A DNA stretch of 64,000 nt. Origin: Natrinema sp. HArc-T2 (GTDB lineage Archaea; Halobacteriota; Halobacteria; Halobacteriales; Natrialbaceae). Positions within the stretch are counted from its first letter, which is position 1; each line of letters begins with the position of its first letter. The stretch spans positions 788,195 to 852,194 of the forward strand of contig NZ_JBGUAZ010000001.1 in the NCBI RefSeq assembly GCF_041821085.1, in the 5' to 3' direction. Positions 1 to 64,000 of this stretch are shown in pieces. The notes beneath the pieces are model-generated. The model made no database searches. It was not told the DNA's origin and saw nothing but the letters and a program-made list of their open reading frames with translations. The position numbers were made by a program, and so were the translations under genes.

Positions 1-75
1 TCTGTGGCATCTGAATGTGCCAGACGGTCTCGGGCGTGAGTTCGTGCGGGCTAGCAGAGACGGAGCGCTCGTAGC

Positions 76-882
76 TCACAGCCCCCACCCCGGCTGCATT
101 GCCTCGAACTGCTCGGGGTCGTGTCCGTAGACGATTTCGGCGTCGTGACGCCGCTCGAGTGCTTGGATGCGACGGAGGCTGTCGAACCACTCGGTCTTGC
201 CCCAGAGAAGATGCGCTCCGAGCGGAATCTCGTCCTCGAAGTTGTCGGCCATGTAGACCTGATCACCCGTCAAGACGAGCGTCCCCTCGTCGTCTATGTG
301 GATCACCGTCCCGGTGAGCCCTGGTGTGTGGCCGGGGAAGCGGACGAACTCTACGTCCTCGAAGTGTTGCTCGCGGTCCCGGTGTAACACGTGCCAGTTC
401 AGGTCGTGGTCGAAGTCCTCGAGGATATATGCGCCACTTCCCTCGTCGGTCTTCGCGCTGTAATAGGCGAACTTGAGCTCGCGCTCGTGAACGAAGACGG
501 GGACGTCAGTCCCATCGAAGAACTCGAGTCCGCCGGCATGATCGAGGTGCAGGTGGGTCTGGAAGACGTAATCGATGTCGTCGATACCGAATCCGGCCTC
601 GTTGAGGTCGTCGTCGAGCCGATGCTCGTGGGCATCGTGTGGATAGAACGCCTGTACGAGTCCCTCGGGCCAGTGGCCCTCGAGTGCGTCGTGATGCGAG
701 CCGGTATCCCAGAGGATCGTTCCCTCGGGATGGTCGATCACGAGGCTCCAGACCGGAATTTCACCGTAATCGATGTCGGGGTTGGGCTCGTCGTGTGTGC
801 CGAGCACGTGCCCTTCCATCATGTAGTTCATGTCGACCTCGAGGCCACCGCGGTCGAGAACGTGTATGGTAGCATCAACCAT
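76..882 (-). CDS. N-acyl homoserine lactonase-like metallo-beta-lactamase fold hydrolase
   Basis: 268-residue single-domain hydrolase of the metallo-beta-lactamase superfamily, closest in pattern to AttM/AhlD-type lactonases. The metal-binding motif THLHLDHAGG is at about residues 109-118 (H110, H112, D114, H115). Further ligands are His in FPGHTPG (about 185), Asp in LTGDQVY (about 207) and His in VYGHDP (about 254), so the dinuclear zinc site looks complete. There is no signal peptide, so it should act in the cytoplasm. I chose the ATG opening MVDATIHVLDRGG; an in-frame start five codons upstream adds an unlikely MWCCT. It stands alone. The superfamily is certain, but lactone substrate is an inference from family resemblance. 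Confidence 0.85.
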   Translation of the reverse strand: MVDATIHVLDRGGLEVDMNYMMEGHVLGTHDEPNPDIDYGEIPVWSLVIDHPEGTILWDTGSHHDALEGHWPEGLVQAFYPHDAHEHRLDDDLNEAGFGIDDIDYVFQTHLHLDHAGGLEFFDGTDVPVFVHERELKFAYYSAKTDEGSGAYILEDFDHDLNWHVLHRDREQHFEDVEFVRFPGHTPGLTGTVIHIDDEGTLVLTGDQVYMADNFEDEIPLGAHLLWGKTEWFDSLRRIQALERRHDAEIVYGHDPEQFEAMQPGWGL

Positions 883-1153
883 GGTACAACACCACAACTA
901 GGTGACCAGAACCTGGCTAATAATCATTCGGGAGAAAGAACCTGCCACCGGTACGCACCGAGACACCCCGCTGGTGCAAGCCTGGTTGGCGAACCCCTTC
1001 TCTAGTTGATCGCGAACGAGCGAGAATTAGTCATTATGCGGGCACGACTGCCAGAGAACGGGTAACACCGCTTGAACGCACGTAGTGGTTCGTCCAACGT
1101 GACCGACGACAGGGAGTCTCGAGCCGCAAATTGATATAGCTATATTTGATTTA

Positions 1154-1312
1154 TTAGTCCAGTCCAAGACAGACACTCTGACTACGATCATAGTTATGAT
1201 CTGTCCACTGTTCATCCCAGAACCGGACTATGCCAGTGTAAGGATCGGCCACCACGTAGTCGTCTGTACTGTCGAAACTGCTGGACATCTCCCAGTCCAC
1301 TGTGTCTCTCAT
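1154..1312 (-). CDS. small acidic protein (52 aa) downstream of the integrase
   Basis: Short reading frame starting 28 bases after the integrase stop on the same strand, so it could be the third gene of that operon. The peptide is acidic and aromatic, with segments DDYVVADPYTGIVRFWDEQW and TDHNYDRSQS, a composition typical of haloarchaeal proteins rather than of random translation. An internal ATG at codon 9 is an alternative start. Third codon positions are less GC-rich than in neighbouring genes (ACA, AGT, CAT, TAT, AGA occur), which hints at acquired DNA. I recognise no family and give no function. Confidence 0.45.
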   Translation of the reverse strand: MRDTVDWEMSSSFDSTDDYVVADPYTGIVRFWDEQWTDHNYDRSQSVCLGLD

Positions 1313-1340
1313 CAGCGAAATCCCCGTGGGCCGACACCTA

Positions 1341-2387
1341 TTACCAGGTGACAGCGTAGATCGACTCGAGATAGGTCTCCCGGACGCGATCGCCCCAGTT
1401 GTGTGTGTAGGTATCGATCACGTCGCCGGCGACGTCACCCCGGAGGTACTGGACGATTCCCCGATCACCGGTCCGGTCCCGCAGATGTGTGGTGAAGAAG
1501 TGCCGAAAGTAGTGGGGCGTAACGTTCTCCTGGGTCCCGCCGCCGGTACGGTACCAGCCGTGATCGCGAGCGTGTTTTTCGACGATATAGCGGACGTCCG
1601 ACGGCGTGAGCCGCTTGCCCCACGAGTCGCGGGTATCGAGAAAGAGCGGTTGCGCTGTCGATATCGAATCCGGACGGATCGCCAGCCACTCGCATACCGC
1701 CTGCCGAAGTTCGCCGTCGACGGGGACAACCGTGTCCCGCTTTCGCTTGTTCGAGGCTGTCCGTTCTTCGCCGTTGATGGTCGTTCCGCGGGCTGGCTCG
1801 GCAGAGACGAACACCGATTCGGGTCGCTGCTCGAGCCCAACGCGAGGCGTCCACGTAAGATCGAGTGCCGGCGTCTCGAGGTGGAGATCGCGCAGATCGA
1901 GGTTGCAGAGTTCGCCAACGCGCATCCCCGTCTTGAGGAAGGTGACGACGACGGCTCGCTCGAGGGGGTGAGAAATCGAGTCAACGAACGACTGCATTTC
2001 CGGCACCGAAATGTCACGTCGCGTCGGATTCGTCTCGATCGATTCGGACAGCTCCTCCATGACGAGTGCCATCGGGTTATCGTCGAAGACGCCGACGCGA
2101 GTCATGTAGTCGTAGAACCGGTTGAGATAGGAGGCGTAGGTCGCGATCGTGCTGTCTTCGAACTCCCCGCGCAGCGAGTGCACCCAGGCCATACACTCTC
2201 GCCGTTGGGCCGCGCCGACCGCGTCGACATCGAAGCGTGTGTCGAGAAACGCCTCGAAGCGCCGCAGCACTCGCTCGTAGGCCTCGAGCGTCCGCTCGCT
2301 CTTGCCGTGATACCGCTGGTCGTCGAGGAAGTACGCGATCGGATCCGCCACGTCCGCCGGCGCGTCGCCGGTTGGTTCAGTCGCCAT
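1341..2387 (-). CDS. tyrosine recombinase / phage-type integrase
   Basis: 348-residue site-specific recombinase of the XerC/D-like tyrosine recombinase family. Residues about 12-110 form the SAM-like core-binding domain; the catalytic domain follows. Catalytic residues visible are Arg156 in TGMRVGEL, a Lys cluster in NKRKRD (213-218), the H-x-x-R box as PHYFRHFFTTHL (H292, R295) and the nucleophile Tyr327 in DTYTHNW. The usual LGH box is replaced by YLRGD (about 314-318), so its His is missing. I chose the ATG at MATEPTGD because it overlaps the end of the upstream gene by 11 bases, which fits translational coupling; a longer in-frame start adds 29 unlikely residues. No tRNA or obvious att site flanks it. 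Confidence 0.9.
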   Translation of the reverse strand: MATEPTGDAPADVADPIAYFLDDQRYHGKSERTLEAYERVLRRFEAFLDTRFDVDAVGAAQRRECMAWVHSLRGEFEDSTIATYASYLNRFYDYMTRVGVFDDNPMALVMEELSESIETNPTRRDISVPEMQSFVDSISHPLERAVVVTFLKTGMRVGELCNLDLRDLHLETPALDLTWTPRVGLEQRPESVFVSAEPARGTTINGEERTASNKRKRDTVVPVDGELRQAVCEWLAIRPDSISTAQPLFLDTRDSWGKRLTPSDVRYIVEKHARDHGWYRTGGGTQENVTPHYFRHFFTTHLRDRTGDRGIVQYLRGDVAGDVIDTYTHNWGDRVRETYLESIYAVTW

Positions 2388-2772
2388 CGCCACCACCGTC
2401 GACGGTCGTATACCCACCGTGGCGACCGCTGTATCGAATCCGGTTGGTCGCCTGGAGTTCCTCAAGTGTCTCATCCAGTCGCGACTCGATGTCGTCGGAG
2501 ACCGCCTCGAGCAGTTCGTCCCACGAATATGTGTCAGAAGATAGTAGTTCGAGAACCTGTCTTTCGAGGGCGTTACCCCCAGGGTCTACGTCCGAAGAAT
2601 CGGGTTCCGCTACGTCGGGATCGAACCCCTTGCGACCGGCTTGGACCATCGTTCGGACGAACTCGCTCTGGCTCATGTCGAGGTCGTCGGCGTGAGATTG
2701 CCACTCCGCTTTTTGATAGGCCGGAACGTACGTTTTGACAGTTACTCGAGAAGTATCGGTCGAATCGCTCAT
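2377..2772 (-). CDS. integrase-associated DNA-binding protein (DUF5805-like)
   Basis: 131-residue protein directly upstream of and overlapping the integrase. Residues about 8-50 look like a ribbon-helix-helix unit: a beta strand VTVKTYVP, then helices ending SQSEFVRTMVQAGRKGF. Residues about 70-125 resemble a winged helix (LERQVLELLSSDTYSWDELL and a terminal GRHGGYTTV wing). From memory it matches the haloarchaeal DUF5805 family, which is often next to integrases. Its role could be accessory factor or repressor of the recombinase, but that is inference. The start is the ATG at MSDSTDTSR; 13 codons upstream of it another ATG is possible. An AT-rich TATA-like stretch lies at 2824-2834. Confidence 0.8.
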   Translation of the reverse strand: MSDSTDTSRVTVKTYVPAYQKAEWQSHADDLDMSQSEFVRTMVQAGRKGFDPDVAEPDSSDVDPGGNALERQVLELLSSDTYSWDELLEAVSDDIESRLDETLEELQATNRIRYSGRHGGYTTVDGGGDGD

Positions 2773-3376
2773 ACAGCGTTCATCAAACGCGATGATATTC
2801 AATCTACCCATTACTCGAGCTAAGTATATTTATCTCAGTTAATAGTGCCTGAGCAGCGTCAAATATAGTACTACCAGTCCAGATGTGCTTCATATCTGGT
2901 CCTACATAATCAGATATAATATATGGAGAGCTAGTCCCATAGTTCCAGATATGTTGAAGGGGCGCGGCCTCGACAAAGCAACACGTGGTCGACAGTCGTG
3001 TGGCCGATCTGTTTCGTCGTGGCCAAAAGCAGGTTGCATGCTATCGCTCGAGCAAGATCGATTCGCTTGTGTGAATGCACACCGCGACTGAGGACAGCGA
3101 GATTCGGTGACCGACTCGAACTGCCAGAGGAGCAGGATCGCAACGGATGTCGATCCAGTCGTCGAACCCCACACCCCTGTCTCCCCGACTTCCAGCAGTG
3201 TGTCGTGTCCCCTCGCTCGAGTCGAGTCACGCCGATAGGATACGCTCGCTGGTGTGACGAATCGAAACGGCGGACATGAGGTATCACCGGAACGCCTCGA
3301 GTTGTAACCACGAATCGATCCGGATGGTGGCGGAAATCTGTACTATCCGGCTACTGAGGGCGCTTTCGCAGTCGTA

Positions 3377-3484
3377 TACTGTCGGACAACAGTCTGTGAA
3401 CACTCGATCGGGTCTTGACGCCTGTCGTCGCTGGCGACAGCGTCTCGAGTACGATCGATGTGTGATCCGTGTTGTCCGACAGTA
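3377..3484. repeat. 15-base perfect inverted repeat with 78-base spacer
   Basis: TACTGTCGGACAACA at 3377-3391 is matched exactly by its reverse complement at 3470-3484. No flanking target duplication is visible. It could be the ends of a very small mobile-element remnant or the stem of a transcript. The arms share only the core CTGTC with the dispersed palindrome family, so I treat it as separate. Confidence 0.7.
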
Positions 3485-3902
3485 AAGTACGATCATCGTC
3501 AGCAATCTTGACCATGGTGCGACTGTTGTATACGAACCGCGTGCGACGAGCGAACCCGTTTTTCGACACACTTCTAGCGAGTGTTCGTATCCCTCTGTTT
3601 CGATTGGCAGTCAGAGCACGTCAGTTAGATCGTTGAGACAGCTACTCGAGTCATCGACTTGTACGGTTCAGGGGAGAAAGAATCGTTTGAGAACGAATCT
3701 GAGACGCCGCTACCACAGTCGCAGTGGTCTGCACGCATCAGCGGTTCTCGGACCCGCTTCCGGCGGCTGCTACCGGACACCAATCGACGCGAGCGCGTCT
3801 GTCAAGCAAACCAGCTCGTACCGATCACACTCGGACGTAGTCGGCTAATCGCGGACCGTCGTCCGGCACTCGAGTGAGCACGACGATCATCAGGCAACTT
3901 CG

Positions 3903-3992
3903 TCATACGGACTGCTGTCAGTGGGCGTCGGTTGACCCACGACCGCCTCGCGGACCCACACCGTGAGAGAGTGAGAGCAGATCTACACGTGA
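3903..3992. repeat. dispersed palindrome family, copy A (degenerate)
   Basis: The left arm TCATACGGACTGCTGTCAGT at 3903-3922 matches the family consensus. The inner part (GTCGGTTGACCCACGACCG) resembles other copies. The right arm is strongly decayed (GTGAGAGCAGATCTACACG), so this copy no longer forms a full outer stem. It is not next to a recognised gene. Confidence 0.6.
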
Positions 3993-4293
3993 CGGATCCC
4001 GCTCGAGCAGGCGCAGCGTTAACATCGTTTCCAAGCGTGGGCGTCGTTTCCGTCCGGAACCTGTACAGAAAGAGTACAGTCGATCGAAGCGCATAGCGGT
4101 TTGAAAGAGCGACAACAGCTGCACTGTCCGTTTCCAACCCGAGAGTACAGCTGTCGTGGTCGGGTGTGTTCTGCCGATGTGATGCCTCTCGGTCTGTGCA
4201 CTCCCAGTATTGGGACCTGAGTACTGTCTATTCTCGACCTCATAAATTGCATGCGGCTATACGAAGTTCGGGGGTGGCGACACACAGAAACAG

Positions 4294-5877
4294 TCAGATA
4301 TCGTCTTCGTCGACCACCGACGTGTCGTCTGTCGCTTCCCTCGAGTCCCGAAACAATTGATCGGTCGGTTGCTGGCGCTTTCGTACCCGAAGCCGCTCCT
4401 GTAGCTGTTCTTCGATAGCGGTCTGTACCTCGAGTCCCCGATCGGCGTCGATGTCGTACGCCGTTGCGGCCCGACCGAAAAACGAGGCCGAACTGGCAGT
4501 GTCGGCGGTCACGCTGGCGAGATGGCGACGGCGCTGAAAGATCGTCGCCTCGTGGATGACAGCCTGCACCCGGTAGTGGGGTACGATCTTCGTCGTTCGT
4601 CGCCAGAATCCCGTCCGCGTGAGGAAGAATCGCTCGCCGACGCGAAAGCCCCGGTTCGTCCATTTGAGGTGGGCGGCGACGGGGACGACCGCGACGAGGA
4701 CGGCGGCGACGTACCAGCGGTCGAACACCGTGAAGCGCGCGACGAGGTACGCAACGGCGACGAGGGCGGCGACGACCAGCAGGTAGCGAACCATGTACCG
4801 CTCTCGAGCGCGCTTGGGCGGCGACTCGAGATCGACCGGGCCGAAGGGCTCGATCGCACGGGCGAGCGCGGCGACGCGGTCGGCATCAGCGAGGGGAATC
4901 GCGGATTCGGTCCCGCGAGAATTAGATTGGCCAGGGGCGTAGCCGGCAGTCTCGACACTCAACGCGGCGTAACCGAACCAGCGGAAGGGGATCGCTTCCG
5001 AGATCGTCAACGCCTGGACCTTTGCGAGCGGGATCGTCCCGCTGTAGCGCTGGAGGAGGCCGCGCTCGTAGTAGAGTTCGTCGCCGGTGCGAGTGAGCCG
5101 GAAGCCGTAGTAGCGGGTGAACGTGAGGAGCGCACTGATAACCCAGGCGGCGAGCAGAAAGAGCAAGAGCCCCCATGCGAGCGCGAATATCCCGGTTGCT
5201 GGTCCGGGGAGGCCGCCGACACGATCGGCGGGGACCAGCGTGGCGGGATCGAATCCGCTGGCAAACGAGAGCGCGATCCCACCCAGCACGCTCGCACCCG
5301 GATCGATGGTGAAGACGCTCAAGATCGCGAGTTCGCGGGGCTGGATCTCGAAGAGGAGTTCTTCCTCCTCGACCGCCGCTGCTGGGGATTCAGCAGTGGC
5401 TTCCTCACCCTCGAGTGATTCTTCGTCTTCGGCCTCGGTACGTGCCCCCTGTCGCAGTTGCTGTCTGAGGCGACGAGCCTCCGCTTCGGAGACGTACCGA
5501 AGGCTGACCTCGGTTTCGCCACCGCCGGCGGTTTCGATGTGGACGGCGGCGATGCCGAGGAGTCGGTCAGCTATGTTCTGTCTGATGTCGACGTTTTGGA
5601 TCCGTCCCAGCGGAAGTTCGCGAGTGCGACGTGAAAGGACGCCGGAGGTGACATCGAACGTGTCCGCGGTGAGTTCGTATCTGAATCGCTGGTAGTAGGC
5701 GAACTCGTAGACGATTCCCATGATTATCCCGAGGACGACGAGGGCGACGATCGACAGCAGGTCCATCCCGTTGCCGCCCGGCGAGACGACGACGCCGATA
5801 ATGAAGAAGACGAAGCCGGTGTTGAGGCTGCGCGAGAGCGACCGAACGGCGACCGACGCTGGATGGAGTTTCGTCAT
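4294..5877 (-). CDS. bacterial-PH-domain membrane protein, YdbT-like (first pair)
   Basis: 527 residues with three bPH2 (YdbS/YdbT, DUF304) repeats, each with a related block: [17 protein letters not shown] followed by IETAGG, then [18 protein letters not shown] with VETAGY, then [16 protein letters not shown] with DTASS. Hydrophobic segments near residues 15-55, 195-260 and 365-405 anchor it in the membrane. An acidic low-complexity linker (about 145-175) follows the first repeat. It overlaps the upstream YdbS-like gene by four bases (ATGA), so the two are co-translated. The role of this family is unknown; an envelope-associated complex is plausible. A paralogous pair lies at 10.2-12.3 kb. 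Confidence 0.85.
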
Positions 5878-6362
5878 ACCGCGTCTTCACCCTCGCTCTC
5901 GATCGCAAGTTGACGAAGCGACTCTTGCAGCGCCTCGGCACGTGCCGGCGTCAGGCCTGGAATCGCGACGTCCGAACTCCGCGAACCAGCCGTGTAGACG
6001 ACGACCGTCGCGAGACCGACCGACCGCTCGAGCGGCGAGCGCCGGGAGTCGACGTGCTGGACGCGGACGAAGGGGACGACCGTCTTGGTTCGCGTGAAGA
6101 CGCCCCTGCGGATGTACAGGTCGTCGTCGCGAAGCTCGAACCGCCAGACACCATAGCGTCGCCAGGCAATGAAGATGCGGACGACGGCGAGCGAGACAGC
6201 GATTCCCGCGGCAGTCGGGACGAGAGGGACCGGCACGGCGTCCGAGAAGGGAGTCTGTGAAAGGGCAATCGCCCCGCCGATGAGGAGCCCGCCAAGCACC
6301 ACGGCTCGAGCGAGTGCAAGCGCGAGCCAGACGACTCGGACGCGCGGCGTGAGCCGTTCCAT
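5874..6362 (-). CDS. bacterial-PH-domain membrane protein, YdbS-like (first pair)
   Basis: 162-residue protein with two membrane segments near the N-terminus (about residues 10-60) followed by one bPH2 domain containing [20 protein letters not shown] and VVYTAGSR. It ends SEGEDAV, almost the same as its paralogue at 11832-12293 (SEADDAV). The start is the ATG at [12 protein letters not shown]; upstream in-frame codons give no sensible protein. First gene of a two-gene operon with the YdbT-like protein. Molecular function not established. Confidence 0.85.
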
Positions 6363-6500
6363 ATGTGTCGTGACGGAACTGACTCGATTAAAGGGTGGGA
6401 AAGCGGCGGTCGTTCGCATCGCGTGAGAGAGTCCCCTCGAGACCGACAAGAGCGTCGTCACTCGGGCCAGCGGTGCCAAAAAATACTGCAGCGTAGCTGC

Positions 6501-6734
6501 TCAGTGGGTCGTCGCTCGAACGTCCTCGACGCGATAGAGATCTTCCTGCAGTCCGTCGCCGTCACACTCGTCGTTCGGGCACTCGTAGTGCCAGCCATCC
6601 TGGGTGGCATCCCCCTCTCGGAATCGATCCCCACATACCTGACAGAAGAGTTGTCCCTTTTTGCACGTATCGCGGTGTAACTCGAGTGCGAGCTCGGTCT
6701 GGAACGACTGGTTGCAGTTACGACAGGTGTGCAT
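6501..6734 (-). CDS. small double zinc-finger protein
   Basis: 77 residues. A C2H2-like finger opens the protein (CRNCNQSFQTELALELHRDTC). A second cysteine set follows: CQVCG at about 31-35 and CPNDEC at about 52-57. Haloarchaea encode many such small zinc-binding proteins, some regulatory, but I cannot assign a function. The start is the only ATG in frame. It is a single gene between the first PH-domain operon, on the same strand, and the divergent CNNM gene. Confidence 0.75.
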   Translation of the reverse strand: MHTCRNCNQSFQTELALELHRDTCKKGQLFCQVCGDRFREGDATQDGWHYECPNDECDGDGLQEDLYRVEDVRATTH

Positions 6735-7034
6735 ATTTCATCTGACGCGAGCATTCGTCAAAACTGCTTGGGTTCTTTTATTCCGCTAGATTCGGGTGTG
6801 ATTCGGCGTCACTGCCCCGATTTAGGACCGACGGTCAGGCAAAAAAGAACGCTCGAAATTCGTGTTTACTCGACACCGAGTGGTTCATCTACTGGTGAAT
6901 CGACCATCTCGTGTTCTATGTGTGCACGCACCATTGCTGAGTGTCGAAATAGTGGCAGGTAGGGTCACGAGACTGGGTCAAACCGGCAATAGTCTCCCCG
7001 ACTAATTTCCGTCTGGCGACACAACCGCTCGGCA
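6735..7034. other. intergenic region between divergent genes, nothing recognised
   Basis: 300 bases separating the zinc-finger gene and the CNNM gene. Promoters for both must lie here, but I see no repeat, RNA gene or conserved motif that I can support. Confidence 0.6.
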
Positions 7035-8156
7035 ATGAACTCGCTCGTCATCGGCGGTCGGCTGTTCGCAGGGGTGTTACTCATTCTGGCGAACGCCTTC
7101 TTCGTCGCGATCGAGTTCGCGTTAACCCGCGCTCGGCAGTTCACCAGAGAGGAGTTCGTCGGGGACACGCCCGCACTCGAGCGGGCATGGGCAATGACCG
7201 ACAACCTCGAGCTCTACCTCACCACGTGCCAGGTCGGCATTACGGCCTCGAGTATTGCCGTCGGGATCGTCGCGGAGCCGGCGCTGGCCGCGATATTCGA
7301 ACCGCTGTTCGTGAACACGCCGCTGGCTGCGATCGGCAGCGGAGCGATCATCGCCTTTCTCATCATCAACCTTGTTCACCTGACCCACGGCGAGCAGACA
7401 CCGACGTATCTCGGCGTCGAGCGCTCGCGGCTGGTCTGTCGGTACGGCGCGACACCGCTGTACTGGTTCCACTGGCTCATTTCGCCGATCATCACCCTCG
7501 GCGACGGCATCGCGAAGTTCACCCTCAAGCTCTTCGGGATCGAGATGACCGGCGCGTGGCTCGAGACCGAGGAGGGCGTCATCGAGTCCCGGGCAGATCT
7601 CCGGAACAAGCTCGGTTCGGTCCTCAAGGAGGGAGAGCTCCCGGAAGAACGGCGCGAAGAGGTGATGAACGCGTTTCAGATCGGCGAACAGCCGATCAGC
7701 GAACTGATGGTACCGCCCGAGGAGATCGTCGCGCTCTCGACGACGGACGATCCTGCGGAGAACTTCCGGAAGATGGAGGAGCGCCCACAGACGCGGTATC
7801 CCCTGATCGGCGACAGACTGACCGATTTCCGTGGAATCGTCTACACGCCGGTCCTCGTCAGACATCGCGAGGAACTGGCGAGCGGCGACATCGACTTCGC
7901 GGAACTGGCGGCACCGCCGATGACGCTCTCTCCCGATACGGACGTCAGCGACGCGGTCGACCAGTTCCAGGCGGAAAACCAGGAACTCGCACTGGTGATC
8001 GAAGACAGCGAGGAACGAAGTTCCTCGAGCAGTCGGACCCAGTCCGACGACGGTGCGGTCGTCGGCCTCGTCACCGTAACCGACCTGCTCGAGGCGGTGA
8101 TGGGCGACATCGAGGACCCGCTCGACCAGAGACAGGTCGAAGCGGTCGATCGGTAA
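7035..8156 (+). CDS. CNNM/HlyC-CorC family membrane protein with CBS domains
   Basis: 373 residues. The N-terminal DUF21/CNNM membrane domain (about residues 5-150) has four hydrophobic segments, the first GVLLILANAFFVAIEFALT. A paired CBS region (about 215-365) follows, with MVPPEEIVALSTTDDPAENF in the first and VVGLVTVTDLLEAVMGDIED in the second. Family members are thought to move Mg2+ or other divalent cations, or Na+, across the membrane, with CBS domains sensing nucleotides. The C-terminal CorC_HlyC domain of longer relatives is absent. Substrate is not deducible here. The gene is followed by a stress-protein gene on the same strand. Confidence 0.85.
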   Translation: MNSLVIGGRLFAGVLLILANAFFVAIEFALTRARQFTREEFVGDTPALERAWAMTDNLELYLTTCQVGITASSIAVGIVAEPALAAIFEPLFVNTPLAAIGSGAIIAFLIINLVHLTHGEQTPTYLGVERSRLVCRYGATPLYWFHWLISPIITLGDGIAKFTLKLFGIEMTGAWLETEEGVIESRADLRNKLGSVLKEGELPEERREEVMNAFQIGEQPISELMVPPEEIVALSTTDDPAENFRKMEERPQTRYPLIGDRLTDFRGIVYTPVLVRHREELASGDIDFAELAAPPMTLSPDTDVSDAVDQFQAENQELALVIEDSEERSSSSSRTQSDDGAVVGLVTVTDLLEAVMGDIEDPLDQRQVEAVDR

Positions 8157-8251
8157 TCGGATCGAAACGATGAACGGATCACGCGATGTCGAGAGCGGAC
8201 CACGCGACTGCGCACCTCCGGCTTTTCCGCGTTGCGGTGGAACGGACACCC

Positions 8252-8683
8252 ATGTATCACGACGTTCTGGTACCGACCGACGGCAGCGACTCGAGCACGG
8301 CGGCGGTCGACGAGGCCGTCGCGATCGCCGACGGGGAGGCGGCGACAGTTCACCTTCTCCACGTTATCGACGAGGGAACGGAGATGTCCGCGAGTGCGCC
8401 GGGAATGATCGCGCCGCAGGTCACGGAAACGCTCAAGGAGGAAGCGGAGTCGGCCCTCGACGATGCCGAAAGACGGGCCGAGGATGCCGGCGTGACCTAC
8501 GACCGGACGATCCGCGAGGGCGACCCCCACGAGGTGATCGCGGCCTACTGCGACGATGCGAACATCGATCTCGTCGTCATGGGTGCGAGCGGTCGTTCGG
8601 GATTAAAAGAACAGCTCCTCGGGAGCACGACCGAGCGCGTCATGCGAACGGTCGAGACGTCGGTGCTGATCGCACGACCTTAA
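8252..8683 (+). CDS. universal stress protein (UspA family)
   Basis: 143-residue single UspA domain. The N-terminal strand MYHDVLVPTDGSDSS and the ATP-binding signature VMGASGRSGLKEQLLGSTTE (G-x2-G-x9-G-S/T, about 112-131) are intact, which predicts nucleotide binding. The start is the ATG at MYHDVLVP; longer frames add an unlikely leader. It lies 95 bases after the CNNM gene, so they may share a transcript. Confidence 0.9.
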   Translation: MYHDVLVPTDGSDSSTAAVDEAVAIADGEAATVHLLHVIDEGTEMSASAPGMIAPQVTETLKEEAESALDDAERRAEDAGVTYDRTIREGDPHEVIAAYCDDANIDLVVMGASGRSGLKEQLLGSTTERVMRTVETSVLIARP

Positions 8684-8730
8684 ACGAGTGGCTCACCGGT
8701 TAGTCGAGACGAAAAATCACATTCGGTCGT

Positions 8731-8812
8731 CGTATGGGCTACTGTGAGTCAGGTCCGGTGGGCCCGCCGGACGGTCGCGGTCCCATCGGAACACGTGACA
8801 GGAGACCGTATC
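8731..8812. repeat. dispersed palindrome family, copy B
   Basis: Left arm CGTATGGGCTACTGTGAGTC and right arm GTGACAGGAGACCGTATCA are imperfect inverted copies. Between them lies an inner GC-rich part, GGTGGGCCCGCCGGACGGTC. The final TCA at 8811-8813 is the stop codon of fumC on the minus strand. Confidence 0.8.
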
Positions 8813-10226
8813 AGTCGTCCTGGCCGAGAATGCCGCGCTCGGTCATCTTGCGGGGGTCGAGAACCTCGTCGGCCTCGTCCTCGTCGAGGTAGCCTTTCTC
8901 GAGGACGACCTCACGAACCGTCTTGTCCTCCTTGAGCGCGGTCTTGGCGACTTCGCTCGCCTTGTCGTAGCCGATGTGAACGTTGAGCGAGGTAGCCATC
9001 GCCATCGACTGCTCGACGCGGTCTGCACAGTACTCCTCGTTAGCCTCGAGTTTGCGGACGAACCGGTCGCCGAACACCTGGCTCGCGTTCGAGATGAGTT
9101 CGGCCGACTCGAGGAAGTTGTGCGCCAGCACGGGCTTGTAGAGGTTGAGGTCGATCTGGCCCTCGGCAGCGCCGGCGGAGACGGCGGCGTCGTTGCCGAC
9201 GACCTGCTTGTGGACCTGGTTGACGGCCTCGGCGACGACCGGGTTGATCTTGCCGGGCATGATCGAGGAGCCGGGCTGATTCTCGGGCTGCTCGATCTCG
9301 CCGAGTCCGTTGCGCGGTCCGGAGGCGAGCAGGCGCAGGTCGTTGGCGATCTTGTTCAGCGAGCCGGCGACGGTTCGGAGCGCCCCGTGGGCCTCGCTCA
9401 TGGCGTCGTGGGCAGCCTGGGCCTCGAAGTGGTTGTCGGCCTCGCGGAACTGGACGCCGGTTTCCTTCGTGATGTACTCGGCTGCGCGACCGGGGAACTC
9501 GGGGTGAGTGTTCAGGCCAGTGCCGGTCGCCGTGCCGCCCAGCGCGAGTTCCGCAAGGTGGTCGCGGACCTGGTCGACGCGGGCCAGACCCTTCTCGACC
9601 TGCGTGCGGTAGCCGCCGAACTCCTGGCCGAGTGTGACCGGGGTCGCGTCCTGGAGGTGGGTGCGACCGGTCTTGACGACGTCGTCGAACTCGTCTTCTT
9701 TCTCCTCGAGCGCTTCACGAAGCGTATCGAGTGCCGGGATGACGTCTTTCTCGACGGCCTCGAGGGAGGCAACGTGCATCGCGGTCGGGATGACGTCGTT
9801 GCTCGACTGGCCGTAGTTGACGTGGTCGTTGGGGTGGACGACGCGGTCGCCGATCTCTGCGCCCATGATCTCGGCGGCGCGGTTGGCGATGACCTCGTTG
9901 GCGTTCATGTTCGAGGACGTGCCGGAGCCGGTCTGGAAAACGTCGACGGGGAACTGATCGTCGTGTTCGCCGGCGATGACCTCGTCTGCGGCCTCGATGA
10001 TCGCCTCGGCGACGTCCTCATCGACGAGGCTGAGGTCGCGGTTGGCCTGTGCCGCGCCTTTCTTGACGACGCCGAGTGCGCGGATGAACCGGCGGCTGAA
10101 CGAGATTCCCGAGATGGGGAAGTTCTGGATCGCGCGCTGGGTCTGTGCGCCCCAGTAAGCATCCGCGGGCACCTGCATCTCGCCGAGACTGTCCTCCTCG
10201 ATTCGGTATTCGTCTTCGTCTCCCAT
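8811..10226 (-). CDS. fumC: class II fumarate hydratase
   Basis: 471 residues, the usual length for FumC. It interconverts fumarate and malate in the citric acid cycle. The family signature is present as GSSIMPGKINP (about 322-332), with other conserved blocks: GSGTSSNMNANEV, HPNDHVNYGQSSND and GRTHLQDATPVTLGQE. The start is the ATG at MGDEDEYRIEEDSLG; a longer frame upstream has no family similarity and overlaps the end of the neighbouring PH-domain gene. Its stop codon is the last TGA of palindrome copy B. It is transcribed separately, downstream of the second PH-domain operon. Confidence 0.96.
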   Translation of the reverse strand: MGDEDEYRIEEDSLGEMQVPADAYWGAQTQRAIQNFPISGISFSRRFIRALGVVKKGAAQANRDLSLVDEDVAEAIIEAADEVIAGEHDDQFPVDVFQTGSGTSSNMNANEVIANRAAEIMGAEIGDRVVHPNDHVNYGQSSNDVIPTAMHVASLEAVEKDVIPALDTLREALEEKEDEFDDVVKTGRTHLQDATPVTLGQEFGGYRTQVEKGLARVDQVRDHLAELALGGTATGTGLNTHPEFPGRAAEYITKETGVQFREADNHFEAQAAHDAMSEAHGALRTVAGSLNKIANDLRLLASGPRNGLGEIEQPENQPGSSIMPGKINPVVAEAVNQVHKQVVGNDAAVSAGAAEGQIDLNLYKPVLAHNFLESAELISNASQVFGDRFVRKLEANEEYCADRVEQSMAMATSLNVHIGYDKASEVAKTALKEDKTVREVVLEKGYLDEDEADEVLDPRKMTERGILGQDD

Positions 10227-10246
10227 ACGCGAGAACTCACAGTCAG

Positions 10247-11842
10247 TCAGGTAAAATCCACCGAAAGCCCGGTCTCGCTCGCGCGGGCGCGCTCTCGAAT
10301 GGCCGACTGGAGTCGTTCCCGCCCGACGCCATGAAGTTCGCGGGCCGTCTCGCACTCGAGGTCCGGGATTGTCGGCGTTCCCCACGAAAAGGTTCGCGAA
10401 CTGGCGGTGTCGACGGCGAGCGACGCCAGCCCGAGCCGACGCTGGAAGATCGACCGGCGCGTCGAGACCGTCTGGATCCGATAGTAGGGAATCACGGTCG
10501 TCCGGCGGTTCCAGAACCCCGAGCGAATCACGAGCTGCTCCTCGCCGATGTAGTAGCCCAGGTTGACGTATTTGAGGTGGGCCGCAGGGGGAACGGTGGC
10601 GAAGACGACTGCAGCGAGATACCAGCGCTCGAGACTCGTGACCTGCGCGAGCCCGAAGACGACGGCGACGATCCCGACCGCGAGCAGCGTGTAGCGAGCG
10701 AGATAGCGTCCTCGCGCACGTGGCGACGGTCGCTGGAACTGTGGTGTCTCGACGCCGGTGAGGTTCTCGGCGAAGCGATAGATGCGGTCGGTCTCGGCAA
10801 GCGGGACGGCCGATTGGCTGCCGCCGCTACTCTCGGGTCCGTAGCCGGCGGTTTCGACCCAGAGGCCGGCGTAGCCGACCAGCCGCTGGAGTGGGTTCTC
10901 GGTGATGGTCACCGACTGGACCTTTTCGACAGGGATCGAGCCGCTGTAGCGCTGTATCAGGCCCCGTTCGTAGACGAAGTCGTCACCCGCTCGTCCGAGG
11001 CGGAACCCGTAGTAGTTCGCGACCGTGTAGATCGCACTCGCGACGTACGTCGCGACCGACCACTGGAGTGCAGTGACCGCGACCAAGACGAGCAGCGATC
11101 CCACGGTGGCACCGTCGAGCGACGCCGGCCCGCCGACGGGACGTGCGATCTCGAGGACGAACGCGGGGACCAGCCCCGAGCCGGAGTCGGCGCTCGTGAG
11201 GAAGATCACCAGCGCGATCGGGAAAACCGCCGCGCCCCACCGGAACGACGTCAGGGCATACACCAGCAGTTCCGTCGGCTCGAGTTCGAACAGGAGCGTC
11301 GGCCCGCGATCAGAGCGCGAGCGCTCGTGGCGTGTCGTCTCGTCGACGCCGGCGGATGTCGCGCGCTCGTCGCTGGTCGCGTCGTCCGTTCGAGCGGTTT
11401 GCCGACGGATCTCGGCGCGAAGCCGCTCGGCTTCGGCCCCGCTGACGAAGTTCAGCGTCGCTTCGGTCTCGCCGCCGCCGGCAGTCTCGAGGGAGACGAC
11501 GGCAAGCCCGAAAATGCGGTACAAGACGCCCTGGGAGACGTCGACGTTCTGGATGCGGCGATACGGAATCTCGCGTGAGCGCCGGGAGAGCACGCCCGAG
11601 GAAACGTCGAACGTCCGCGACGTGATCGCGTACGTGAACCGATAGTAGTACGCGATGCCGTAGCCGATGCCGACGACGAACCCGACCGGGGCGAGCATGA
11701 AGAGCCAGTCGATGTCGACGCCGTCGAAAACCGTCGAGAGGATCATCACGGCAAAAAACGGCATCGACAGCCCGGTGAGGCCACGCTGAAGCGCCATCAT
11801 CACCGCGCTGAGCGGATGCAAGCGGTTCGTCTCAGACGGCAT
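10247..11842 (-). CDS. bacterial-PH-domain membrane protein, YdbT-like (second pair)
   Basis: 531 residues, paralogous to the protein at 4294-5877, with the same three-repeat bPH2 plan: RIQNVDVSQGVLYRIFGLAV with [30 protein letters not shown] with ETAGYG, and RIQTVSTRRSIFQRRLG with DTASSRTF. Hydrophobic segments lie near residues 15-65, 210-280 and 370-400. A charged linker after the first repeat again varies. It overlaps the YdbS-like gene upstream by 11 bases. Function unknown. Compared with its paralogue it ends in a shorter, less charged tail. Confidence 0.85.
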   Translation of the reverse strand: MPSETNRLHPLSAVMMALQRGLTGLSMPFFAVMILSTVFDGVDIDWLFMLAPVGFVVGIGYGIAYYYRFTYAITSRTFDVSSGVLSRRSREIPYRRIQNVDVSQGVLYRIFGLAVVSLETAGGGETEATLNFVSGAEAERLRAEIRRQTARTDDATSDERATSAGVDETTRHERSRSDRGPTLLFELEPTELLVYALTSFRWGAAVFPIALVIFLTSADSGSGLVPAFVLEIARPVGGPASLDGATVGSLLVLVAVTALQWSVATYVASAIYTVANYYGFRLGRAGDDFVYERGLIQRYSGSIPVEKVQSVTITENPLQRLVGYAGLWVETAGYGPESSGGSQSAVPLAETDRIYRFAENLTGVETPQFQRPSPRARGRYLARYTLLAVGIVAVVFGLAQVTSLERWYLAAVVFATVPPAAHLKYVNLGYYIGEEQLVIRSGFWNRRTTVIPYYRIQTVSTRRSIFQRRLGLASLAVDTASSRTFSWGTPTIPDLECETARELHGVGRERLQSAIRERARASETGLSVDFT

Positions 11843-12293
11843 CGTCGGCCTCGCTCTCGACGGCCAGTTCGCGAAGCGTATTCTGCAACTTCCGCGCGCG
11901 ATCCGGCGTCAGCCCCGGAATTCGCACGTCCGCGTTTCGGGAGCCCGCTGTGTAGACCACGACGCTCGAGAGGCCGAGGGCACGCTCGATGGGGCCAAAC
12001 TGCGTGTCGACGTGCTGGACGCGGACGAAGGGGACGGCAGTTTCGACGAACGTGACGACGCCGCGCTCGAGGTAGAGCGCGTCGTCCTGGAGTTCGAACT
12101 GCCAGACCTGGTAGAGTCGGAGAGCGTAGCCGGTCCCGATGACGAGCCCGAGTGCGACGACGCCACCGATCGCCACCACCGGGACGGTGACCTGCAACTG
12201 GTCGACGACGGCGAGGACGACGCCCAGGACGACCGCGGCGAGCGCCCCACGGGCGATCCAGAGGAGTCTAATGCGGGGATGGAGGGTTTCCAT
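11832..12293 (-). CDS. bacterial-PH-domain membrane protein, YdbS-like (second pair)
   Basis: 153 residues: two membrane helices in about residues 10-55, then one bPH2 domain with [20 protein letters not shown] and [19 protein letters not shown]. It closely parallels the protein at 5874-6362, including the C-terminal ESEADDAV. It is the first gene of a two-gene operon. An AT-rich stretch just upstream (AATTAAATGTCATTTCTAAT) probably holds its promoter. Confidence 0.85.
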   Translation of the reverse strand: METLHPRIRLLWIARGALAAVVLGVVLAVVDQLQVTVPVVAIGGVVALGLVIGTGYALRLYQVWQFELQDDALYLERGVVTFVETAVPFVRVQHVDTQFGPIERALGLSSVVVYTAGSRNADVRIPGLTPDRARKLQNTLRELAVESEADDAV

Positions 12294-12503
12294 AGGAATT
12301 AAATGTCATTTCTAATGGATAAAGCTACGGTTCCACGCGAGTGGTCACGCTCACGGTATCGACGGCCAACCCGCAAGACCGGGAGACTGCGAGTCGTCCG
12401 TCGCGGAGTCACGATCGTCGTCCCGATTCGCTCGTGGGTGGGCCTTGCGAGTGTGCAGTGAGTAATGACATCATTTATCACATCATATGGTCAAGTAGCT
12501 CAC

Positions 12504-13316
12504 ATGGCTTCCGAGACAGCGACGAGCGATCAGTGGGAGACTGTCGATTGCAGCCGTAACGATCACGTCGGGCGGATCACGCTTGCCCGTCCCGAGGCGA
12601 TGAATACGTTCAGCACCGACCTCGCGCAAGATCTCGACGCGGCGCTACACGCACTCGACGAGGACGACGACGTGCGGGCGATCGTCGTCGACGGCGCGGG
12701 CAAGAGCTTCTCGGCCGGTATCGACCTCTCCGAACACGGCGACCACGAGACCGAGTCGGAATACGAAGCGTGGGTCACACGGATGGAAGAACCGTTTCAC
12801 ACGCTAACCGAGATGCGAACACCTGTGATCGCTGCGGCCCACGGCCACGCAGCCGCCAACGGGATCGGGCTGGTCGCAGCCTGCGATCTTGCCGTCGCCG
12901 CCGAGGGAACCAAGTTCGGTGCGACAGCTCCCAAGGTCGGCCTGTTCTGTATGGGGCCAGCCGTCCCGTTAATGAAAGCACTCACCAGAAAACGGTGTCT
13001 CGAGCTCATCTTGACCGGCGAGTTGATCGACGCCGAGACAGCCCTCGAGTGGGGCCTCATCAATCGCGTCGCACCCGAGGGAGACCACCTGACGGCAGCA
13101 ATGGAGCTGGCCGAAACAATCGCCTCCAAGAGCCCGATGGGCGTCCAAATGGGGAAACAAGCGTTCTACGAGATGGTCGAACTGGACTACGACGAGGCGC
13201 TTGACTACTCGAACGAGCAGTTCGCGGCGCTCTGTACGACGGAGGATGCGAACGAAGGTATCGCGGCCTTCCTCGAGGGAGAGCCACTCGCCGCCGACGA
13301 GTGGCCCGGCGAGTAA
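12504..13316 (+). CDS. enoyl-CoA hydratase/isomerase family protein
   Basis: 270-residue crotonase-fold protein. The oxyanion-hole segments are seen as SFSAGIDLSEHGD and AAHGHAAANGIGLVAACDLA. The stretch TAPKVGLFCMGPAVPLMKAL places it near the ECHDC3-like branch, where the usual catalytic Glu pair is not obvious, so hydratase activity is uncertain. The family acts on acyl-CoA thioesters in fatty-acid or branched-chain metabolism. The start is the ATG at MASETATSDQW; a TATA-like CATTTATC sits about 30 bases upstream, as expected for a leaderless transcript. It stands alone between the PH-domain genes and BolA. Confidence 0.88.
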   Translation: MASETATSDQWETVDCSRNDHVGRITLARPEAMNTFSTDLAQDLDAALHALDEDDDVRAIVVDGAGKSFSAGIDLSEHGDHETESEYEAWVTRMEEPFHTLTEMRTPVIAAAHGHAAANGIGLVAACDLAVAAEGTKFGATAPKVGLFCMGPAVPLMKALTRKRCLELILTGELIDAETALEWGLINRVAPEGDHLTAAMELAETIASKSPMGVQMGKQAFYEMVELDYDEALDYSNEQFAALCTTEDANEGIAAFLEGEPLAADEWPGE

Positions 13317-13343
13317 CGACCGCGCGGCCCGGTTTTGGATCGA

Positions 13344-13604
13344 CTACTGCTCGGCTTCGAGCTCGGCGTACTCGTCGGGCGTGTACGTCGACAGCTCGAG
13401 CGCGTGGATGTCGGTCGTCATGTGCTCCTCGAGTGCGTCGTAGACCTGCTGGTGTTGCTGGACCAGCGACAAGCCCTCGAAGACCGGCGAGATGACCGTC
13501 GCGGCGAGGTGGTCCTCGTCGTGTTTGTCGCGGGCGTGGGTGACCGTCGCCTCGGCGTCCTCGAGATTCGATTCGATGCGTTCCTCGACGGCTGCTGGCT
13601 TCAT
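13344..13604 (-). CDS. BolA family protein
   Basis: 86-residue BolA/YrbA-fold protein with the characteristic segments HLAATVISPVFEGLSLVQQH and VYDALEEHMTTDIHALELST. BolA proteins partner with monothiol glutaredoxins or iron-sulfur carriers in redox and Fe-S homeostasis. The candidate metal ligands are His residues in this conserved part. It lies 67 bases downstream of a NifU-type Fe-S scaffold gene in the same direction, supporting an Fe-S role by context. Confidence 0.9.
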   Translation of the reverse strand: MKPAAVEERIESNLEDAEATVTHARDKHDEDHLAATVISPVFEGLSLVQQHQQVYDALEEHMTTDIHALELSTYTPDEYAELEAEQ

Positions 13605-13671
13605 ACTCGAAGATACGTGGCTCGAGCCAAAAACGCCGCGGTCGCGGCTAGCGAAACAGCACCTGCGGTGC

Positions 13672-13998
13672 TCAGAACGGGACGTCCGGCGGCACGTCCG
13701 GGCCCGACGACCCTTGCTCGGCCAGGCCGTCGAAACCGGTGGTGACGGTGACGTGATCGATCGCGTCGATTTCGGTCGGGAGTCGCCGCTGGATCGCTTG
13801 CGTCGTCATCGGACTGACCCCGCAGCCGCTGCACGCGCCGCTTAAGTTGATTCCGACGTGGCGCTCCTCGAGATCGAGTTCGGTGATCGAGGAGTCGCCG
13901 CCGTGGCCCTCAATCTGGGGGAAATTGCGTCGGAGGAACAGCGAGACCTCCTCGCGAACGGCGTCCTCGGGTGACTGGTCCGACTCGGACTCGCTCAT
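13672..13998 (-). CDS. NifU C-terminal-domain iron-sulfur scaffold protein
   Basis: 108 residues formed mainly by the NifU C-terminal (Nfu) domain. The C-x-x-C cluster site is CSGCGVSP (about residues 57-60). The domain start VREEVSLFLRRNFPQIEGHGGD is typical. It would bind and transfer 4Fe-4S clusters in the cytoplasm. Together with the downstream BolA gene it forms a likely Fe-S maintenance pair. Confidence 0.92.
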   Translation of the reverse strand: MSESESDQSPEDAVREEVSLFLRRNFPQIEGHGGDSSITELDLEERHVGINLSGACSGCGVSPMTTQAIQRRLPTEIDAIDHVTVTTGFDGLAEQGSSGPDVPPDVPF

Positions 13999-14091
13999 AA
14001 CTGTGGCGAGGGACTGGAGCGGTATATACTGTCGGGCATCACCCGTAACCAGGCCGGCGACTTTATTACAGTTCGAGACACCGTCCCCGAT

Positions 14092-14595
14092 ATGTCACTG
14101 GCAGCCGAGACGCGCCGGGCGGTCGATCGCCGACCGTTCCTCCGGACCGCGTTACGCGCCGGCGTCGTCAACTACACCGCCGCCGCTCGCTCACTCGCAG
14201 TCGACGGCGAGACCGACGCGATCGCGACGGCGCTGCGCCGCTATGCCGACGAATTACCGGCCCACGAGACCGACTCGCGAGACGTTCGCGTCCGGATGGA
14301 AAGCGGGATCGGCCCGCTCGAGGGAGCGACCGACGACGCCGACGCACTCGTGACGGTCGGCGGACAGGCCTTCGGCCCTGTCGGCAGCGATCGGACCGCC
14401 ATCGTCGCCGCCGGCGATGTCGACGCGGTTGCACTTGCGACCGTGCTCGCGCGCCTCACCGTCGAGGAGCTGTCGCCGACTGCAGCCGGCGTCGCGGGGG
14501 ATGCGATGGTGATCGTCGTCGAGCGACGCGAGGGCGCGAACGCGCTGCGGGCGGTCGAGGATGCACTCGAGCGTGTGGGTGGCCGGCCCGAGTGA
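14092..14595 (+). CDS. conserved haloarchaeal protein (DUF7523-like)
   Basis: 167 residues, soluble, with an N-terminal helical part (RRAVDRRPFLRTALRAGVVN and ARSLAVDGETDAIATALRRY) followed by an alpha/beta part. From memory this fits a haloarchaeal family of unknown function, DUF7523. The N-terminal segment looks like a small DNA-binding or regulator-like helix bundle, but no catalytic motif is visible. A TATA-like TTTATTAC sits 28 bases before the ATG, supporting this start. Confidence 0.75.
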   Translation: MSLAAETRRAVDRRPFLRTALRAGVVNYTAAARSLAVDGETDAIATALRRYADELPAHETDSRDVRVRMESGIGPLEGATDDADALVTVGGQAFGPVGSDRTAIVAAGDVDAVALATVLARLTVEELSPTAAGVAGDAMVIVVERREGANALRAVEDALERVGGRPE

Positions 14596-14679
14596 GCGCG
14601 CACCGACCGAGAAGCGACGTAGCGGGCGGCTACTTTTGTTGGTTATGGGTTTTTATAGTCACACTTTCTGAGAGTATCT

Positions 14680-15726
14680 ATGGGAAGTTCTCAGGGCGCG
14701 TCGTTACCGGCAGCCTTCGACGATCTCGAGATCGGCATCGTCTTACGAGACCCGGAAACCGGCGCGGCCCTCGACGTCAACCACCGAATCGAGGAGTTAT
14801 ACGGGTATTCTCGATCGGAACTTCTCGAGATGGACATCGAGCAGTTCACAGCACCATCGACGAAGTTTTCCCAGGACGAGGCAGTCCGCCGACTGCGCGC
14901 TGCTTCCGCCGGCGAGTCGCAGGCGTTCGAGTGGCGGATCGAACGGCCCACGGGGGAACTGGTCTGGATTCGCGTTCGACTCAATCGGACGACGATCGAC
15001 GACGCCACGTGTATCATCGCCGAAGTTCGGGAGATTACCGAGTACAAGGCGCGGGAGCGGCGATTGCGCCTCCTCAATCGCGTCGTCCGACACAACCTCC
15101 GAAACGAGACGAACGTACTCATGGGATATGCCGATCGCCTCAAACAAGCGATCAAGGAAAAGACGCTCGAGGAGGAAGTCGAAACGATCCTCGAGATCGC
15201 GTCCGAGATCGGGACGTTGAGCGATTCGATCCGCCAGATCGAGGAGATCGCAACGCCCGACGCGACGCAGCGGTCGCCCACGGACATCGGCGAACTGGTC
15301 GAAGAGATCGTCTCGGAGGTGCGAGCGGACGCGACGGCGACCGAGATAACCGTCGATATTCAGGACGACGTCTGTGTGAATGCCGATACGGGCCTCCGCC
15401 ACGCGATCACCCACGCCATCGACAACGCGATCGAGCACAACGACCGCGGGGTCCCGTCCGTTGAGGTGTCGGTCACCATCGATTCGGCGACGGGACAGGC
15501 CGAGATCGACGTCAGCGACAATGGCCCACCGATCCCGGACGTCGAGATCGACGTTCTCAGAGAGGACGTCGAAGCGAGTGCCACCTACCACGGCTCCGGC
15601 ATCGGGCTGTGGGTGATTCAGTGGTGTGTTAACTCGCTGGGCGGCGAACTCGTCTTCGAGGAGAACACCCCCCGTGGAAACGTCGTTCGGTTCTTGCTAC
15701 CACGGGTCGATCGCTCCGAGCCGTAG
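14680..15726 (+). CDS. PAS-domain sensor histidine kinase
   Basis: 348 residues, no membrane segment. A PAS domain (about 10-128, with VNHRIEELYGYSRSELLEMD) is followed by the HisKA helix with phosphoacceptor box VVRHNLRNETNVLMGYADRL (His about 139) and an HATPase domain (about 230-345) with the N box HAIDNAIEHND, a DNGPPIP G1 box and GSGIGLWVI. It should autophosphorylate in response to a cytoplasmic signal. No response regulator is adjacent, which is common in haloarchaea. TATA-like TTTTTATAG lies 29 bases before the start. Confidence 0.9.
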   Translation: MGSSQGASLPAAFDDLEIGIVLRDPETGAALDVNHRIEELYGYSRSELLEMDIEQFTAPSTKFSQDEAVRRLRAASAGESQAFEWRIERPTGELVWIRVRLNRTTIDDATCIIAEVREITEYKARERRLRLLNRVVRHNLRNETNVLMGYADRLKQAIKEKTLEEEVETILEIASEIGTLSDSIRQIEEIATPDATQRSPTDIGELVEEIVSEVRADATATEITVDIQDDVCVNADTGLRHAITHAIDNAIEHNDRGVPSVEVSVTIDSATGQAEIDVSDNGPPIPDVEIDVLREDVEASATYHGSGIGLWVIQWCVNSLGGELVFEENTPRGNVVRFLLPRVDRSEP

Positions 15727-15788
15727 CGACGGCAGCATGCCTCGCTGCCGGTCCTGGTCGACCGTCGTGTCCGGAGGGCATCACACGC

Positions 15789-15798
15789 TTTAACTTTC
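15789..15798 (+). promoter_or_regulatory. TATA box of cysS
   Basis: CTTTAACTTT centred about 26 bases before the ATG at 15819. The spacing fits a leaderless transcript and favours that ATG over the one at 15810. Confidence 0.5.
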
Positions 15799-15818
15799 GG
15801 CCGGGGGAAATGAGCGTA

Positions 15819-17315
15819 ATGACCCTGCACGTGACGAACACGTTGACGGGCGAAAAAGAGCCGTTCGAGCCACAGGACCCCGAGAACGTCTTGCTCTACT
15901 ACTGTGGCCTGACGGTCTCGGATCCGCCACACCTGGGCCACGCACGCTCGTGGGTCCACGTCGACGTCATGCACCGCTGGCTCGAGCACAGAGGCTACGA
16001 CGTGCGTCACGTCGAGAACTTCACCGACGTCAACGAGAAGATCGTCGCCCGGATCGGCGAGGACGACCTCGGTGAGAGCGAAGCCGAGGTGGCCGAGACC
16101 TACATCCAGCGGACGATCGACGATATGCGCTCGCTGAACCTCCTACGTGCGGAAGTCTACCCACGGGTGTCCGAGCACGTCCCGGAGATCATCGACCTCG
16201 TCGAGACGCTGATCGAGAAGGACTACGCCTACGAGTCCAACGGCTCGGTCTACTTCGACGTGACCAGCTTCGAGGAGTACGGCAAACTCTCGAACCAGGA
16301 ACTCGACGAGATCGAGTCCCAGGGCGACCCCGACGAGCGCACCGAGAAGCGGAACCCGGCGGATTTCGCGCTTTGGAAGGCCGACGGCGTCGATCCCGAC
16401 GCGATCGACGAACACAGCCACGAGGGCGTCGACCACGGGGACACCCCGCCCGAGGGATTGACCTGGGACTCGCCGTGGGGCGATGGACGGCCCGGCTGGC
16501 ACATCGAGTGCTCGGCGATGAGTATGGCCCATCTGGGCGAGACGCTCGACCTCCACGTCGGCGGTCGGGATCTGGTCTTCCCACATCACGAAAACGAGAT
16601 CGCCCAGTCCGAGGCCGCGACCGACCAGCAGTTCGCCAACTACTGGCTCCACTGCGAGCTGTTCCAGATGGACGAAGAGAAGATGTCCTCGAGTCTGGGC
16701 AACTTCGTCACCGTCGAGGAAGCAATCGACCGCTGGGGGACGAACGTCATGCGGACGTTCCTGACCGCGGGGTCGTACAACAGCAAACAGCTGTACTCTG
16801 ACGAGACGATCGCCGAGGCCCAGGAGCGCTGGGACCAGCTCGAGCGCGCCTACGAGGCTGCCGTCGACGCACTCGACTCGCCGCAGGCGAGTTCGAAGGT
16901 CGACGACGCGACGTTGCGCGACGAGATCGACGACGCACGCGCGGCGTTTACGACCGCGATGAACGACGACTTCAACACCCGCGAGGCCCAGTCCGCGCTG
17001 CTGTCGGTCGCGACGGCGATCAACCGTCATCTCGAGGAGGTCGACGACGACTACGATTACCGCGGGCTTCGACGCGCCGTCGAGACCCTCGAGGAACTGG
17101 GCAGCGTCCTCGGCCTCTCCTTTACGGGTGAAACGACGGGCTCGGCGACGCTCGCCGGCGACGTCGTCGAACTCGTCCTCGACGTGCGCGAGGCCGAACG
17201 CGACGCCGGCAACTACGACCGCGCCGACGAGTTGCGCGACGAACTCGAGGCGCTCGGGATCGAAGTGCAGGATACCGACGAGGGGGCGAGCTACCGGCTT
17301 CCGTCGGGCGAGTGA
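15819..17315 (+). CDS. cysS: cysteinyl-tRNA synthetase
   Basis: 498-residue class I aminoacyl-tRNA synthetase charging tRNA-Cys with cysteine. The HIGH box appears as PPHLGHARSW after the zinc-ligand Cys in YYCGLTVSD. Further zinc ligands lie in HIECSAMSM and HHENEIAQSE, and the KMSKS box is EEKMSSSLGNF (about 288). The C-terminal helical tRNA-binding domain is complete and ends AAS-like at SYRLPSGE. An upstream in-frame ATG at 15810 would add three residues (MSV); I prefer 15819 because of the TATA spacing. Single gene. Confidence 0.96.
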   Translation: MTLHVTNTLTGEKEPFEPQDPENVLLYYCGLTVSDPPHLGHARSWVHVDVMHRWLEHRGYDVRHVENFTDVNEKIVARIGEDDLGESEAEVAETYIQRTIDDMRSLNLLRAEVYPRVSEHVPEIIDLVETLIEKDYAYESNGSVYFDVTSFEEYGKLSNQELDEIESQGDPDERTEKRNPADFALWKADGVDPDAIDEHSHEGVDHGDTPPEGLTWDSPWGDGRPGWHIECSAMSMAHLGETLDLHVGGRDLVFPHHENEIAQSEAATDQQFANYWLHCELFQMDEEKMSSSLGNFVTVEEAIDRWGTNVMRTFLTAGSYNSKQLYSDETIAEAQERWDQLERAYEAAVDALDSPQASSKVDDATLRDEIDDARAAFTTAMNDDFNTREAQSALLSVATAINRHLEEVDDDYDYRGLRRAVETLEELGSVLGLSFTGETTGSATLAGDVVELVLDVREAERDAGNYDRADELRDELEALGIEVQDTDEGASYRLPSGE

Positions 17316-17394
17316 GCCAGTCCCGTCACGAATAGTGACAGTATTTTTACCAGTAGCCAGCCTGCTCAAGTAGGTCGCGCGTCTCTAGACGATA

Positions 17395-18525
17395 ATGACT
17401 AATTCTCGCTCGGTCGTCACCGCCGGGTTCGATGCTCAGCCAGCACACGTGGCGATCCTCGACGACGAGGGAGAGATCGTCTACACGAACGAGTCGTGGA
17501 ACGCATTCGGCGACGAACAAGGCTTGCCCAAAGACGCGGGACGGGTCGGCGCGAACTATCTTGCAGCCTGTGAGACGAGCAAGGACAACACGGCCACGGA
17601 GACGGCGGCAGAGATTCAAGCAGTTATCGACGGCGACCGCGAAGAATTCTCGCTCGAGTATCCCTGTCATACGCCCGAGCGCGACCGCTGGTTCATGATG
17701 CGGGCGGCGCCGTACGACCACGCGGGCGAGCAGTTCGTGCTCGTCATGCACGTCGACATCACCGAGCGACACCGACTCGAGCAGCGAACCCGCGAGCAGG
17801 CCGCGCGTATGGAGGGGTTCGCGAAACTACTCTCACACGATCTACGCAACCCGCTCTCGGTTGCATTGGCAGAGGCTGAAGCCCTCGAACACGACGACGA
17901 GGTCGATCTCGGGACCGATGCCGGGAGTCGGAGTACGTTGCGCTCGTCGCTCGAGCGCATGGCGTCGATCATCGACGACGCACTGGCACTCGTGACGATC
18001 GACGAGGTCGCAGAGAGCGAGCGGTCGCTACTTTCGCTCGAGAGGGCAGTCGAGGATGCCTGGGAACACGTCCACACGGAGTCGGCGACCATCGCGATCG
18101 TTGGCACCGTCTCGATTCACGCGAACGAGTCCCTGGTGAGTCATCTCTTCGAGAACCTCTTTCGGAACGCGGTCGAACACGGTGGCCACGACGTGACCGT
18201 CGAAGTCGGGCCGCTCACCGATGGCACGGACGATCGGACTGTCCTCGAGGGATTCTACATCGAAGACGACGGGCTGGGGATTCCGCCCGACCGCCGCGAG
18301 CGAGTGTTCGAATCGGGGTATTCGGTCGACAGCAGTGGGGCGGACAACTCGGGACAGACGCAATCGGCGCAGAACACCGAGAGTGGCTCCGGCTTCGGGC
18401 TTGCGATCGTTCGGGAAGTCGCCGATGCACACGGCTGGTCGGTGTCGGTAACTGAAGGGGAAGACGGCGGTGCCAGATTCGAGATTCGGGGCGTCTCGAT
18501 GTGCGACCTCTATAGAAACAACTGA
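17395..18525 (+). CDS. PAS-domain sensor histidine kinase
   Basis: 376 residues, cytoplasmic. The PAS domain covers about 15-125 (AHVAILDDEGEIVYTNESWN), ending DITERHRLEQ. The HisKA box is KLLSHDLRNPLSVALAEAEA (His about 146). The HATPase domain has N box LFENLFRNAVEHGG, DDGLGIPP and SGFGLAIVREVADAHGW, all intact. No receiver domain or partner regulator is adjacent. TATA-like TATTTTTACC lies some 50 bases upstream of the start. The signal sensed is unknown. Confidence 0.9.
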   Translation: MTNSRSVVTAGFDAQPAHVAILDDEGEIVYTNESWNAFGDEQGLPKDAGRVGANYLAACETSKDNTATETAAEIQAVIDGDREEFSLEYPCHTPERDRWFMMRAAPYDHAGEQFVLVMHVDITERHRLEQRTREQAARMEGFAKLLSHDLRNPLSVALAEAEALEHDDEVDLGTDAGSRSTLRSSLERMASIIDDALALVTIDEVAESERSLLSLERAVEDAWEHVHTESATIAIVGTVSIHANESLVSHLFENLFRNAVEHGGHDVTVEVGPLTDGTDDRTVLEGFYIEDDGLGIPPDRRERVFESGYSVDSSGADNSGQTQSAQNTESGSGFGLAIVREVADAHGWSVSVTEGEDGGARFEIRGVSMCDLYRNN

Positions 18526-18598
18526 AACGATTTACACACCGATCGCACAGCCCTCGTTCGATCGGGTGTGCATTGACTTTCAGTGGGCTACGATAGTT

Positions 18599-19621
18599 CT
18601 AGAACCCGAGTGCGGTCGCGACCGAGAGCCCGCTTGCAAGCGCACCGAGCAGATAGCCGCCGATCGCACCGCCGTTGAGCAGCGGCAAGCCTGCGTGGGG
18701 TCGGCCTTTGAGGACCATGTACATGAGCACGAGCAGGCCGGCGATCGTTCCCACCAGCGCGCCGAGTGCGGGCAGGTTCAGCGCGATCAGCGGCACTGCA
18801 ATCGCTCTGGCCTCGAGGAAGTATGCGGCGCTGGCGACGAGAACCGACGGGATAACGGCGTCGCCGAGACCGATAAACAGCGCGTCGCGCTCGAGGGCAC
18901 CCGCGTCGTCAGCAGCACTATCGTCGGTGTCGGGGTCGGTGCCGCCGTCGGCAGCGCTCGCGTCGGTCTCGCGGTCGTCCTCGAGCACGTCGTCGGTGCT
19001 GCCGTCGGCGAGGTAGGAATAGGACAGCGTCATCGGGACGACGAGGACGACGGGGATCTTGAGGTCCATGACGCCTTCGGCGAGATCGAGCATGTGTTCG
19101 GTGCCGTAGACGCTGATAGCGTCGTAGACGGCAAGCACCGCGAGTAACAGCAGCGCTGGCAGCAAGCCGAAGCTGATTCCAAACAAGGCAGCGGCACCGG
19201 CACCCATCACGACACCCGTCGTATCGATAACGTACCACTCGGGATATAACAGGAGCGCCGCGCCGACGGCGAGCGCGACGACAATCGCGAGCGCGTCGGC
19301 CACACCCGCAGCGAGCGGCGGCACGAGCAGTGCCGGCACGAGTTCGGCGAAGACGTACCACGAGATCATCACGCTGACGCCGACGATCAGCAGTCGGATG
19401 AGCCACTCGAGGTCGTACTTGAACGCCGCGAGCATCAGCCCGGTCGCGACGAGCATCACCCCGAAGTAGAGAACGCTGTTCGTCGGGTTCTGAGGGTCTT
19501 CGACGGCTTGCCGACCCGATTCGTTGAAGGGCTCGACCAGCGCCAGCGCACCGAGCTGGACGCCGAGAAAGAGCAGGACCGTCGTGCCGACGGCGACGAG
19601 GACCCGCGTCCGATCGTTCAT
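18599..19621 (-). CDS. presenilin-type intramembrane aspartyl protease
   Basis: 340 residues with about nine membrane segments, of the archaeal presenilin homologue (PSH, A22) family. The two catalytic aspartates are visible as AVYDAISVYGTEHML (about 163-177) and FIGLGDAVIPSV (GxGD motif, about 249). The PAL-type motif after them is degenerate (HAGLPLLNGG). Between the catalytic segments lies an acidic cytoplasmic loop (STDDVLEDDRETDASAADGG). It cleaves membrane proteins within the bilayer; substrates are unknown. The start is the ATG at MNDRTRVLVAVG. It is downstream of srp19 and gar1 on the same strand. Confidence 0.9.
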   Translation of the reverse strand: MNDRTRVLVAVGTTVLLFLGVQLGALALVEPFNESGRQAVEDPQNPTNSVLYFGVMLVATGLMLAAFKYDLEWLIRLLIVGVSVMISWYVFAELVPALLVPPLAAGVADALAIVVALAVGAALLLYPEWYVIDTTGVVMGAGAAALFGISFGLLPALLLLAVLAVYDAISVYGTEHMLDLAEGVMDLKIPVVLVVPMTLSYSYLADGSTDDVLEDDRETDASAADGGTDPDTDDSAADDAGALERDALFIGLGDAVIPSVLVASAAYFLEARAIAVPLIALNLPALGALVGTIAGLLVLMYMVLKGRPHAGLPLLNGGAIGGYLLGALASGLSVATALGF

Positions 19622-19730
19622 GTCGCGGCGTTTGCACCCCGCTCCTATTGGCTTTTCCACTCCGCGGTCACGAGACGCGACCACGGCTGACGGAGTCGAT
19701 GAGAAGAGGCCGACACCGCCGGAAACGTGG

Positions 19731-19979
19731 CTACCGCGCGTACAGCGTCGAACTCACCAGCGACGGCAGGTGGACGTCGTCGTCCGTCGTCACCGCCAGA
19801 TACGGTCGCGAGACGGGTCCGAAAACGTCGACGACGCGACCGACCTCCTCGAGCGAGTCGTTGAGGACGGTCGTCCCGATCTCGTCACGGTACGTCTCGG
19901 CCGTGTCGTCGTCGACGGCGTCCGCGCGGAGCACCGCAAGCCCCTGTGCCGTGCGGACGACCGCGCCGATCCGGCGCAT
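19731..19979 (-). CDS. gar1: H/ACA RNP protein Gar1
   Basis: 82 residues of the Gar1/Naf1 beta-barrel family, recognised by RIGAVVRTAQGLAVLRAD at the start and EEVGRVVDVFGPVSRPYLAV in the core. Gar1 is part of the archaeal H/ACA ribonucleoprotein (with Cbf5, Nop10 and L7Ae) that makes pseudouridine in rRNA. The correct start is the ATG one base after the srp19 stop; a longer frame upstream is a shadow of srp19. Near-contiguity with srp19 indicates an operon. Confidence 0.92.
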   Translation of the reverse strand: MRRIGAVVRTAQGLAVLRADAVDDDTAETYRDEIGTTVLNDSLEEVGRVVDVFGPVSRPYLAVTTDDDVHLPSLVSSTLYAR

Positions 19980-19980
19980 C

Positions 19981-20262
19981 TCACTCGCGCATCGCGACGA
20001 CGTACGCCGCGACGGCTTGCACGAGGTCGTTTTTCGTCGAGTCGTCGGCCCCGCGGACGACGACCCGGCCCCGGTCTGCCCAGTGCTCCCGGGAGTAGGC
20101 CTTGTCCCGCTCGATCGTGGCGTCGTACCCGATCTGTTGGACGGCCTTTGCGATCTCGTCGACCGTCGGTTCCTCGACCGCCAACTCCTGTGAGACGCGG
20201 CGACCGTCGCTCCGTGAGAGGTCCGCATCGAGATAAGCGGGCCAGATGACGTTCTCGACCAT
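19981..20262 (-). CDS. srp19: signal recognition particle protein SRP19
   Basis: 93 residues. The SRP19 family pattern is clear in [20 protein letters not shown] at the N-terminus and the later [21 protein letters not shown]19 binds helices 6 and 8 of the 7S RNA and helps SRP54 assemble, for co-translational targeting to the membrane. I chose the ATG at [10 protein letters not shown]; an in-frame start 13 codons earlier adds [13 protein letters not shown], unlike the family. Followed directly by gar1. Confidence 0.93.
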
Positions 20263-20369
20263 GCGCTCCTCTGTGCGGTCCGGCGAGTAAACCCTTTTCA
20301 AAACGATACGTCAGCCATCGCTGTGAGGACGACTCGAGCGATCAAAAAACGCGATCCCGACTGTCCGTG

Positions 20370-21446
20370 TTATCGTCGCCGCGCGATGAAACCGGCGGCA
20401 GCGAGCATGGCGATGAGAGCGGCGGGAACGCCGAATCCGGGAATACTATCGTTGCTTTGGTCGTCCGTTTGGTCGTCCGATGTGTTTCCTCCCTCGGGTG
20501 CGTCGTCGAGTTCCTCGCTCGCTTCTGCGTAGGCCTCGGGGTGGACCGTCTCGACGATATCAGTAATCGCGTAGACGACCCGTGGCGCGGGCTGGCTGAT
20601 GTGATTTGCGTTCACGGCGAGGACGTTGTCGTTCTGGTAGGCGGACGTTGCCTCGACCGATTCGTGGATCGGGGCCGTCTCTCGGTCGTCCGGATAGATT
20701 ATCCAGTCTGGATCCTCGTTGACGACTGTTTCGGGATTGATCTGGTTGTACGACTGGACGCCTGCCTCGGCTGCGAGGTTCGTCATCCCAGCAGTCGTCA
20801 GGGCCTCGTTGATGAACGTTCCCGAGCCGGCGGTATAGCCGTCGCCCATCGCGTAGTACGCCGTCGGGCGTTCTGTCCCGTTGAGCGTTCGTTCGACGAT
20901 CTCGAGTTGGTCGTCCATCCAGGTGATCGTCTCTTCGGCACCGTCACACTCGCCGGTGAGTTTGCCGACCGTTTTCACGTTCTCACGAACGTCCTCGAGC
21001 GACTGTGCTTCCTCGAGGTGATAGACGGTGAGACCGGCGTCGCGAAGTTGCTCGATGTCGGCTTGCTTCGTCGCGTTCGCTGCCAGCACGATGTCTGGGT
21101 TCAGCGAAACGACTCGTTCGTGATTGACCGTCCAGCCGTCACCGATGTTCACGCGGTCGCCACGGTCGAACTCACTGGTTGCAGGGCTGTAGGGCATCCC
21201 CACGAGCCGGTCTTCGGCTCCGATCTCGAACACCGTCTGGGTGTCGCTGGCCTGCAGCGCGACGATCGATTCGGGTCGCTCCTCGAGCGTGATGGTCTGT
21301 CCCGTCGCGTCGGTCAGCTCGAGGGGGTACTCACACGAAACGTCGACGGTCGATTCTGGTTCGGCGTTCGACTGCCCAGCCGCGGTGGGCGCAAACGCGG
21401 AAACGACAATTAGTACGGCTAACAGGACGGCTATGTGTCGTTGCAT
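20370..21446 (-). CDS. btuF: corrinoid/iron ABC transporter substrate-binding protein with PGF-CTERM anchor
   Basis: 358 residues. An N-terminal Sec signal peptide ([20 protein letters not shown]) leads to a periplasmic-binding-protein fold of the TroA/BtuF type (about 45-300) with [21 protein letters not shown] threonine/aspartate-rich spacer precedes the sorting signal [15 protein letters not shown]...ARRR, a PGF-CTERM processed by archaeosortase A. So it is exported and lipid-anchored on the outer face. It is divergent from the cognate permease and ATPase. Cobalamin as substrate is inferred from similarity to halobacterial BtuF; siderophores remain possible. The ATG at MQRHIAVLL is preferred over a GTG three codons earlier. 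Confidence 0.88.
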
Positions 21447-21506
21447 CGCTCCCACCTCACTCCTACTTCAACAAATATTTGCCTACTGCAAGATTGGTTG
21501 TTGCAT
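21447..21506. promoter_or_regulatory. divergent promoter of btuF and btuC
   Basis: Only 60 bases separate the two start codons. In the middle is the perfect palindrome CAAATATTTG (21472-21481), about 26 bases from each start, so it can act as the TATA box in both directions or as a regulator site. No room exists for a cobalamin riboswitch. Confidence 0.6.
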
Positions 21507-22604
21507 ATGTACCGATCGGTCCGAACGACAGTGTGGTCGACAGGGCTGTTCGTCCTGCTCGTCGCGGTCGTTCTCGTCAGTGCCACACTCGGACCGGTCA
21601 AGATCGACATCGCGACCGTTGCGATGGCAGTGTTGAACGCGGTCGTGGTCCCTGTGGGCGTGACAGTCGGCAGCACGTCGCTTCCCGTCCTTGGCGTCTC
21701 CGTGCCGGTTCCCGGCCTCGAGTACGCTGCGGTCTTTTCGTTCGACGTACCGGTGACACACCAGATCATCGTCAAAGACATTCGACTGCCACGGATCGCG
21801 CTCGCAGCGACCGTCGGGCTCGCACTCGGCGCTGCTGGGACGGTGATGCAGGGGTTCTTCCGGAATCCGCTGGCGGATCCGTCGATTATCGGCGTCTCCT
21901 CGGGTGCTGCGGCAGGTGCGGTCGCAGCGATCGTCTTTCCGGGGCTCATCCCGTTTGGCGGCCTCCACATCTCGGCCTTTGTCGGCGCGCTCGCGACGGC
22001 GTTTCTCGTCTATGCGATCGCGACCGACGGTGGTCGAACGCCGGTTGCGACGCTGTTGCTCGCCGGCGTTGCGATCCAGACGTTTCTCGGTGCGATGATC
22101 TCGTATATGCTCGTTCACAGCGGTGACTCGCTGCGACAGGCCGTCTACTGGATGATGGGCCATCTCAACAACAGCCAGTGGGGCGATGTTCTGTTTGCCC
22201 TGCCGATCACACTGGTGGGCATCCTCGCCCTCTGTGCGTTTCGCCGGGAGCTGAACGTCCTGTTGCTCGGAGAGGAAGACGCCCACCACCTCGGCGTGGA
22301 AGTCGAGCGGACCAAACTCCTCTTGCTCGTGCTCGCGAGCATCGTGACAGCCGCCGGCGTCGCAGTTGCAGGCGTTATCGGCTTCGTCGGCCTCGTCGTG
22401 CCACACATCATGCGGCTGATCGTGGGCCCGGACCACCGGATCCTGTTGCCGACCAGCGCACTCGCCGGCGCGTCGTTTCTGGTCGCGACCGATACGCTCG
22501 CTCGGATCGGCCCGGCTGTCGTCCCGGTCGGGATCATCACGGCGGCGCTCGGCGCACCCTTCTTCCTGTTCCTGCTCAGCCGCCGAGAGGTGCAGTCACT
22601 ATGA
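21507..22604 (+). CDS. btuC: corrinoid/iron ABC transporter permease (FecCD/BtuC family)
   Basis: 365 residues with about nine to ten membrane helices, FecCD type. Conserved parts include [20 protein letters not shown] with [20 protein letters not shown], and [20 protein letters not shown] near the C-terminus. It forms the membrane channel of the importer. The start is the ATG at [10 protein letters not shown], placed next to the divergent btuF promoter. Its stop overlaps the btuD start by four bases (ATGA). Confidence 0.92.
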
Positions 22605-23962
22605 CCGAGCCCAGACGACCACCCGAGACGACAGATGGCGACCTCGAGAGCGACGAACAGTCGCGACCGGATCCAGCGACGATCTCCGTCGAAGATGTCT
22701 CGCTGTCCTTCAGCGAGCTCTCGGTGCTCGAGGACGTCTCACTGACGATCGAGCCCGGTGAGTTCGTCGGGTTCGTCGGCCCGAACGGGGCCGGCAAGAC
22801 CACCCTTTTGCGGCTGATCAGCGGCGCGCTCGAGCCCGATTCGGGGTCGATCGAGATCGACGGGACCGACGTTCACGGGCTCTCCTCACGGGCCTCGAGT
22901 CGGCTCGTCTCGGTCGTGCCCCAGGACACGACGCTGTCGTTTTCGTTCCCCGTCCGTGACGTCGTCGAGATGGGGCGACACCCGCATCGCTCCCGGTTCT
23001 CGTCGGCGACGCCCGACGACCGGGCGGCGGTCGAGCGCGCGTTAGAACGGACCCGAACGGTCGAGTTGGCCGACCGACCGATCGACGAGGTCAGCGGCGG
23101 CCAGCGCCAGCGGGTCGTCCTCGCGCGGGCGATCGCCCAGGCGACGCCGGTCATGCTGTTAGACGAGCCGACGGCGAGTCTCGACGTCAACCACCAGGTC
23201 GAGACGCTCGAGCTCGTCCGCGAACTGGTCGACGAGGGTCGGACCGTGATCGCAGCGATCCACGATCTCGATCTCGCGGCACGCTACTGTGACCGACTGG
23301 TGCTGCTGTCGGATGGGGCGGTCGCCAGAGACGGCCCACCGTCAACAGTGCTGACCGGCGACGCGCTGGCCGACTCCTTCGACGCGAACGCAGTCGTCAC
23401 ACAGAATCCGGTGACGGGAACCGAGACGGTGACCGCGCTGGCGGATGCCCGCGAACCGGAGCCAGCGTCGCGCCCGGACCGGGTTCACGTCCTTGGCACG
23501 GGAACCGCCGCGGGCGGCGTCGTCGCCAGACTCGAGTCCGCGGGGATCGACGTGACGCTCGGCCCCGTCTCGAGTGGCGACGCTGCAGCCGAGACGGCCC
23601 GCTCGCTGGGCGTCGAAACGGTTGAGACCGAGCCGTTCGCGCGCCTGACCGCCGACGACCGTTCTGCCGCCGCGGGGCTGATTCGCGAGGCCGACGTGAC
23701 GGTGCTTGCGGATCTGGTTCTCGGTGCTGGCACGCAGCCCCTGCTCGAGACACTCGCGACCACAGCCGGAGTGGTGGTCGTCGAAACACGACCTCTCTCC
23801 GAGCGCGATTTCGCGGATGCGGACGCTCGAGCGCGGTACAACGCCTGTTGCGAGCGAGCAGTGGACGCGACGCTCGAGGGGATCCGTGATGCGGTCGTCG
23901 AGGCAGCGACGAGTAGTTCGAATCCGCGGTCGACAGTCGACTCGATCGACGCCGACGATTGA
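22601..23962 (+). CDS. btuD: corrinoid/iron ABC transporter ATPase with C-terminal extension
   Basis: 453 residues, much longer than a simple BtuD (about 250). The ABC domain spans about 25-270: Walker [12 protein letters not shown], signature [17 protein letters not shown], Walker [13 protein letters not shown], and H-loop AAIHDLDLA. Residues about 290-445 form an added alpha/beta domain beginning [20 protein letters not shown], with a possible nucleotide-binding GTGTAAGG loop and a C-terminal [17 protein letters not shown] recall that some other haloarchaeal homologues carry this tail. The role of the tail is unknown. Translationally coupled to btuC. Confidence 0.9.
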
Positions 23963-24364
23963 GTGGGGTGCTGTCGAGAGTTCCTGGCACGTCTCACAGG
24001 TCGTCGGTGGGGATGGGACGGCACTGACTACTCAGTCGATAGTATCGCAGTTCCTGTATTCAGACGAACGGCTGACTCGCGGTAAGTACAGCAACCTCTT
24101 TTACCGGGGTCCTCCCTCGTTCGCGTTGCTCACTCGGTCGAACCCCGGCAAAACCCGTTGATGCAAAAAGACCGCCGTCGCGAGGTGAAACCCCGCTCCG
24201 GCGGCGAACCGCTCGCTTCGCTCGCGGATGCTTGTTTACCGCCTGCCGTTCAATAAGCATCTGTAGTTCCGAATCGGACGTTCAACGATACCCAGCGGTA
24301 TGTCACCGACGACCCGCGAGCGGACTGGACGGTTTTTTACCCCTCCGCCACCGAGTGGCCGCCA
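23963..24364. other. intergenic region before gatE
   Basis: 402 bases without a gene. It contains GC-rich inverted pieces, such as CCGGGGT (24105-24111) facing a CCCCGG at about 24144, and ACCGCTCGCTTCGCTCGCGG, but no full tRNA fold. A TATA-like TTTTTTAC at 24333-24340 lies about 28 bases before the gatE start and is its probable promoter. Confidence 0.55.
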
Positions 24365-26233
24365 ATGACTGAGTACGATTACGAGGCCCTCGGACTCGTC
24401 GCCGGGCTGGAGATCCACCAGCAACTCGATACGGCGACGAAGCTGTTCTGCCAGTGTCCGACCGACCTCCGCGAACCCGACGCGGCGACGCGGTCGTTCA
24501 CGCGCTATCTCCACCCCACCCGGAGCGAACTGGGCGAACTCGACGACGCCGCCGTCGAGGAGAGCATGGTCGAACGAGAGTTTGAGTATCTCGCCTACGA
24601 TTCGACGTGTCTCGTTGAGGAAGACGACGAGCCACCACACGAACTCGACGACGAGGCCCTCGAGACGGTGCTCGAGATCGCCCAGCTGATGGACATGAAC
24701 CCGGTCGATCAGGCCCACGTCATGCGCAAGATCGTCGTCGACGGCTCGAACACGAGTGGCTTCCAGCGCTCGTCGCTGATCGCCACCGACGGCGAAATCG
24801 AGACGAGCGACGGGGCCGTCGGGATCGAGGATCTCATGCTCGAGGAAGAGAGCGCCCAGCGCGTCGAAGAAACCGACGACGGCGTCCGCTACAGCCTCGA
24901 CCGATTGGGAATCCCGCTTGTCGAGATCGGGACCCAGCCTGACATCTCCTCGCCCGAACAGGCCCTCGAGGCCGCCGAGCGGATCGGGATGCTGCTGCGC
25001 TCGACGGGCAAGGTCAAACGCGGCCTGGGAACGATCCGCCAGGACGTCAACGTCTCCATCGAGGAGGGCGCACGCGTCGAGATCAAGGGCGTCCAGAGCT
25101 TAGACGACATCGACGACATCGTCCGCAACGAGGTCGGTCGGCAGGCCGAACTCGTCGAGATTCGTGACGAACTCGAGGCACGCGAGGCGTCGGTCGGCGA
25201 GACGCAGGACGTGACCGCGGTCTTCGAAGACACCGACAGCGGCGTCATCCGCGGCGCGCTGAACGCAGGTGGCTCCGTGATGGCGGTGCCACTGTATGGC
25301 TTCGACGGCCTCGTTGGCCGTGAAATCGCGCCCGACCGACGGCTCGGCACCGAGTTCTCGGATCACGCCAAGCGCCACGGCGCGGGCGGGATTTTCCACA
25401 CCGACGAACTCCCTGCCTACGGCGTCACCGACGAGGAAGTGGCGGCGCTGCGCGACGCAGTCGGCGTCGATCCCGCAGACGCCGTCGCGATCGTCGCCGA
25501 CGAGACTGACATCGCCGAGAATGCCATCGACGCCGTCGCCGACCGGGCTGCGACCGCGCTCGAGGGCGTCCCCGAGGAGACCCGCGGCGCGAACGACGAC
25601 GGGACCACCCGCTACCTCCGTCCCCTTCCGGGGGCGGCGCGGATGTACCCCGAGACGGACGTGCCGCCGGTCGAACCGGACCCGAGCGACGTGCCCGAAC
25701 CCGAACTCCTCACCGCAAAGGTCGAGCGCTATCAGGACGAGTACGATCTCGGCGAAGGGCTAGCCGAACAGGTCGCCTACGGGAAGTACATGCCGCTATT
25801 CGAGGATGTAGTTGCCGACAGTGTCGATCCGACGCTGGCTGCGACGACGCTCGAGTCGACGCTGACCGAGCTCCGGCGCGACGACGTTCCCGTCGAGGCG
25901 CTCACCCGCGAGCACATCGAGGACGTCCTCGAGATGGTCGACGACGGCGACCTGCCAAACGAGGGCGTGCCGGACCTGCTGACGGTGCTGGCCGAAGCGC
26001 CGGCCCAGACAGCCGAAGCGGCAGCCGAAGACGCCGGACTTGGCGGTGCCGACGAGGACGAGGTCCGCGAGGCCGTCGTCGAGGTCGTCGAGCGCAACGC
26101 GTCGCAGGTCGAAGCCGAGGGGATGCAGGCGTTCTCCGGGCTCATGGGTGAGTGTATGGGTGCGCTCCGCGGGAAAGCGGACGGTGACCTCGTGAGCCAG
26201 CTGCTCCGTGAGGAAATCCAGAAGCGAGCCTAA
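24365..26233 (+). CDS. gatE: Glu-tRNA(Gln) amidotransferase subunit E
   Basis: 622-residue GatE, the archaea-specific subunit that with GatD converts Glu-tRNA(Gln) to Gln-tRNA(Gln). The GatB/E core opens DYEALGLVAGLEIHQQLDTA and has GLGTIRQDVNVSIEEGARVE. The AspRS-like GAD insertion domain lies at about 285-405 (FSDHAKRHGAGGIFHTDELP), and the YqeY-like tail ends MGECMGALRGKADGDLVSQL. Length is normal. gatD is not in the window, as is usual when the two are unlinked. Single gene, convergent with the Lrp regulator. Confidence 0.96.
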   Translation: MTEYDYEALGLVAGLEIHQQLDTATKLFCQCPTDLREPDAATRSFTRYLHPTRSELGELDDAAVEESMVEREFEYLAYDSTCLVEEDDEPPHELDDEALETVLEIAQLMDMNPVDQAHVMRKIVVDGSNTSGFQRSSLIATDGEIETSDGAVGIEDLMLEEESAQRVEETDDGVRYSLDRLGIPLVEIGTQPDISSPEQALEAAERIGMLLRSTGKVKRGLGTIRQDVNVSIEEGARVEIKGVQSLDDIDDIVRNEVGRQAELVEIRDELEAREASVGETQDVTAVFEDTDSGVIRGALNAGGSVMAVPLYGFDGLVGREIAPDRRLGTEFSDHAKRHGAGGIFHTDELPAYGVTDEEVAALRDAVGVDPADAVAIVADETDIAENAIDAVADRAATALEGVPEETRGANDDGTTRYLRPLPGAARMYPETDVPPVEPDPSDVPEPELLTAKVERYQDEYDLGEGLAEQVAYGKYMPLFEDVVADSVDPTLAATTLESTLTELRRDDVPVEALTREHIEDVLEMVDDGDLPNEGVPDLLTVLAEAPAQTAEAAAEDAGLGGADEDEVREAVVEVVERNASQVEAEGMQAFSGLMGECMGALRGKADGDLVSQLLREEIQKRA

Positions 26234-26234
26234 G

Positions 26235-26717
26235 TCAGCCCTCGACTAACTCCTCGAGCAGCGTCTCGAGACTGTAACTCTGCAAAGCGTCTCGTTCTTC
26301 GACCGCTGAGATGACGAACGTCGAGACAGTTCGGTCGACGCCCTCGAGTTCCTCGAACTCGGCGATCAGCCGCTCGACCATCTCGCTGCCGCTCAGTCGC
26401 GCGACGACGATGAAGTCCGTCTCGCCCATCGTGAAGTAGACGTTCGTGACACCCTCGACGGTCAGGAGCCGATCCGCGAACTCCTCGTAGGAGCCCTGGT
26501 AATCGGCGTGAATCTCGACTAAGACGGTGACGCCGAGGCCGAGTTCCTCGAGATCGATGTCGTAGCGGTCGTTTGCGATGATTCCCTCCTCACGAAGGTT
26601 GTTGAGCCGATAGTGGATCGTCGAGACCGGAATCCCGGTCGCTTCGTGGAGTCGCTCGGGGCTCCCTGTCTCGAGTTCGGCGATCGCCTTGAGCAGGCGC
26701 ACGTCGCGGTCGTCCAT
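26235..26717 (-). CDS. Lrp/AsnC family transcriptional regulator
   Basis: 160 residues: winged-helix DNA-binding domain (about 1-55, LLKAIAELETGSPERLHEAT then STIHYRLNNLREEGII) and a RAM effector domain (about 65-140, LGVTVLVEIHADYQGSYEEF). Lrp proteins form dimers or octamers that sense amino acids or other small molecules. Its closest divergent neighbour is a DMT transporter, which it might regulate; that is only inference from position. Confidence 0.9.
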   Translation of the reverse strand: MDDRDVRLLKAIAELETGSPERLHEATGIPVSTIHYRLNNLREEGIIANDRYDIDLEELGLGVTVLVEIHADYQGSYEEFADRLLTVEGVTNVYFTMGETDFIVVARLSGSEMVERLIAEFEELEGVDRTVSTFVISAVEERDALQSYSLETLLEELVEG

Positions 26718-26897
26718 ACGACCGCGTCGGACGGCAGCGCGTATGTGTCTTCCGACCGACGTAATTGGAGTGATCTACAATATACTGCCTGACTGTGAAC
26801 CCATCTTCGGATAGTATTCGTATGTGTGATTTGTAATTCGGGAATATACGGTCGCTTGTAGAAGGGTCTAAGTATCGCAGTCGGTTCCGAATCGAAT

Positions 26898-27851
26898 ATG
26901 AATCTACTTGGATCAATGCCAGATGGATATCGCGAGGCGACACTCTTTTCGATCCTCGCGCTCTGCTGGGGGAGTTCGTTCGTCGCGATCGAGATCGGCC
27001 TCGAGTACGTGCCACCACTGCTGTTCGCCGGGCTTCGCTACGCGCTCGCGGGCGTAATCGTCCTCGGGTACGCGATCGTCGTGGCCGATCGCACGCGACC
27101 ACGAGGGAAGGCGGAGTGGCTTGCCGTCACGGTTGCTGGCGTCTTCGTCATCGCGCTCTATCACGGGCTCTTGTACCTCGGAGAACTGTACGTCTCGGGG
27201 GCCGTCGCAGCGACCGTCGTCAGTACGGCGCCGATCCTGACAGCAGCGTTCGCCGGCATCGTCCTCCCGTCGGAACGAATCGCGCCCGCTGGCATCGTTG
27301 GCTTCGTGCTTGGACTCGTCGGTGTAATCGCGATCGTCCAGCCCTCACCCGATGCGCTCGCTGGTGAGGTCACCGTCGGCGCTGTCCTCGTGTTCGCCTC
27401 CGCCGTCGCGTTCGCTCTCGGCAGCGTCCTCGTTCGACCGATCGACGCGGCGGCGTTGCCACTCGAGACGCTGCAGGCCTGGGCGATGCTCATCGGCGCG
27501 GGTGTGTTGTTGGGGTGGTCGTTCCTCCGCGGCGAGTCGGTCGCGGCAGTCGAACTGACCACCGAAATGCTGCTCTCGTTTGGCTACCTGACGATCATTT
27601 CCGGCGTGTTCGCCTTTTTGCTCTACTTCGAACTGCTCGAGCGAAGCGGTGCAACGCAGGTTACCCTCGTCAGTTACGCCGAGCCAGTCGTTGCGATGGG
27701 TGTTAGCTGGCTTGTGCTGGGACACGTCGTCGACTCGCTGACGCTCGTCGGGCTGGTGACGATCCTCGCAGGCTTCGTCGTCATCAAACGCCGAGCGCTC
27801 CGATCGTTGCTCCGCTCGCTCCTCGAGGGACGGTCGGCTGCGACCTCGTGA
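26898..27851 (+). CDS. EamA/DMT-family transporter
   Basis: 317 residues with about ten hydrophobic segments arranged as two EamA repeats (about 15-145 and 155-300). The first opens ATLFSILALCWGSSFVAIEI and the second repeat ends VLGHVVDSLTLVGLVTILAG. These drug/metabolite transporters export amino acids, nucleobases or related compounds; the substrate is not deducible. It is divergent from an Lrp-type regulator, with about 180 bases of AT-rich DNA between them. Confidence 0.88.
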   Translation: MNLLGSMPDGYREATLFSILALCWGSSFVAIEIGLEYVPPLLFAGLRYALAGVIVLGYAIVVADRTRPRGKAEWLAVTVAGVFVIALYHGLLYLGELYVSGAVAATVVSTAPILTAAFAGIVLPSERIAPAGIVGFVLGLVGVIAIVQPSPDALAGEVTVGAVLVFASAVAFALGSVLVRPIDAAALPLETLQAWAMLIGAGVLLGWSFLRGESVAAVELTTEMLLSFGYLTIISGVFAFLLYFELLERSGATQVTLVSYAEPVVAMGVSWLVLGHVVDSLTLVGLVTILAGFVVIKRRALRSLLRSLLEGRSAATS

Positions 27852-27992
27852 GTAGGTTCGGTGTGTACACAGACACACCGTCCACCAGTCTTTGTGGTTT
27901 GTCACCATTTGTCAATTACGGGGCGAGAATCCCCGAATATCTGCACCGGCGGAAACATTTATCAGCACGCACGTTGGCCGATTGCATGACCA

Positions 27993-28652
27993 ATGTCCGA
28001 GACGCGAGATTCCGAGACAACGGCGCTTACAGCGGTTTGTCACGTGCGCGCACCGTTACTGCTCGAGCCGATCGACGAGCAGGTCGAGACGCTGCGGGCC
28101 TGTGAATCCGAGAGCGCGATCGACGAGTTGCTGCTTCGAAGCTGGCCCCAAGAGGTCGCGCTGTCCGATGAAAGCCCCTATCAGGAAGTCATCGACACCT
28201 ACGAACGGTTCACCCAGTGGGCCGACGAGCGCGGCGTCAGCGTCCAGCCGCCGTTCCGCGAGCGATCGACGACCTCGCAGGTGACCGGTAAGACGCGAGA
28301 CCGGCTGGTGACACCGCTTTTGTGTCTCGAGGTGTACGCCGACGACGAACTGGTCGGCGTCTTCCCCCACACGGACGAGCGAACCGAGGAGACGTACACG
28401 ACCGACGAGGCGATTGCCACGCTCAGAACCGATGAGGTGCCGGAACCGCTCGGCTCGGTCGCACGCGAGGCAGAGACGGCTGCGACATCGAATACGTGTC
28501 CTGACTGTGGCGGGACGCTGGTCGACGGCCAAGGGCTGTTCGCCTGCAGTGACTGTGGCTGGATCGGCACCGTCACCGAGACCGGTCGGTACGAACCACA
28601 GCCGGATGAACTCACGAGCGAGCGCGAACCGACACTGATCGCGACTCGATAA
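27993..28652 (+). CDS. haloarchaeal HTH-domain-type protein with C-terminal zinc ribbon
   Basis: 219 residues. The N-terminal domain (about 10-130) has the layout of a haloarchaeal family usually annotated only as HTH domain protein: a ferredoxin-like start VCHVRAPLLLEPIDEQVETL, a helical part VIDTYERFTQWADERGV and the strand pair LVTPLLCLEVYADDELVGVF. The C-terminus has a zinc ribbon CPDCGGTLVDGQGLFACSDC. A regulatory or nucleic-acid-binding role is likely but not shown. TATA-like ATTTATCAG lies about 35 bases upstream of the ATG. Confidence 0.7.
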   Translation: MSETRDSETTALTAVCHVRAPLLLEPIDEQVETLRACESESAIDELLLRSWPQEVALSDESPYQEVIDTYERFTQWADERGVSVQPPFRERSTTSQVTGKTRDRLVTPLLCLEVYADDELVGVFPHTDERTEETYTTDEAIATLRTDEVPEPLGSVAREAETAATSNTCPDCGGTLVDGQGLFACSDCGWIGTVTETGRYEPQPDELTSEREPTLIATR

Positions 28653-28678
28653 TCAGCGACCCAAGACGACCGCCGCGC

Positions 28679-29710
28679 CTACTCGCGTGCGAACTCCTCG
28701 CCGTACTCGGCATCGACCGTCACGGTCGTCTCGGCGCGGTCGAACGTGGCCGAATTTGCTTCCGTTCCCAGCGATGACTCGAGTCCGTCTTCGTCGACCA
28801 ACTCGTCACTGCTGTAGCTGACAGTGACGCGTGCGGTTGCGGTATCGCTACTGGTGACCGACAGGGTTTGATAGACGCCGTACGCGCCCTCGAACGCACC
28901 AAATTCGAACTGCAATCCGTTCCCGTCGTTTGTCTGATCGTCCGAGAGCGTCCCCGACGCGAACGCGTCGTTGTCAGTGTAGAGACAGCAGGCGATCCCG
29001 CTGTTTTCACCGGCTCGAAGCAGTCGCTCGAACTCGGCGTCGGCCTCGTGTTTCGGTAGTCGGTCGCCGGCTGCCGTCGCGACCGTTCGCTCGACGGCAG
29101 TCATTGGATCGAACGACGAGTCGTCCCCGTTCGGATACGAGTACGCGTACACGTCGTCTGCAACGCCGACGATCTCGTCGCTGGCGCTGTCGGCGTAGAC
29201 GGCGTAGCCGTCGGCCTCGGCCTCGAGACGGTAGCCTGCGGCCTCGAGAGCGGACGTGATGCCGTCACGGTCGTACGAGCCGACGAGTGCGTACACGCCG
29301 TTGGCGTAGACGAACTGTTCCTCGCCGGTTTCGGTCTCGTTGTTGTCGTCGTACGCACTGACTCCGGCGGAGTTGGCGAGCTGTCCGAGCCCGTACGAAC
29401 AGAGGAGTGCAACGACGACGGGATTACCGACGAGTGGATCCGTCGGTTCCTCGCCCGCCTCGGCACCCTGATCTTTGATCAGGGTAGACATCGTTCGGAT
29501 GTCGATCGCCCCGTAGAAGTACTTCGGGCGGTCGGTCGTCGACAGCATCGAGGCGTACGGTGGTAAGTCGCCACCAGCCGCGTCGGTGGATCCATCGGTG
29601 GCGGGATCCGTGCTATTCCCGTTTCCGTCGGACGATTCCGAGCAGCCGGCGAGAAACGCCATTCCGCCGGCCAGCAGTCCCAGCGCGTTCCGTCGACGAA
29701 GATTAGTCAT
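28679..29710 (-). CDS. exported lipoprotein of unknown function
   Basis: 343 residues. The N-terminus NLRRRNALGLLAGGMAFLAG followed by Cys is a signal peptide with a lipobox (LAGC), and the RRR before the hydrophobic core fits Tat export, as is usual in haloarchaea. A low-complexity Ser/Asp/Gly linker follows, then a globular beta-rich domain (about 50-340) without a motif I know. Many tyrosines and YAVYADSASDEIVGVADDVY suggest an extracellular binding or structural role, but this is a guess. Convergent with the zinc-ribbon protein gene. Confidence 0.75.
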   Translation of the reverse strand: MTNLRRRNALGLLAGGMAFLAGCSESSDGNGNSTDPATDGSTDAAGGDLPPYASMLSTTDRPKYFYGAIDIRTMSTLIKDQGAEAGEEPTDPLVGNPVVVALLCSYGLGQLANSAGVSAYDDNNETETGEEQFVYANGVYALVGSYDRDGITSALEAAGYRLEAEADGYAVYADSASDEIVGVADDVYAYSYPNGDDSSFDPMTAVERTVATAAGDRLPKHEADAEFERLLRAGENSGIACCLYTDNDAFASGTLSDDQTNDGNGLQFEFGAFEGAYGVYQTLSVTSSDTATARVTVSYSSDELVDEDGLESSLGTEANSATFDRAETTVTVDAEYGEEFARE

Positions 29711-29802
29711 CTCGTGGTGATGGTCACTGAACCCGTATTATTGTACTGGCCTGCGGGCGATGACCCGTCCACGTGTCCCGTTATGATCGACTCGCGGTCC
29801 TG

Positions 29803-30579
29803 TTACGACTGATCCGCGTTCTCGGCCGGTCGTTCGGTCGCCCGGCGAAGTATTCCGAGTAACGTGTTTGCCTCGCGTTCGGTCAGGTCTGCCCGACCGA
29901 ACACCCGTCGGACCATCCGCATCGTCTTGTCGTGCTTTTCGTCGGGATGGTTGAGTTCCTCGAGTAAGGCACCCCACTGATCGTAAAGCCGATCGACGGT
30001 CGGTTCGGGGGCACGGACGCGCTCGAGGTCGGGCAACTGCGTCTCGTCGCCGAGGGTCAGCGATCGGAGTTCGTAGAGCGTGATCGTGGCTGCCTGTCCC
30101 AGGTTGAGCACGGGGTAGTCGGTGTTTGCCGGGATCGAGCAGATTTCGTCGATCCGGGCGAGTTCCTCGTTCGTCAGGCCGACGCGTTCGCGCCCGAAGA
30201 CGAGGGCGGTCGGTGCCTCGACGGTCGGCAACCGGTCGGCGAGGTCTGCGGGCGTCGAGTAGGGAAATCGCATGTGGCTGTTGTCGTCTTCGTTCGTCAC
30301 CGCCGTACAGCCGATCGTGTGATAGTGTTCTACGAGATAGTCGAAACTGATCTCGTCGGCGTTCGGGAGGATATCCTCGCGAGCGTGGCCCGCGAAGCCG
30401 TAGGCCTCGCCGTCGGGGTCGAGTTCGGGCGGATCGACGAGCAGGAGGTCCTCGAAGCCGAAGTTCTTCATCGCGCGGGCGATCGTCCCGACGTTGCCGG
30501 GCGACTGTGCGTCGACGACCGCAACCGACGGCGGTGTTCGACTCGCAGGTGGGTCGGCTGGTGACGACTTGTCGGTCAT
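29803..30579 (-). CDS. trmJ: TrmJ-like tRNA 2'-O-methyltransferase (SPOUT)
   Basis: 258-residue SPOUT-fold RNA methyltransferase of the TrmH/TrmJ family. Motif 1 is AVVDAQSPGNVGTIARAMKN, motif 2 LVFGRERVGLTNEELARID, and motif 3 IPANTDYPVLNLGQAATITL, which form the knotted AdoMet site. TrmJ methylates the 2'-O of C/U32 in tRNA. The C-terminal helical extension (about 190-258) matches the family. It is the last gene before the replication origin and points away from it. Specific target is inferred from family. Confidence 0.88.
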   Translation of the reverse strand: MTDKSSPADPPASRTPPSVAVVDAQSPGNVGTIARAMKNFGFEDLLLVDPPELDPDGEAYGFAGHAREDILPNADEISFDYLVEHYHTIGCTAVTNEDDNSHMRFPYSTPADLADRLPTVEAPTALVFGRERVGLTNEELARIDEICSIPANTDYPVLNLGQAATITLYELRSLTLGDETQLPDLERVRAPEPTVDRLYDQWGALLEELNHPDEKHDKTMRMVRRVFGRADLTEREANTLLGILRRATERPAENADQS

Positions 30580-30858
30580 TGGCTCGAGGATGTGACGTGC
30601 TCGAGACAGGGCAGTGCTGTCAGGTCGCCGTCCGCTTCGGTCGCAAACGGCGGTCGCGACTGAAACGCTGTAACCATCGGATTCATAGCTAGGTTTCAGC
30701 GCGGGACCGTCAAAAGAGACGCGTTCACGGTTCGATGGCGTTGGCGAGGAGCGGGTGAACCGTCTGTCACTGATTGCTTGGCTGTGTGTCGTTTCGACAC
30801 CGGTAGTGGGCCAGTAAACGATGGTCGCAGGACTGATCTGTCGTTCACTGTATCTATT

Positions 30859-30933
30859 CTAGCTTTCTCTAGATTCTAGTCTAGAGATTCTACTAGATAT
30901 AGACATTCGTGATCTAGATACTAGATATTCTAG
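30859..30933. repeat. AT-rich stretch with eight CTAG tetranucleotides (candidate DNA unwinding element)
   Basis: CTAG occurs at 30859, 30869, 30876, 30881, 30893, 30914, 30921 and 30930, with overlapping pieces such as TCTAGATT and ACTAGATAT. CTAG is normally rare in haloarchaeal DNA. The stretch is far more AT-rich than its surroundings and lies about 200 bases outside the left ORB. Confidence 0.65.
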
Positions 30934-31126
30934 GGAACGGTACGATAGTGACTGCTAGTGAGCGAGGTAGAGCATAGAGGTCTATAGAGACGCTACCGAG
31001 CAGGTCTGTCTCCAAAAACCGAACGATAGGAAAGCAGACGGGGGACACTAGCGGATGTATTTTCGGCTCGAGAGACGTCAGAACGGGTTGTGACACGGAT
31101 ATTCGGCCTAAGTGCCGAGTGTGAGA

Positions 31127-31153
31127 GGGACACACCCCCCTCGCGTTTGTAAC
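31127..31153 (-). other. origin recognition box (ORB), left copy
   Basis: On the minus strand this reads GTTACAAACGCGAGGGGGG and then TGTGTCCC, 27 bases, an exact inverted copy of the element at 31277-31303. The G string followed by TGTGTCCC is the hallmark of haloarchaeal ORBs bound by Orc1/Cdc6. Confidence 0.85.
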
Positions 31154-31276
31154 ACTATCTACGTCTGGGGACCCTGATTTGGAACACACCAGTATCGCGG
31201 ATGTAAAATCGGTGCAAAATCGGGATTTCACTGCCGAAATCTGGTGATTCATCTCGACCACCCCCTCCCTCTCGCC

Positions 31277-31303
31277 GTTACAAACGCGAGGGGGGTGTGT
31301 CCC
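31277..31303 (+). other. origin recognition box (ORB), right copy
   Basis: Plus-strand copy of the 27-base element, identical to the reverse complement of 31127-31153; 123 bases separate the two. Opposite orientation positions Orc1 complexes facing away from each other around a shared core. Confidence 0.85.
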
Positions 31304-31449
31304 CGGTCGCTGATCGGCAAATCGTTTGTTCGACTCTCCCTCGAGAGGGTTTGTGGCAGTCTCGAGGGTATTCTGTCCGTGGCTGTTGGACGTGATCGCC
31401 GGTCCGAAACCCCGGACAACGGGTTGCTGACCGGGTCATGCCTCCGAGC

Positions 31450-31479
31450 TTTACACCCGCGACGGGGGTGGGGGTGTCC
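31450..31479 (+). other. degenerate ORB-like element
   Basis: TTTACACCCGCGACGGGGGT followed by GGGGGTGTCC resembles the 27-base ORB (TTACA, CGCGA, G run, TGTCC in the same order) with a slightly longer G-rich part. A half-site TTTACACCCGCGA recurs at about 31571-31583. Confidence 0.6.
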
Positions 31480-31596
31480 ATCGCGGTCGATTAGAAGCGC
31501 GAGGCCGGCGTTTCGGGAGATTTTCGGTCAGGCGGCCACGACCTGCCTGTTGAGTCGCTCTGACGGCGAATTTACACCCGCGATCGATCTCCACAG

Positions 31597-31626
31597 GTTT
31601 ATTTCAATCCAGTTGAAAGGGGCGGA
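31597..31626 (+). promoter_or_regulatory. orc1 promoter overlapping a mini-ORB
   Basis: TATA-like TTTATTTC at 31598-31605 is about 30 bases before the orc1 ATG. Directly after it CCAGTTGAAAGGGGCGGAG resembles the short core of archaeal ORBs. Orc1 could therefore bind its own promoter and autoregulate; this is inference. Confidence 0.5.
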
Positions 31627-31634
31627 GTAGTGCA

Positions 31635-32864
31635 ATGTCCGCCAACGACGATCGAGACCCGCTCTTTCGGTACGACGATCCGGTCTTTGCCGACGAGCGT
31701 CTGCTCGAGATCACGCACCTGCCCGGTCCGGATCGGATCGTCGGGCGCGACGAGCAGATGCAACGGGTTGCGGACGCCCTGAATCCGGCGATCTTCGGGA
31801 GCGAGCCCAACCACCTGTTCATTTTCGGGAAGACCGGCACCGGCAAGTCACTTATTTCGCGATCGGTCACCCAGCGCGTCATTACGGAAGCCGAACACGA
31901 CGACGTCACCGTGAAGTACGCCTTCATCGACTGTGGCGAACAGAACACAGAAGCGTCGATCGTCAAGACGATCGCCCAACTCGTCAACGAACCCGACGAG
32001 AGCGGGGTCACCGTCCCCGACCGTGGCCTGGGCACCGGCGATTACTACAAGCGCCTCTGGCAGGCCGTCGACCACTGTACCGACGTCACCATCGTCATTT
32101 TAGACGAAATCGACATGCTCGAGGACGACGAAGTCCTCCGCAAACTGTCGCGAGCTGGGGAGAACCGACGCATCTCTGACTCGAGCATCGGCATCATCGG
32201 CATCTCGAACAAGATCGATTTCCCCGATCACCTCTCCGAACGCGTCAAGTCGAGTCTCTCGCGGGACGAACTCGTCTTTTCGCCGTACGATGCGAATCAA
32301 CTCGTCGAGATCTTGGAGAAACGCCGCGACGCCTTCCACGACGGCGTGCTCTCCGACGATGTGATTCCACTGACCGCCGCGCTCGCAGCCCAGGAACACG
32401 GCGACGCGCGCAAGGCGATCGACATCCTTCGGAACGCTGGCCGGATCGCCAAGAAGCGAAACGAGTCCCAGGTCACGGCCGACCACGTCCGCGACGCCAA
32501 AGAGAAGACCGAGGCCGACCGCTTTAACGAACTCATCGAAGGCTCGCCCCAGCAGGCCAAGGCGATCCTCTACTCGCTGACGCTGCTGACCGAAAACAGC
32601 TCGGAAAAGGAGTTCCCGACGAAGATCATCTACAACCAGTACAAGGAAGTCGCCCGCCAGCTCGACTTCGACGTCCTCTCCGAACGCCGGGTCCAGGAGA
32701 TCCTCCAGGAACAGAACTTCCTCAACGTCATCCAGTCCGAACGCGAAGGCCGCGGGCGCGGCCGCGGCGCACACGCGAAACACCGCTTGCTCGAGAATCC
32801 CTCGATCGTCAAGAAAGTCCTCCTGCGGGATTCGCGGCTGGCCGTCTTGGAAGACGACGAGTAG
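31635..32864 (+). CDS. orc1: Orc1/Cdc6 replication initiator protein
   Basis: 409-residue AAA+ initiator. Walker A is GKTGTGKS (about 65-72), Walker B VILDEIDML (about 154-162), sensor 1 IIGISNKIDF, and sensor 2 near HGDARKAIDILRNAG. The C-terminal winged-helix DNA-binding domain (about 300-400) ends LLRDSRLAVLEDDE and has the ORB-contacting wing with REGRGRGRGAHAKH. It binds ORBs, opens the origin and loads the MCM helicase. Its position directly beside two perfect ORBs indicates that this is the cognate initiator of this origin. Confidence 0.95.
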   Translation: MSANDDRDPLFRYDDPVFADERLLEITHLPGPDRIVGRDEQMQRVADALNPAIFGSEPNHLFIFGKTGTGKSLISRSVTQRVITEAEHDDVTVKYAFIDCGEQNTEASIVKTIAQLVNEPDESGVTVPDRGLGTGDYYKRLWQAVDHCTDVTIVILDEIDMLEDDEVLRKLSRAGENRRISDSSIGIIGISNKIDFPDHLSERVKSSLSRDELVFSPYDANQLVEILEKRRDAFHDGVLSDDVIPLTAALAAQEHGDARKAIDILRNAGRIAKKRNESQVTADHVRDAKEKTEADRFNELIEGSPQQAKAILYSLTLLTENSSEKEFPTKIIYNQYKEVARQLDFDVLSERRVQEILQEQNFLNVIQSEREGRGRGRGAHAKHRLLENPSIVKKVLLRDSRLAVLEDDE

Positions 32865-33078
32865 CGGGCCCGCTGCTGGTTGCGCCTGGGTTTGGTCTGT
32901 CGACAACTCTCATCCTACCTGGAACGGTTACATTTTCCAATCAGTCTCCCTAGACGACTACTGGTCCTTATATATTGGCCGCGTGGTGGTAGAAATCACT
33001 ATAATATGAACAAACGAGTGGTAATTCAGATTGTGATGAAATCTTATAGCACTATAGTCCAATATCGGCCTACAACTG

Positions 33079-34290
33079 ATGACGAACTTCGTTACCGAAC
33101 TCCAATCGTCTGTGATGGCAAACCGGACGGCGGTCGCACTCGAGCGCGACGGCTCGATGACGTTTTCACAGCTGTGGTCCGCGACGAATTCGTTTGCGGG
33201 TGGGCTCACGAACCGGGAAATCACGGCTGGCGACCGCGTGGTGATCCACGCGGCGAACTCTCGAGCCGTGCTGATCGGCGTCTACGGGGCGCTTAGAGCC
33301 GGTTGCGTCCCCGTTACCCTCCCTCAGTCGTACGAAAGCTGGGACGTCAGACACGTCTTGAACGAGACCGAGGCGAAGGCGCTCGTCACCGACTCGAGCC
33401 CGATCATGGGCCTGCTCGCGAGCAGCGAACCGTTGCGCGTCGCGGTCACTGTCGACAGCGACGCACGGATGGGGATCGACCTTCCCGACCTCCTCGACAA
33501 CGGCGGGATGAACGGCGCGAACTCGCGGACCGGGATCGATATCGTGCGACGGGCGGACGACGCGCCGGGGCTGATCGCGTACCTCGAGCGGGATACCGAC
33601 GAGCCGATCGCCGTCGTCTACACGCACGCTACTCTCAGCGCTAGTGCCGCTGCCGGGGCGACGATCTGTCGAGACGAGGAGAGCGCCACGCTCGAGGCAC
33701 ATCTCGGCGCGTGCCGACTGTCAAACCCGATCGAACTGTTGTTCGGCGTGAACGCGACGCTCGTCAGCGGCGGGCGATACCGACCGGTCGCGAGCCCGGA
33801 CTCGGACACGATTCGGTCGTTGCTCGTCGCCACCGATGTCGATCGTGCCTTCGTTACACCCGCGCAGTACGATGGGCTCCGGGCGAGCGGGACGAGCATG
33901 GCCAGACGCGGACTCGCGATCGTCGACGCGACACCCACGACGACCCCCGAACAGGTGGCCGAGACCGACGACGCCGTCCGCCTCGTCGGTCGTCCGGAGA
34001 CCGGGATCACCCACGTTCGCACGCGAGCCGATATCGACACCGGCTGGCTCGGTCGACCGCTGTCCGGCGCTCGAGCGCGCGTCGTCAGCGGCCCGACGGA
34101 TGGGGAACTCGCGGTCGGAGGGCCGGGTGCCATGGACGAATACTACAACCGACCGGCGCTGACCGACGACGCGACCGTCACCATCGACGGCACGCGCTGG
34201 CTCAGAACCGGCGTTCCCGCAACCGCCCGCGATGGGACGGTCTTTCTCAGCGAGGACGCCGACACTGCCCGTGAGACGGCGGCGACGTGA
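33079..34290 (+). CDS. degenerate AMP-binding (acyl-CoA synthetase-like) protein
   Basis: 403 residues resembling the large domain of ANL-superfamily adenylating enzymes (MTFSQLWSATNSFAGGL, GDRVVIHAANSRAVLIGVYG). The ATP-binding P-loop (TSGTTGxPKG) is absent: the sequence jumps from EPIAVV directly to YTHATLSASAA (about 176-190), where a normal enzyme has that loop before its THATL helix. The later GWLxTGD motif is also altered to RWLRTGVPATARDG, and the small C-terminal domain with the catalytic Lys is missing. It is therefore probably not a ligase. No frameshift is apparent, so it may be a repurposed protein. It lies just downstream of orc1. Confidence 0.7.
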   Translation: MTNFVTELQSSVMANRTAVALERDGSMTFSQLWSATNSFAGGLTNREITAGDRVVIHAANSRAVLIGVYGALRAGCVPVTLPQSYESWDVRHVLNETEAKALVTDSSPIMGLLASSEPLRVAVTVDSDARMGIDLPDLLDNGGMNGANSRTGIDIVRRADDAPGLIAYLERDTDEPIAVVYTHATLSASAAAGATICRDEESATLEAHLGACRLSNPIELLFGVNATLVSGGRYRPVASPDSDTIRSLLVATDVDRAFVTPAQYDGLRASGTSMARRGLAIVDATPTTTPEQVAETDDAVRLVGRPETGITHVRTRADIDTGWLGRPLSGARARVVSGPTDGELAVGGPGAMDEYYNRPALTDDATVTIDGTRWLRTGVPATARDGTVFLSEDADTARETAAT

Positions 34291-34347
34291 GCGAGCACCG
34301 TTCGCCGGAACCACGATACCTTTTGGCGTCGCTTCCACAGACGGGAT

Positions 34348-35541
34348 ATGGACAGCGTCGACGCCGCCGGACTGGGGATCGGTGACGAGTATCCGCCCCG
34401 GATCATGGGTGTGTTGAACATCAGCGAAGAGTCGCCGTACGATCCGAGCGTCTACGACGACCCCGGCGAGGCGGCCCAGTACGTCGACGAGGAACTGATC
34501 GACGAGGGAGCCGATATCGTCGATATCGGCCTCGAGTCGGCGAACAAACGCTTCGACGTGCTCTCGGCCGAAGAGGAACTTGACCAGCTTCACCTCGCGC
34601 TCGAGACGATCGAGAGCGTCTCCGGAGATGCGATCTTCTCGATCGAGACCCGCTATGCGGCAGTCGCCGACGAGGCCCTCTCACAGGGCTTCGACATGGT
34701 CAACGACATCTGTGGCTTCGCCGACCCGGAGCTGCCCGCGGTCTGTGAGGACCACGACGCGGCGGTCGCGAAGATGGCGAGTCCGCCGGATATCGAGCGA
34801 CCGGGTGCCGTCGAGGAGACCGACTGGGCTGCCCGGAAATCGACCGCGTGGGCCGCCGAAGCCGACTACGTCGATCAGGTCTCCGAGGCACTGAAACAGA
34901 ACGGCTTGACCGACAAGACGATCATCGACCCTGCCTTTGGCGGCTGGAGCGAGGCCCAGACGCTCGCCGACGACCGTGAGACGTTCCGCCGACTGCGAGA
35001 GTTCCGGGCGCTCGAGCGCCCGATGCTGGTCTCGATCAACCGGAAGAACTTCCTCGGCGAGATCGCCGGTCGCGAGACCGACGAGCGACTGCCAGTCAGC
35101 CTCGCGGCGACCTCGATGGCCGTCGAACGCGGCGCACACGTGATCCGGACCCACGACGTGGCCGAGACGCGGGACGCGGCCCTGATCGGCAAGGCGTTTA
35201 CCGAGCGTGCGAGCGCGACCGCAGACGGTATCACGATCTCACAACTGGACGTCACCTCCACTCGCGAGTTCCGAACGCAGCTCCGCGAGCGCGGCATCGA
35301 TCCCGCGATTGCCGACGACTGGCAGGGTCAACTGCTCGAGCTCGATGGCCTCGATCCCGAGGCGATAGATCGGCTTGTTGCCATCGCGACCGAGCAGGGA
35401 GTAGTCGTCAGACGCACGGCTGACGGGGCGTGCTTGCTCGTGGGATCGACAGCCAACGTTTCCGCCGTTGCTGGCGCGCTCTCGTCTGAAACCGATTGTC
35501 TTGGAAAGCTCGGCGAGAAGCTGTCAGGGGTGCTGCGTTAA
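34348..35541 (+). CDS. folP: dihydropteroate synthase with C-terminal extension
   Basis: 397 residues; simple DHPS is about 280. The TIM barrel opens PRIMGVLNISEESPYDPSVY (pterin-binding region 1), followed by DEGADIVDIGLES, FDMVNDICGF, and LVSINRKNFLGEI; the last barrel motif is HVIRTHDVAE. It joins 6-hydroxymethyl-pterin diphosphate to p-aminobenzoate in folate synthesis. Residues about 285-397 form an extra domain (GITISQLDVTSTREFRTQLR, RTADGACLLVGSTANVSAV). The pterin diphosphokinase MptE is encoded about 300 bases downstream, so both steps of folate precursor activation are here. TATA-like CCTTTTGGC is weak. Confidence 0.9.
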   Translation: MDSVDAAGLGIGDEYPPRIMGVLNISEESPYDPSVYDDPGEAAQYVDEELIDEGADIVDIGLESANKRFDVLSAEEELDQLHLALETIESVSGDAIFSIETRYAAVADEALSQGFDMVNDICGFADPELPAVCEDHDAAVAKMASPPDIERPGAVEETDWAARKSTAWAAEADYVDQVSEALKQNGLTDKTIIDPAFGGWSEAQTLADDRETFRRLREFRALERPMLVSINRKNFLGEIAGRETDERLPVSLAATSMAVERGAHVIRTHDVAETRDAALIGKAFTERASATADGITISQLDVTSTREFRTQLRERGIDPAIADDWQGQLLELDGLDPEAIDRLVAIATEQGVVVRRTADGACLLVGSTANVSAVAGALSSETDCLGKLGEKLSGVLR

Positions 35542-35568
35542 GAGAAAGCTTATGCCGGATGATTCAAA

Positions 35569-35640
35569 ATGGTGGAGTGGACGCCGGGCGGCCTCCCGGG
35601 TAGGGGTACTTTGGAGGCGACCCCCGGCCCACAACACGGA
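35569..35640 (+). other. GC-rich structured intergenic sequence, possible leader or small RNA
   Basis: Between folP and the palindrome there is a run of complementary G and C blocks: GCCGGGCGG, CTCCCGGGTAGGGGT and GACCCCCGGCCC. GGGGT and ACCCC can pair, and GCCGGG with CCCGGC. It does not fold as a tRNA and codes for no sensible protein. A small RNA or folP terminator is possible; confidence is low. Confidence 0.3.
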
Positions 35641-35714
35641 ATTATTGTGGTACTACACCGATCAGTGACAACTGTGGCAAGCCGTGTATACCGCCAGTTG
35701 ACAGTCGCGGATAC

Positions 35715-35800
35715 TGAGACGGGCTCCTATCAGTGGGTGTCGGTGGGCCCGCGACTGTCCTGCGGTCGGGCCGGGACATCGGGACAGCAGACCGTCTGAG
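35715..35800. repeat. dispersed palindrome family, copy C
   Basis: Left arm TGAGACGGGCTCCTATCAGT and right arm GGGACAGCAGACCGTCTGA are imperfect inverted copies, with inner GTGTCGGTGGGCCCGCGAC against GGTCGGGCCGGGACATC. It lies between folP and mptE, ending 37 bases before the mptE start. Confidence 0.75.
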
Positions 35801-35837
35801 ACCGAACACACAAAGCGATCGCCCGACGAGATCGTCT

Positions 35838-36545
35838 ATGGAGTTCGACGAGTGGGAACCGGTCTACGAGACGATCCTGGACGATTTCGGCTACGACCGC
35901 GCTGGCGACGAACGCGGGCGCGATCTCCTCGCGTCGTTGCTCGAGACGTCGTTCGACCCCGCCGACCTCTCGATCATCCGTGACGCGACCGTCGCTGTTG
36001 CCGGTGCCGGTCCCTCACTCGAGACCGAGCAGGCTCTCGAACGAGCACGCGCAGCCGATGTCGTCGTCGCCGCGTCGACTGCCGTCGATACCCTCGCGAG
36101 CGACGGGATCGACGTCGATTGTATGGTGACCGACCTCGACAAGAACCCCGACACCGTCGTCCGACTCACCCAGCGCGGCGTGCCGGTTGCAGTCCACGCC
36201 CACGGCGACAATCTCGAGTCGATCCGCGAGGTCGTTCCCGACTGTGACGCTGCATTCGTCCTGCCCACGACCCAGGCCGCACCCCGCGGCCCGGTCCGAA
36301 ACTACGGTGGCTTCACCGACGGCGATCGCGCGGCCTTTCTCGCCGACCACCTCGGCGCCGCGAGCCTTACGTTCGTCGGCTGGGACTTCGACGACCCCGC
36401 GGTCGACCCCGTGAAAGCGCACAAACTCGAGTGGGCCGAGCGGCTGCTTATCTGGCTCGAGTCGCGCCGCGACGAGCGCTTTGCGGTCCTCGACGGTCGG
36501 CGAGACGCGATCGAGACAGACGCGATTCCCGTCACGGAGCCGTAG
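35838..36545 (+). CDS. mptE: 6-hydroxymethyl-7,8-dihydropterin pyrophosphokinase (MptE type)
   Basis: 235 residues of the archaeal MptE/DUF115 family, which replaces bacterial FolK. Recognised by VAVAGAGPSLETEQALERAR, then VDCMVTDLDKNPDT and VAVHAHGDN, and the later SLTFVGWDFDDPAVDPVKAH. It diphosphorylates 6-hydroxymethyl-dihydropterin for the upstream-encoded dihydropteroate synthase. The start is the ATG at MEFDEWEPVYE; the frame continues upstream but encodes the palindrome there. Confidence 0.92.
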   Translation: MEFDEWEPVYETILDDFGYDRAGDERGRDLLASLLETSFDPADLSIIRDATVAVAGAGPSLETEQALERARAADVVVAASTAVDTLASDGIDVDCMVTDLDKNPDTVVRLTQRGVPVAVHAHGDNLESIREVVPDCDAAFVLPTTQAAPRGPVRNYGGFTDGDRAAFLADHLGAASLTFVGWDFDDPAVDPVKAHKLEWAERLLIWLESRRDERFAVLDGRRDAIETDAIPVTEP

Positions 36546-36591
36546 CGCCACGCTACCGGGTCCGTTCTACGCACTGTCGGCTGCGTGTGGC

Positions 36592-36777
36592 TCACCGGAT
36601 TCGATATTCGACGATGTCGCTGCTGCCACAGGCCGGACACGTCGACACGGACTCGAGCGTGGTCCCACACCGCCGACACTCCTCGATGACTGTTCGCTCG
36701 TCCGTCCGAAACAGGACCGTCTCGAGCGCTTTCCGCACTGTCGACCGCGTCGTAGTACCGTTCTCTCGACTCCGCAT
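36592..36777 (-). CDS. small zinc-ribbon protein
   Basis: 61 residues. The C-terminal half is a compact zinc ribbon, CRRCGTTLESVSTCPACGSS, with two C-x-x-C(G) knuckles. The N-terminal half is basic/helical (STVRKALETVLFRTDERTVI). Such small C-P-x-C-G proteins are frequent in haloarchaea and usually of unknown function. Start at the only ATG. Convergent with mptE. Confidence 0.75.
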   Translation of the reverse strand: MRSRENGTTTRSTVRKALETVLFRTDERTVIEECRRCGTTLESVSTCPACGSSDIVEYRIR

Positions 36778-36920
36778 GACTGGTCCGTTGCGAATATCAC
36801 AATTCGTTATTGTCTCGTTAGACAGACTGACATGAGATTCGATATCGATACGACGCGGTAATCGGCTCCTACGGCCTCGAGATCGCGACCCGCTCGCCGA
36901 CGAGACGAATCGCTTTTCGC

Positions 36921-38084
36921 TTAAAATAGTGCGTCGAGTTCGCCGCCGGTGTCCATCAGCGACGCGAACTCTTCGTCGGCGCTGGTCTGGACCTCCGTGG
37001 TCGTCTCCTGTGTCTCGATCGCGACCTGCTGGAGCCGGTCGATCCGCGGCACGTCGGTCACGCCCGACAGCAGGACGATCGCACCGACTTCGTCGCGATC
37101 GGGGAGGGGGTAGTCGCCGCCGCGGATCTCCATGCTTCCGGTCTCATCCTCGAGCCACTGGCGACCGCGCTCGACGCCCTTGCGATTTAAGTGGGACGGC
37201 GGGCCGGTGGCGACGACGAGCCCACGATCTGCGCTGGCGACCTCACAGGGAAGCGTCAACCGCCCGAGAGTGGCCTTCCGGACGAGGCTGGTTAGCCGGT
37301 TGGTCGCTTCCCCTTCATCGAACGTCTCGTCGCTGCTGGTCAGCGAGGAGAGGAGTCCGTCGTTCGTCTCGACGGTTTCGCTCGCGTAGCCGATCGTGGA
37401 GACGCCGCTGCTCGAGAGCGTGTTGATGATCTCCGAGGAGTCGACGACGCTCTCGGCAACGTGGTCGCCCTGCTGGACCTCGCCGGCGGCAAAGAGGAGG
37501 CCGAACCGCTCGGCGATTTCGCGGTTGATGCGGTCGTAGCCGCTGCCGACGGACTCGCCGGCGCTGCGCCAGGCGTCGTTATCGAAGACGAGCAGGTTGT
37601 CGACCTCGTCGACGAACGTCCGGAACGACCGGGCGGCGTTGAGTGTGTAGATGCTGCCCTCGTCCGTTCCGGGGAGGAGACCCAGTCCGTAGACTGGCTG
37701 GGTGTAGATCCGCCGCAGCTGTCTCGCGAGGACCGGTGCGCCGCCGCTGCCGGTGCCGCCGCCCATACCGGCGACGACGAGGAACGCGTCGATCTCGTGG
37801 GCCGGAACCCGGTCGATCGCAGCCTGAATCTCGTCGCTGTCCGATTTAGCGATTTCTGCGCCGAGTTCGTTGTCCGCACCGACGCCGTGGCCCTTGACGC
37901 GAGCCTGCCCGATGAGGACGCGGTTTGCCATCGGAACGTGCTCGAGTCCTTTGAGATCCGTCGTCGCGGAATTGATCGCGATCGCCGATTCGACGAAGCC
38001 GCCGTCGATCCGAGCGTCGAACGCCAGGAACTCGTCGACGACCTTTCCGCCCGCTTGACCGAAGCCGATGAGTGCGAGTTTCAT
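36921..38084 (-). CDS. cetZ: CetZ, tubulin/FtsZ-superfamily GTPase
   Basis: 387 residues. The GTPase domain begins MKLALIGFGQAGGKVVDEF and has the tubulin signature GMGGGTGSGG (about 106-115). The T-loop region ALIGFGQAGG with Q rather than the N of FtsZ, and the family's long C-terminal domain, indicate CetZ, the haloarchaeal group that controls cell shape and motility rather than division. The C-terminus SLMDTGGELDALF ends in a short conserved-looking tail. The start is the ATG at MKLALIGF; upstream in-frame residues are non-coding. Which CetZ paralogue this is cannot be told. Confidence 0.92.
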   Translation of the reverse strand: MKLALIGFGQAGGKVVDEFLAFDARIDGGFVESAIAINSATTDLKGLEHVPMANRVLIGQARVKGHGVGADNELGAEIAKSDSDEIQAAIDRVPAHEIDAFLVVAGMGGGTGSGGAPVLARQLRRIYTQPVYGLGLLPGTDEGSIYTLNAARSFRTFVDEVDNLLVFDNDAWRSAGESVGSGYDRINREIAERFGLLFAAGEVQQGDHVAESVVDSSEIINTLSSSGVSTIGYASETVETNDGLLSSLTSSDETFDEGEATNRLTSLVRKATLGRLTLPCEVASADRGLVVATGPPSHLNRKGVERGRQWLEDETGSMEIRGGDYPLPDRDEVGAIVLLSGVTDVPRIDRLQQVAIETQETTTEVQTSADEEFASLMDTGGELDALF

Positions 38085-38364
38085 AGCTGTCTCTCGTGGC
38101 CGTTCCCTGGAGTGGCTGCGGTCGACCGGTGAGGGTCGGCGCGCCCCGTTGTCATGGGAACGGGTTCCACACCACGACGGTCCGGGGACGCAGGCATTGT
38201 TATGACCGGCATACAAATGGAGTAAAGACAGTCATGGACTCATTATACTCATCGAACAGCGACTTTCATCGATCAACGATCAGTGGTGAGTTGCTCGAGC
38301 CCTGCCGTCGCTCACGGATCGCCGGAAACACGATGTTTTCCCCGCTCGAGTCGTCACGTCACGT

Positions 38365-39762
38365 GTGATCGTACACTGGCACCGTCGGGATCTCCGCCCG
38401 AGCGACAATCGCGGGCTCGCACGCGCCGCGAGCGATGGGCCGGTCGTCCCGCTTTTCGTTCTCGATCCGACCGTCCTCGAGTACGCCTCGCCGATCCGGG
38501 TTGCGTGTCTGCTCGAGGCCCTCGACGACCTGCGGGCGTGGTACCGCGAGCACGGAAGTGACCTGCTCGTCGTCCGAGGTGAGGCGAGTGCGGTCGTCCC
38601 CGAGGTCGCAGCCGAGTACGACGCGACGCGCGTCGTCTGGAACGAGGACTACAGCGGGCTCGCGCAGGACCGCGATCGGGCGGTTCGGGCGGCGCTCGAG
38701 GATGCCGACACTCCGTGTGAGTCGATCCACGACGCGATCCACCACGAACCGGGGTCGATCACGCCGAATCAGGGCGCACACTACTCGGTGTTTTCGTACT
38801 TCTGGAAGAAGTGGCGCGATCGCGAAAAACGGGACCCGGTCGACGAACCCGATCCGGGCAACCTCGCTGCCGTCTCGGGTAACCCGATCCCGTCGCTCGC
38901 GGACCTGGGGTTCGACGCCCCCGAGGCGACGCCGCCGACGGTGACGACGGCAGCGGCTCGAGAGCGCGTCGCGGCGTTCTGTGCGGGGCCGATCTACGAC
39001 TACGCGGCGCGACGCGACTACCCCGCCGAGAGTGGAACCTCGCGGCTCTCTCCCCATCTCAAGTGGGGGACGATCGGCCCGCGAGAACTGTACGCGGCGA
39101 CCGACCGAGCCGCCCGGCGGGCGGAGACGGACGACGACCGCGAGAGCGTCCGTGCGTTCCAGCGCCAACTCGCCTGGCGGGAGTTCTACGCCCACGTGCT
39201 GGCGTTCAATCCCGAGACCGTCACCGAGAATTTCAGCGGCTACGAGAACGAGATCGAGTGGCAGAACGATCCGGTCGAACTCGAGGCCTGGCAAGCCGGC
39301 GAGACGGGGTATCCGATCGTCGACGCGGGGATGCGCCAGCTTCTCGCGGAGGGGTGGATGCACAACCGCGTGCGGATGCTCGTCGCCTCCTTTTTGACCA
39401 AGGATCTCCTGACCGACTGGCGAGTAGGATACGACTGGTTCCGGCAGCAACTCGCGGATCACGACACGGCAAACGACGTCGGCGGCTGGCAGTGGGCGGG
39501 CTCGACCGGCACCGACGCTCAGCCGTACTTCCGGGTGTTCAACCCGATGAAACAGGGCCGAGAGTACGATCCCGACGGCGAGTACATCCGTGAGTACGTC
39601 CCCGAACTTGCCGATGCGACCGCCGACGAGATCCACAGCTGGCACGAGTTAGCGCCGGCTGAACGAGAGGAGGCCGCCCCCGCGTATCCGGCACCGATCG
39701 TCGACCACGCCGACCGTCGGGAGCGGGCGATCGACCTGTTCGAACGGGCGCGCGGTGAATGA
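38365..39762 (+). CDS. phr: deoxyribodipyrimidine photolyase
   Basis: 465 residues of the class I cryptochrome/photolyase family. N-terminal antenna-binding domain (about 1-130, IVHWHRRDLRPSDNRGLARA) and FAD domain (about 200-450) with LSPHLKWGTIGPRELYA, QLAWREFYAHVL, GYPIVDAGMRQLLAEGWMHN, LLTDWRVGYDWF and DAQPYFRVFNP are complete. It repairs UV-induced cyclobutane pyrimidine dimers with visible light. The start is GTG. Divergent from cetZ, with about 280 gene-free bases between. Confidence 0.95.
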   Translation: MIVHWHRRDLRPSDNRGLARAASDGPVVPLFVLDPTVLEYASPIRVACLLEALDDLRAWYREHGSDLLVVRGEASAVVPEVAAEYDATRVVWNEDYSGLAQDRDRAVRAALEDADTPCESIHDAIHHEPGSITPNQGAHYSVFSYFWKKWRDREKRDPVDEPDPGNLAAVSGNPIPSLADLGFDAPEATPPTVTTAAARERVAAFCAGPIYDYAARRDYPAESGTSRLSPHLKWGTIGPRELYAATDRAARRAETDDDRESVRAFQRQLAWREFYAHVLAFNPETVTENFSGYENEIEWQNDPVELEAWQAGETGYPIVDAGMRQLLAEGWMHNRVRMLVASFLTKDLLTDWRVGYDWFRQQLADHDTANDVGGWQWAGSTGTDAQPYFRVFNPMKQGREYDPDGEYIREYVPELADATADEIHSWHELAPAEREEAAPAYPAPIVDHADRRERAIDLFERARGE

Positions 39763-39774
39763 TCGGCGTCGCGG

Positions 39775-39849
39775 GTGTACAACCTGCTGTCGCCGTCGAT
39801 CCGGCACGTGATTCTCGAGCAGTTACCACCGGACATCGAGGATAGATAA
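39775..39849 (+). other. tiny in-frame reading frame just after the phr stop
   Basis: Downstream of the phr TGA the same frame stays open for 28 codons and ends in TAA. From a GTG it reads MYNLLSPSIRHVILEQLPP plus five residues. The segment looks more like real protein than chance. It may be a remnant of a longer phr C-terminus, a fragment of another gene, or coincidence. Confidence 0.25.
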
Positions 39850-39917
39850 TCACTCCCAGTCAGTAAATTACTGTATTCGCCATTATCCTTATCAACGTGA
39901 ATCCCTACAGGACTAGT

Positions 39918-40226
39918 ATGTCCACTCCGGACGAGACGTCGATGCTCGATGGGGGGTGGTCGCCGTCACAGGCGATCATTGAAGCCATCGCTGCCGAGGA
40001 GGGCATCGACGTCACCGATGTCGAGCCCCCGGAGTACGACCCGCTGTTTACGGTGGTCAATCCCGAGGCGCTCGACGACCTGTTTACCACCACTGGCGGC
40101 GGTGCCAGCACTGTGGTTGTCCATCTCGAGTACGAGGGCTACGAGATCGTCGTCCGCTCTGACTGCAACGTCGAGGTCCGAGATCGTTCGGCGAACGAGT
40201 CGGTTGGTCGGCCGATCGAGGAGTAG
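39918..40226 (+). CDS. HalOD1 output-domain protein
   Basis: 102 residues consisting of a single HalOD1 domain, a haloarchaea-specific output module usually attached to or near signalling proteins. Recognised by SPSQAIIEAIAAEEGIDVTD, then PPEYDPLFTVVNPEALDDLF and VVVHLEYEGYEIVVRSD. The biochemical role of HalOD1 is unknown. The ATG at MSTPDETSM is preferred; an upstream ATG adds MNPYRTS. TATA-like CCTTATC lies about 30 bases upstream. The palindrome copy D begins 11 bases after its stop. Confidence 0.85.
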   Translation: MSTPDETSMLDGGWSPSQAIIEAIAAEEGIDVTDVEPPEYDPLFTVVNPEALDDLFTTTGGGASTVVVHLEYEGYEIVVRSDCNVEVRDRSANESVGRPIEE

Positions 40227-40236
40227 TCTCGCTGGC

Positions 40237-40299
40237 TCATACGGTCTGCTGTCACTGGGTTGCGGGTGCGTCGGCACTGACTGACAGGTGTCCGTATCA
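40237..40299. repeat. dispersed palindrome family, copy D
   Basis: Short copy (63 bases). Left arm TCATACGGTCTGCTGTCACT pairs with right arm CTGACAGGTGTCCGTATCA. The loop is only TGGGTTGCGGGTGCGTCGGC, so the inner stem of longer copies is missing. The last TCA (40297-40299) is the stop codon of the isomerase-like gene. Confidence 0.85.
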
Positions 40300-41265
40300 C
40301 TCCGCCCAGTATGCCTCACCAGGCTGGGTCTCGAAGATCGCTCGCCCGAGCAGATCAATCGCTTTCTCGAGACCCTCCCGCGAACTGGTCAGGGAGTCCT
40401 CGTGTTCGATGCTCAGCGTGCCGTCGTAGCCGATCATCCGCAGCGTGGAGACGATGTCCTTCCAGTGGGCTTCACCGTGACCGTAGCCCACCGAGCGAAA
40501 CAGCCACGACCGGTTGGGTTCGTCGTCGTACGGGGTCGTATCGAGCACACCCTTTTCGCGGGCCTGTGCGTCGTAGATCTGCGTGTCCTTGGCATGGACG
40601 TGGTGGATCGCGTCGTGCTCGCCCAGATATCGGATCGCGTCGGTGATCGTGATCCCCTGCCAGTAGAGGTGTGAGGGATCGAAGTTCGCCCCGATCCGCT
40701 CGCCGGTCGCCTCGCGCAGTCGGGCCAGCCCGTGGGGTTCGTAGACCAGCATGTTCGGGTGCATCTCGATCGCCACATCGACCTCGTGGTCGGCGGCGAA
40801 GTCGGCGAGCTCGCCCCAGTACTCGATGGCATGCTCCCACTGGTACTCGAGCGCGTCGGCGTGTTGTGGCGGCCAGGGTGCGGTGATCCAGTTGGGCGTC
40901 TCGTCGGCTGGACTGCCCGCTGGCAGCCCCGAGAAGCAGGTGACGGCGTCGACCTCGAGCTGGGCGGCCAGTCGGATCGCCTCGCGAAGTTCTGTGTCGG
41001 CGTGTGCGGCGCGCTCGTCGTCGGGATGCAAGGGGTTGTTGTGCGTCGCGAGCGCGCTGATCTGCATATCGTACTCCGCGAGCAGGTTGGCGAGTTCGGC
41101 CTGTGCACGCTCGTCGTCGAGATACGCCGATCGGGTGAGGTGGGCTTGTCCCGGGTGGCCGCCGACGCCGGGTTCGATCGCGCCGACGCCGAGGCCGTCG
41201 AGATACGGCAGGGCTTCCTCGAGCGATTCGTCGGCCAGCGGCGGAGTGTGGACGCCGATCTCCAT
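40297..41265 (-). CDS. sugar phosphate isomerase/epimerase-like TIM-barrel protein
   Basis: 322 residues of the xylose-isomerase-like AP-endonuclease-2 TIM-barrel family. It starts MEIGVHTPPLADESLEEALP and contains metal-ligand-type motifs: VAIEMHPNMLVYEPHGL, GANFDPSHLYWQGITITDAI, HHVHAKDTQIYDAQ and LSIEHEDSL. Such proteins isomerise or epimerise sugars and keto-sugars using a divalent metal. Together with the Gfo/Idh/MocA gene upstream it suggests catabolism of inositol-like or unusual sugars taken up by the nearby ABC system. A longer frame start 35 codons upstream is rejected because it runs into palindrome copy E. Confidence 0.85.
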   Translation of the reverse strand: MEIGVHTPPLADESLEEALPYLDGLGVGAIEPGVGGHPGQAHLTRSAYLDDERAQAELANLLAEYDMQISALATHNNPLHPDDERAAHADTELREAIRLAAQLEVDAVTCFSGLPAGSPADETPNWITAPWPPQHADALEYQWEHAIEYWGELADFAADHEVDVAIEMHPNMLVYEPHGLARLREATGERIGANFDPSHLYWQGITITDAIRYLGEHDAIHHVHAKDTQIYDAQAREKGVLDTTPYDDEPNRSWLFRSVGYGHGEAHWKDIVSTLRMIGYDGTLSIEHEDSLTSSREGLEKAIDLLGRAIFETQPGEAYWAE

Positions 41266-41366
41266 GGGGGCAGCGACCACACCTGGCGAGATAAAACGAC
41301 GGCTGGCAGGCACTCGGTAGCGGGCGGCGGGGGTCGACTCCGGTCGCGGTGTCGGACCTAACGGCG

Positions 41367-41447
41367 TCATACGGACGGCTGTCAGTCAGTGCCGGCGCAC
41401 CTCCGTTCTGCGGGTGCGCCGGGACCCAGTGACAGCAGCCCGTATCA
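41367..41447. repeat. dispersed palindrome family, copy E
   Basis: Left arm TCATACGGACGGCTGTCAGT and right arm CAGTGACAGCAGCCCGTATCA form a long stem, and the inner GCCGGCGCACC pairs with GGGTGCGCCGG. It is the best double-stem copy. Its last TCA (41445-41447) is the stop codon of the neighbouring small gene. Confidence 0.88.
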
Positions 41448-41690
41448 GCCGCTGATCGTCAGAATCCCGTCGTTGACGGTCACGTCGCTGGCGTTCTCGG
41501 GGACGGCAAACTCGAACTGCTCGTCGCCGACGACGACGATCGCCGTGTCGTCGACGATGTCGACCGTCGGCGTCTCGCCGGTGGGGCCGAAATCGACGGC
41601 GATGACGCTCTCGTCCTCGTATTCACGGTTGGTGATCGTGATATCTGTCGTCTCGCCGGCTGCAGCTTCCAGTTCGGGTGGTGTTTCCAT
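41445..41690 (-). CDS. small conserved haloarchaeal protein (DUF7127-like)
   Basis: 81 residues, very acidic, all-beta looking. It resembles the haloarchaeal family DUF7127 (ESVIAVDFGPTGETPTVDIV, AIVVVGDEQFEFAVP, NDGILTISG). The pattern of an alpha-crystallin-like core ending in N-DGILTI recalls small heat-shock proteins, to which it may be distantly related. No function is established. The start is the only ATG. Its stop codon is part of palindrome copy E. Confidence 0.75.
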   Translation of the reverse strand: METPPELEAAAGETTDITITNREYEDESVIAVDFGPTGETPTVDIVDDTAIVVVGDEQFEFAVPENASDVTVNDGILTISG

Positions 41691-41759
41691 ACGATAGCTT
41701 GGTGGCTCAGTACCGTAAATATCGTGCCCGATACTGCTCGGCAGCGCCCCTCTCCGGCA

Positions 41760-42827
41760 TCAGTTCTCGAGCGTGACTGTCTGCCCTTTTTCGCTCGAGT
41801 CGTAGATTCCATGGATGACCCGCTGGACTTCGAGTGCCTCGTCGACGGTGTTTTCGCGCTTCCCGTCGTTGATGATCCGGTCGAAAAAGGCCTTCTGCTC
41901 GTCCGAATGGGTGTCGTTCTGGCGCGTCTCGACCGACGTGTCCTCGAGGTGGTCGGGGCCGACGCTACTCGCCGAGTAGAGAGAGAGATCCCCTTCGAGG
42001 AGGTCGAAGCGGGCGGCGGCGTCGGTGCCGCGGGCGATGAACTCGTGGGTGGCCGGTCGGTTGGTCGCCCACGCGACCTCGAGCGAGATCGTTCGGTTGC
42101 CCGCACAGCGAATGAAGGCACTGGCGGAGTCGTCGACGTCGAAGCCACCGGGACCCGCGTCGTCGGCCCACATGTCGAGATAGGCATACTCCTCACGGGA
42201 GCCGAACTCGCTGCGAGCCACGCCGCTTACCTCCTCGACGTCGGGGTATCCGAGCAGGTATAACGCCAGATCGATGGCGTGGACGCCCAGATCGATGAGC
42301 GCGCCACCGCCAGCGATCTGTCGGTGGGTGAACCACGTCCCTCGACCCGGTATCCCACGTCGCCGGACGTAGTTGGCCTCGACGTGCGACACGTCGCCGA
42401 GCTCACCCCGGTCGATACGGCTTTTGACGATTCGAACCGTGTTCGCAAACCGGTTGTTGAACCCCACCATGGCGTACCCCTCCGAGTCCGTTGCCGCCTC
42501 GGCGATCCGTTCTGCACTCTCGAGGGAGTGCCCCAGTGGCTTCTCGAGTAAGACGTGCAGGTTGCGCTCGAAGGCATCGACCGCGTACTCCTCGTGGTAC
42601 TTATTCGGTGTCGTGATGATGACGGCGTCGACGGTCTCGTACAACTCGTGGTGATCGTCGTAGACGTCGACATCGTACCGACGGGCAAAGCGTGTCCGCG
42701 CCTCGGCGGAGACGTCCATGCCACCGGCGAGTGTCACGCCGTGCTCGACGAGTCGTTCAGCGTGATACTGGCCGATGTTGCCGAGCCCGATGATCCCAGC
42801 GTTGATGTCAGAGCGATTCCGTGTCAT
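41760..42827 (-). CDS. Gfo/Idh/MocA family NAD(P)-dependent oxidoreductase
   Basis: 355 residues. The N-terminal Rossmann domain has AGIIGLGNIGQYHAERLVEH; the family's EKP motif is LLEKPLGHSLESAERI (about 93). The C-terminal substrate domain has VEANYVRRRGIPGRGTWFTH and GGGALIDLGVHAIDLALYLL with a conserved D-G/L-H catalytic part. It would oxidise a sugar or cyclitol such as inositol or glucose. It lies in the same direction as, and downstream of, the sugar ABC genes, which suggests it handles the imported substrate. Confidence 0.9.
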   Translation of the reverse strand: MTRNRSDINAGIIGLGNIGQYHAERLVEHGVTLAGGMDVSAEARTRFARRYDVDVYDDHHELYETVDAVIITTPNKYHEEYAVDAFERNLHVLLEKPLGHSLESAERIAEAATDSEGYAMVGFNNRFANTVRIVKSRIDRGELGDVSHVEANYVRRRGIPGRGTWFTHRQIAGGGALIDLGVHAIDLALYLLGYPDVEEVSGVARSEFGSREEYAYLDMWADDAGPGGFDVDDSASAFIRCAGNRTISLEVAWATNRPATHEFIARGTDAAARFDLLEGDLSLYSASSVGPDHLEDTSVETRQNDTHSDEQKAFFDRIINDGKRENTVDEALEVQRVIHGIYDSSEKGQTVTLEN

Positions 42828-43154
42828 TTCGATGTCGTTGGTGTGCTGTCCGCGGTCGTTTCGTTTCAGTCCGATACACCCAGTTCCGCTATATCAAATC
42901 ATTTGGCTCGAGCGACTTCCATCCATCGCCAAACTGAATGTTGGCCATCGCTTACCCCGTCTGGCCGCCGTTGCGAGACCAGCCACTCGTACGGTCTGCT
43001 GTCCCGAGTTCCCGGTGGGCCCGCAGGACGGTCGCGGTTCCACCGACACCGACTGACAGAAGTCCGTCTCGGAGCTGTATTTCGGTCGTACGCGGGGTGA
43101 CGAGCCACGAGCCGTGTGACACACTCGAGCAGCGCGTGTGGTCTGCCGACCACG
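42828..43154. other. intergenic region between the ABC ATPase and oxidoreductase genes
   Basis: 327 bases, holding palindrome copy F in the middle. Near 42880-42915 lies an AT-rich stretch with ATATCAAATCATTTGG, a possible promoter for the oxidoreductase on the minus strand. Nothing else recognised. Confidence 0.5.
42987..43070. repeat. dispersed palindrome family, copy F
   Basis: Left arm TCGTACGGTCTGCTGTCCC and right arm CGACTGACAGAAGTCCGTCTC. The inner CCGGTGGGCCCGCAGGACGG and GTCGCGGTTCCACCGACACC pair in part. It is nearly identical in the middle to copy B. Unlike four others it does not overlap a stop codon; it lies 84 bases beyond the ATPase gene's stop. Confidence 0.8.
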
Positions 43155-44342
43155 TTAGCTATCTGCTTCCGTCGGCGTCGTGCCGGATTCTTGCTCTTCG
43201 AGGCCGCTGATGCCGTGGACCAGCGCGTCGCCGGTGGTCGCATCGAAGAGATGGATCTTCGAGCGGTCGAGCACGACGTCGACGTCCTGGTCCGCTTCGA
43301 TCTCCGTGTCGGGGGTGACGCTCATCAGCAACTGGTTCGGCGACGTGGCGGGGTCTTCCTCCATCGACCCCGCTGCGCCCTCGGCCAGCAGGAGGTAGAC
43401 GAACACCTCGTCGCCCATCGGCTCGAGCACGTCGGTCCTGGCGTCGATCCGGTCCGTCGGCGCGGCAAGCGAGTCCGCATATTGGGCCATGTGGACGTCT
43501 TCCGGTCGAACACCCATCGTGACGGCGTCACCGACCGTCACCCCTGGCAGCCGTGCGGCGTCCAGATCGACGGTGAAGTTGTCCGTCTCGAGGCCACCGT
43601 CGATGACTTCGCCGTCGGCGAAGTTCATCGAGGGTGAGCCGATGAAGCCGGCGACGAACCGGTTTGCGGGCTCGTTGTAGCAGGTCAGTGGCGGTGCGAG
43701 CTGCTGGAGTTGACCCTCGTTCAGGACGGCGATCCGGTTCGACATCGTCATCGCCTCGGCCTGATCGTGGGTGACGTAGATGATCGTCGTCCCGAGTTCG
43801 CGGTGGAGCCGCTGGAGTTCGGTCCGCATGTGGACGCGCAGCTTCGCGTCCAGGTTGGCCAGCGGTTCGTCCATCAGGAAGACGTCGGGGTTGCGCACGA
43901 TCGCGCGGGCGATCGCCACCCGCTGGCGCTGACCACCAGACAGTTCATCGGGCATCCGATCTAACATCCCCTCGAGTTGCACGATGTCGGCGGCCTGCTC
44001 GACGCGACGGTGGACCTCCTCGTCGTCGTACGTCCGGAGCCGCAGCCCGAAGGAGATGTTCTCGAAGACGTCCATATGGGGAAACAGCGCGATGTTCTGG
44101 AAGACCATCGCGACGCCTCGATCCTTGGGTGCGAGGGTCGTCACGTCGTCGTCACCGATGTACACCTGCCCTTCAGTCGGCTGTGTGAGTCCAGCGACAG
44201 TCTCCATCGTCGTCGATTTTCCACAGCCTGATGGGCCGACGAAGGTGACGAACTCGCCGTCTTCGATCTCCATACTGACGTCGTCGACCGCGGTGACGTC
44301 GTCGTAGCGTTTCGTGATGTGTTCGAGTCGTACTCGTGCCAT
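43155..44342 (-). CDS. sugar ABC transporter ATPase (MalK/UgpC type)
   Basis: 395 residues. The ATPase domain has Walker A GPSGCGKST (about 36-44), Q-loop VFQNIALFPHMDVFEN, signature [17 protein letters not shown], Walker B VFLMDEPLANLDAKL and H-loop YVTHDQAEAM. The C-terminal MalK-type regulatory OB/TOBE region (about 240-375) is present. It energises sugar import with the two upstream permeases, from which it is separated by four bases, and is the last gene of that operon. Confidence 0.93.
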   Translation of the reverse strand: MARVRLEHITKRYDDVTAVDDVSMEIEDGEFVTFVGPSGCGKSTTMETVAGLTQPTEGQVYIGDDDVTTLAPKDRGVAMVFQNIALFPHMDVFENISFGLRLRTYDDEEVHRRVEQAADIVQLEGMLDRMPDELSGGQRQRVAIARAIVRNPDVFLMDEPLANLDAKLRVHMRTELQRLHRELGTTIIYVTHDQAEAMTMSNRIAVLNEGQLQQLAPPLTCYNEPANRFVAGFIGSPSMNFADGEVIDGGLETDNFTVDLDAARLPGVTVGDAVTMGVRPEDVHMAQYADSLAAPTDRIDARTDVLEPMGDEVFVYLLLAEGAAGSMEEDPATSPNQLLMSVTPDTEIEADQDVDVVLDRSKIHLFDATTGDALVHGISGLEEQESGTTPTEADS

Positions 44343-44346
44343 TGGC

Positions 44347-45393
44347 TTACTCCTTGAGTGCGCCCGCGGTGAGTCCGCTGACGATCTTTTCCTGTGCGAT
44401 GACCACGAGAATCGCGACGGGGATCACCCCGAGGATGCTCGACGCGGCCATGAGGTTGTACAACACCTGATACTGCCCCTGATAGGCGAGGATGCCGTCG
44501 AGGATCGGGGCCCAGTTCTCGGGCTGGCCGTCGGTCATCAGGAACGAGAAGAAGAACTCGTTGTAGACGGCGATAAAGGTCAACACGCCGGCGGTCGCGA
44601 CGCCGGGTGCCGACAGCGGGATGATGACCCGGAAGAGCGCGCCCAGCCGGGTCGTCCCCTCGACGCGGGCTGCGTCCTCGAGTCCATCGGGGATTTGCGA
44701 GTAGAACGTCGTGAGAATGAAGATCGCCAGCGGCATGAAGATCGCCGACAGCGGCGTCACCAGCGCGAAGGGCGTGTTGTAGAGGGTGCCGTCGCCGGTG
44801 ATCGGCCTGAGAAACGCAAACGAGGTGTTAAAGAGATCGTTCAGCGGGATGAAGAAGGCCGCTGGCGGGAAAAACGAGATGACCAACACCAGCAGCATCA
44901 GTGGTGTTCGACCGGGGAACTCGAGGCGACCGAAGGCATACCCCGCGAGGCTGGCGATGACGAGGACGACGATCGTCGAGGCCAGCGCGATCACGAAGCT
45001 GTTGAACATGTAGATGTGGAAGGGGATGACTTCGAAGACCTCGACGAACGCGCCGGGGTTGAAGCCGTTGGGCGTAAAGACGATGTCCTGAAGCTGGCCC
45101 TCCGGCGTCAGCGCGACCATGAGCAGCCAGTAGAACGGGAATAGCGTGGTAAACAGGAAGAAGATCGCTGCGACGTAGAACATCGCCCGGTAGACCCGCT
45201 CGGGGTGTGAGATGGACTTGGAGACCCACTGCTGGAACGGGCCGCGGTCGAGTTCCGCATCGCGGTCGTCCTCGAGGACCGCCCCGCCGTCGGGACGGCG
45301 AAGCGTCGGATCATGCGGCTGGCCGCCGTTGCTGTCAGTGTCGCTCGAGTCGGTTGCGGTCGTCGGATCGGTGGAGTCTCTCGGATCAGTCAT
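44347..45393 (-). CDS. sugar ABC transporter permease (MalG type)
   Basis: 348 residues with an acidic cytoplasmic N-terminal extension (about 1-60, TDPRDSTDPTTATDSSDTDS) and six membrane helices. The EAA loop that contacts the ATPase is DGLEDAARVEGTTRLGALFR followed by VIIPLSAPG. It is the MalG-like half of the importer. The start is the ATG at MTDPRDSTDP, overlapping the stop of the MalF-like gene by one base in an ATGA-type junction. A longer frame through the upstream gene is a shadow. Confidence 0.92.
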   Translation of the reverse strand: MTDPRDSTDPTTATDSSDTDSNGGQPHDPTLRRPDGGAVLEDDRDAELDRGPFQQWVSKSISHPERVYRAMFYVAAIFFLFTTLFPFYWLLMVALTPEGQLQDIVFTPNGFNPGAFVEVFEVIPFHIYMFNSFVIALASTIVVLVIASLAGYAFGRLEFPGRTPLMLLVLVISFFPPAAFFIPLNDLFNTSFAFLRPITGDGTLYNTPFALVTPLSAIFMPLAIFILTTFYSQIPDGLEDAARVEGTTRLGALFRVIIPLSAPGVATAGVLTFIAVYNEFFFSFLMTDGQPENWAPILDGILAYQGQYQVLYNLMAASSILGVIPVAILVVIAQEKIVSGLTAGALKE

Positions 45394-46472
45394 CAGTACA
45401 TCCCTCCCTCGGTGTCGCGGAAGAGCAGCACGTACGCGCCGATAATCAGGCCGATGACCAGCGCCGTCGCAAAGGCCACGGCGGCTGCCGTCGCGTAGAT
45501 GCGCGTGCCGCCGAACATCGCTTCGACGACGAGACAGCTCAGCGACGGCACGGTCGTACAGCCGGCGGTCGATTCGATCAGGCCGTACACTCGCATCGCG
45601 TCCATGGTTCGGAACAACATCGCGACCAGCAGGGCCGGCATCACGAGCGGGAGCGTGATCAGTTTGAACCGCTGCCACGGCGAGGCCCCAGCGACGCGGG
45701 CGACGTCGTACAGGCTCCGGTCGACGCTCTGGAGCCCCGCGAGGATCAGCAGGGCCATAAACGCCGACGACTTCCAGATATCGGCCACGAGGATGATGAT
45801 GAACGCGTCCTGACTGTTGGCCAGTGGCGTCCCGCTGAAGATACCGAGACTCTGCATGAGATCGGAGCCGAACCCGACCGTCGGCTGGAACAGCAGGAAG
45901 AAGATCATCCCCTGGATGACGATCGGCACCGCCCACGGGAGGATGATCGCCACGCGCACCCAGCGCCGCCCCGTAAACTCCTGATCGAGCACGTAGGCCT
46001 GCCCGAACCCGATCACCGTCTCGACGACGACGCTGATGACCGCAAAGGCGAGCGTGACGAACAGCGCCTGCTGGAAGAACGGGGTCCCGAGTTCGATGAA
46101 GGGGAACGACGATGTCAGCCCGACGTCGAGGAACTGTCGTGCCAGCCGCGCGTTCCCAGTGAGAATGTCGACGTAGTTCTCGAGGCCGACGAAGCCGCCG
46201 AGCGGATCCAGTCCTCGCGTCTGGTTGGCGCGCAGCGACATGACGAACGTCCTGATCATGGGATAGAACGCGACCAGCGTCAGCAACGCGAAGGCCGGCA
46301 GCAACAGCAGGTACGCGTAGGCTGCTTCGCTCAGATTCTCCATCCAGTTGACGGCGGCGTTCCCGGTCCGCTCGTGTTCGTGGCTCGTCCCCGTCTCGCC
46401 GCCGGTCACCGTTCCGCCGTCAGTCACGGGCTCGGTGTCGGTCGTCGCACCGTCGTCGGTTTCAGTTGCCAT
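45393..46472 (-). CDS. sugar ABC transporter permease (MalF type)
   Basis: 359 residues with a Thr/Asp/Gly-rich N-terminal extension (about 1-42) and six to seven membrane helices. The EAA-like loop is SVDRSLYDVARVAGASPWQR followed by FKLITLPLVMP. It forms the channel with the MalG-type partner. Its start is contiguous with the stop of the binding-protein gene, so the whole cluster is one operon. Confidence 0.92.
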   Translation of the reverse strand: MATETDDGATTDTEPVTDGGTVTGGETGTSHEHERTGNAAVNWMENLSEAAYAYLLLLPAFALLTLVAFYPMIRTFVMSLRANQTRGLDPLGGFVGLENYVDILTGNARLARQFLDVGLTSSFPFIELGTPFFQQALFVTLAFAVISVVVETVIGFGQAYVLDQEFTGRRWVRVAIILPWAVPIVIQGMIFFLLFQPTVGFGSDLMQSLGIFSGTPLANSQDAFIIILVADIWKSSAFMALLILAGLQSVDRSLYDVARVAGASPWQRFKLITLPLVMPALLVAMLFRTMDAMRVYGLIESTAGCTTVPSLSCLVVEAMFGGTRIYATAAAVAFATALVIGLIIGAYVLLFRDTEGGMY

Positions 46473-47930
46473 TCATGATACCTCCGATTCGCTCTGCTCG
46501 AGTTCGTTCGCGAGGTCGTTCATCGCCGCCTCGGGCGCTTGTGCGCCGCGGTAGGCCGCGTTGACCGCCTGATAGATCAGTGCGGACTGTTCCGGCCAGA
46601 GGTCGGTCGCCGGTCGTGGGATCGCGTTCTCGCTGGCCGACGTGACTACGTCGGCGTAGCGAGCGACGGGACCGACGTCGCTTGCATCGGCTTCCGCGAC
46701 CAGATCGAGGTTCGGTGGCAGAAATCCGCCGAGCCGGAAGACGGTGAGCATGACCTCCCTGTTGGCGAAGGCCTCGAGAACCTGCAGCGCCTCCTCCTCG
46801 CGGTTCGAAAACGGGCTGACCGCGAGATTCCAGCCGCCAAGTGCCGCAGCGGTGCCGCCGACGTCCGAATATTGGGCCTCCTGTCGGGAGACCGCGTACG
46901 GCCTCGTCATCACCCCGAGGTTCTCGCCAAACCCGTCCTCCGTCCCTGTCTCCGCGATCGCGTACGACCAGTTGCGGTTCGAGACGGCCTCGCCGGCAGC
47001 GAACGGGCTGAGGGACTGCTGTTCCGTCCACTGGACGACCGCTGACGGGCAAATCTGTGGATACCCATCGAGGGTATTCTCCTCTTCTCCCGCAATGAAC
47101 GAGCGCATCATCCGGATCGAGTCGATGACCCGCTGATCGTCGACGGTGATCGGCCGGTCACCGGCGGTAAACAGGTTGTCTACCCCGCCGTAGTACGCCC
47201 CGCCCCACGACGTCATCACCTCGTTGAAGGTACAGCAGGACAGCCCCTCGTAGGCGGCCGCCTGCGTCGTGAACCCGTAGTCGAGGCCAGCCTGGTCTCT
47301 CGCGTCGCGGACCGCAGCCGAAAACTCCTCCCACCGCGGTGGATCTGTCGCCCACCCACCGGTATCGTAGCCGGCGTCCTCGATGAGGTCCTGTCGATAC
47401 AGGGTAAATCCGAGGTCCGGAAACAGCGGCAGGGCGTGGAGATCGCCACCCTGGGGGTCGCGCGCCGTCTCGAGGATCGCCTCGAGGTAGTTGTCGGTGA
47501 CGTACTGCAGCGTCTCGTCCGGGAGTTGTTCGGTCAGGTTGACCGTCTGATTCCGAAGGATGAACGGAACCGTCCAGCCGCTGTCCATCATGTGGATGTC
47601 GGGTGGGGCACGGCCCGCCTCGAGTGCCGACTGGGTGGTCTGCATCCGTGCTGCGGAGTCGCTGACGACGGTCTGGATCTCGACGCGGATATCCTCGTCG
47701 AGGCCGGCGTCCCACAGCGCCTGCTGGATCGACGGCTCGTCGCCATCGCTGTGCATGATCCCCGCGACGTCCGAGGCGGCGGTCATCACCACCGTTCCCG
47801 GCTGGCGACCACGCCCGAGACAGCCAGTAACCGCGACGGCTCCGGTCGCGGTCGCTCCTGACGCGACCTTCAGAAACGACCGTCGCTTCAGGCGCGATCG
47901 GTCGCGCCCACCGGCAGTATCGCGTCCCAT
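46473..47930 (-). CDS. Tat-exported sugar-binding lipoprotein
   Basis: 485 residues of the extracellular solute-binding family 1 (MalE-like). The N-terminus has the Tat signal RRSFLKVASGATATG and lipobox AVTGC, so it is exported folded and lipid-anchored. The binding domain covers the rest, with many aromatic residues able to stack on sugars (SGWTVPFIL, MTSWGGAYYGG). I use the ATG at MGRDTAGGRD; a GTG six codons upstream (47948) sits 26 bases from the TATA box and could be the true leaderless start. First gene of the importer operon. Confidence 0.9.
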   Translation of the reverse strand: MGRDTAGGRDRSRLKRRSFLKVASGATATGAVAVTGCLGRGRQPGTVVMTAASDVAGIMHSDGDEPSIQQALWDAGLDEDIRVEIQTVVSDSAARMQTTQSALEAGRAPPDIHMMDSGWTVPFILRNQTVNLTEQLPDETLQYVTDNYLEAILETARDPQGGDLHALPLFPDLGFTLYRQDLIEDAGYDTGGWATDPPRWEEFSAAVRDARDQAGLDYGFTTQAAAYEGLSCCTFNEVMTSWGGAYYGGVDNLFTAGDRPITVDDQRVIDSIRMMRSFIAGEEENTLDGYPQICPSAVVQWTEQQSLSPFAAGEAVSNRNWSYAIAETGTEDGFGENLGVMTRPYAVSRQEAQYSDVGGTAAALGGWNLAVSPFSNREEEALQVLEAFANREVMLTVFRLGGFLPPNLDLVAEADASDVGPVARYADVVTSASENAIPRPATDLWPEQSALIYQAVNAAYRGAQAPEAAMNDLANELEQSESEVS

Positions 47931-48214
47931 GACCAGTGGTCCGTCCACGGCATCGAACTTAGTTGTTGGTTATAAATACTGTAATAAAATATGACTGTCG
48001 AGGTGTCGTGTCGGTTCCGACGAGCCGGGCAACATATCGACAGTGCCGGAGGCGTACGTTCCTGCTCGACAGCGATATTGAACGTTCTAATCGCTCATTG
48101 TCACTCGGCGGTCGGCAGATGCCAGCAGACGACGGATATGTCACCGGAGAAAGGGAGTACGGGCTTCTTCTCCGACACCGGTGACGATCGAGCGCTCCCA
48201 CGACTGGGTCCGTC
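47931..48214. promoter_or_regulatory. promoter region of the sugar ABC operon
   Basis: An AT-rich stretch at 47966-47995 (minus strand CATATTTTATTACAGTATTT, then ATAACC) holds the TATA box TTTATA, about 26 bases before the GTG at 47948. The remaining sequence up to palindrome copy G has no gene. A TrmB site of the TACT-N7/8-GAGTA type is not evident here. Confidence 0.5.
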
Positions 48215-48350
48215 TGATCGAGGGTGTACTATCACTGGATACCGGCGCACCAGCACGACGGATTGCGGGTGCACCAGCACGACGGATTGCGGGTGCACCA
48301 GCACGACGGATTGCGGGTGCACCAGCACTGACTGACAGGAGTCCGTATCA
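48215..48350. repeat. dispersed palindrome family, copy G with internal tandem expansion
   Basis: The right arm CTGACTGACAGGAGTCCGTATCA matches the family (TGATACGGACTCCTGTCAGT in reverse). The left arm is decayed (TGATCGAGGGTGTACTATCA then CTGGATACCGG). The loop has been enlarged by tandem duplication (48247-48328). The final TCA (48348-48350) is the stop codon of the TrmB gene. Confidence 0.75.
48247..48328 (+). repeat. 24-base tandem repeat, 3.4 copies
   Basis: Unit of 24 bases beginning GCACCAGCACGACGGATTGC at 48247, 48271 and 48295, with a partial fourth copy to 48328. The three full copies are identical. It lies inside palindrome copy G and is not a CRISPR array, as there are no spacers. 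Confidence 0.92.
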
Positions 48351-49415
48351 GGCGTCCTCGAGCGCTGGCGGCTCGTTCCGACCGATGTGGATCTCGTGGG
48401 CCTCGACGTCCTCGAGGGCAGCGACGCGGCCGCCGACGGAGACTTCCTCGCCGTCTTCGGTTTCGATCGTGAGGCTGGCGACTTCCTCGCTGACCTCGAA
48501 GCCGATATCGCGGACCTGTCCGCGGACGATCCGCTGGCCGCCGACTTCGACGTCCCGGCCGTCGATGGTCGCGTAGAACTCGCCACCCTCGTCGAGCAGA
48601 TCCTTCACGCACCGGCGGATCGATGCGTATTTGCGCGGGTAGGAGCGGGCGGTGTCGTCCTCACCGAGCGTTCGATCGGCGGTCGTCCAGAGGACGGTTC
48701 CGAAGAAACTCGAGACGAGGAAGCCAAGCGCAGACCGGTTGAAGATGACGCCGTAGCGGTCCTGATCGTCTCGCAGGGCGTCCTGTGTCGCGTAGACCGA
48801 GTAGTTGCCGTCGGCGACGGCGACGACCGGCGTCGTGATCCCGCGCCGGGCGCGTGCGGTCGAGGCGATCGCGCCGTAGTCGAACGCGTCCGGGTCGGGG
48901 GCCTCACTGGCCGGCGTCACGATCAGGTCGACGCTCACGCCCGCCTCGATCGCATCGCGCAGGTCCGCCTCGAATCTGGTCAGCAGATCCGGCGTCAGCG
49001 AGAGTGCGAGCTCGAACTCCGCGTCGTCGATGACCTCCTCGAGATAGCGCAGGATCGTCGACCGCGATTTGACCAGCGAGACGGCCTCCGTGTCTCTGGC
49101 CGGTGCGGTGTAGCGGGCCTCGAGGTCGGTGATCATCTGCTCGAAGGAGGTCTGGACGTCATCGAAGGCCTCCGCAGGGTCGATCGCGACGACCTTCATG
49201 GGGCGGGACTCGCGCAGTTCGACCAGGCCGCGGTCGCTCAGGCTGCGGACGGTGTCGTACACCCGGGGCTGGGGAATCTCCGTTCGGTCGGCGATCTCGC
49301 TCGCGGTGAGCTGGCCCTGCTCTAGGACGGTGAGATAGGCGTCGATCTCGTACTCGCCGAGATTAAACCGGTCGCCAACGCGTTCGACCGTCGAGCGAAG
49401 TTCGTCTGGTGCCAT
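48348..49415 (-). CDS. TrmB-family sugar-responsive transcriptional regulator
   Basis: 355 residues. N-terminal winged helix (about 15-85): [20 protein letters not shown] then [13 protein letters not shown] short coiled-coil linker and the C-terminal TrmB sugar-binding domain (about 105-350) follow, ending [20 protein letters not shown]. TrmB proteins sense sugars and repress or activate transport and metabolic genes. It is next to and in line with the sugar ABC operon, its likely target. A possible half-matching site TATT-N7-GAGTA lies at 49449-49464 upstream of its own start. Its stop is part of palindrome copy G. Confidence 0.92.
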
Positions 49416-49553
49416 GCCAGTCTCTACGACATCAATGACTAAATGATTTATTATACATCGAGTAGCACGCGTTTTCGAAATCGGGTTGTTTCAGATCGGT
49501 CGCTCGATGTGATGGTCAGAACGCTTAACCACAGCGGGCCTGAGTGTGTTGGC

Positions 49554-50558
49554 ATGCGCGGGGTCCTTCAGGCCAACGAGAGCGCCGCCGAGAACTCGGT
49601 AGCCAGGGGTATTCAGGACCTACTCCCGAGAGCGGTCCCGCTGGACGTGATCGAGGTCGCCCTCGCACTCATCGTACTCGTCGTCGGCTGGTACCTGTCG
49701 AAACTCGTCGTCCGCCTTGCCGGTCGAACGATCGCTCAGCGGATCGAACGACCGAGCGTCACGCGAACGGTGCTTCGTGGCGTCAGAGCGGCCGTACTCC
49801 TCTGGGCCGTGACCGTCGCTGCAAGCATCATCGGCGTCGGCAACACGCAGATCCTCCTGTCGGTGACCGTCATCTCGGCCGTGATCGCCATCGTCCTCGC
49901 TCCGATCGTCGGCAGCATGATCAACGGCTTCTACGTGCTAGCCGACCGCCCTTACGAGATCGGCGACATGATCGAGGTCGTCGACGCCGGCCACCGCGGC
50001 TTCGTCGAGGACATCACGATCCGGTACACGAAGATATTCACCCTCCAGAACACCTTCATCGTCATTCCGAACTCCGAGATCCACACGCGCGACGTCATCA
50101 ACTACTCCGCGGAAGACGAGCGCACTCGGGTCTCGCTCACGCTCGAGATTACCTACGACAGCGACCTCGAGACGGCGCGCCAGGCTGCCGAACGGGCCGC
50201 CCGGTCCGTCGACGACGTCATCTCTGGAGGGCCCGATATTCGGATCGGCAGCGCTCGGTACGCCGCCGCACCCAACTGTACGATCAGTGCATACGGTGAT
50301 CACGGGATCGTCCTCGAGTTGTTCTTCTGGATGAAACACCCCTACAAACAGGCCATCGTCCGGTCGGCGGTCCAGACGGCGATCGGCGACCGATTCGCGG
50401 AGCTCGACGTCGAGTTCGCCTACCCACGTCGCCACCACGTCTTCGACGAGACCAGCGGCGTCGCCAGGCTGGCCGTCGACGAGTCGGGCTTCGAGCGACC
50501 GACGACCGACTCGCCCGTCGAGCCGAGCGAAAGCCCTGCGGATCCAGCGGATCGGTGA
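49554..50558 (+). CDS. MscS-family mechanosensitive ion channel
   Basis: 334 residues. Three membrane helices in about residues 25-125, then the MscS beta domain with APIVGSMINGFYVLADRPYE, IGDMIEV, GHRGFVEDITIRYTKI and NTFIVIPNSEIHTRDVINYS, and a C-terminal alpha/beta domain. It opens under membrane tension to release solutes on osmotic downshock. The ATG at MRGVLQANES is chosen: a TATA-like GCTTAACC lies about 27 bases before it. An upstream frame extension of 37 residues is unlike the family. Confidence 0.92.
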   Translation: MRGVLQANESAAENSVARGIQDLLPRAVPLDVIEVALALIVLVVGWYLSKLVVRLAGRTIAQRIERPSVTRTVLRGVRAAVLLWAVTVAASIIGVGNTQILLSVTVISAVIAIVLAPIVGSMINGFYVLADRPYEIGDMIEVVDAGHRGFVEDITIRYTKIFTLQNTFIVIPNSEIHTRDVINYSAEDERTRVSLTLEITYDSDLETARQAAERAARSVDDVISGGPDIRIGSARYAAAPNCTISAYGDHGIVLELFFWMKHPYKQAIVRSAVQTAIGDRFAELDVEFAYPRRHHVFDETSGVARLAVDESGFERPTTDSPVEPSESPADPADR

Positions 50559-50597
50559 CGGACTCGGCGCTGGTGAGATGGTCCGCCTGCGTCCGGC

Positions 50598-50681
50598 TGA
50601 TACGGTCTACTGTCAGTCAGTACCGGTGCAACCGCGACCGCCCTGCGGTTGCACGGTATATCGGTACAACAAACCGTATGA
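50598..50681. repeat. dispersed palindrome family, copy H
   Basis: Left arm TGATACGGTCTACTGTCAGT and right arm CGGTACAACAAACCGTATGA, with a strong inner stem ACCGGTGCAACCGC against GCGGTTGCACGGT. It lies between the MscS and UspA genes, both on the plus strand, 40 bases after the MscS stop. Confidence 0.85.
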
Positions 50682-50753
50682 GACGCTCCCAGCGACTCGT
50701 ATCGTGGGTGTGATTTATACCGGGTCCGGACCAATTCGAAACCTGACCGACAG

Positions 50754-51197
50754 ATGTACGACGATATTCTCATTCCCACGGACGGAAGCGACACGATTTC
50801 CGAGACGCTCACGCACGGGTTGTCGATCGCCGCCGACAACGACGCGACGGTGCACGCACTGTACGTCGTCGACAGCCGCATCACTGCCGCCGCCGACGAC
50901 GAGACCAGTACGGACCTCGAGCGCTCGCTCCAGGACGAAGGACAGGAAGCCGTCGCCGCCGTCGAAGAGCGAGCGGCCGACGAGGGCCTCGAGACGGTCA
51001 GTGACGTCCAACACGGGACGCCGTCGAAAACGATCCTCGAGTACGCCGACGAACAAGAAATCGATCTGATCGTCATCGGGACGCGGGGGAAGAGTCCGCG
51101 CGAAAAGGTCACGTCGCTGGGCAGCGTCTCCGAGCGGGTCGTCGACAACGCCTCGATTCCCGTGTTTGTCGTTCGGAACGCGGGAGCCCACGAGTAA
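50754..51197 (+). CDS. universal stress protein (UspA family)
   Basis: 147-residue single UspA domain. Starts MYDDILIPTDGSDTISE; the nucleotide-binding signature is VIGTRGKSPREKVTSLGSVS (about 107-126), close to the ATP-binding type. Acts in the cytoplasm in stress responses. TATA-like TTTATACC lies about 42 bases before the ATG. Convergent with another stress-type protein. Confidence 0.92.
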   Translation: MYDDILIPTDGSDTISETLTHGLSIAADNDATVHALYVVDSRITAAADDETSTDLERSLQDEGQEAVAAVEERAADEGLETVSDVQHGTPSKTILEYADEQEIDLIVIGTRGKSPREKVTSLGSVSERVVDNASIPVFVVRNAGAHE

Positions 51198-51220
51198 TCG
51201 CGGCGACTCGCTGGTACCGC

Positions 51221-51631
51221 TCAGGCGCGTGCGCTTTCGACCGTGATGACCTCACAGTCGAGGTGGCGCCGCAGATACTGGTCGATGTCCGGGTTGTCAG
51301 TAAAGCGCTGGAAGAGTCGTCGGAGCCGACTCGCCTGTTTGGACCCGATTACGACGATATCGGCACCTTCTGCGGCGACCTCGTCGAGGATGCTTTCCTC
51401 GACGAGAAAGCCGGTCCGGACGACATACCGGGCCCGTTCGATCCGACCAAACGCCTTCTCGACGGCGTTTTTCAGATCGACCCGTGTCACTTTCTTCCCG
51501 TTCTGGTAGAGATTCACGTGCAGAACCGTCAACGCTGCATCTCGCGTCCGAGCAATCTCGATCGCCCGCTCGAGCGTTCTCCGCGAGTGCTTTGACAAGG
51601 GATATCGAACAGGAACGACGACCAGCGACAT
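51221..51631 (-). CDS. UspA-like protein
   Basis: 136 residues with a UspA-type alpha/beta fold: VVVPVRYPLSKHSRRTLERA at the start and IVVIGSKQASRLRRLFQRFT near the end. The glycine-rich ATP signature is largely replaced (GSKQASRLRR), so it is probably not an ATP binder. Relatively basic for a haloarchaeal protein. Convergent with the UspA gene at 50754. Confidence 0.8.
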   Translation of the reverse strand: MSLVVVPVRYPLSKHSRRTLERAIEIARTRDAALTVLHVNLYQNGKKVTRVDLKNAVEKAFGRIERARYVVRTGFLVEESILDEVAAEGADIVVIGSKQASRLRRLFQRFTDNPDIDQYLRRHLDCEVITVESARA

Positions 51632-51814
51632 TAGCCAATCGGACGATTTCCGCGCGGGTAAACCTTTCAGTACGGACTGTCACCCTTGCGAACCTGTCAC
51701 GAGTGGGTGGTACTGACACGAAGTCTGGTCGAGGTCGTAGGAGCTGGTCGCCGCGTGTCAGCACAGCCACGCCGGAAAGACAGTCATTTATCGGAAGCGA
51801 CGCTATCGCCGGGC

Positions 51815-52054
51815 ATGCAAGCCTGGTCGACCGACGACGGCGACACCGTCTACATCTCGGAGACGGAGGGCGACAAGGGATCGAAAGGGCCGTTCCTCGT
51901 CGCTTACGAGTCCAGCGATGCCGAGTGCCGCTATGGCTGGTTCTGTACGAACTGTGAGTCTCTCGATACCGCGATGGACGCGATGGGCCGGATCAAGTGC
52001 AACCAGTGTGGCAACTTCCGCAAACCGACCGAGTGGGACGCCGCCCACGAGTAA
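51815..52054 (+). CDS. small zinc-binding protein (DUF5816-like)
   Basis: 79 residues. A C-terminal zinc ribbon has two C-x-x-C knuckles, FCTNCESL and CNQCGNF, 19 residues apart. From memory it fits DUF5816, a haloarchaeal family of unknown function. The ATG at MQAWSTDDGD is supported by a TATA-like CATTTATCG about 28 bases upstream; the frame further upstream is non-coding. Confidence 0.8.
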   Translation: MQAWSTDDGDTVYISETEGDKGSKGPFLVAYESSDAECRYGWFCTNCESLDTAMDAMGRIKCNQCGNFRKPTEWDAAHE

Positions 52055-52273
52055 CGGTCGGTACGTCGGTCTCGCGACCGTCGTTCGTGCTGCCCGCGTT
52101 TCGTCGTGGCCTCGCCGTTGGTAGATAGTCGCTCCTCATTACTAGTCGCGATTCCCTCACCTGTGACACAGATGATCGAAACTATTGCAGGTTGCTTCGA
52201 AGACGCGCAGTGAAACGGCGAATCTTTGTCACGTACTAACATTTATGAGGGATGGCCCCATAGGTGGTATCGA

Positions 52274-52597
52274 ATGGGTCCTGTTAACATGCGACTCGTC
52301 GAGCAGGCCAGGTCGATCTTCGCAGAGTTGGGTTACACCGTCGAAGGAAACGGCCCCGAGTTTCGGGCCGAACGTGCGTGGAAAGTCGTCCACGTAAACA
52401 CCGTCCTCGAGACAGGGGAACTTCCGTCCGCATCGTCGGGACAGTTCCACTGTTTCGTCGCCGAACCGGATGATGCCGACGACCTCGAGGCACGGCTCGA
52501 GCGGACGAATCCGAACTACGAGTGGGCCATTATCGTCGTCGACGGGGAAGACTATCAGGTCGAACGAGCGCCTCCAGGACCCCGAGCATCGGCATAG
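52274..52597 (+). CDS. small conserved haloarchaeal protein (DUF7116-like)
   Basis: 107 residues, alpha/beta, acidic. It reads LVEQARSIFAELGYTVEGNG, then WKVVHVNTV and SGQFHCFVAEPDDADDLEAR, as in a conserved haloarchaeal family I recall as DUF7116. Function unknown. The start is the ATG at MGPVNMRLVEQ; a TATA-like CATTTATG lies about 30 bases upstream. An internal ATG five codons on is an alternative. Convergent with the aminotransferase gene. Confidence 0.78.
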   Translation: MGPVNMRLVEQARSIFAELGYTVEGNGPEFRAERAWKVVHVNTVLETGELPSASSGQFHCFVAEPDDADDLEARLERTNPNYEWAIIVVDGEDYQVERAPPGPRASA

Positions 52598-52624
52598 AAA
52601 CGGCAGCGTACCGCAGTCGACTCC

Positions 52625-53836
52625 CTATTTTTTCAGCGCACGTCGCGTCGCAGTTACGGCTTCGCCCGGCTCGACGTCTGCTCCCATTGACTCCAGGACG
52701 TCACCCAGCGCCGTCACGACGTAAATCACGTTCTCGGGACGTGCGGAGTAGCCCATACAGCCGATCCGGAAGATGTCGCCGGCGAGATCGCCCAGGCCGC
52801 CCGCGATCTCGAGGTCGTACTGCTCGAGTAAGGCGTCACAGACCGCGCCGTCGTCGATACCGTCGGGGACGCGGACGGCGTTCAGACTCGGAAGCCAGTA
52901 CTCGTCGGGGGCGTTCATCTCGAGACCCATCGCCTCGACGCCGGCTTTGAGCGCGCCGGCGAGTCGTTCGTGGCGGGCCCATCGCTGTTCGATCCCTTCC
53001 TCGGCGACGAGTCGCAGTGCCTCCCGAAGCGCGTAGACGTTCGTGATCGGCGCGGTGTGATGATAGGAGCGCTCGTCACCCCAGTAGCCCTCGAGCAGGG
53101 AGAGGTCGAGGTACCACGAGCGGGGGTCTTCCTCACGCGAGAGGACCTTGTCCATCGCCTCGTCCGAGAGGGTCAGCGGGCTCGCTCCCGGCGGACAGGA
53201 GAGACACTTCTGTGGGCCCGAGTAGGCGACGTCGATGTCCCACTCGTCGACGCGCAGTTCGACGCCGCCGAGCGAGGTGACGGTATCGGCGATGACCAGC
53301 GCGTCGTGGTCGTGGGCTGCAGCCGTCAGGTCGGAAACGTTGGGCTGGAGGACGCCCGTACTCGTCTCGGCGTGGACGAACCCGAAGATATCGGGGTCGT
53401 GTTCTGCCAATGCGTCCGCGACGACGTCGGGCTCGAGGGGTTCGCCCCACGGCGCGTCGACTTCGACGACCTCGCCGCCGGCTCGCTGGGCCATCGTGGC
53501 CATCCGGCCACCGAAGTAGCCGTTGGTCGGGACGAGCATCGTATCACCGGGTTCGACGACGTTGCCGATCGCGGCTTCCATTGCAGCCGAGCCGGTCCCC
53601 GAGACGGGGATCGTCCACTGGTTGTCCGTCCGGAAGGTATAGCGCAACAGTTCCTGGACCTCGTTCATCATCTCGATGAACGAGGGATCGAGATGGCCCA
53701 CGAGCGGCGTGCTCATCGCCCGCAGCACGCGCGGGTTGACGTCGCTCGGGCCGGGCCCCATCAGGGTTCGATCCGGTGGGGTGAGTTCGCCAACGGATGG
53801 CGCGCGATCCACGTCGGTCGACGGTTGCTGAGCCAT
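52625..53836 (-). CDS. class V aminotransferase (alanine-glyoxylate / serine-pyruvate type)
   Basis: 403 residues of the PLP-dependent class V aminotransferase family. It opens LMGPGPSDVNPRVLRAMSTP and has VSGTGSAAMEAAIGNVVEPG (phosphate-binding part), FVHAETSTGVLQ, VIADTVTSLGG with the PLP-binding Asp, and SGPQKCLSCPPG with the Schiff-base Lys. It probably transfers an amino group between alanine, serine or phosphoserine-like donors and glyoxylate or pyruvate; the exact donor is unresolved. The ATG at MAQQPSTDVD is used. Confidence 0.92.
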   Translation of the reverse strand: MAQQPSTDVDRAPSVGELTPPDRTLMGPGPSDVNPRVLRAMSTPLVGHLDPSFIEMMNEVQELLRYTFRTDNQWTIPVSGTGSAAMEAAIGNVVEPGDTMLVPTNGYFGGRMATMAQRAGGEVVEVDAPWGEPLEPDVVADALAEHDPDIFGFVHAETSTGVLQPNVSDLTAAAHDHDALVIADTVTSLGGVELRVDEWDIDVAYSGPQKCLSCPPGASPLTLSDEAMDKVLSREEDPRSWYLDLSLLEGYWGDERSYHHTAPITNVYALREALRLVAEEGIEQRWARHERLAGALKAGVEAMGLEMNAPDEYWLPSLNAVRVPDGIDDGAVCDALLEQYDLEIAGGLGDLAGDIFRIGCMGYSARPENVIYVVTALGDVLESMGADVEPGEAVTATRRALKK

Positions 53837-54023
53837 GGGCGTGTGCTCGCGTGCCACTTGCAAAGACCTACCGGCAGCGGCGAACGACAGCCGCCCGTTT
53901 GCCACCGTTGGCTGGATATACGGCTCCATCGAGCGCCCCGATCGTCGTCCACAGACTGCGTGTGGTGTCTGTTGGCACGGCTACGAGTCGCTTAAGCCGA
54001 CCCGCCACATACCCGATATATCC

Positions 54024-55010
54024 ATGTTCGTCGGGCACGGCTTACTCGCGTTCGCCGTCGCGGCGCTGGTCGCGGATTGGCGAGGATGGGATCGCCGACC
54101 GGCCCTGCTTGTCGGCGCCGTCGCAGGTGTGTTCGCCGCGATCCCGGACATCGACGTCGCGTACGCGCTCGTCGGCCTGCTCGAGTGGCAGGCTCTCGGC
54201 GGTGAACTCGGAGCGCCGGCGGCCTTTTGGGGTGCGAGCCGGGCCGTCCACCGGTCGGTCACCCACTCGCTGGTGGTCGGGGCGGTCGCCGCGCCGGCGT
54301 TCGGGCTGCTCGCCGTCCGCGGGCGCTCGGCACGCTCGCGCGCCGGCCACATCGCCGGACTCGCAGTCCTCGTGGCCCTCGTCGCGGTTGCGCTCCTCTG
54401 GGATAGTCCCCTCGCTGCGTTCGTGATGGTGCTGTTCGCAGCCAGTGGCGTCCTCGTTTCCCGTGGAGTCGCGCGGCGCTCGACACTGGCGCCGACGACG
54501 GTGACTCTCGCCGCGCTCTGGGGCCTTTGGTCGCACCCATGGGGCGATCTGGTTACCGGGGCACCCCCCGACTGGCTGTTCCCGCTCGGCCCGCCGGGCC
54601 TCGAGTCACGCGTCGTCCTCCACTCGGATCCGACGCTGCACCTGCTCGGTGCGTTCGCGATCGAACTCGCCACGATCGCGTTCGCGATCGCGGTTGTGTA
54701 TCGGGTCACCGATCGATCGGTCCTCGCGGGCGTCGACCGCCGGGCTGCCGTCGGCGCTGTCTACGGCGTCGCCGCACTCGCCGTGACGCCGCCGACGCTC
54801 GAGGTCTCCTACCATTTCGTCTTCTCGATCCTGGGCGTCGGCCTCCTCTGTGGCGTCGTCCAGGAGTCGTACTGGCGTCCCTTCGGCGCGCGCAACCGGT
54901 GGCGTCCGTCCGTGGACGCGGTCTTCGAGACCGGGCTCACGACGGTGGCAGCCGTGGCCGTTGCGTTGGCCGCATATGCGACCGTCTACCTGCTCGTCGT
55001 GCCGTCGTGA
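54024..55010 (+). CDS. YdjM/LexA-binding-type membrane-bound metal-dependent hydrolase
   Basis: 328 residues with about eight hydrophobic segments. The family's conserved residues are visible: MFVGHGLLAFAVAALVADW at the start, AIPDIDVAYAL, and RAVHRSVTHSLVVGAV (HRSVTHS, metal-ligand histidines), then WSHPWGDLVTGAPPDWLFPL. The family is annotated as inner-membrane metal-dependent hydrolase, but its substrate is unknown. The start is the ATG at MFVGHGLL; a TATA-like CTTAAGCC lies about 30 bases upstream. Confidence 0.85.
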   Translation: MFVGHGLLAFAVAALVADWRGWDRRPALLVGAVAGVFAAIPDIDVAYALVGLLEWQALGGELGAPAAFWGASRAVHRSVTHSLVVGAVAAPAFGLLAVRGRSARSRAGHIAGLAVLVALVAVALLWDSPLAAFVMVLFAASGVLVSRGVARRSTLAPTTVTLAALWGLWSHPWGDLVTGAPPDWLFPLGPPGLESRVVLHSDPTLHLLGAFAIELATIAFAIAVVYRVTDRSVLAGVDRRAAVGAVYGVAALAVTPPTLEVSYHFVFSILGVGLLCGVVQESYWRPFGARNRWRPSVDAVFETGLTTVAAVAVALAAYATVYLLVVPS

Positions 55011-55067
55011 TGGCCACCGCGTGACGACTACGCTTTTGTGTTGTGAGAACGGTCAGTACGACCACGC

Positions 55068-55682
55068 GTGTCTCAGACATCACTCGAAGAACTGATCGCC
55101 GACGGTCGGACCAACGCGGCCTTCTCGTGGCTCCTGGTCGTCGCGATCGCGCTCATCGGTCTCGGTGAACTCGTGACCGGTGGCCTCCTCTGGACGACGT
55201 TTGCGATGGTCCTCGTTGCCCTCGCACTACTGCCGCCGCTGACCCTTCGGTCGTGGGTGGCTATGATTCCATGGGAGGTGCTTTTGCTCGCGGCGCTGCC
55301 GGTCCTCGGACTCGCGCTTGGCTCGGAGCGACTGACCGGACACGTCGCCTCGTATCTCTCGGTCGCGGCAATCGCGCTCGTCTTCGCCGTCGAACTGCAG
55401 ACGTTTACGACCGTGCGGATGACCTCGAGTTTCGCAGTCATCTTCGTCGCCGTCACGACGATGGCCGCTGCTGCCCTGTGGGCGCTCTTTCGATGGAGCG
55501 CTGCCGGCCTCCTCGCTGTCCCGTTTCCCACCGACCACGACGCCGTGATGTGGGAGTTCGTGTATTCCACGATCTCCGGGCTCGGCGCCGGTATCGTCTT
55601 CGAACTGTACTTCCGACGGCTCGGTCGCCACGAACACTGTCGGCCTGACGAGCTGTCCATCGCGGAGGGCGACAATGCGTAA
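55068..55682 (+). CDS. multi-pass membrane protein (first of an overlapping pair)
   Basis: 204 residues with about five membrane helices (LLVVAIALIGLGELVTGGLL, VLLLAALPVLGLALG and others). It ends with FVYSTISGLGAGIVFELYFR, a pattern similar to the end of the partner gene. Starts at a GTG. It overlaps the next gene by eight bases, so the two are coupled. The family is not recognised with confidence; the partner's DUF2238-like fold suggests both belong to one membrane complex. Confidence 0.8.
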   Translation: MSQTSLEELIADGRTNAAFSWLLVVAIALIGLGELVTGGLLWTTFAMVLVALALLPPLTLRSWVAMIPWEVLLLAALPVLGLALGSERLTGHVASYLSVAAIALVFAVELQTFTTVRMTSSFAVIFVAVTTMAAAALWALFRWSAAGLLAVPFPTDHDAVMWEFVYSTISGLGAGIVFELYFRRLGRHEHCRPDELSIAEGDNA

Positions 55683-56334
55683 CCTCTCTCGGTTGCTGCC
55701 GTCTCGAGAGCGCCAGCGCCAACTTACCTACGTCATGGAACTCGGGCTCGTCGGCATGCTGTTCGTCGGCATCGACCGAGGAAACGCCGGCATCGTGATC
55801 AATACCGGCGTGGCGCTGGCCGTGACACAACTCCCGCCGATCCTCGAGCGTGACTACGAGATCCCGATGGACCCGCGGCTGACGCTGTGGATCACCACCG
55901 CTGTCTTTCTCCATGCCTTTGGCACCGTCGGCTTACCGGGTGCAACGCGGACCCTCTACAGTCAAGTCTGGTGGTGGGACCACATGACCCACGCGCTGTC
56001 GGCGTCACTGGTCGCCGGCGTTGGCTATGCCACCGTCCGCGCGCTCCACGAGCACGCCGACGGGATTCACTTCCCCCGTCGGTTCGTCGCCGTCTTCATC
56101 CTGCTTTTCGTCCTCGCCTTCGGCGTCCTCTGGGAGGTTCTCGAGTTCGCTATCGCACTGTCTGCCGACGCGTTCGGCGTCGACGCCGTGCTCACCCAGT
56201 ACGGCCTCGACGACACGATGCTGGATTTCGTATTCAACTCGATCGGCGGGCTGGTCGTCGCCCTGTGGGGCGGTGCCTACCTCGCGGACGTCTCCGGTGC
56301 GATCCGCGAGCGCCTCGAGGCACGAACCGAGTAG
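55675..56334 (+). CDS. DUF2238-like membrane protein (second of an overlapping pair)
   Basis: 219 residues with about six membrane helices. It contains [20 protein letters not shown] with conserved Asp/His, [13 protein letters not shown], and [20 protein letters not shown], typical of DUF2238/YjdF-type membrane proteins of unknown function. The W-D-H-x-x-H motif could bind a metal. Translationally coupled to the preceding membrane protein. Confidence 0.82.
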
Positions 56335-56410
56335 GCGACGCCACGAGCGCCCTCACGACCCTGAAATGACGATCAGTTTTACGTCAGGTTGTGACGTAGT
56401 GCCAAGGGCG

Positions 56411-56611
56411 ATGGTCTTCAAAAAAATCACGCTCATCGGAACCAGTCCCGAGAGCTTCGACGCAGCAGCCGACGACGCGATCGACCGTGCAGAAGAGACC
56501 CTCCAGAACGTCCACTGGATCGAAGTCGACGAACTCGGCGTCGAAATCGCAAGCGCCGACGACCGGGAGTACCAGGCCGAAGTCACCGTTGCCTTCGAAC
56601 TCGAGGAGTAA
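56411..56611 (+). CDS. dodecin, flavin-binding protein
   Basis: 66 residues, exactly the dodecin size. It reads [20 protein letters not shown], then [20 protein letters not shown], with the flavin-stacking Trp in NVHWIEV, and ends [14 protein letters not shown]. Dodecin forms dodecamers that store riboflavin and other flavins; the halobacterial protein is the type member. An in-frame-looking longer frame upstream is a shadow of the membrane protein gene. Confidence 0.95.
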
Positions 56612-56766
56612 CCTGCCGACCGTCGAGCCGACGGCGAGACTCGATCGGTTGCTACCCGCTCACACTCCGTTTTCACACAGTCCGTCCGACGAGAGCCGAG
56701 AATACAGCGTCGCGCGTTCGCGCGGATGGTGTCGCCGAGGGCGCTCGAAGCCGAGCGTAAACGCGG

Positions 56767-57141
56767 TTACGTCCGGAACGACTCGCCACAGCCACACTCG
56801 CTGACGACGTTGGGATTATCAACGTGGAATCCTTCGGCTTGCAGCCCGCTCTCGTAGTCGAGGACGCTGCCCTCGATGTATTTCAGGCTCGCCGGATCGA
56901 CGAAGACGCGCAGGTCGTGGTGTTCGTAGATCGTATCGTCCTCGTCGGGTGCGTCGTCGAAGCGCATCCCGTAGGAGAGACCGGCACAGCCTCCCTGCTG
57001 GACGAACAGCCGGAGGCCGGCCTCCGAAACGTCGAGGTCCTCTCCCTCGAGCAGCGAGAGGGCCTGCTCGGCCGCGTCTTCGGTCACTTCGATCTTCGGA
57101 CGCGTGTCAGCCTCCCCGCCGTCCATACTGTCCGTGCTCAT
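56767..57141 (-). CDS. HesB/IscA-type iron-sulfur cluster assembly protein
   Basis: 124 residues. A short acidic N-terminal tail is followed by the A-type carrier fold (about 16-124). The three conserved cysteines are seen in VQQGGCAGLSYGM and near the C-terminus in SECGCGESF. It should bind and deliver Fe-S clusters. It is a single gene and a likely partner in the same pathway as the NifU/BolA pair at 13.3-14 kb. Confidence 0.92.
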   Translation of the reverse strand: MSTDSMDGGEADTRPKIEVTEDAAEQALSLLEGEDLDVSEAGLRLFVQQGGCAGLSYGMRFDDAPDEDDTIYEHHDLRVFVDPASLKYIEGSVLDYESGLQAEGFHVDNPNVVSECGCGESFRT

Positions 57142-57321
57142 ACCAACCCATTCCGGCGCAACGATGTTAACTGTGACGCCCTCCGAAGACTGTGTGACTA
57201 GCCAAATTCGGTTACAGCGCTGTTTGCGACCGCGTTCGATCCTCGTTCCTACCGGCCCAACTCACGCTGATCGCGGGGCCGTCGGACGATGGGCGTGCAG
57301 TGACACACGGCGGCTCGAGCG

Positions 57322-57519
57322 CTACCGGCACAGCCGGTATCTGGCACCGAACTGCCGTCGATCGTTTCGCGACAGTTCGATCTCGTGTTCTGCCAGCAAC
57401 TCGAGCATTCGTTCGAGCTCACAGTCGTACCACATCGAGAGGAGCCGCACGTTCCGCTGGGCATAATCGTAGTTGCGCTCGAGGACGCGCCGGTCCGTTG
57501 GATCGACACGCGGTTCCAT
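57322..57519 (-). CDS. small haloarchaeal hypothetical protein
   Basis: 65 residues, helical and rich in charged residues: RVLERNYDYAQRNVRLLSMW then YDCELERMLELLAEHEIELS. No cysteine motif or membrane segment. I do not recognise a family. The ATG at MEPRVDPTDRR is the only start. Coding-like amino-acid composition and an isolated position with room for its own promoter support it moderately. Confidence 0.55.
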   Translation of the reverse strand: MEPRVDPTDRRVLERNYDYAQRNVRLLSMWYDCELERMLELLAEHEIELSRNDRRQFGARYRLCR

Positions 57520-57608
57520 CTCATCGCCTACTCCGTGGTCCAGCTACGTAAAACCGATATGCGGTTCCGTAACCTGTTTCCAGCCGGTCAATCACGGATT
57601 ACCGCCCG

Positions 57609-58901
57609 TTAGCAGTCTGTCTCGTCGTCCAGCCGGAGTCGGACGCTCGCGGCGTGGGCCTCGAGCCCTTCCGCGTCGGCGAGCGTCGTGATCGTCTCGC
57701 CCAGTTCGGCCAGGCCCTCGCTGGAGAGTCGCTGGACCGTCGTCGACCGGAGGAACGTCTCGACCGAGAGGCCGCCGGTCACGCGCGCTCCGCCGTCGGT
57801 CGGCAGGACGTGGTTGGTGCCACTGGCGTAGTCGCCCGCGGCGACGGGCGTGTTCGGCCCGAGGAAGACGCTGCCCGCGCTATCGATCCGTTCCAGGAGC
57901 GACTCGTCGTCGTCGGCCATGATCGAGAGGTGTTCGGGGGCGTATGCCTCCGTAAAGAGGATCGCCTCGCTCATCGAGCGCGCGTGGAGGACCCCACTCG
58001 CGTCGTTTGCGAGCGCCTCGCGGATGATCTCTGCGCGGTCGCGGTCGTCGACCTGTTCCTCGACGGCTGCAGCCACGGCGTCGGCGGTCGTCTCGTCGTC
58101 CGTGACTGCCACGACCGAGGCGTTCGGATCGTGTTCGGCCTGGGCGACGAGTTCCGCGGCGACGAACGCCGGGTCCGCGCTTTCGTCTGCCACCACGACG
58201 ACTTCGCTCGGTCCTGCGAGGAAGTCGATCTCGGCGTCGCCGCGAACCTCGGCTTTGGCCGCGGTCACCCACTTGTTGCCGGGGCCGACGATCTTCTGGA
58301 CGCTCGTGATCGTCTCCGTTCCGTAGGCCAGCCCCGCGACCGCCTGTGCGCCGCCGACGCTGTAGACCGCGTCCGCACCCGCGATGTGAATCGCCGCCAG
58401 CGTCACCGGGTTCAGTTCGTCGGCCGGCGGCGTCACCACCGACACGTGATCGACGCCAGCGACGACTGCCGGCACGATCCCCATGATCGCACTCGAGGGG
58501 TAGGCCGCCGATCCGCCGGGCACGTAGACGCCGACGCGCTCGAGCGGGCGGAACCGCCGCCCGAGCGTCCGTCCCTCGCCGAACTCTCGTTGCCAGTCCT
58601 CCGGAAGCTGGGCGGTGTGGAACTCACGAACGTTCGCGACGGCCGTCTCGATCGCGTCGCGGATCTCGTCGTCGACCTCGTCGGCGGCCCGCTCGCACTC
58701 GTCGGTGATGTCTAGGTTACCGACTTCGACGCCGTCGAACTCGCTCGTGAACTCGCGGACGGCGACGTCGCCCTCGGTGCGGACCCGGTCGACGATGTCG
58801 CGGACGTCTCCCCTGACCGCCTCGATGCCGGCGTCGCGCTCGAAGAAGGCTGCGCGGTCGTCCGGCCCGAGATCGGAAATCGCCTGCACGTCGATTGTCA
58901 T
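57609..58901 (-). CDS. hisD: histidinol dehydrogenase
   Basis: 430 residues, the normal HisD length. It oxidises L-histidinol to L-histidine in two NAD+-dependent steps, the last of histidine synthesis. Family motifs: RVGVYVPGGSAAYPSSAIMG, KIVGPGNKWVTAAKAEV, IDFLAGPSEVVVVAD (with the HisD Ser/Gly region), and EAYAPEHLSIMADDD with the catalytic Glu-His pair. Zinc-ligand Gln/His in AELVAQAEHDPNA. Single gene; other his genes are elsewhere. Confidence 0.96.
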   Translation of the reverse strand: MTIDVQAISDLGPDDRAAFFERDAGIEAVRGDVRDIVDRVRTEGDVAVREFTSEFDGVEVGNLDITDECERAADEVDDEIRDAIETAVANVREFHTAQLPEDWQREFGEGRTLGRRFRPLERVGVYVPGGSAAYPSSAIMGIVPAVVAGVDHVSVVTPPADELNPVTLAAIHIAGADAVYSVGGAQAVAGLAYGTETITSVQKIVGPGNKWVTAAKAEVRGDAEIDFLAGPSEVVVVADESADPAFVAAELVAQAEHDPNASVVAVTDDETTADAVAAAVEEQVDDRDRAEIIREALANDASGVLHARSMSEAILFTEAYAPEHLSIMADDDESLLERIDSAGSVFLGPNTPVAAGDYASGTNHVLPTDGGARVTGGLSVETFLRSTTVQRLSSEGLAELGETITTLADAEGLEAHAASVRLRLDDETDC

Positions 58902-58944
58902 GCCCCGGACTTGGCGCGGCGGTCGAAAAACGGTTTCCTTCCGC

Positions 58945-59166
58945 TCATGTCTCCCCGCGTTCGATCGACCAGAGGCCCACGAAGTCGAGGGTTGCCCTGA
59001 CGAACAGATAGACGAGCAGCCCGAAGCCGACGATCGCCAGCGGTGCCTGAATGAGATCCGCGAGTGCCACCTCGAGGACGATCCGGCTCAGTCCACGGAT
59101 GACGAAACTCGCGATCACGAGCGCAAATCCGATGAGCGAGAGTTTGACGAATCCCGACTGGTCCAT
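58945..59166 (-). CDS. small two-helix membrane protein
   Basis: 73 residues with two hydrophobic segments, LSLIGFALVIASFVIRGLSR and LAIVGFGLLVYLFVRATLDF. It ends acidic (SIERGET). No family recognised. It lies between hisD and the ABC exporter on the same strand, 72 bases after the exporter permease gene, so it could be part of either transcript. Confidence 0.65.
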   Translation of the reverse strand: MDQSGFVKLSLIGFALVIASFVIRGLSRIVLEVALADLIQAPLAIVGFGLLVYLFVRATLDFVGLWSIERGET

Positions 59167-59238
59167 AGCGAGCCGTACGACTGGGCTCGCTAAATGGTAT
59201 CGGTTGGTCCCACATCGATGGCGCTGCTCGTCGGGACG

Positions 59239-60081
59239 TTACCGAACGTCGGCGCTGGCAGCGCGGCTGATCGCGCAAATTGCTACCGAACCGAAAGCGA
59301 GCGCGAGGCAGACGAGGACGGCCAGCGCCGGTACAAGCGTATCCCACATACCTCCAAAGCGGCTGACTTCGATCACCGTCATCGTGTCTTCGCCAAGCAT
59401 CACCGCGCGGGTGGCGTCGACGCCGTACGTGATCGGATTGAACGTCGCAACCGTCTGAATCCACGCCGGCAGCGCCGGCAGTGGGAGGAACGCACTCGAG
59501 ACGAACAGCAAAGGAAGTTGGAGCAGGTTCGCCCCGATGATCGTCGACTCCTCGTCGCGGGTCACCACCGCAAGCACGTTCGAAAACGCCGTGAACCAGA
59601 CCGAAAACAGGACGCAGATGCCCGCAATCGCGACGGCCCCGACCAGACCAGTCGCGATTTCGGCACCCAGCATCACGCCCAAGCCGAGCACGATCGTCAC
59701 CTGCGCGATGATACGGACGATCTCGGCCAGCGTCTTGCCCACGAAGACGGCAATTCGGTTCATCGGACTCACCAACGTCTTCTCGAACATGCCGTTCTCG
59801 ATGTCGTTGACCAGCCCAATCCCCGACGTCGCCGCTGCTACCAGCGCGACCTGGATCACGATCGCCGGCACGAGATACGTCTCGTAAGTGACCCCCTCGA
59901 GCGCACTCGTCGCGACGCCGCCGAACACCTGCGTGAACAACACGAGGAAGATTATCGGCTGGACGAGCGAGACGACGAGCACGAACGGGTTTCGGATCGA
60001 CTTGATCGTCCACCGGATGAACGTGGTCCATACGTCGCTTGCGAAGCTCCCGCCGTGGCGGTCGCCGGTCTGCACACTCAT
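59239..60081 (-). CDS. ABC-2 type exporter permease
   Basis: 280 residues with six membrane helices of the ABC-2 (DrrB/NodJ) type. It starts SVQTGDRHGGSFASDVWTTF then RNPFVLVVSLVQPIIFLVLF, and includes GIGLVNDIENGMFEKTLVSP and PMNRIAVFVGKTLAEIVRII. It is the membrane part of a drug or lipid exporter with the ATPase encoded directly upstream, whose stop it overlaps (ATGA). Confidence 0.92.
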   Translation of the reverse strand: MSVQTGDRHGGSFASDVWTTFIRWTIKSIRNPFVLVVSLVQPIIFLVLFTQVFGGVATSALEGVTYETYLVPAIVIQVALVAAATSGIGLVNDIENGMFEKTLVSPMNRIAVFVGKTLAEIVRIIAQVTIVLGLGVMLGAEIATGLVGAVAIAGICVLFSVWFTAFSNVLAVVTRDEESTIIGANLLQLPLLFVSSAFLPLPALPAWIQTVATFNPITYGVDATRAVMLGEDTMTVIEVSRFGGMWDTLVPALAVLVCLALAFGSVAICAISRAASADVR

Positions 60082-61157
60082 CGGCTCACCCCGTCGGCGT
60101 CTGCAGCAGCCCCCGTTTCGCCGTCGTCTGTCACCGTCGTTTCTCTCGCGTCACCGCCGTTACTGACCGCCTCGGTTCGCACATCGCCGTCGTCGGTCGC
60201 GGTCGCTTCGGTTCGCTCTCCAGTCACCGCGAGGAACACGTCGTCGAGCGTCGGTGCGCGAACGTCGAATCCGACCACGCCGATATCGGCGTCCCGCAGC
60301 GCGACTAACAGATCCGTTCCGCGCGTTCGCGCGTCGCGTGCGGTCACCGCCAGCCCCGACTCGGTCGGCTCGATCGTCACCCCTTCTGCGAACAGCGATT
60401 CGTTGCGGGCGACTGCCACCGCGCGCTCGCGTTCGGCGGGATCCGCCAGTTCGACGGCGAGAATTTCGCCGCCGACACGTCGTTTCAGCGATTCGGGCGT
60501 CCCCTCCGCGACGACCGCACCGTTCTGAATGACTGACAGCCGATCACACAACTGGTCGGCCTCCTCGAGATACTGGGTCGTCAGGAAAACGGTCGTCCCC
60601 TCGTCGTTGATCCGCTGGAAGTACTCCCAGAGTCGATTTCGCGCTGCCGGATCGAGTCCGGTCGTCGGCTCGTCGAGAAACACCAGCGGCGGTTGATGGA
60701 CCAGTGCGGTCGCCGCGTCCAGGCGCTTTTTCATCCCGCCTGAGAAGTCGTCGGCGACCTTGTTCGCGACGTCGGTTAGCTCGACGAGTTCGAGCAACTC
60801 GTCGATCCGATCGGCCCGCTTCGATCGCGACACGCCGTATGCATCACACGCAAATCGGAGGTTCTCTCGAGCCGTCAGCTCCGGATCGATGCTCGTCTCC
60901 TGTGCCATGTACCCGACCGTCGCGCGCACGCTCCGGGGTTCTGCGACGGTGTCGAATTCGTTGACCGTCACCGAGCCATCGGTCGGCCACAACAGCGTTA
61001 CCAACGTCTTGATCAGCGTCGTCTTCCCTGCGCCGTTCGGTCCAAGGAAGCCGAAAAACTCCCCCGTTTCCACGAGGAGATCGACACCGCGAACCGCTTC
61101 GGTTCCGTCCGCGTACGTCACCACCACGTCGCGGGCCTCGATAGCGTAGTCAGTCAC
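60078..61157 (-). CDS. ABC exporter ATPase (DrrA type)
   Basis: 359 residues. ATPase domain with Walker [14 protein letters not shown]-loop YMAQETSIDPELTAREN, signature DDFSGGMKKRLDAATALV, Walker B LVFLDEPTTGLDP and H-loop TTQYLEEADQL. A DrrA-type C-terminal domain (about 220-310) precedes a hydrophilic, Thr/Asp-rich tail of about 40 residues that is probably unstructured. I choose the GTG start (MTDYAIEARDVV) because a TATA-like GTATATC sits about 29 bases upstream. Two copies of an inverted-repeat motif just above this TATA suggest control by the downstream-encoded HxlR regulator. Confidence 0.9.
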   Translation of the reverse strand: MTDYAIEARDVVVTYADGTEAVRGVDLLVETGEFFGFLGPNGAGKTTLIKTLVTLLWPTDGSVTVNEFDTVAEPRSVRATVGYMAQETSIDPELTARENLRFACDAYGVSRSKRADRIDELLELVELTDVANKVADDFSGGMKKRLDAATALVHQPPLVFLDEPTTGLDPAARNRLWEYFQRINDEGTTVFLTTQYLEEADQLCDRLSVIQNGAVVAEGTPESLKRRVGGEILAVELADPAERERAVAVARNESLFAEGVTIEPTESGLAVTARDARTRGTDLLVALRDADIGVVGFDVRAPTLDDVFLAVTGERTEATATDDGDVRTEAVSNGGDARETTVTDDGETGAAADADGVSR

Positions 61158-61193
61158 AGTCGTCCTAGGGCAACCATGGGGATATACCTGTGA

Positions 61194-61227
61194 GTTCGAA
61201 ATCACTTCGCTACTTCGATACTCGAAC
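61194..61227. promoter_or_regulatory. candidate HxlR operator upstream of the exporter operon
   Basis: TACTTCGATACTCGAAC at 61211-61227 contains TTCG-N5-CGAA, and another TTCGAA lies next to it at about 61197-61202. They sit just upstream of the exporter TATA box (61181-61190). Same motif as at 61782 and 61828. Confidence 0.5.
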
Positions 61228-61273
61228 TATTGGCCCTCTAGCCCTCACGATCCGATTCAACCGCGACACGTAG

Positions 61274-61753
61274 TCAGTCTTCGACCGGCTCGAGGTCGTA
61301 TTCGATAGCCCACGCGTGGAGGTGTCCGAACGCCGGGAACACCGCGCGGCCCTTCTCTGTCGGTTCGTACTCGACTCGCGGCGGCACCTCGTCGTAGGAT
61401 TCACGTCGAAGCAGGCCGGCTGCAACCAGCTCTTTGAGCCGTTCCGAGAGCGTGTTCGCCGGCACTTCGAGCCGCTCCTCGAGATCCGAGAAGCGAAGCG
61501 GTTCGTCGGCGAACGCGAACGCCGAGAGAATCGCCATCGCGTGGGCTTTCCCGAAGAGCTCCAACAACTGCGCGACGGTGTGTTCGACCTGCTCGCGCTC
61601 GTCGGGCTCGAGTCGATCGCGGAGCGCGCTCGCTGTTTTCCGCGTCCGCCCGGCGTTCAGTCCCGGACCCGTCTCGATGTCGTTCGGCGGCGAACCACCG
61701 GCACGGGTGTCGCCGTCGTTTGATTTTCTCTCGTCGCTTTCGTCTCCGTCCAT
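61274..61753 (-). CDS. HxlR-family winged-helix transcriptional regulator
   Basis: 159 residues. A disordered acidic N-terminus (about 1-50) leads to the HxlR winged helix (about 55-155): LLELFGKAHAMAILSAFAFA, LRFSDLEERLEVPANTLSER and LKELVAAGLLRRESYDEVPP, then VEYEPTEKGRAVFPAF. Dimeric repressor or activator, often of detoxification or stress genes. It is flanked by an ABC exporter and an NmrA-like redox sensor, both with matching inverted repeats at their promoters, so these are the likely targets together with its own gene. Confidence 0.9.
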   Translation of the reverse strand: MDGDESDERKSNDGDTRAGGSPPNDIETGPGLNAGRTRKTASALRDRLEPDEREQVEHTVAQLLELFGKAHAMAILSAFAFADEPLRFSDLEERLEVPANTLSERLKELVAAGLLRRESYDEVPPRVEYEPTEKGRAVFPAFGHLHAWAIEYDLEPVED

Positions 61754-61781
61754 ATCGAGTCCTTGTCGGCCTATGACCGAA

Positions 61782-61800
61782 TACTTCGTGTTTCGAATTA
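61782..61800. promoter_or_regulatory. candidate HxlR operator at its own promoter
   Basis: TACTTCGTGTTTCGAATTA contains TTCG-N5-CGAA about 30 bases before the regulator's start, where the TATA box is expected. Binding here would fit autorepression. Confidence 0.5.
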
Positions 61801-61827
61801 TCGGGTAAAATGTGCTCCCGGTACCAA

Positions 61828-61846
61828 TACTTCGACACTTCGAAGT
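61828..61846. promoter_or_regulatory. candidate HxlR operator at the NmrA operon promoter
   Basis: TACTTCGACACTTCGAAGT holds the perfect inverted repeat ACTTCG-N6-CGAAGT, directly upstream of the TATA-like TTTATAG at 61853-61859. Confidence 0.55.
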
Positions 61847-61882
61847 TGCATGTTTATAGTTTGATTCGCCGAAGTAACGGAT

Positions 61883-62017
61883 ATGCCGCTCGCGATTTTC
61901 GGGTTCCTGGCTCGAACCGACCGCCCGTTCTGTCGCAAGTACTTAGACACAAACTTCCGCTCGTTTACCGCACACGCACGCGAACCCGTGAAATCGCCGC
62001 TCGCCGGTGACAAGTGA
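61883..62017 (+). CDS. small protein (44 aa) coupled to the NmrA-like gene
   Basis: Short frame whose ATG lies about 27 bases after the TATA-like TTTATAG, the position of a leaderless start. Its stop overlaps the next ATG in a TGATG junction. The peptide starts MPLAIFGFLARTDRPFCRKY and ends SPLAGDK; it is basic and not typical of haloarchaeal cytoplasmic proteins. It could be a real small protein, a leader peptide coupling translation of the NmrA-like gene, or a gene remnant. Confidence 0.45.
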   Translation: MPLAIFGFLARTDRPFCRKYLDTNFRSFTAHAREPVKSPLAGDK

Positions 62018-62859
62018 TGAACCATGTTCTCGTCACGGGGGCGACCGGTACCGTCGGCCACCACGTTGTCGATGGCATCCGCGACACGTCGACCGTCTCC
62101 GTCACTGCTGCGAGCCGTGAGCCTGCCCAGGCTCGTGACCGGCTTCGCTGTGCGACCGTCGCGTTCGATTTCACTGATCCGACGACCTACCGCCACGCAT
62201 TTGCTGGTGTCGACACGCTATTTCTCGTGCGACCGCCGGCGTTATCTCGAGTTCGTCGGGACGTGGTTCCTGCCTTGGCTGCCGCCGTCGGTGCCGGTGT
62301 CGAACACGTCGTCTTCCTCTCTGTCATCGGTGCTGATCGAAACCCGCTCGTTCCCCACGCCCGTATCGAGTCGTGGCTCGCCGAGACCGGACTCGAAACG
62401 ACCTTTCTGCGCGCTTCCTTTTTTATGCAGAACCTATCAACGACCCACCGCGAGGAGATTCGTGAGGGGCGGCTAGCCGTACCCGCCGGTGACGGGAAGA
62501 CGAGTTTCGTCGACGCGCGTGATGTCGCTGCCGTCGCCGTTCGAGCGGTTCAGGCAGGCTTGACCGGCGCGTACGACCTCACAGGACCGGAAGCCGTCGA
62601 TTACGAAACGGTGTGCCATCTCCTTTCGTTGGTTCTGGACCACGACGTCGAATACACCGCCCCGTCGATCTTCCGGTTTCTCGCCTCGCAGTATCGTCGC
62701 GATCGAGACCTTGCGAAAATCGGAGTGATGGCTGCGATCTATACCACCGCTCGACTCGGACTGGCTGACCGCGTGACGGATGACGTTCGGTCCGTTCTCG
62801 ACCGGCCACCGACCGATCTTCTGACGTTCATCCGTGATACCCGATCGGTTTGGACGTAG
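62017..62859 (+). CDS. NmrA-family NAD(P)-binding protein
   Basis: 280 residues of the atypical short-chain dehydrogenase type. The dinucleotide-binding loop is VLVTGATGTVGHHVVDGI; later LFLVRPPALSRVRRDVVPAL and VEHVVFLSVIGADRNPLVPH, and the lower region LRASFFMQNLSTTHREEIRE. Related proteins are quinone or NADPH/NADP sensors and reductases. Divergent from the HxlR regulator, a common pairing in redox response. The ATG is used; a GTG one codon earlier is possible. Confidence 0.9.
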   Translation: MNHVLVTGATGTVGHHVVDGIRDTSTVSVTAASREPAQARDRLRCATVAFDFTDPTTYRHAFAGVDTLFLVRPPALSRVRRDVVPALAAAVGAGVEHVVFLSVIGADRNPLVPHARIESWLAETGLETTFLRASFFMQNLSTTHREEIREGRLAVPAGDGKTSFVDARDVAAVAVRAVQAGLTGAYDLTGPEAVDYETVCHLLSLVLDHDVEYTAPSIFRFLASQYRRDRDLAKIGVMAAIYTTARLGLADRVTDDVRSVLDRPPTDLLTFIRDTRSVWT

Positions 62860-63023
62860 TCGGCTCGCTTCTTCTTCCGGTGTACGCGATCCATAATACA
62901 TACTTACCACTCTACCGTGTCGCCGACTAAGACGCCGGCTACCGCAACCTGCAAGCCCGAACTGCTCCTTTTGACAATAAAAAGCGCTGCATAACTATTC
63001 GTCACCCACCGCACCACCATCCT

Positions 63024-63656
63024 ATGTGGCCGTGGGAACACGCGATCGTCGCCTATCTCGCCTACTCGCTGTGCTGTCACGTTGGCTTCCGCGAGTCGCC
63101 GACCGGGCTCGAGGCGTTCGCAGTTGTGTTCGCGTCAGTCCTTCCGGATCTGATCGACAAGCCACTCGCCTGGGAGCTGGGCGTGTTCGACAGCGGCTAC
63201 GCTGTCGGTCACTCGATCTTTTTTGCGGTGCCGCTGGCGATTTTCGTCGGAACCATCTCACACGCAGCCGCACGCCCGAGAACCGGACTCGCATTCGGGC
63301 TCGGGTACCTCTCACATCCTCCCGCCGACATTGTCGACTCCGTCTTCCGGCAAGGCGTCCTCCAGGTCGAACTCATGCTCTGGCCGATCGCATCGGTCGA
63401 CGGCCGACCACCTGGGCCGGGCGTCATCGAGGGATTCCTCTACTTCTTCAACCGCTACTGGAACGCCGTGCTCGCCGGCGACCTGTCGACGTATCTGTTG
63501 CTCCAGTTCGGGCTCGCTGGCGTGGTGCTGGTCGTGTGGCTCGCCGACGGCGCGCCGGTCCTCCGTGAGACACTCTCTGGTGGGCTTCGCGTCGCTCGAG
63601 CGTTTCTCAGCCACGTCACCGGCTCCTCGCGTTCGAATCAGCCCGATCGCCGATAG
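63024..63656 (+). CDS. YdjM-type membrane-bound metal-dependent hydrolase
   Basis: 210 residues with about four membrane helices. Conserved metal-ligand-type residues: MWPWEHAIVAYLAYSL, VFASVLPDLIDKPLAW, YAVGHSIFFAVPL and LGYLSHPPADIV. Same broad family as the protein at 54024-55010, with a shorter sequence. Substrate unknown. TATA-like and start spacing are unremarkable. Last protein gene before the rRNA promoter region. Confidence 0.85.
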   Translation: MWPWEHAIVAYLAYSLCCHVGFRESPTGLEAFAVVFASVLPDLIDKPLAWELGVFDSGYAVGHSIFFAVPLAIFVGTISHAAARPRTGLAFGLGYLSHPPADIVDSVFRQGVLQVELMLWPIASVDGRPPGPGVIEGFLYFFNRYWNAVLAGDLSTYLLLQFGLAGVVLVVWLADGAPVLRETLSGGLRVARAFLSHVTGSSRSNQPDRR

Positions 63657-63750
63657 CTCTCGTTCACCGTCGTAGTTCGACTCGCACTGCTCGAGTCGTC
63701 ACATCTTGTGACTGTCCAACGTCGTGCAGTGATCGCTCGAGACGACGACC

Positions 63751-64000
63751 TTATATATACACCCGGCACTCGGTATGAATGCGAACGACGTGGCGCATGC
63801 CGCCACGTTCCCTCCGGCCGTTTCCCGGCACGGAGGTAGGATTGCACCCCCATCCATGAGATATCGCCGATTCACGTCGGCAGTCGTCCCATGTGCTTGA
63901 TTCACCGGCTGTGTCACGATCGGAAACCGATCGTGACGATCCGGTGTCCTTATATGTGACAGGGCGTTCAGTTGTGATCGCACACACCCTCGCCGGCTGC
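63751..64000 (+). promoter_or_regulatory. rRNA operon promoter and leader region
   Basis: P1: TATA box TTATATATAC at 63751-63760, then CACTCGGTATGAATGCGAAC, close to the GATGAGATGCGAACGACGTG-type start region I recall from haloarchaeal 16S promoters. Behind it a hairpin ACGTGGCG-N5-CGCCACGT (63788-63808). A second TATA, TTATATGTG at 63949-63957, suggests a second tandem promoter. Between them is a perfect 11-base stem GTCACGATCGG-AAA-CCGATCGTGAC (63913-63937). The 16S gene itself is not reached. Confidence 0.7.

Follow-up and report, generated by a model that had tools for sequence, protein, structure and literature searches.

A dispersed palindromic repeat of Natrialbaceae is very probably a miniature transposable element that often duplicates a stop codon

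Introduction

What is a palindrome with two stems doing between so many genes of one haloarchaeon? Eight copies lie in a 64,000-nucleotide stretch of Natrinema sp. HArc-T2, referred to here as the window. An earlier note, made from the letters alone, proposed that they are either REP/MITE-like elements or a lineage-specific terminator or RNA-processing signal, and that their fold is under selection. A literature search of open-licence papers turned up no account of such a repeat. PMC10969869 reviews the MITEs of prokaryotes and names RUP, BOX and SPRITE among other elements, and the sections of PMC3119063 that concern us define MITEs, PATEs and SMRs for the haloarchaeon Haloquadratum walsbyi. 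Here we analyze the copies in the window and their relatives in other genomes, and ask which of these explanations they fit.

Results and Discussion

Arm matching and a covariance model, built from 29 copies and used to list copies genome-wide, agreed that all eight places reported earlier carry the repeat as members of a large dispersed family. Their intergenic position was likewise borne out; all eight lie between genes, and 0 of the 140 copies analyzed genome-wide fall within a called gene. For the copies starting at 8730, 35715, 40237, 41367, 42987 and 50598, the limits given below are those revised by the model.

3903..3992, minus strand: decayed copy, left arm intact and right arm degraded (arm with 2 mismatches; model match 3903-3987, 20.2 bits, E 0.064)
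8730..8813, minus strand: copy with TCG/TCA ends (56.6 bits); a minus-strand gene of the lyase/fumarase family (Pfam), ending at 8811, has the right-end TCA (8811-8813) as its stop codon
35715..35799, minus strand: copy with TGA at both ends, flanked by two plus-strand genes (68.1 bits)
40237..40299, plus strand: 63-bp copy with TCA at both ends, the inner stem largely missing (49.2 bits); the minus-strand gene 40297-41370 has the right TCA (40297-40299) as its stop codon
41367..41447, minus strand: copy with TCA at both ends (80.2 bits); the called minus-strand gene 41445-41690 has the right TCA (41445-41447) as its stop codon
42987..43071, plus strand: copy with TCG at both ends, flanked by two minus-strand genes (75.3 bits)
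48215..48350, plus strand: copy grown to 136 bp through tandem units of the inner part, left arm damaged (partial model matches 48282-48333 and 48241-48326); the minus-strand TrmB-like gene (Pfam) 48348-49415 has the right TCA (48348-48350) as its stop codon
50598..50681, minus strand: copy with TGA at both ends (77.6 bits); missing from the related loci L061-L063

The arm TGATACGGWCTGCTGTCAGT, allowing up to 3 mismatches, gave 103 and 102 matches in the host genome (205 in total) against 0 and 0 for the reversed control. With the covariance model, at least 149 distinct copies were listed in 3.73 Mb; 140 of these were analyzed and 9 left out, and the window copies at 3903, 40237 and 48215 stand outside the list. 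The closest named relatives of the window locus are Natrinema species and Haloterrigena sp. H1. Within the genus, matches were found in 22 of the 25 genomes searched, ranging from none (G002, G005 and G009) to at least 109 per genome, all such per-genome counts being lower bounds. Family-wide, matches at E 1e-4 occurred in 96 of 125 genomes, representing 24 of 29 genera. Outside the family, 2 of 16 genomes had matches. The element is also present in eleven haloarchaeal plasmid records. The phage records searched held no match to it, and viral contigs yielded 15 arm matches of which the model recognized 0 as elements. Neither outcome that the earlier note named as refuting was seen: the model found many further copies in the genome and in relatives, and no named family was matched, Rfam returning 0 matches in the window. 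Genome annotators could mask the element directly.

A length of 85 or 86 bp is found in 110 of 140 copies, about 86 bp being the size with both target triplets included. The core of about 80 bp has inverted arms, KACGG...CCGTM, and is flanked by a 3-bp direct duplication. Read in one orientation, the consensus runs TSA, KACGGTCTGCTGTCA, an inner stem of about 12 pairs, a loop like AGGACGGTC, TGACAGGAGTCCGTM and TSA. Some copies have the loop in reverse-complement form, so the inner part can take either orientation with respect to the arms; such an inverted loop is seen in copy 8730-8813 of the window and in those at L019 1435-1520 and L021 1436-1520. The outer arms form an imperfect palindrome in which core positions 6 and 9 are mostly T.T and G.G (131 host copies). 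Watson-Crick pairs form at these two positions in 15% and 11% of the 131 host copies. The figures rise to 34% and 26% in two sister genomes (38 copies) and to 39% and 55% in other genera (51 copies). A kink-turn or box C/D identity of the internal loop was considered and dropped upon inspection of the copies.

We then turn to the ends. The terminal 3-mers are identical in 104 of 140 copies (TGA/TGA in 59, TCA/TCA in 42 and others in 3), TGA is paired with TCA in 7, and 29 remain. As a palindrome would require TGA at one end and TCA at the other, the rarity of that combination indicates that the ends are direct repeats. The middle base of the end triplets is identical in 90% of copies versus 49% expected, and offsets just outside show no excess. 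The target reads C-TSA-G, a CTSAG-like site at which the flanking preference is weaker. Identical ends recurred in 35 of 41 copies from G024 and G019 and in 45 of 51 from nine genomes of six other genera. Among the seven copies of G114 (loci L324-L329), two have CTA/TAG ends, which are palindromic instead of duplicated; these possibly reflect shifted boundaries or another subfamily.

Related loci without the element show a single triplet. Copy 35715 reads GATAC-TGA-[element]-TGA-GACCG, versus GATAC-TGA-GACCG at the empty site of Haloterrigena sp. H1 (L065). Copy 40237 is missing from L061 to L067, and a single TCA is retained in L064, L065 and L067. We made 17 syntenic comparisons with G024 and G019, 13 starting from host copies and 4 from relatives' copies, with one site appearing in both sets. 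At least 6 of these 17 comparisons show an empty allele with one TGA or TCA where the filled allele has, or had, two (single-triplet empty sites at C6:143146, C2:470785, C1:115006, C6:20282, C4:251389 and L297:9627). Two sites were filled in both genomes with different inner stems (C2:384780 with L310, and C2:91825 with L300), and the others were diverged or had a different empty triplet. At the second of these filled sites (G000:C2:91825-91910 and L300 11930-12015), the same position in two species holds inner stems that differ yet are each self-complementary; either the inner hairpin was replaced or the insertion was independent. Near-identical copies occur at different loci.

The repeat is short and non-coding, with terminal inverted repeats, a fixed 3-bp duplication and clean empty sites, as a MITE is. 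From these sequence features, the family very probably consists of miniature transposable elements by origin, likely moved in trans by a DDE-type transposase.

The REP/MITE-like label of the earlier note joined two kinds of element, and the data separate them. Three observations favor a palindrome of the REP/REPIN kind, which a Y1 (RAYT-type) transposase would move as single-stranded DNA: there are more than 100 extragenic palindromic copies, the outer stem is imperfect with recurring mismatches, and one copy lies about 165 bp from a Y1 (IS200-type) gene (L381, G000:C6 about 160828-161415). However, REP/REPIN elements are not known to make a target duplication, while the present one has a 3-bp duplication and empty sites. 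Nor does copy number track Y1 genes: G003, G007 and G020 have at least 100 matches without a Y1 match, G009 has two Y1 matches and zero copies, and at 30 examined Y1 loci a copy lay within about 1.5 kb at two and on both sides at none. We consider a Y1-moved palindrome extremely unlikely. The MITE-like half of the label holds, on the grounds of the duplication, the inverted arms, the empty sites and the patchy copy number.

If the family consists of miniature elements, what moves them? The IS5 superfamily (IS1031 group) and PIF-Harbinger transposons produce a 3-bp TNA duplication at a palindromic target of the CTNAG type. We take a 3-bp duplication at CTNAG-like palindromes to point to a DDE transposase of the IS5/PIF type, and the analogy suggests such an enzyme as the mobilizer. 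The predicted transposase would cut CTSAG-like palindromes with a 3-base stagger and would move in trans the elements, most of which sit between duplicated TGA or TCA triplets. Duplication and target are alike, but no such transposase with the ends of the element was found at the 36 DDE_Tnp_1 loci inspected among at least 470 matches in the genus, and PF13359 had matches in 0 of 29 genus genomes. Lone arms in the host stretches examined had no autonomous partner behind them, and none was found in ten low-copy genomes (loci L209, L218 and L221 inspected). In an arm search of G015, the control was as frequent as the matches. G096 has 28 near-perfect arms, none with an autonomous partner behind it; 16 form eight pairs at the spacing of the element, 10 belong to full elements by eye, one is a truncated copy (L368) and one is probably due to chance (L358).

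Among bacterial MITEs, RUP, Correia and similar elements are hairpins of about 100 bp that occur between genes in many copies and duplicate a short target, which in their case is TA. They resemble the present element in hairpin size, intergenic copies and short duplication but differ in lineage and target, and we know of no stop-codon rule for them. Closer at hand are the H. walsbyi elements. According to the relevant sections of PMC3119063, MITEs of that species are likewise short and transposase-free, with inverted ends, target duplication and many copies, and some genomes have no functional partner transposase for them, as may be compared with the present element. They share ends with known transposons, whereas no parent was found here. 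The 86-bp two-stem form, the TSA duplication and the landing on stop codons set our element apart from the MITE descriptions in those sections (PMC3119063). The SMRs described there are likewise about 80 to 110 bp long, with inverted ends unlike those of known transposons and up to 54 copies per genome; in contrast to the present element, with its 3-bp duplication and location at gene ends, they make no target duplication and insert into other mobile elements (PMC3119063). The 3-bp duplication rules out membership in the SMRs, as the same sections define them (PMC3119063). PATEs, characterized there by near-terminal palindromes without inverted ends or duplication, were also rejected as a home for the family, which does not have that combination (PMC3119063).

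The other explanation in the earlier note was a host signal at gene 3' ends, either a transcription terminator or an RNA-processing hairpin, kept by selection. Copies are indeed concentrated straight after stop codons, with 53 of 139 placed copies in convergent gaps, and they form strong hairpins; the inner stem covaries above shuffles in four of five measures, and C2:91825 and L300 are both largely paired despite their differing inner sequence. However, 18 of the 139 copies lie in divergent gaps, sites are empty in close relatives, three of 25 genus genomes have no match, and pairs have been lost from other shared copies (L065 at 41367; L310). Archaeal terminators are marked by a T-rich tract. 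TTTT or AAAA occurs in 0 of 140 copies, and T-runs after a copy are no commoner than after other stops (7/76 versus 57/418), which makes a standard archaeal terminator unlikely and leaves that suggestion of the earlier note unsupported. Overall, we regard a host signal as the origin of the family as highly improbable, and a host role may have been acquired later at some sites.

How, then, does a miniature element come to have complementary changes in its arms? The earlier note had read these as selection for the folded form. The complementary variation is real, but it lies mainly in the inner stem, the outer arms not being a perfect palindrome. Across 29 copies, two-sided changes affect 14 of 32 pairs (9/15 inner and 5/17 outer), above all 500 shuffles, and inner-stem covariation exceeds the shuffles in the four measures already mentioned; the fifth measure, further pair types, does not exceed them (101/500), and kinship alone can beat these shuffles. 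In 140 copies, the inner-stem types are largely TGCAACC, TGGGACC, CGCACCC and TGCACCC, plus mixed forms, and two inner pairs are formed in just 65-69% of copies.

We compared pairing over 220 copies, after 12 of 232 were left out for atypical length. The mean number of inner pairs, out of 12, was 10.7 in copies with identical end triplets (n = 176) versus 9.9 in the rest (n = 44). Nine clusters of near-identical copies (45 of the 220) averaged 11.8 inner pairs versus 10.2 for the other 175, and for 8 of the 9 the representative had a fully paired inner stem (12/12 Watson-Crick), these eight stems comprising five different sequences. The choice of copies from other genomes centered on top model scores, which favor pairing, so perfect stems are biased among them; three of the clusters include host copies, which are less affected by this bias. 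Pairs have been lost in the shared copies at L310 and L065, the latter holding the copy at 41367-41447 in partly decayed form (56.9 bits). We read this as burst founders having near-perfect stems and resident copies losing pairs. We infer that a well-paired inner stem is needed for the element to multiply. As stems are near-perfect in recently multiplied copies and have lost pairs in old ones, it is likely mobility, not the host, for which the fold is important. Template switching can correct imperfect palindromes. Selection for mobility and correction by template switching could each give this pairing pattern, and the data do not separate them. The claim of selection for the fold is accordingly restated: the variation comprises largely a few inner-stem types, many resident copies have lost pairs and recently multiplied copies are nearly perfectly paired. 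A mobile element can thus come to show stem covariation with no RNA function in the host, which calls for caution in structure-based RNA discovery.

We used gene ends from a simple gene caller trained on host DNA to place the copies relative to stop codons. The median distance to a gene end was 6 bp (175 ends). In 76 of 140 copies (78 if matched by position alone), a neighboring gene has the triplet as its TGA stop codon. Clean copies lay at a stop in 31 of 41 cases in convergent gaps, versus 47 of 222 background TSA sites, and in 30 of 47 cases in tandem gaps, versus 87 of 917; in divergent gaps the figures were 0 of 13 and 0 of 702. The background comprises TSA sites in element-free gaps of the host genome alone. 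Weighting by the target motif of the non-stop copies gave expectations of 0.356 for convergent gaps (p 2e-7) and 0.187 for tandem gaps (p 1.4e-11). The orientation of the element relative to the gene showed no clear bias (37 to 24, p 0.12). In a clean duplication, the sequence through the stop is original, which means that the stop is native; judged from the sequence, the gene is left intact where the duplicated triplet is its stop codon. Elsewhere, 25 of 41 copies in G024 and G019 and 25 of 51 in the nine genomes of six other genera were at a stop, the background having been computed for the host only, and 0 of 92 copies from other genomes lay inside genes. Landing on stops was weak in G134 (3/12; clean copies 1/8), G114 (1/7; clean copies 1/5) and G079 (2/7, the same for clean copies).

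Taking the family as mobile, the excess at stops could come from selection only, CTSAG-like insertions surviving where they are harmless. Consistent with this, no called gene start lies less than 22 bp from a copy (104 starts), no copy among the 140 is inside a called gene, and the CTSA preference is common to the non-stop copies. Against it, restricting the comparison to convergent gaps, which put no promoter at risk, leaves the excess in place, as does weighting by target motif. We put selection only at somewhat short of an even chance, and infer that the excess reflects target choice plus selection against harmful sites. More tentatively, and with the balance of probability against it, the element may home on stop codons and double the TGA, a perfectly paired inner hairpin may be its license to transpose, and the compensatory changes may be selected at the level of the element, not the host. 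The family adds to Natrialbaceae an abundant, family-wide mobile element that is often harmless by a simple rule, copying the stop codon. It also provides a test case in nature for telling target choice from selection as the source of a bias toward stop codons.

One stop codon of the window is also occupied in relatives. At the site of copy 48215-48350, the N. hispanicum and N. limicola loci (L061, L062 and L063, near 3000-3200) hold an element in the opposite orientation, and in L062 a second element is joined to the first. This may reflect one target used repeatedly, or flipping.
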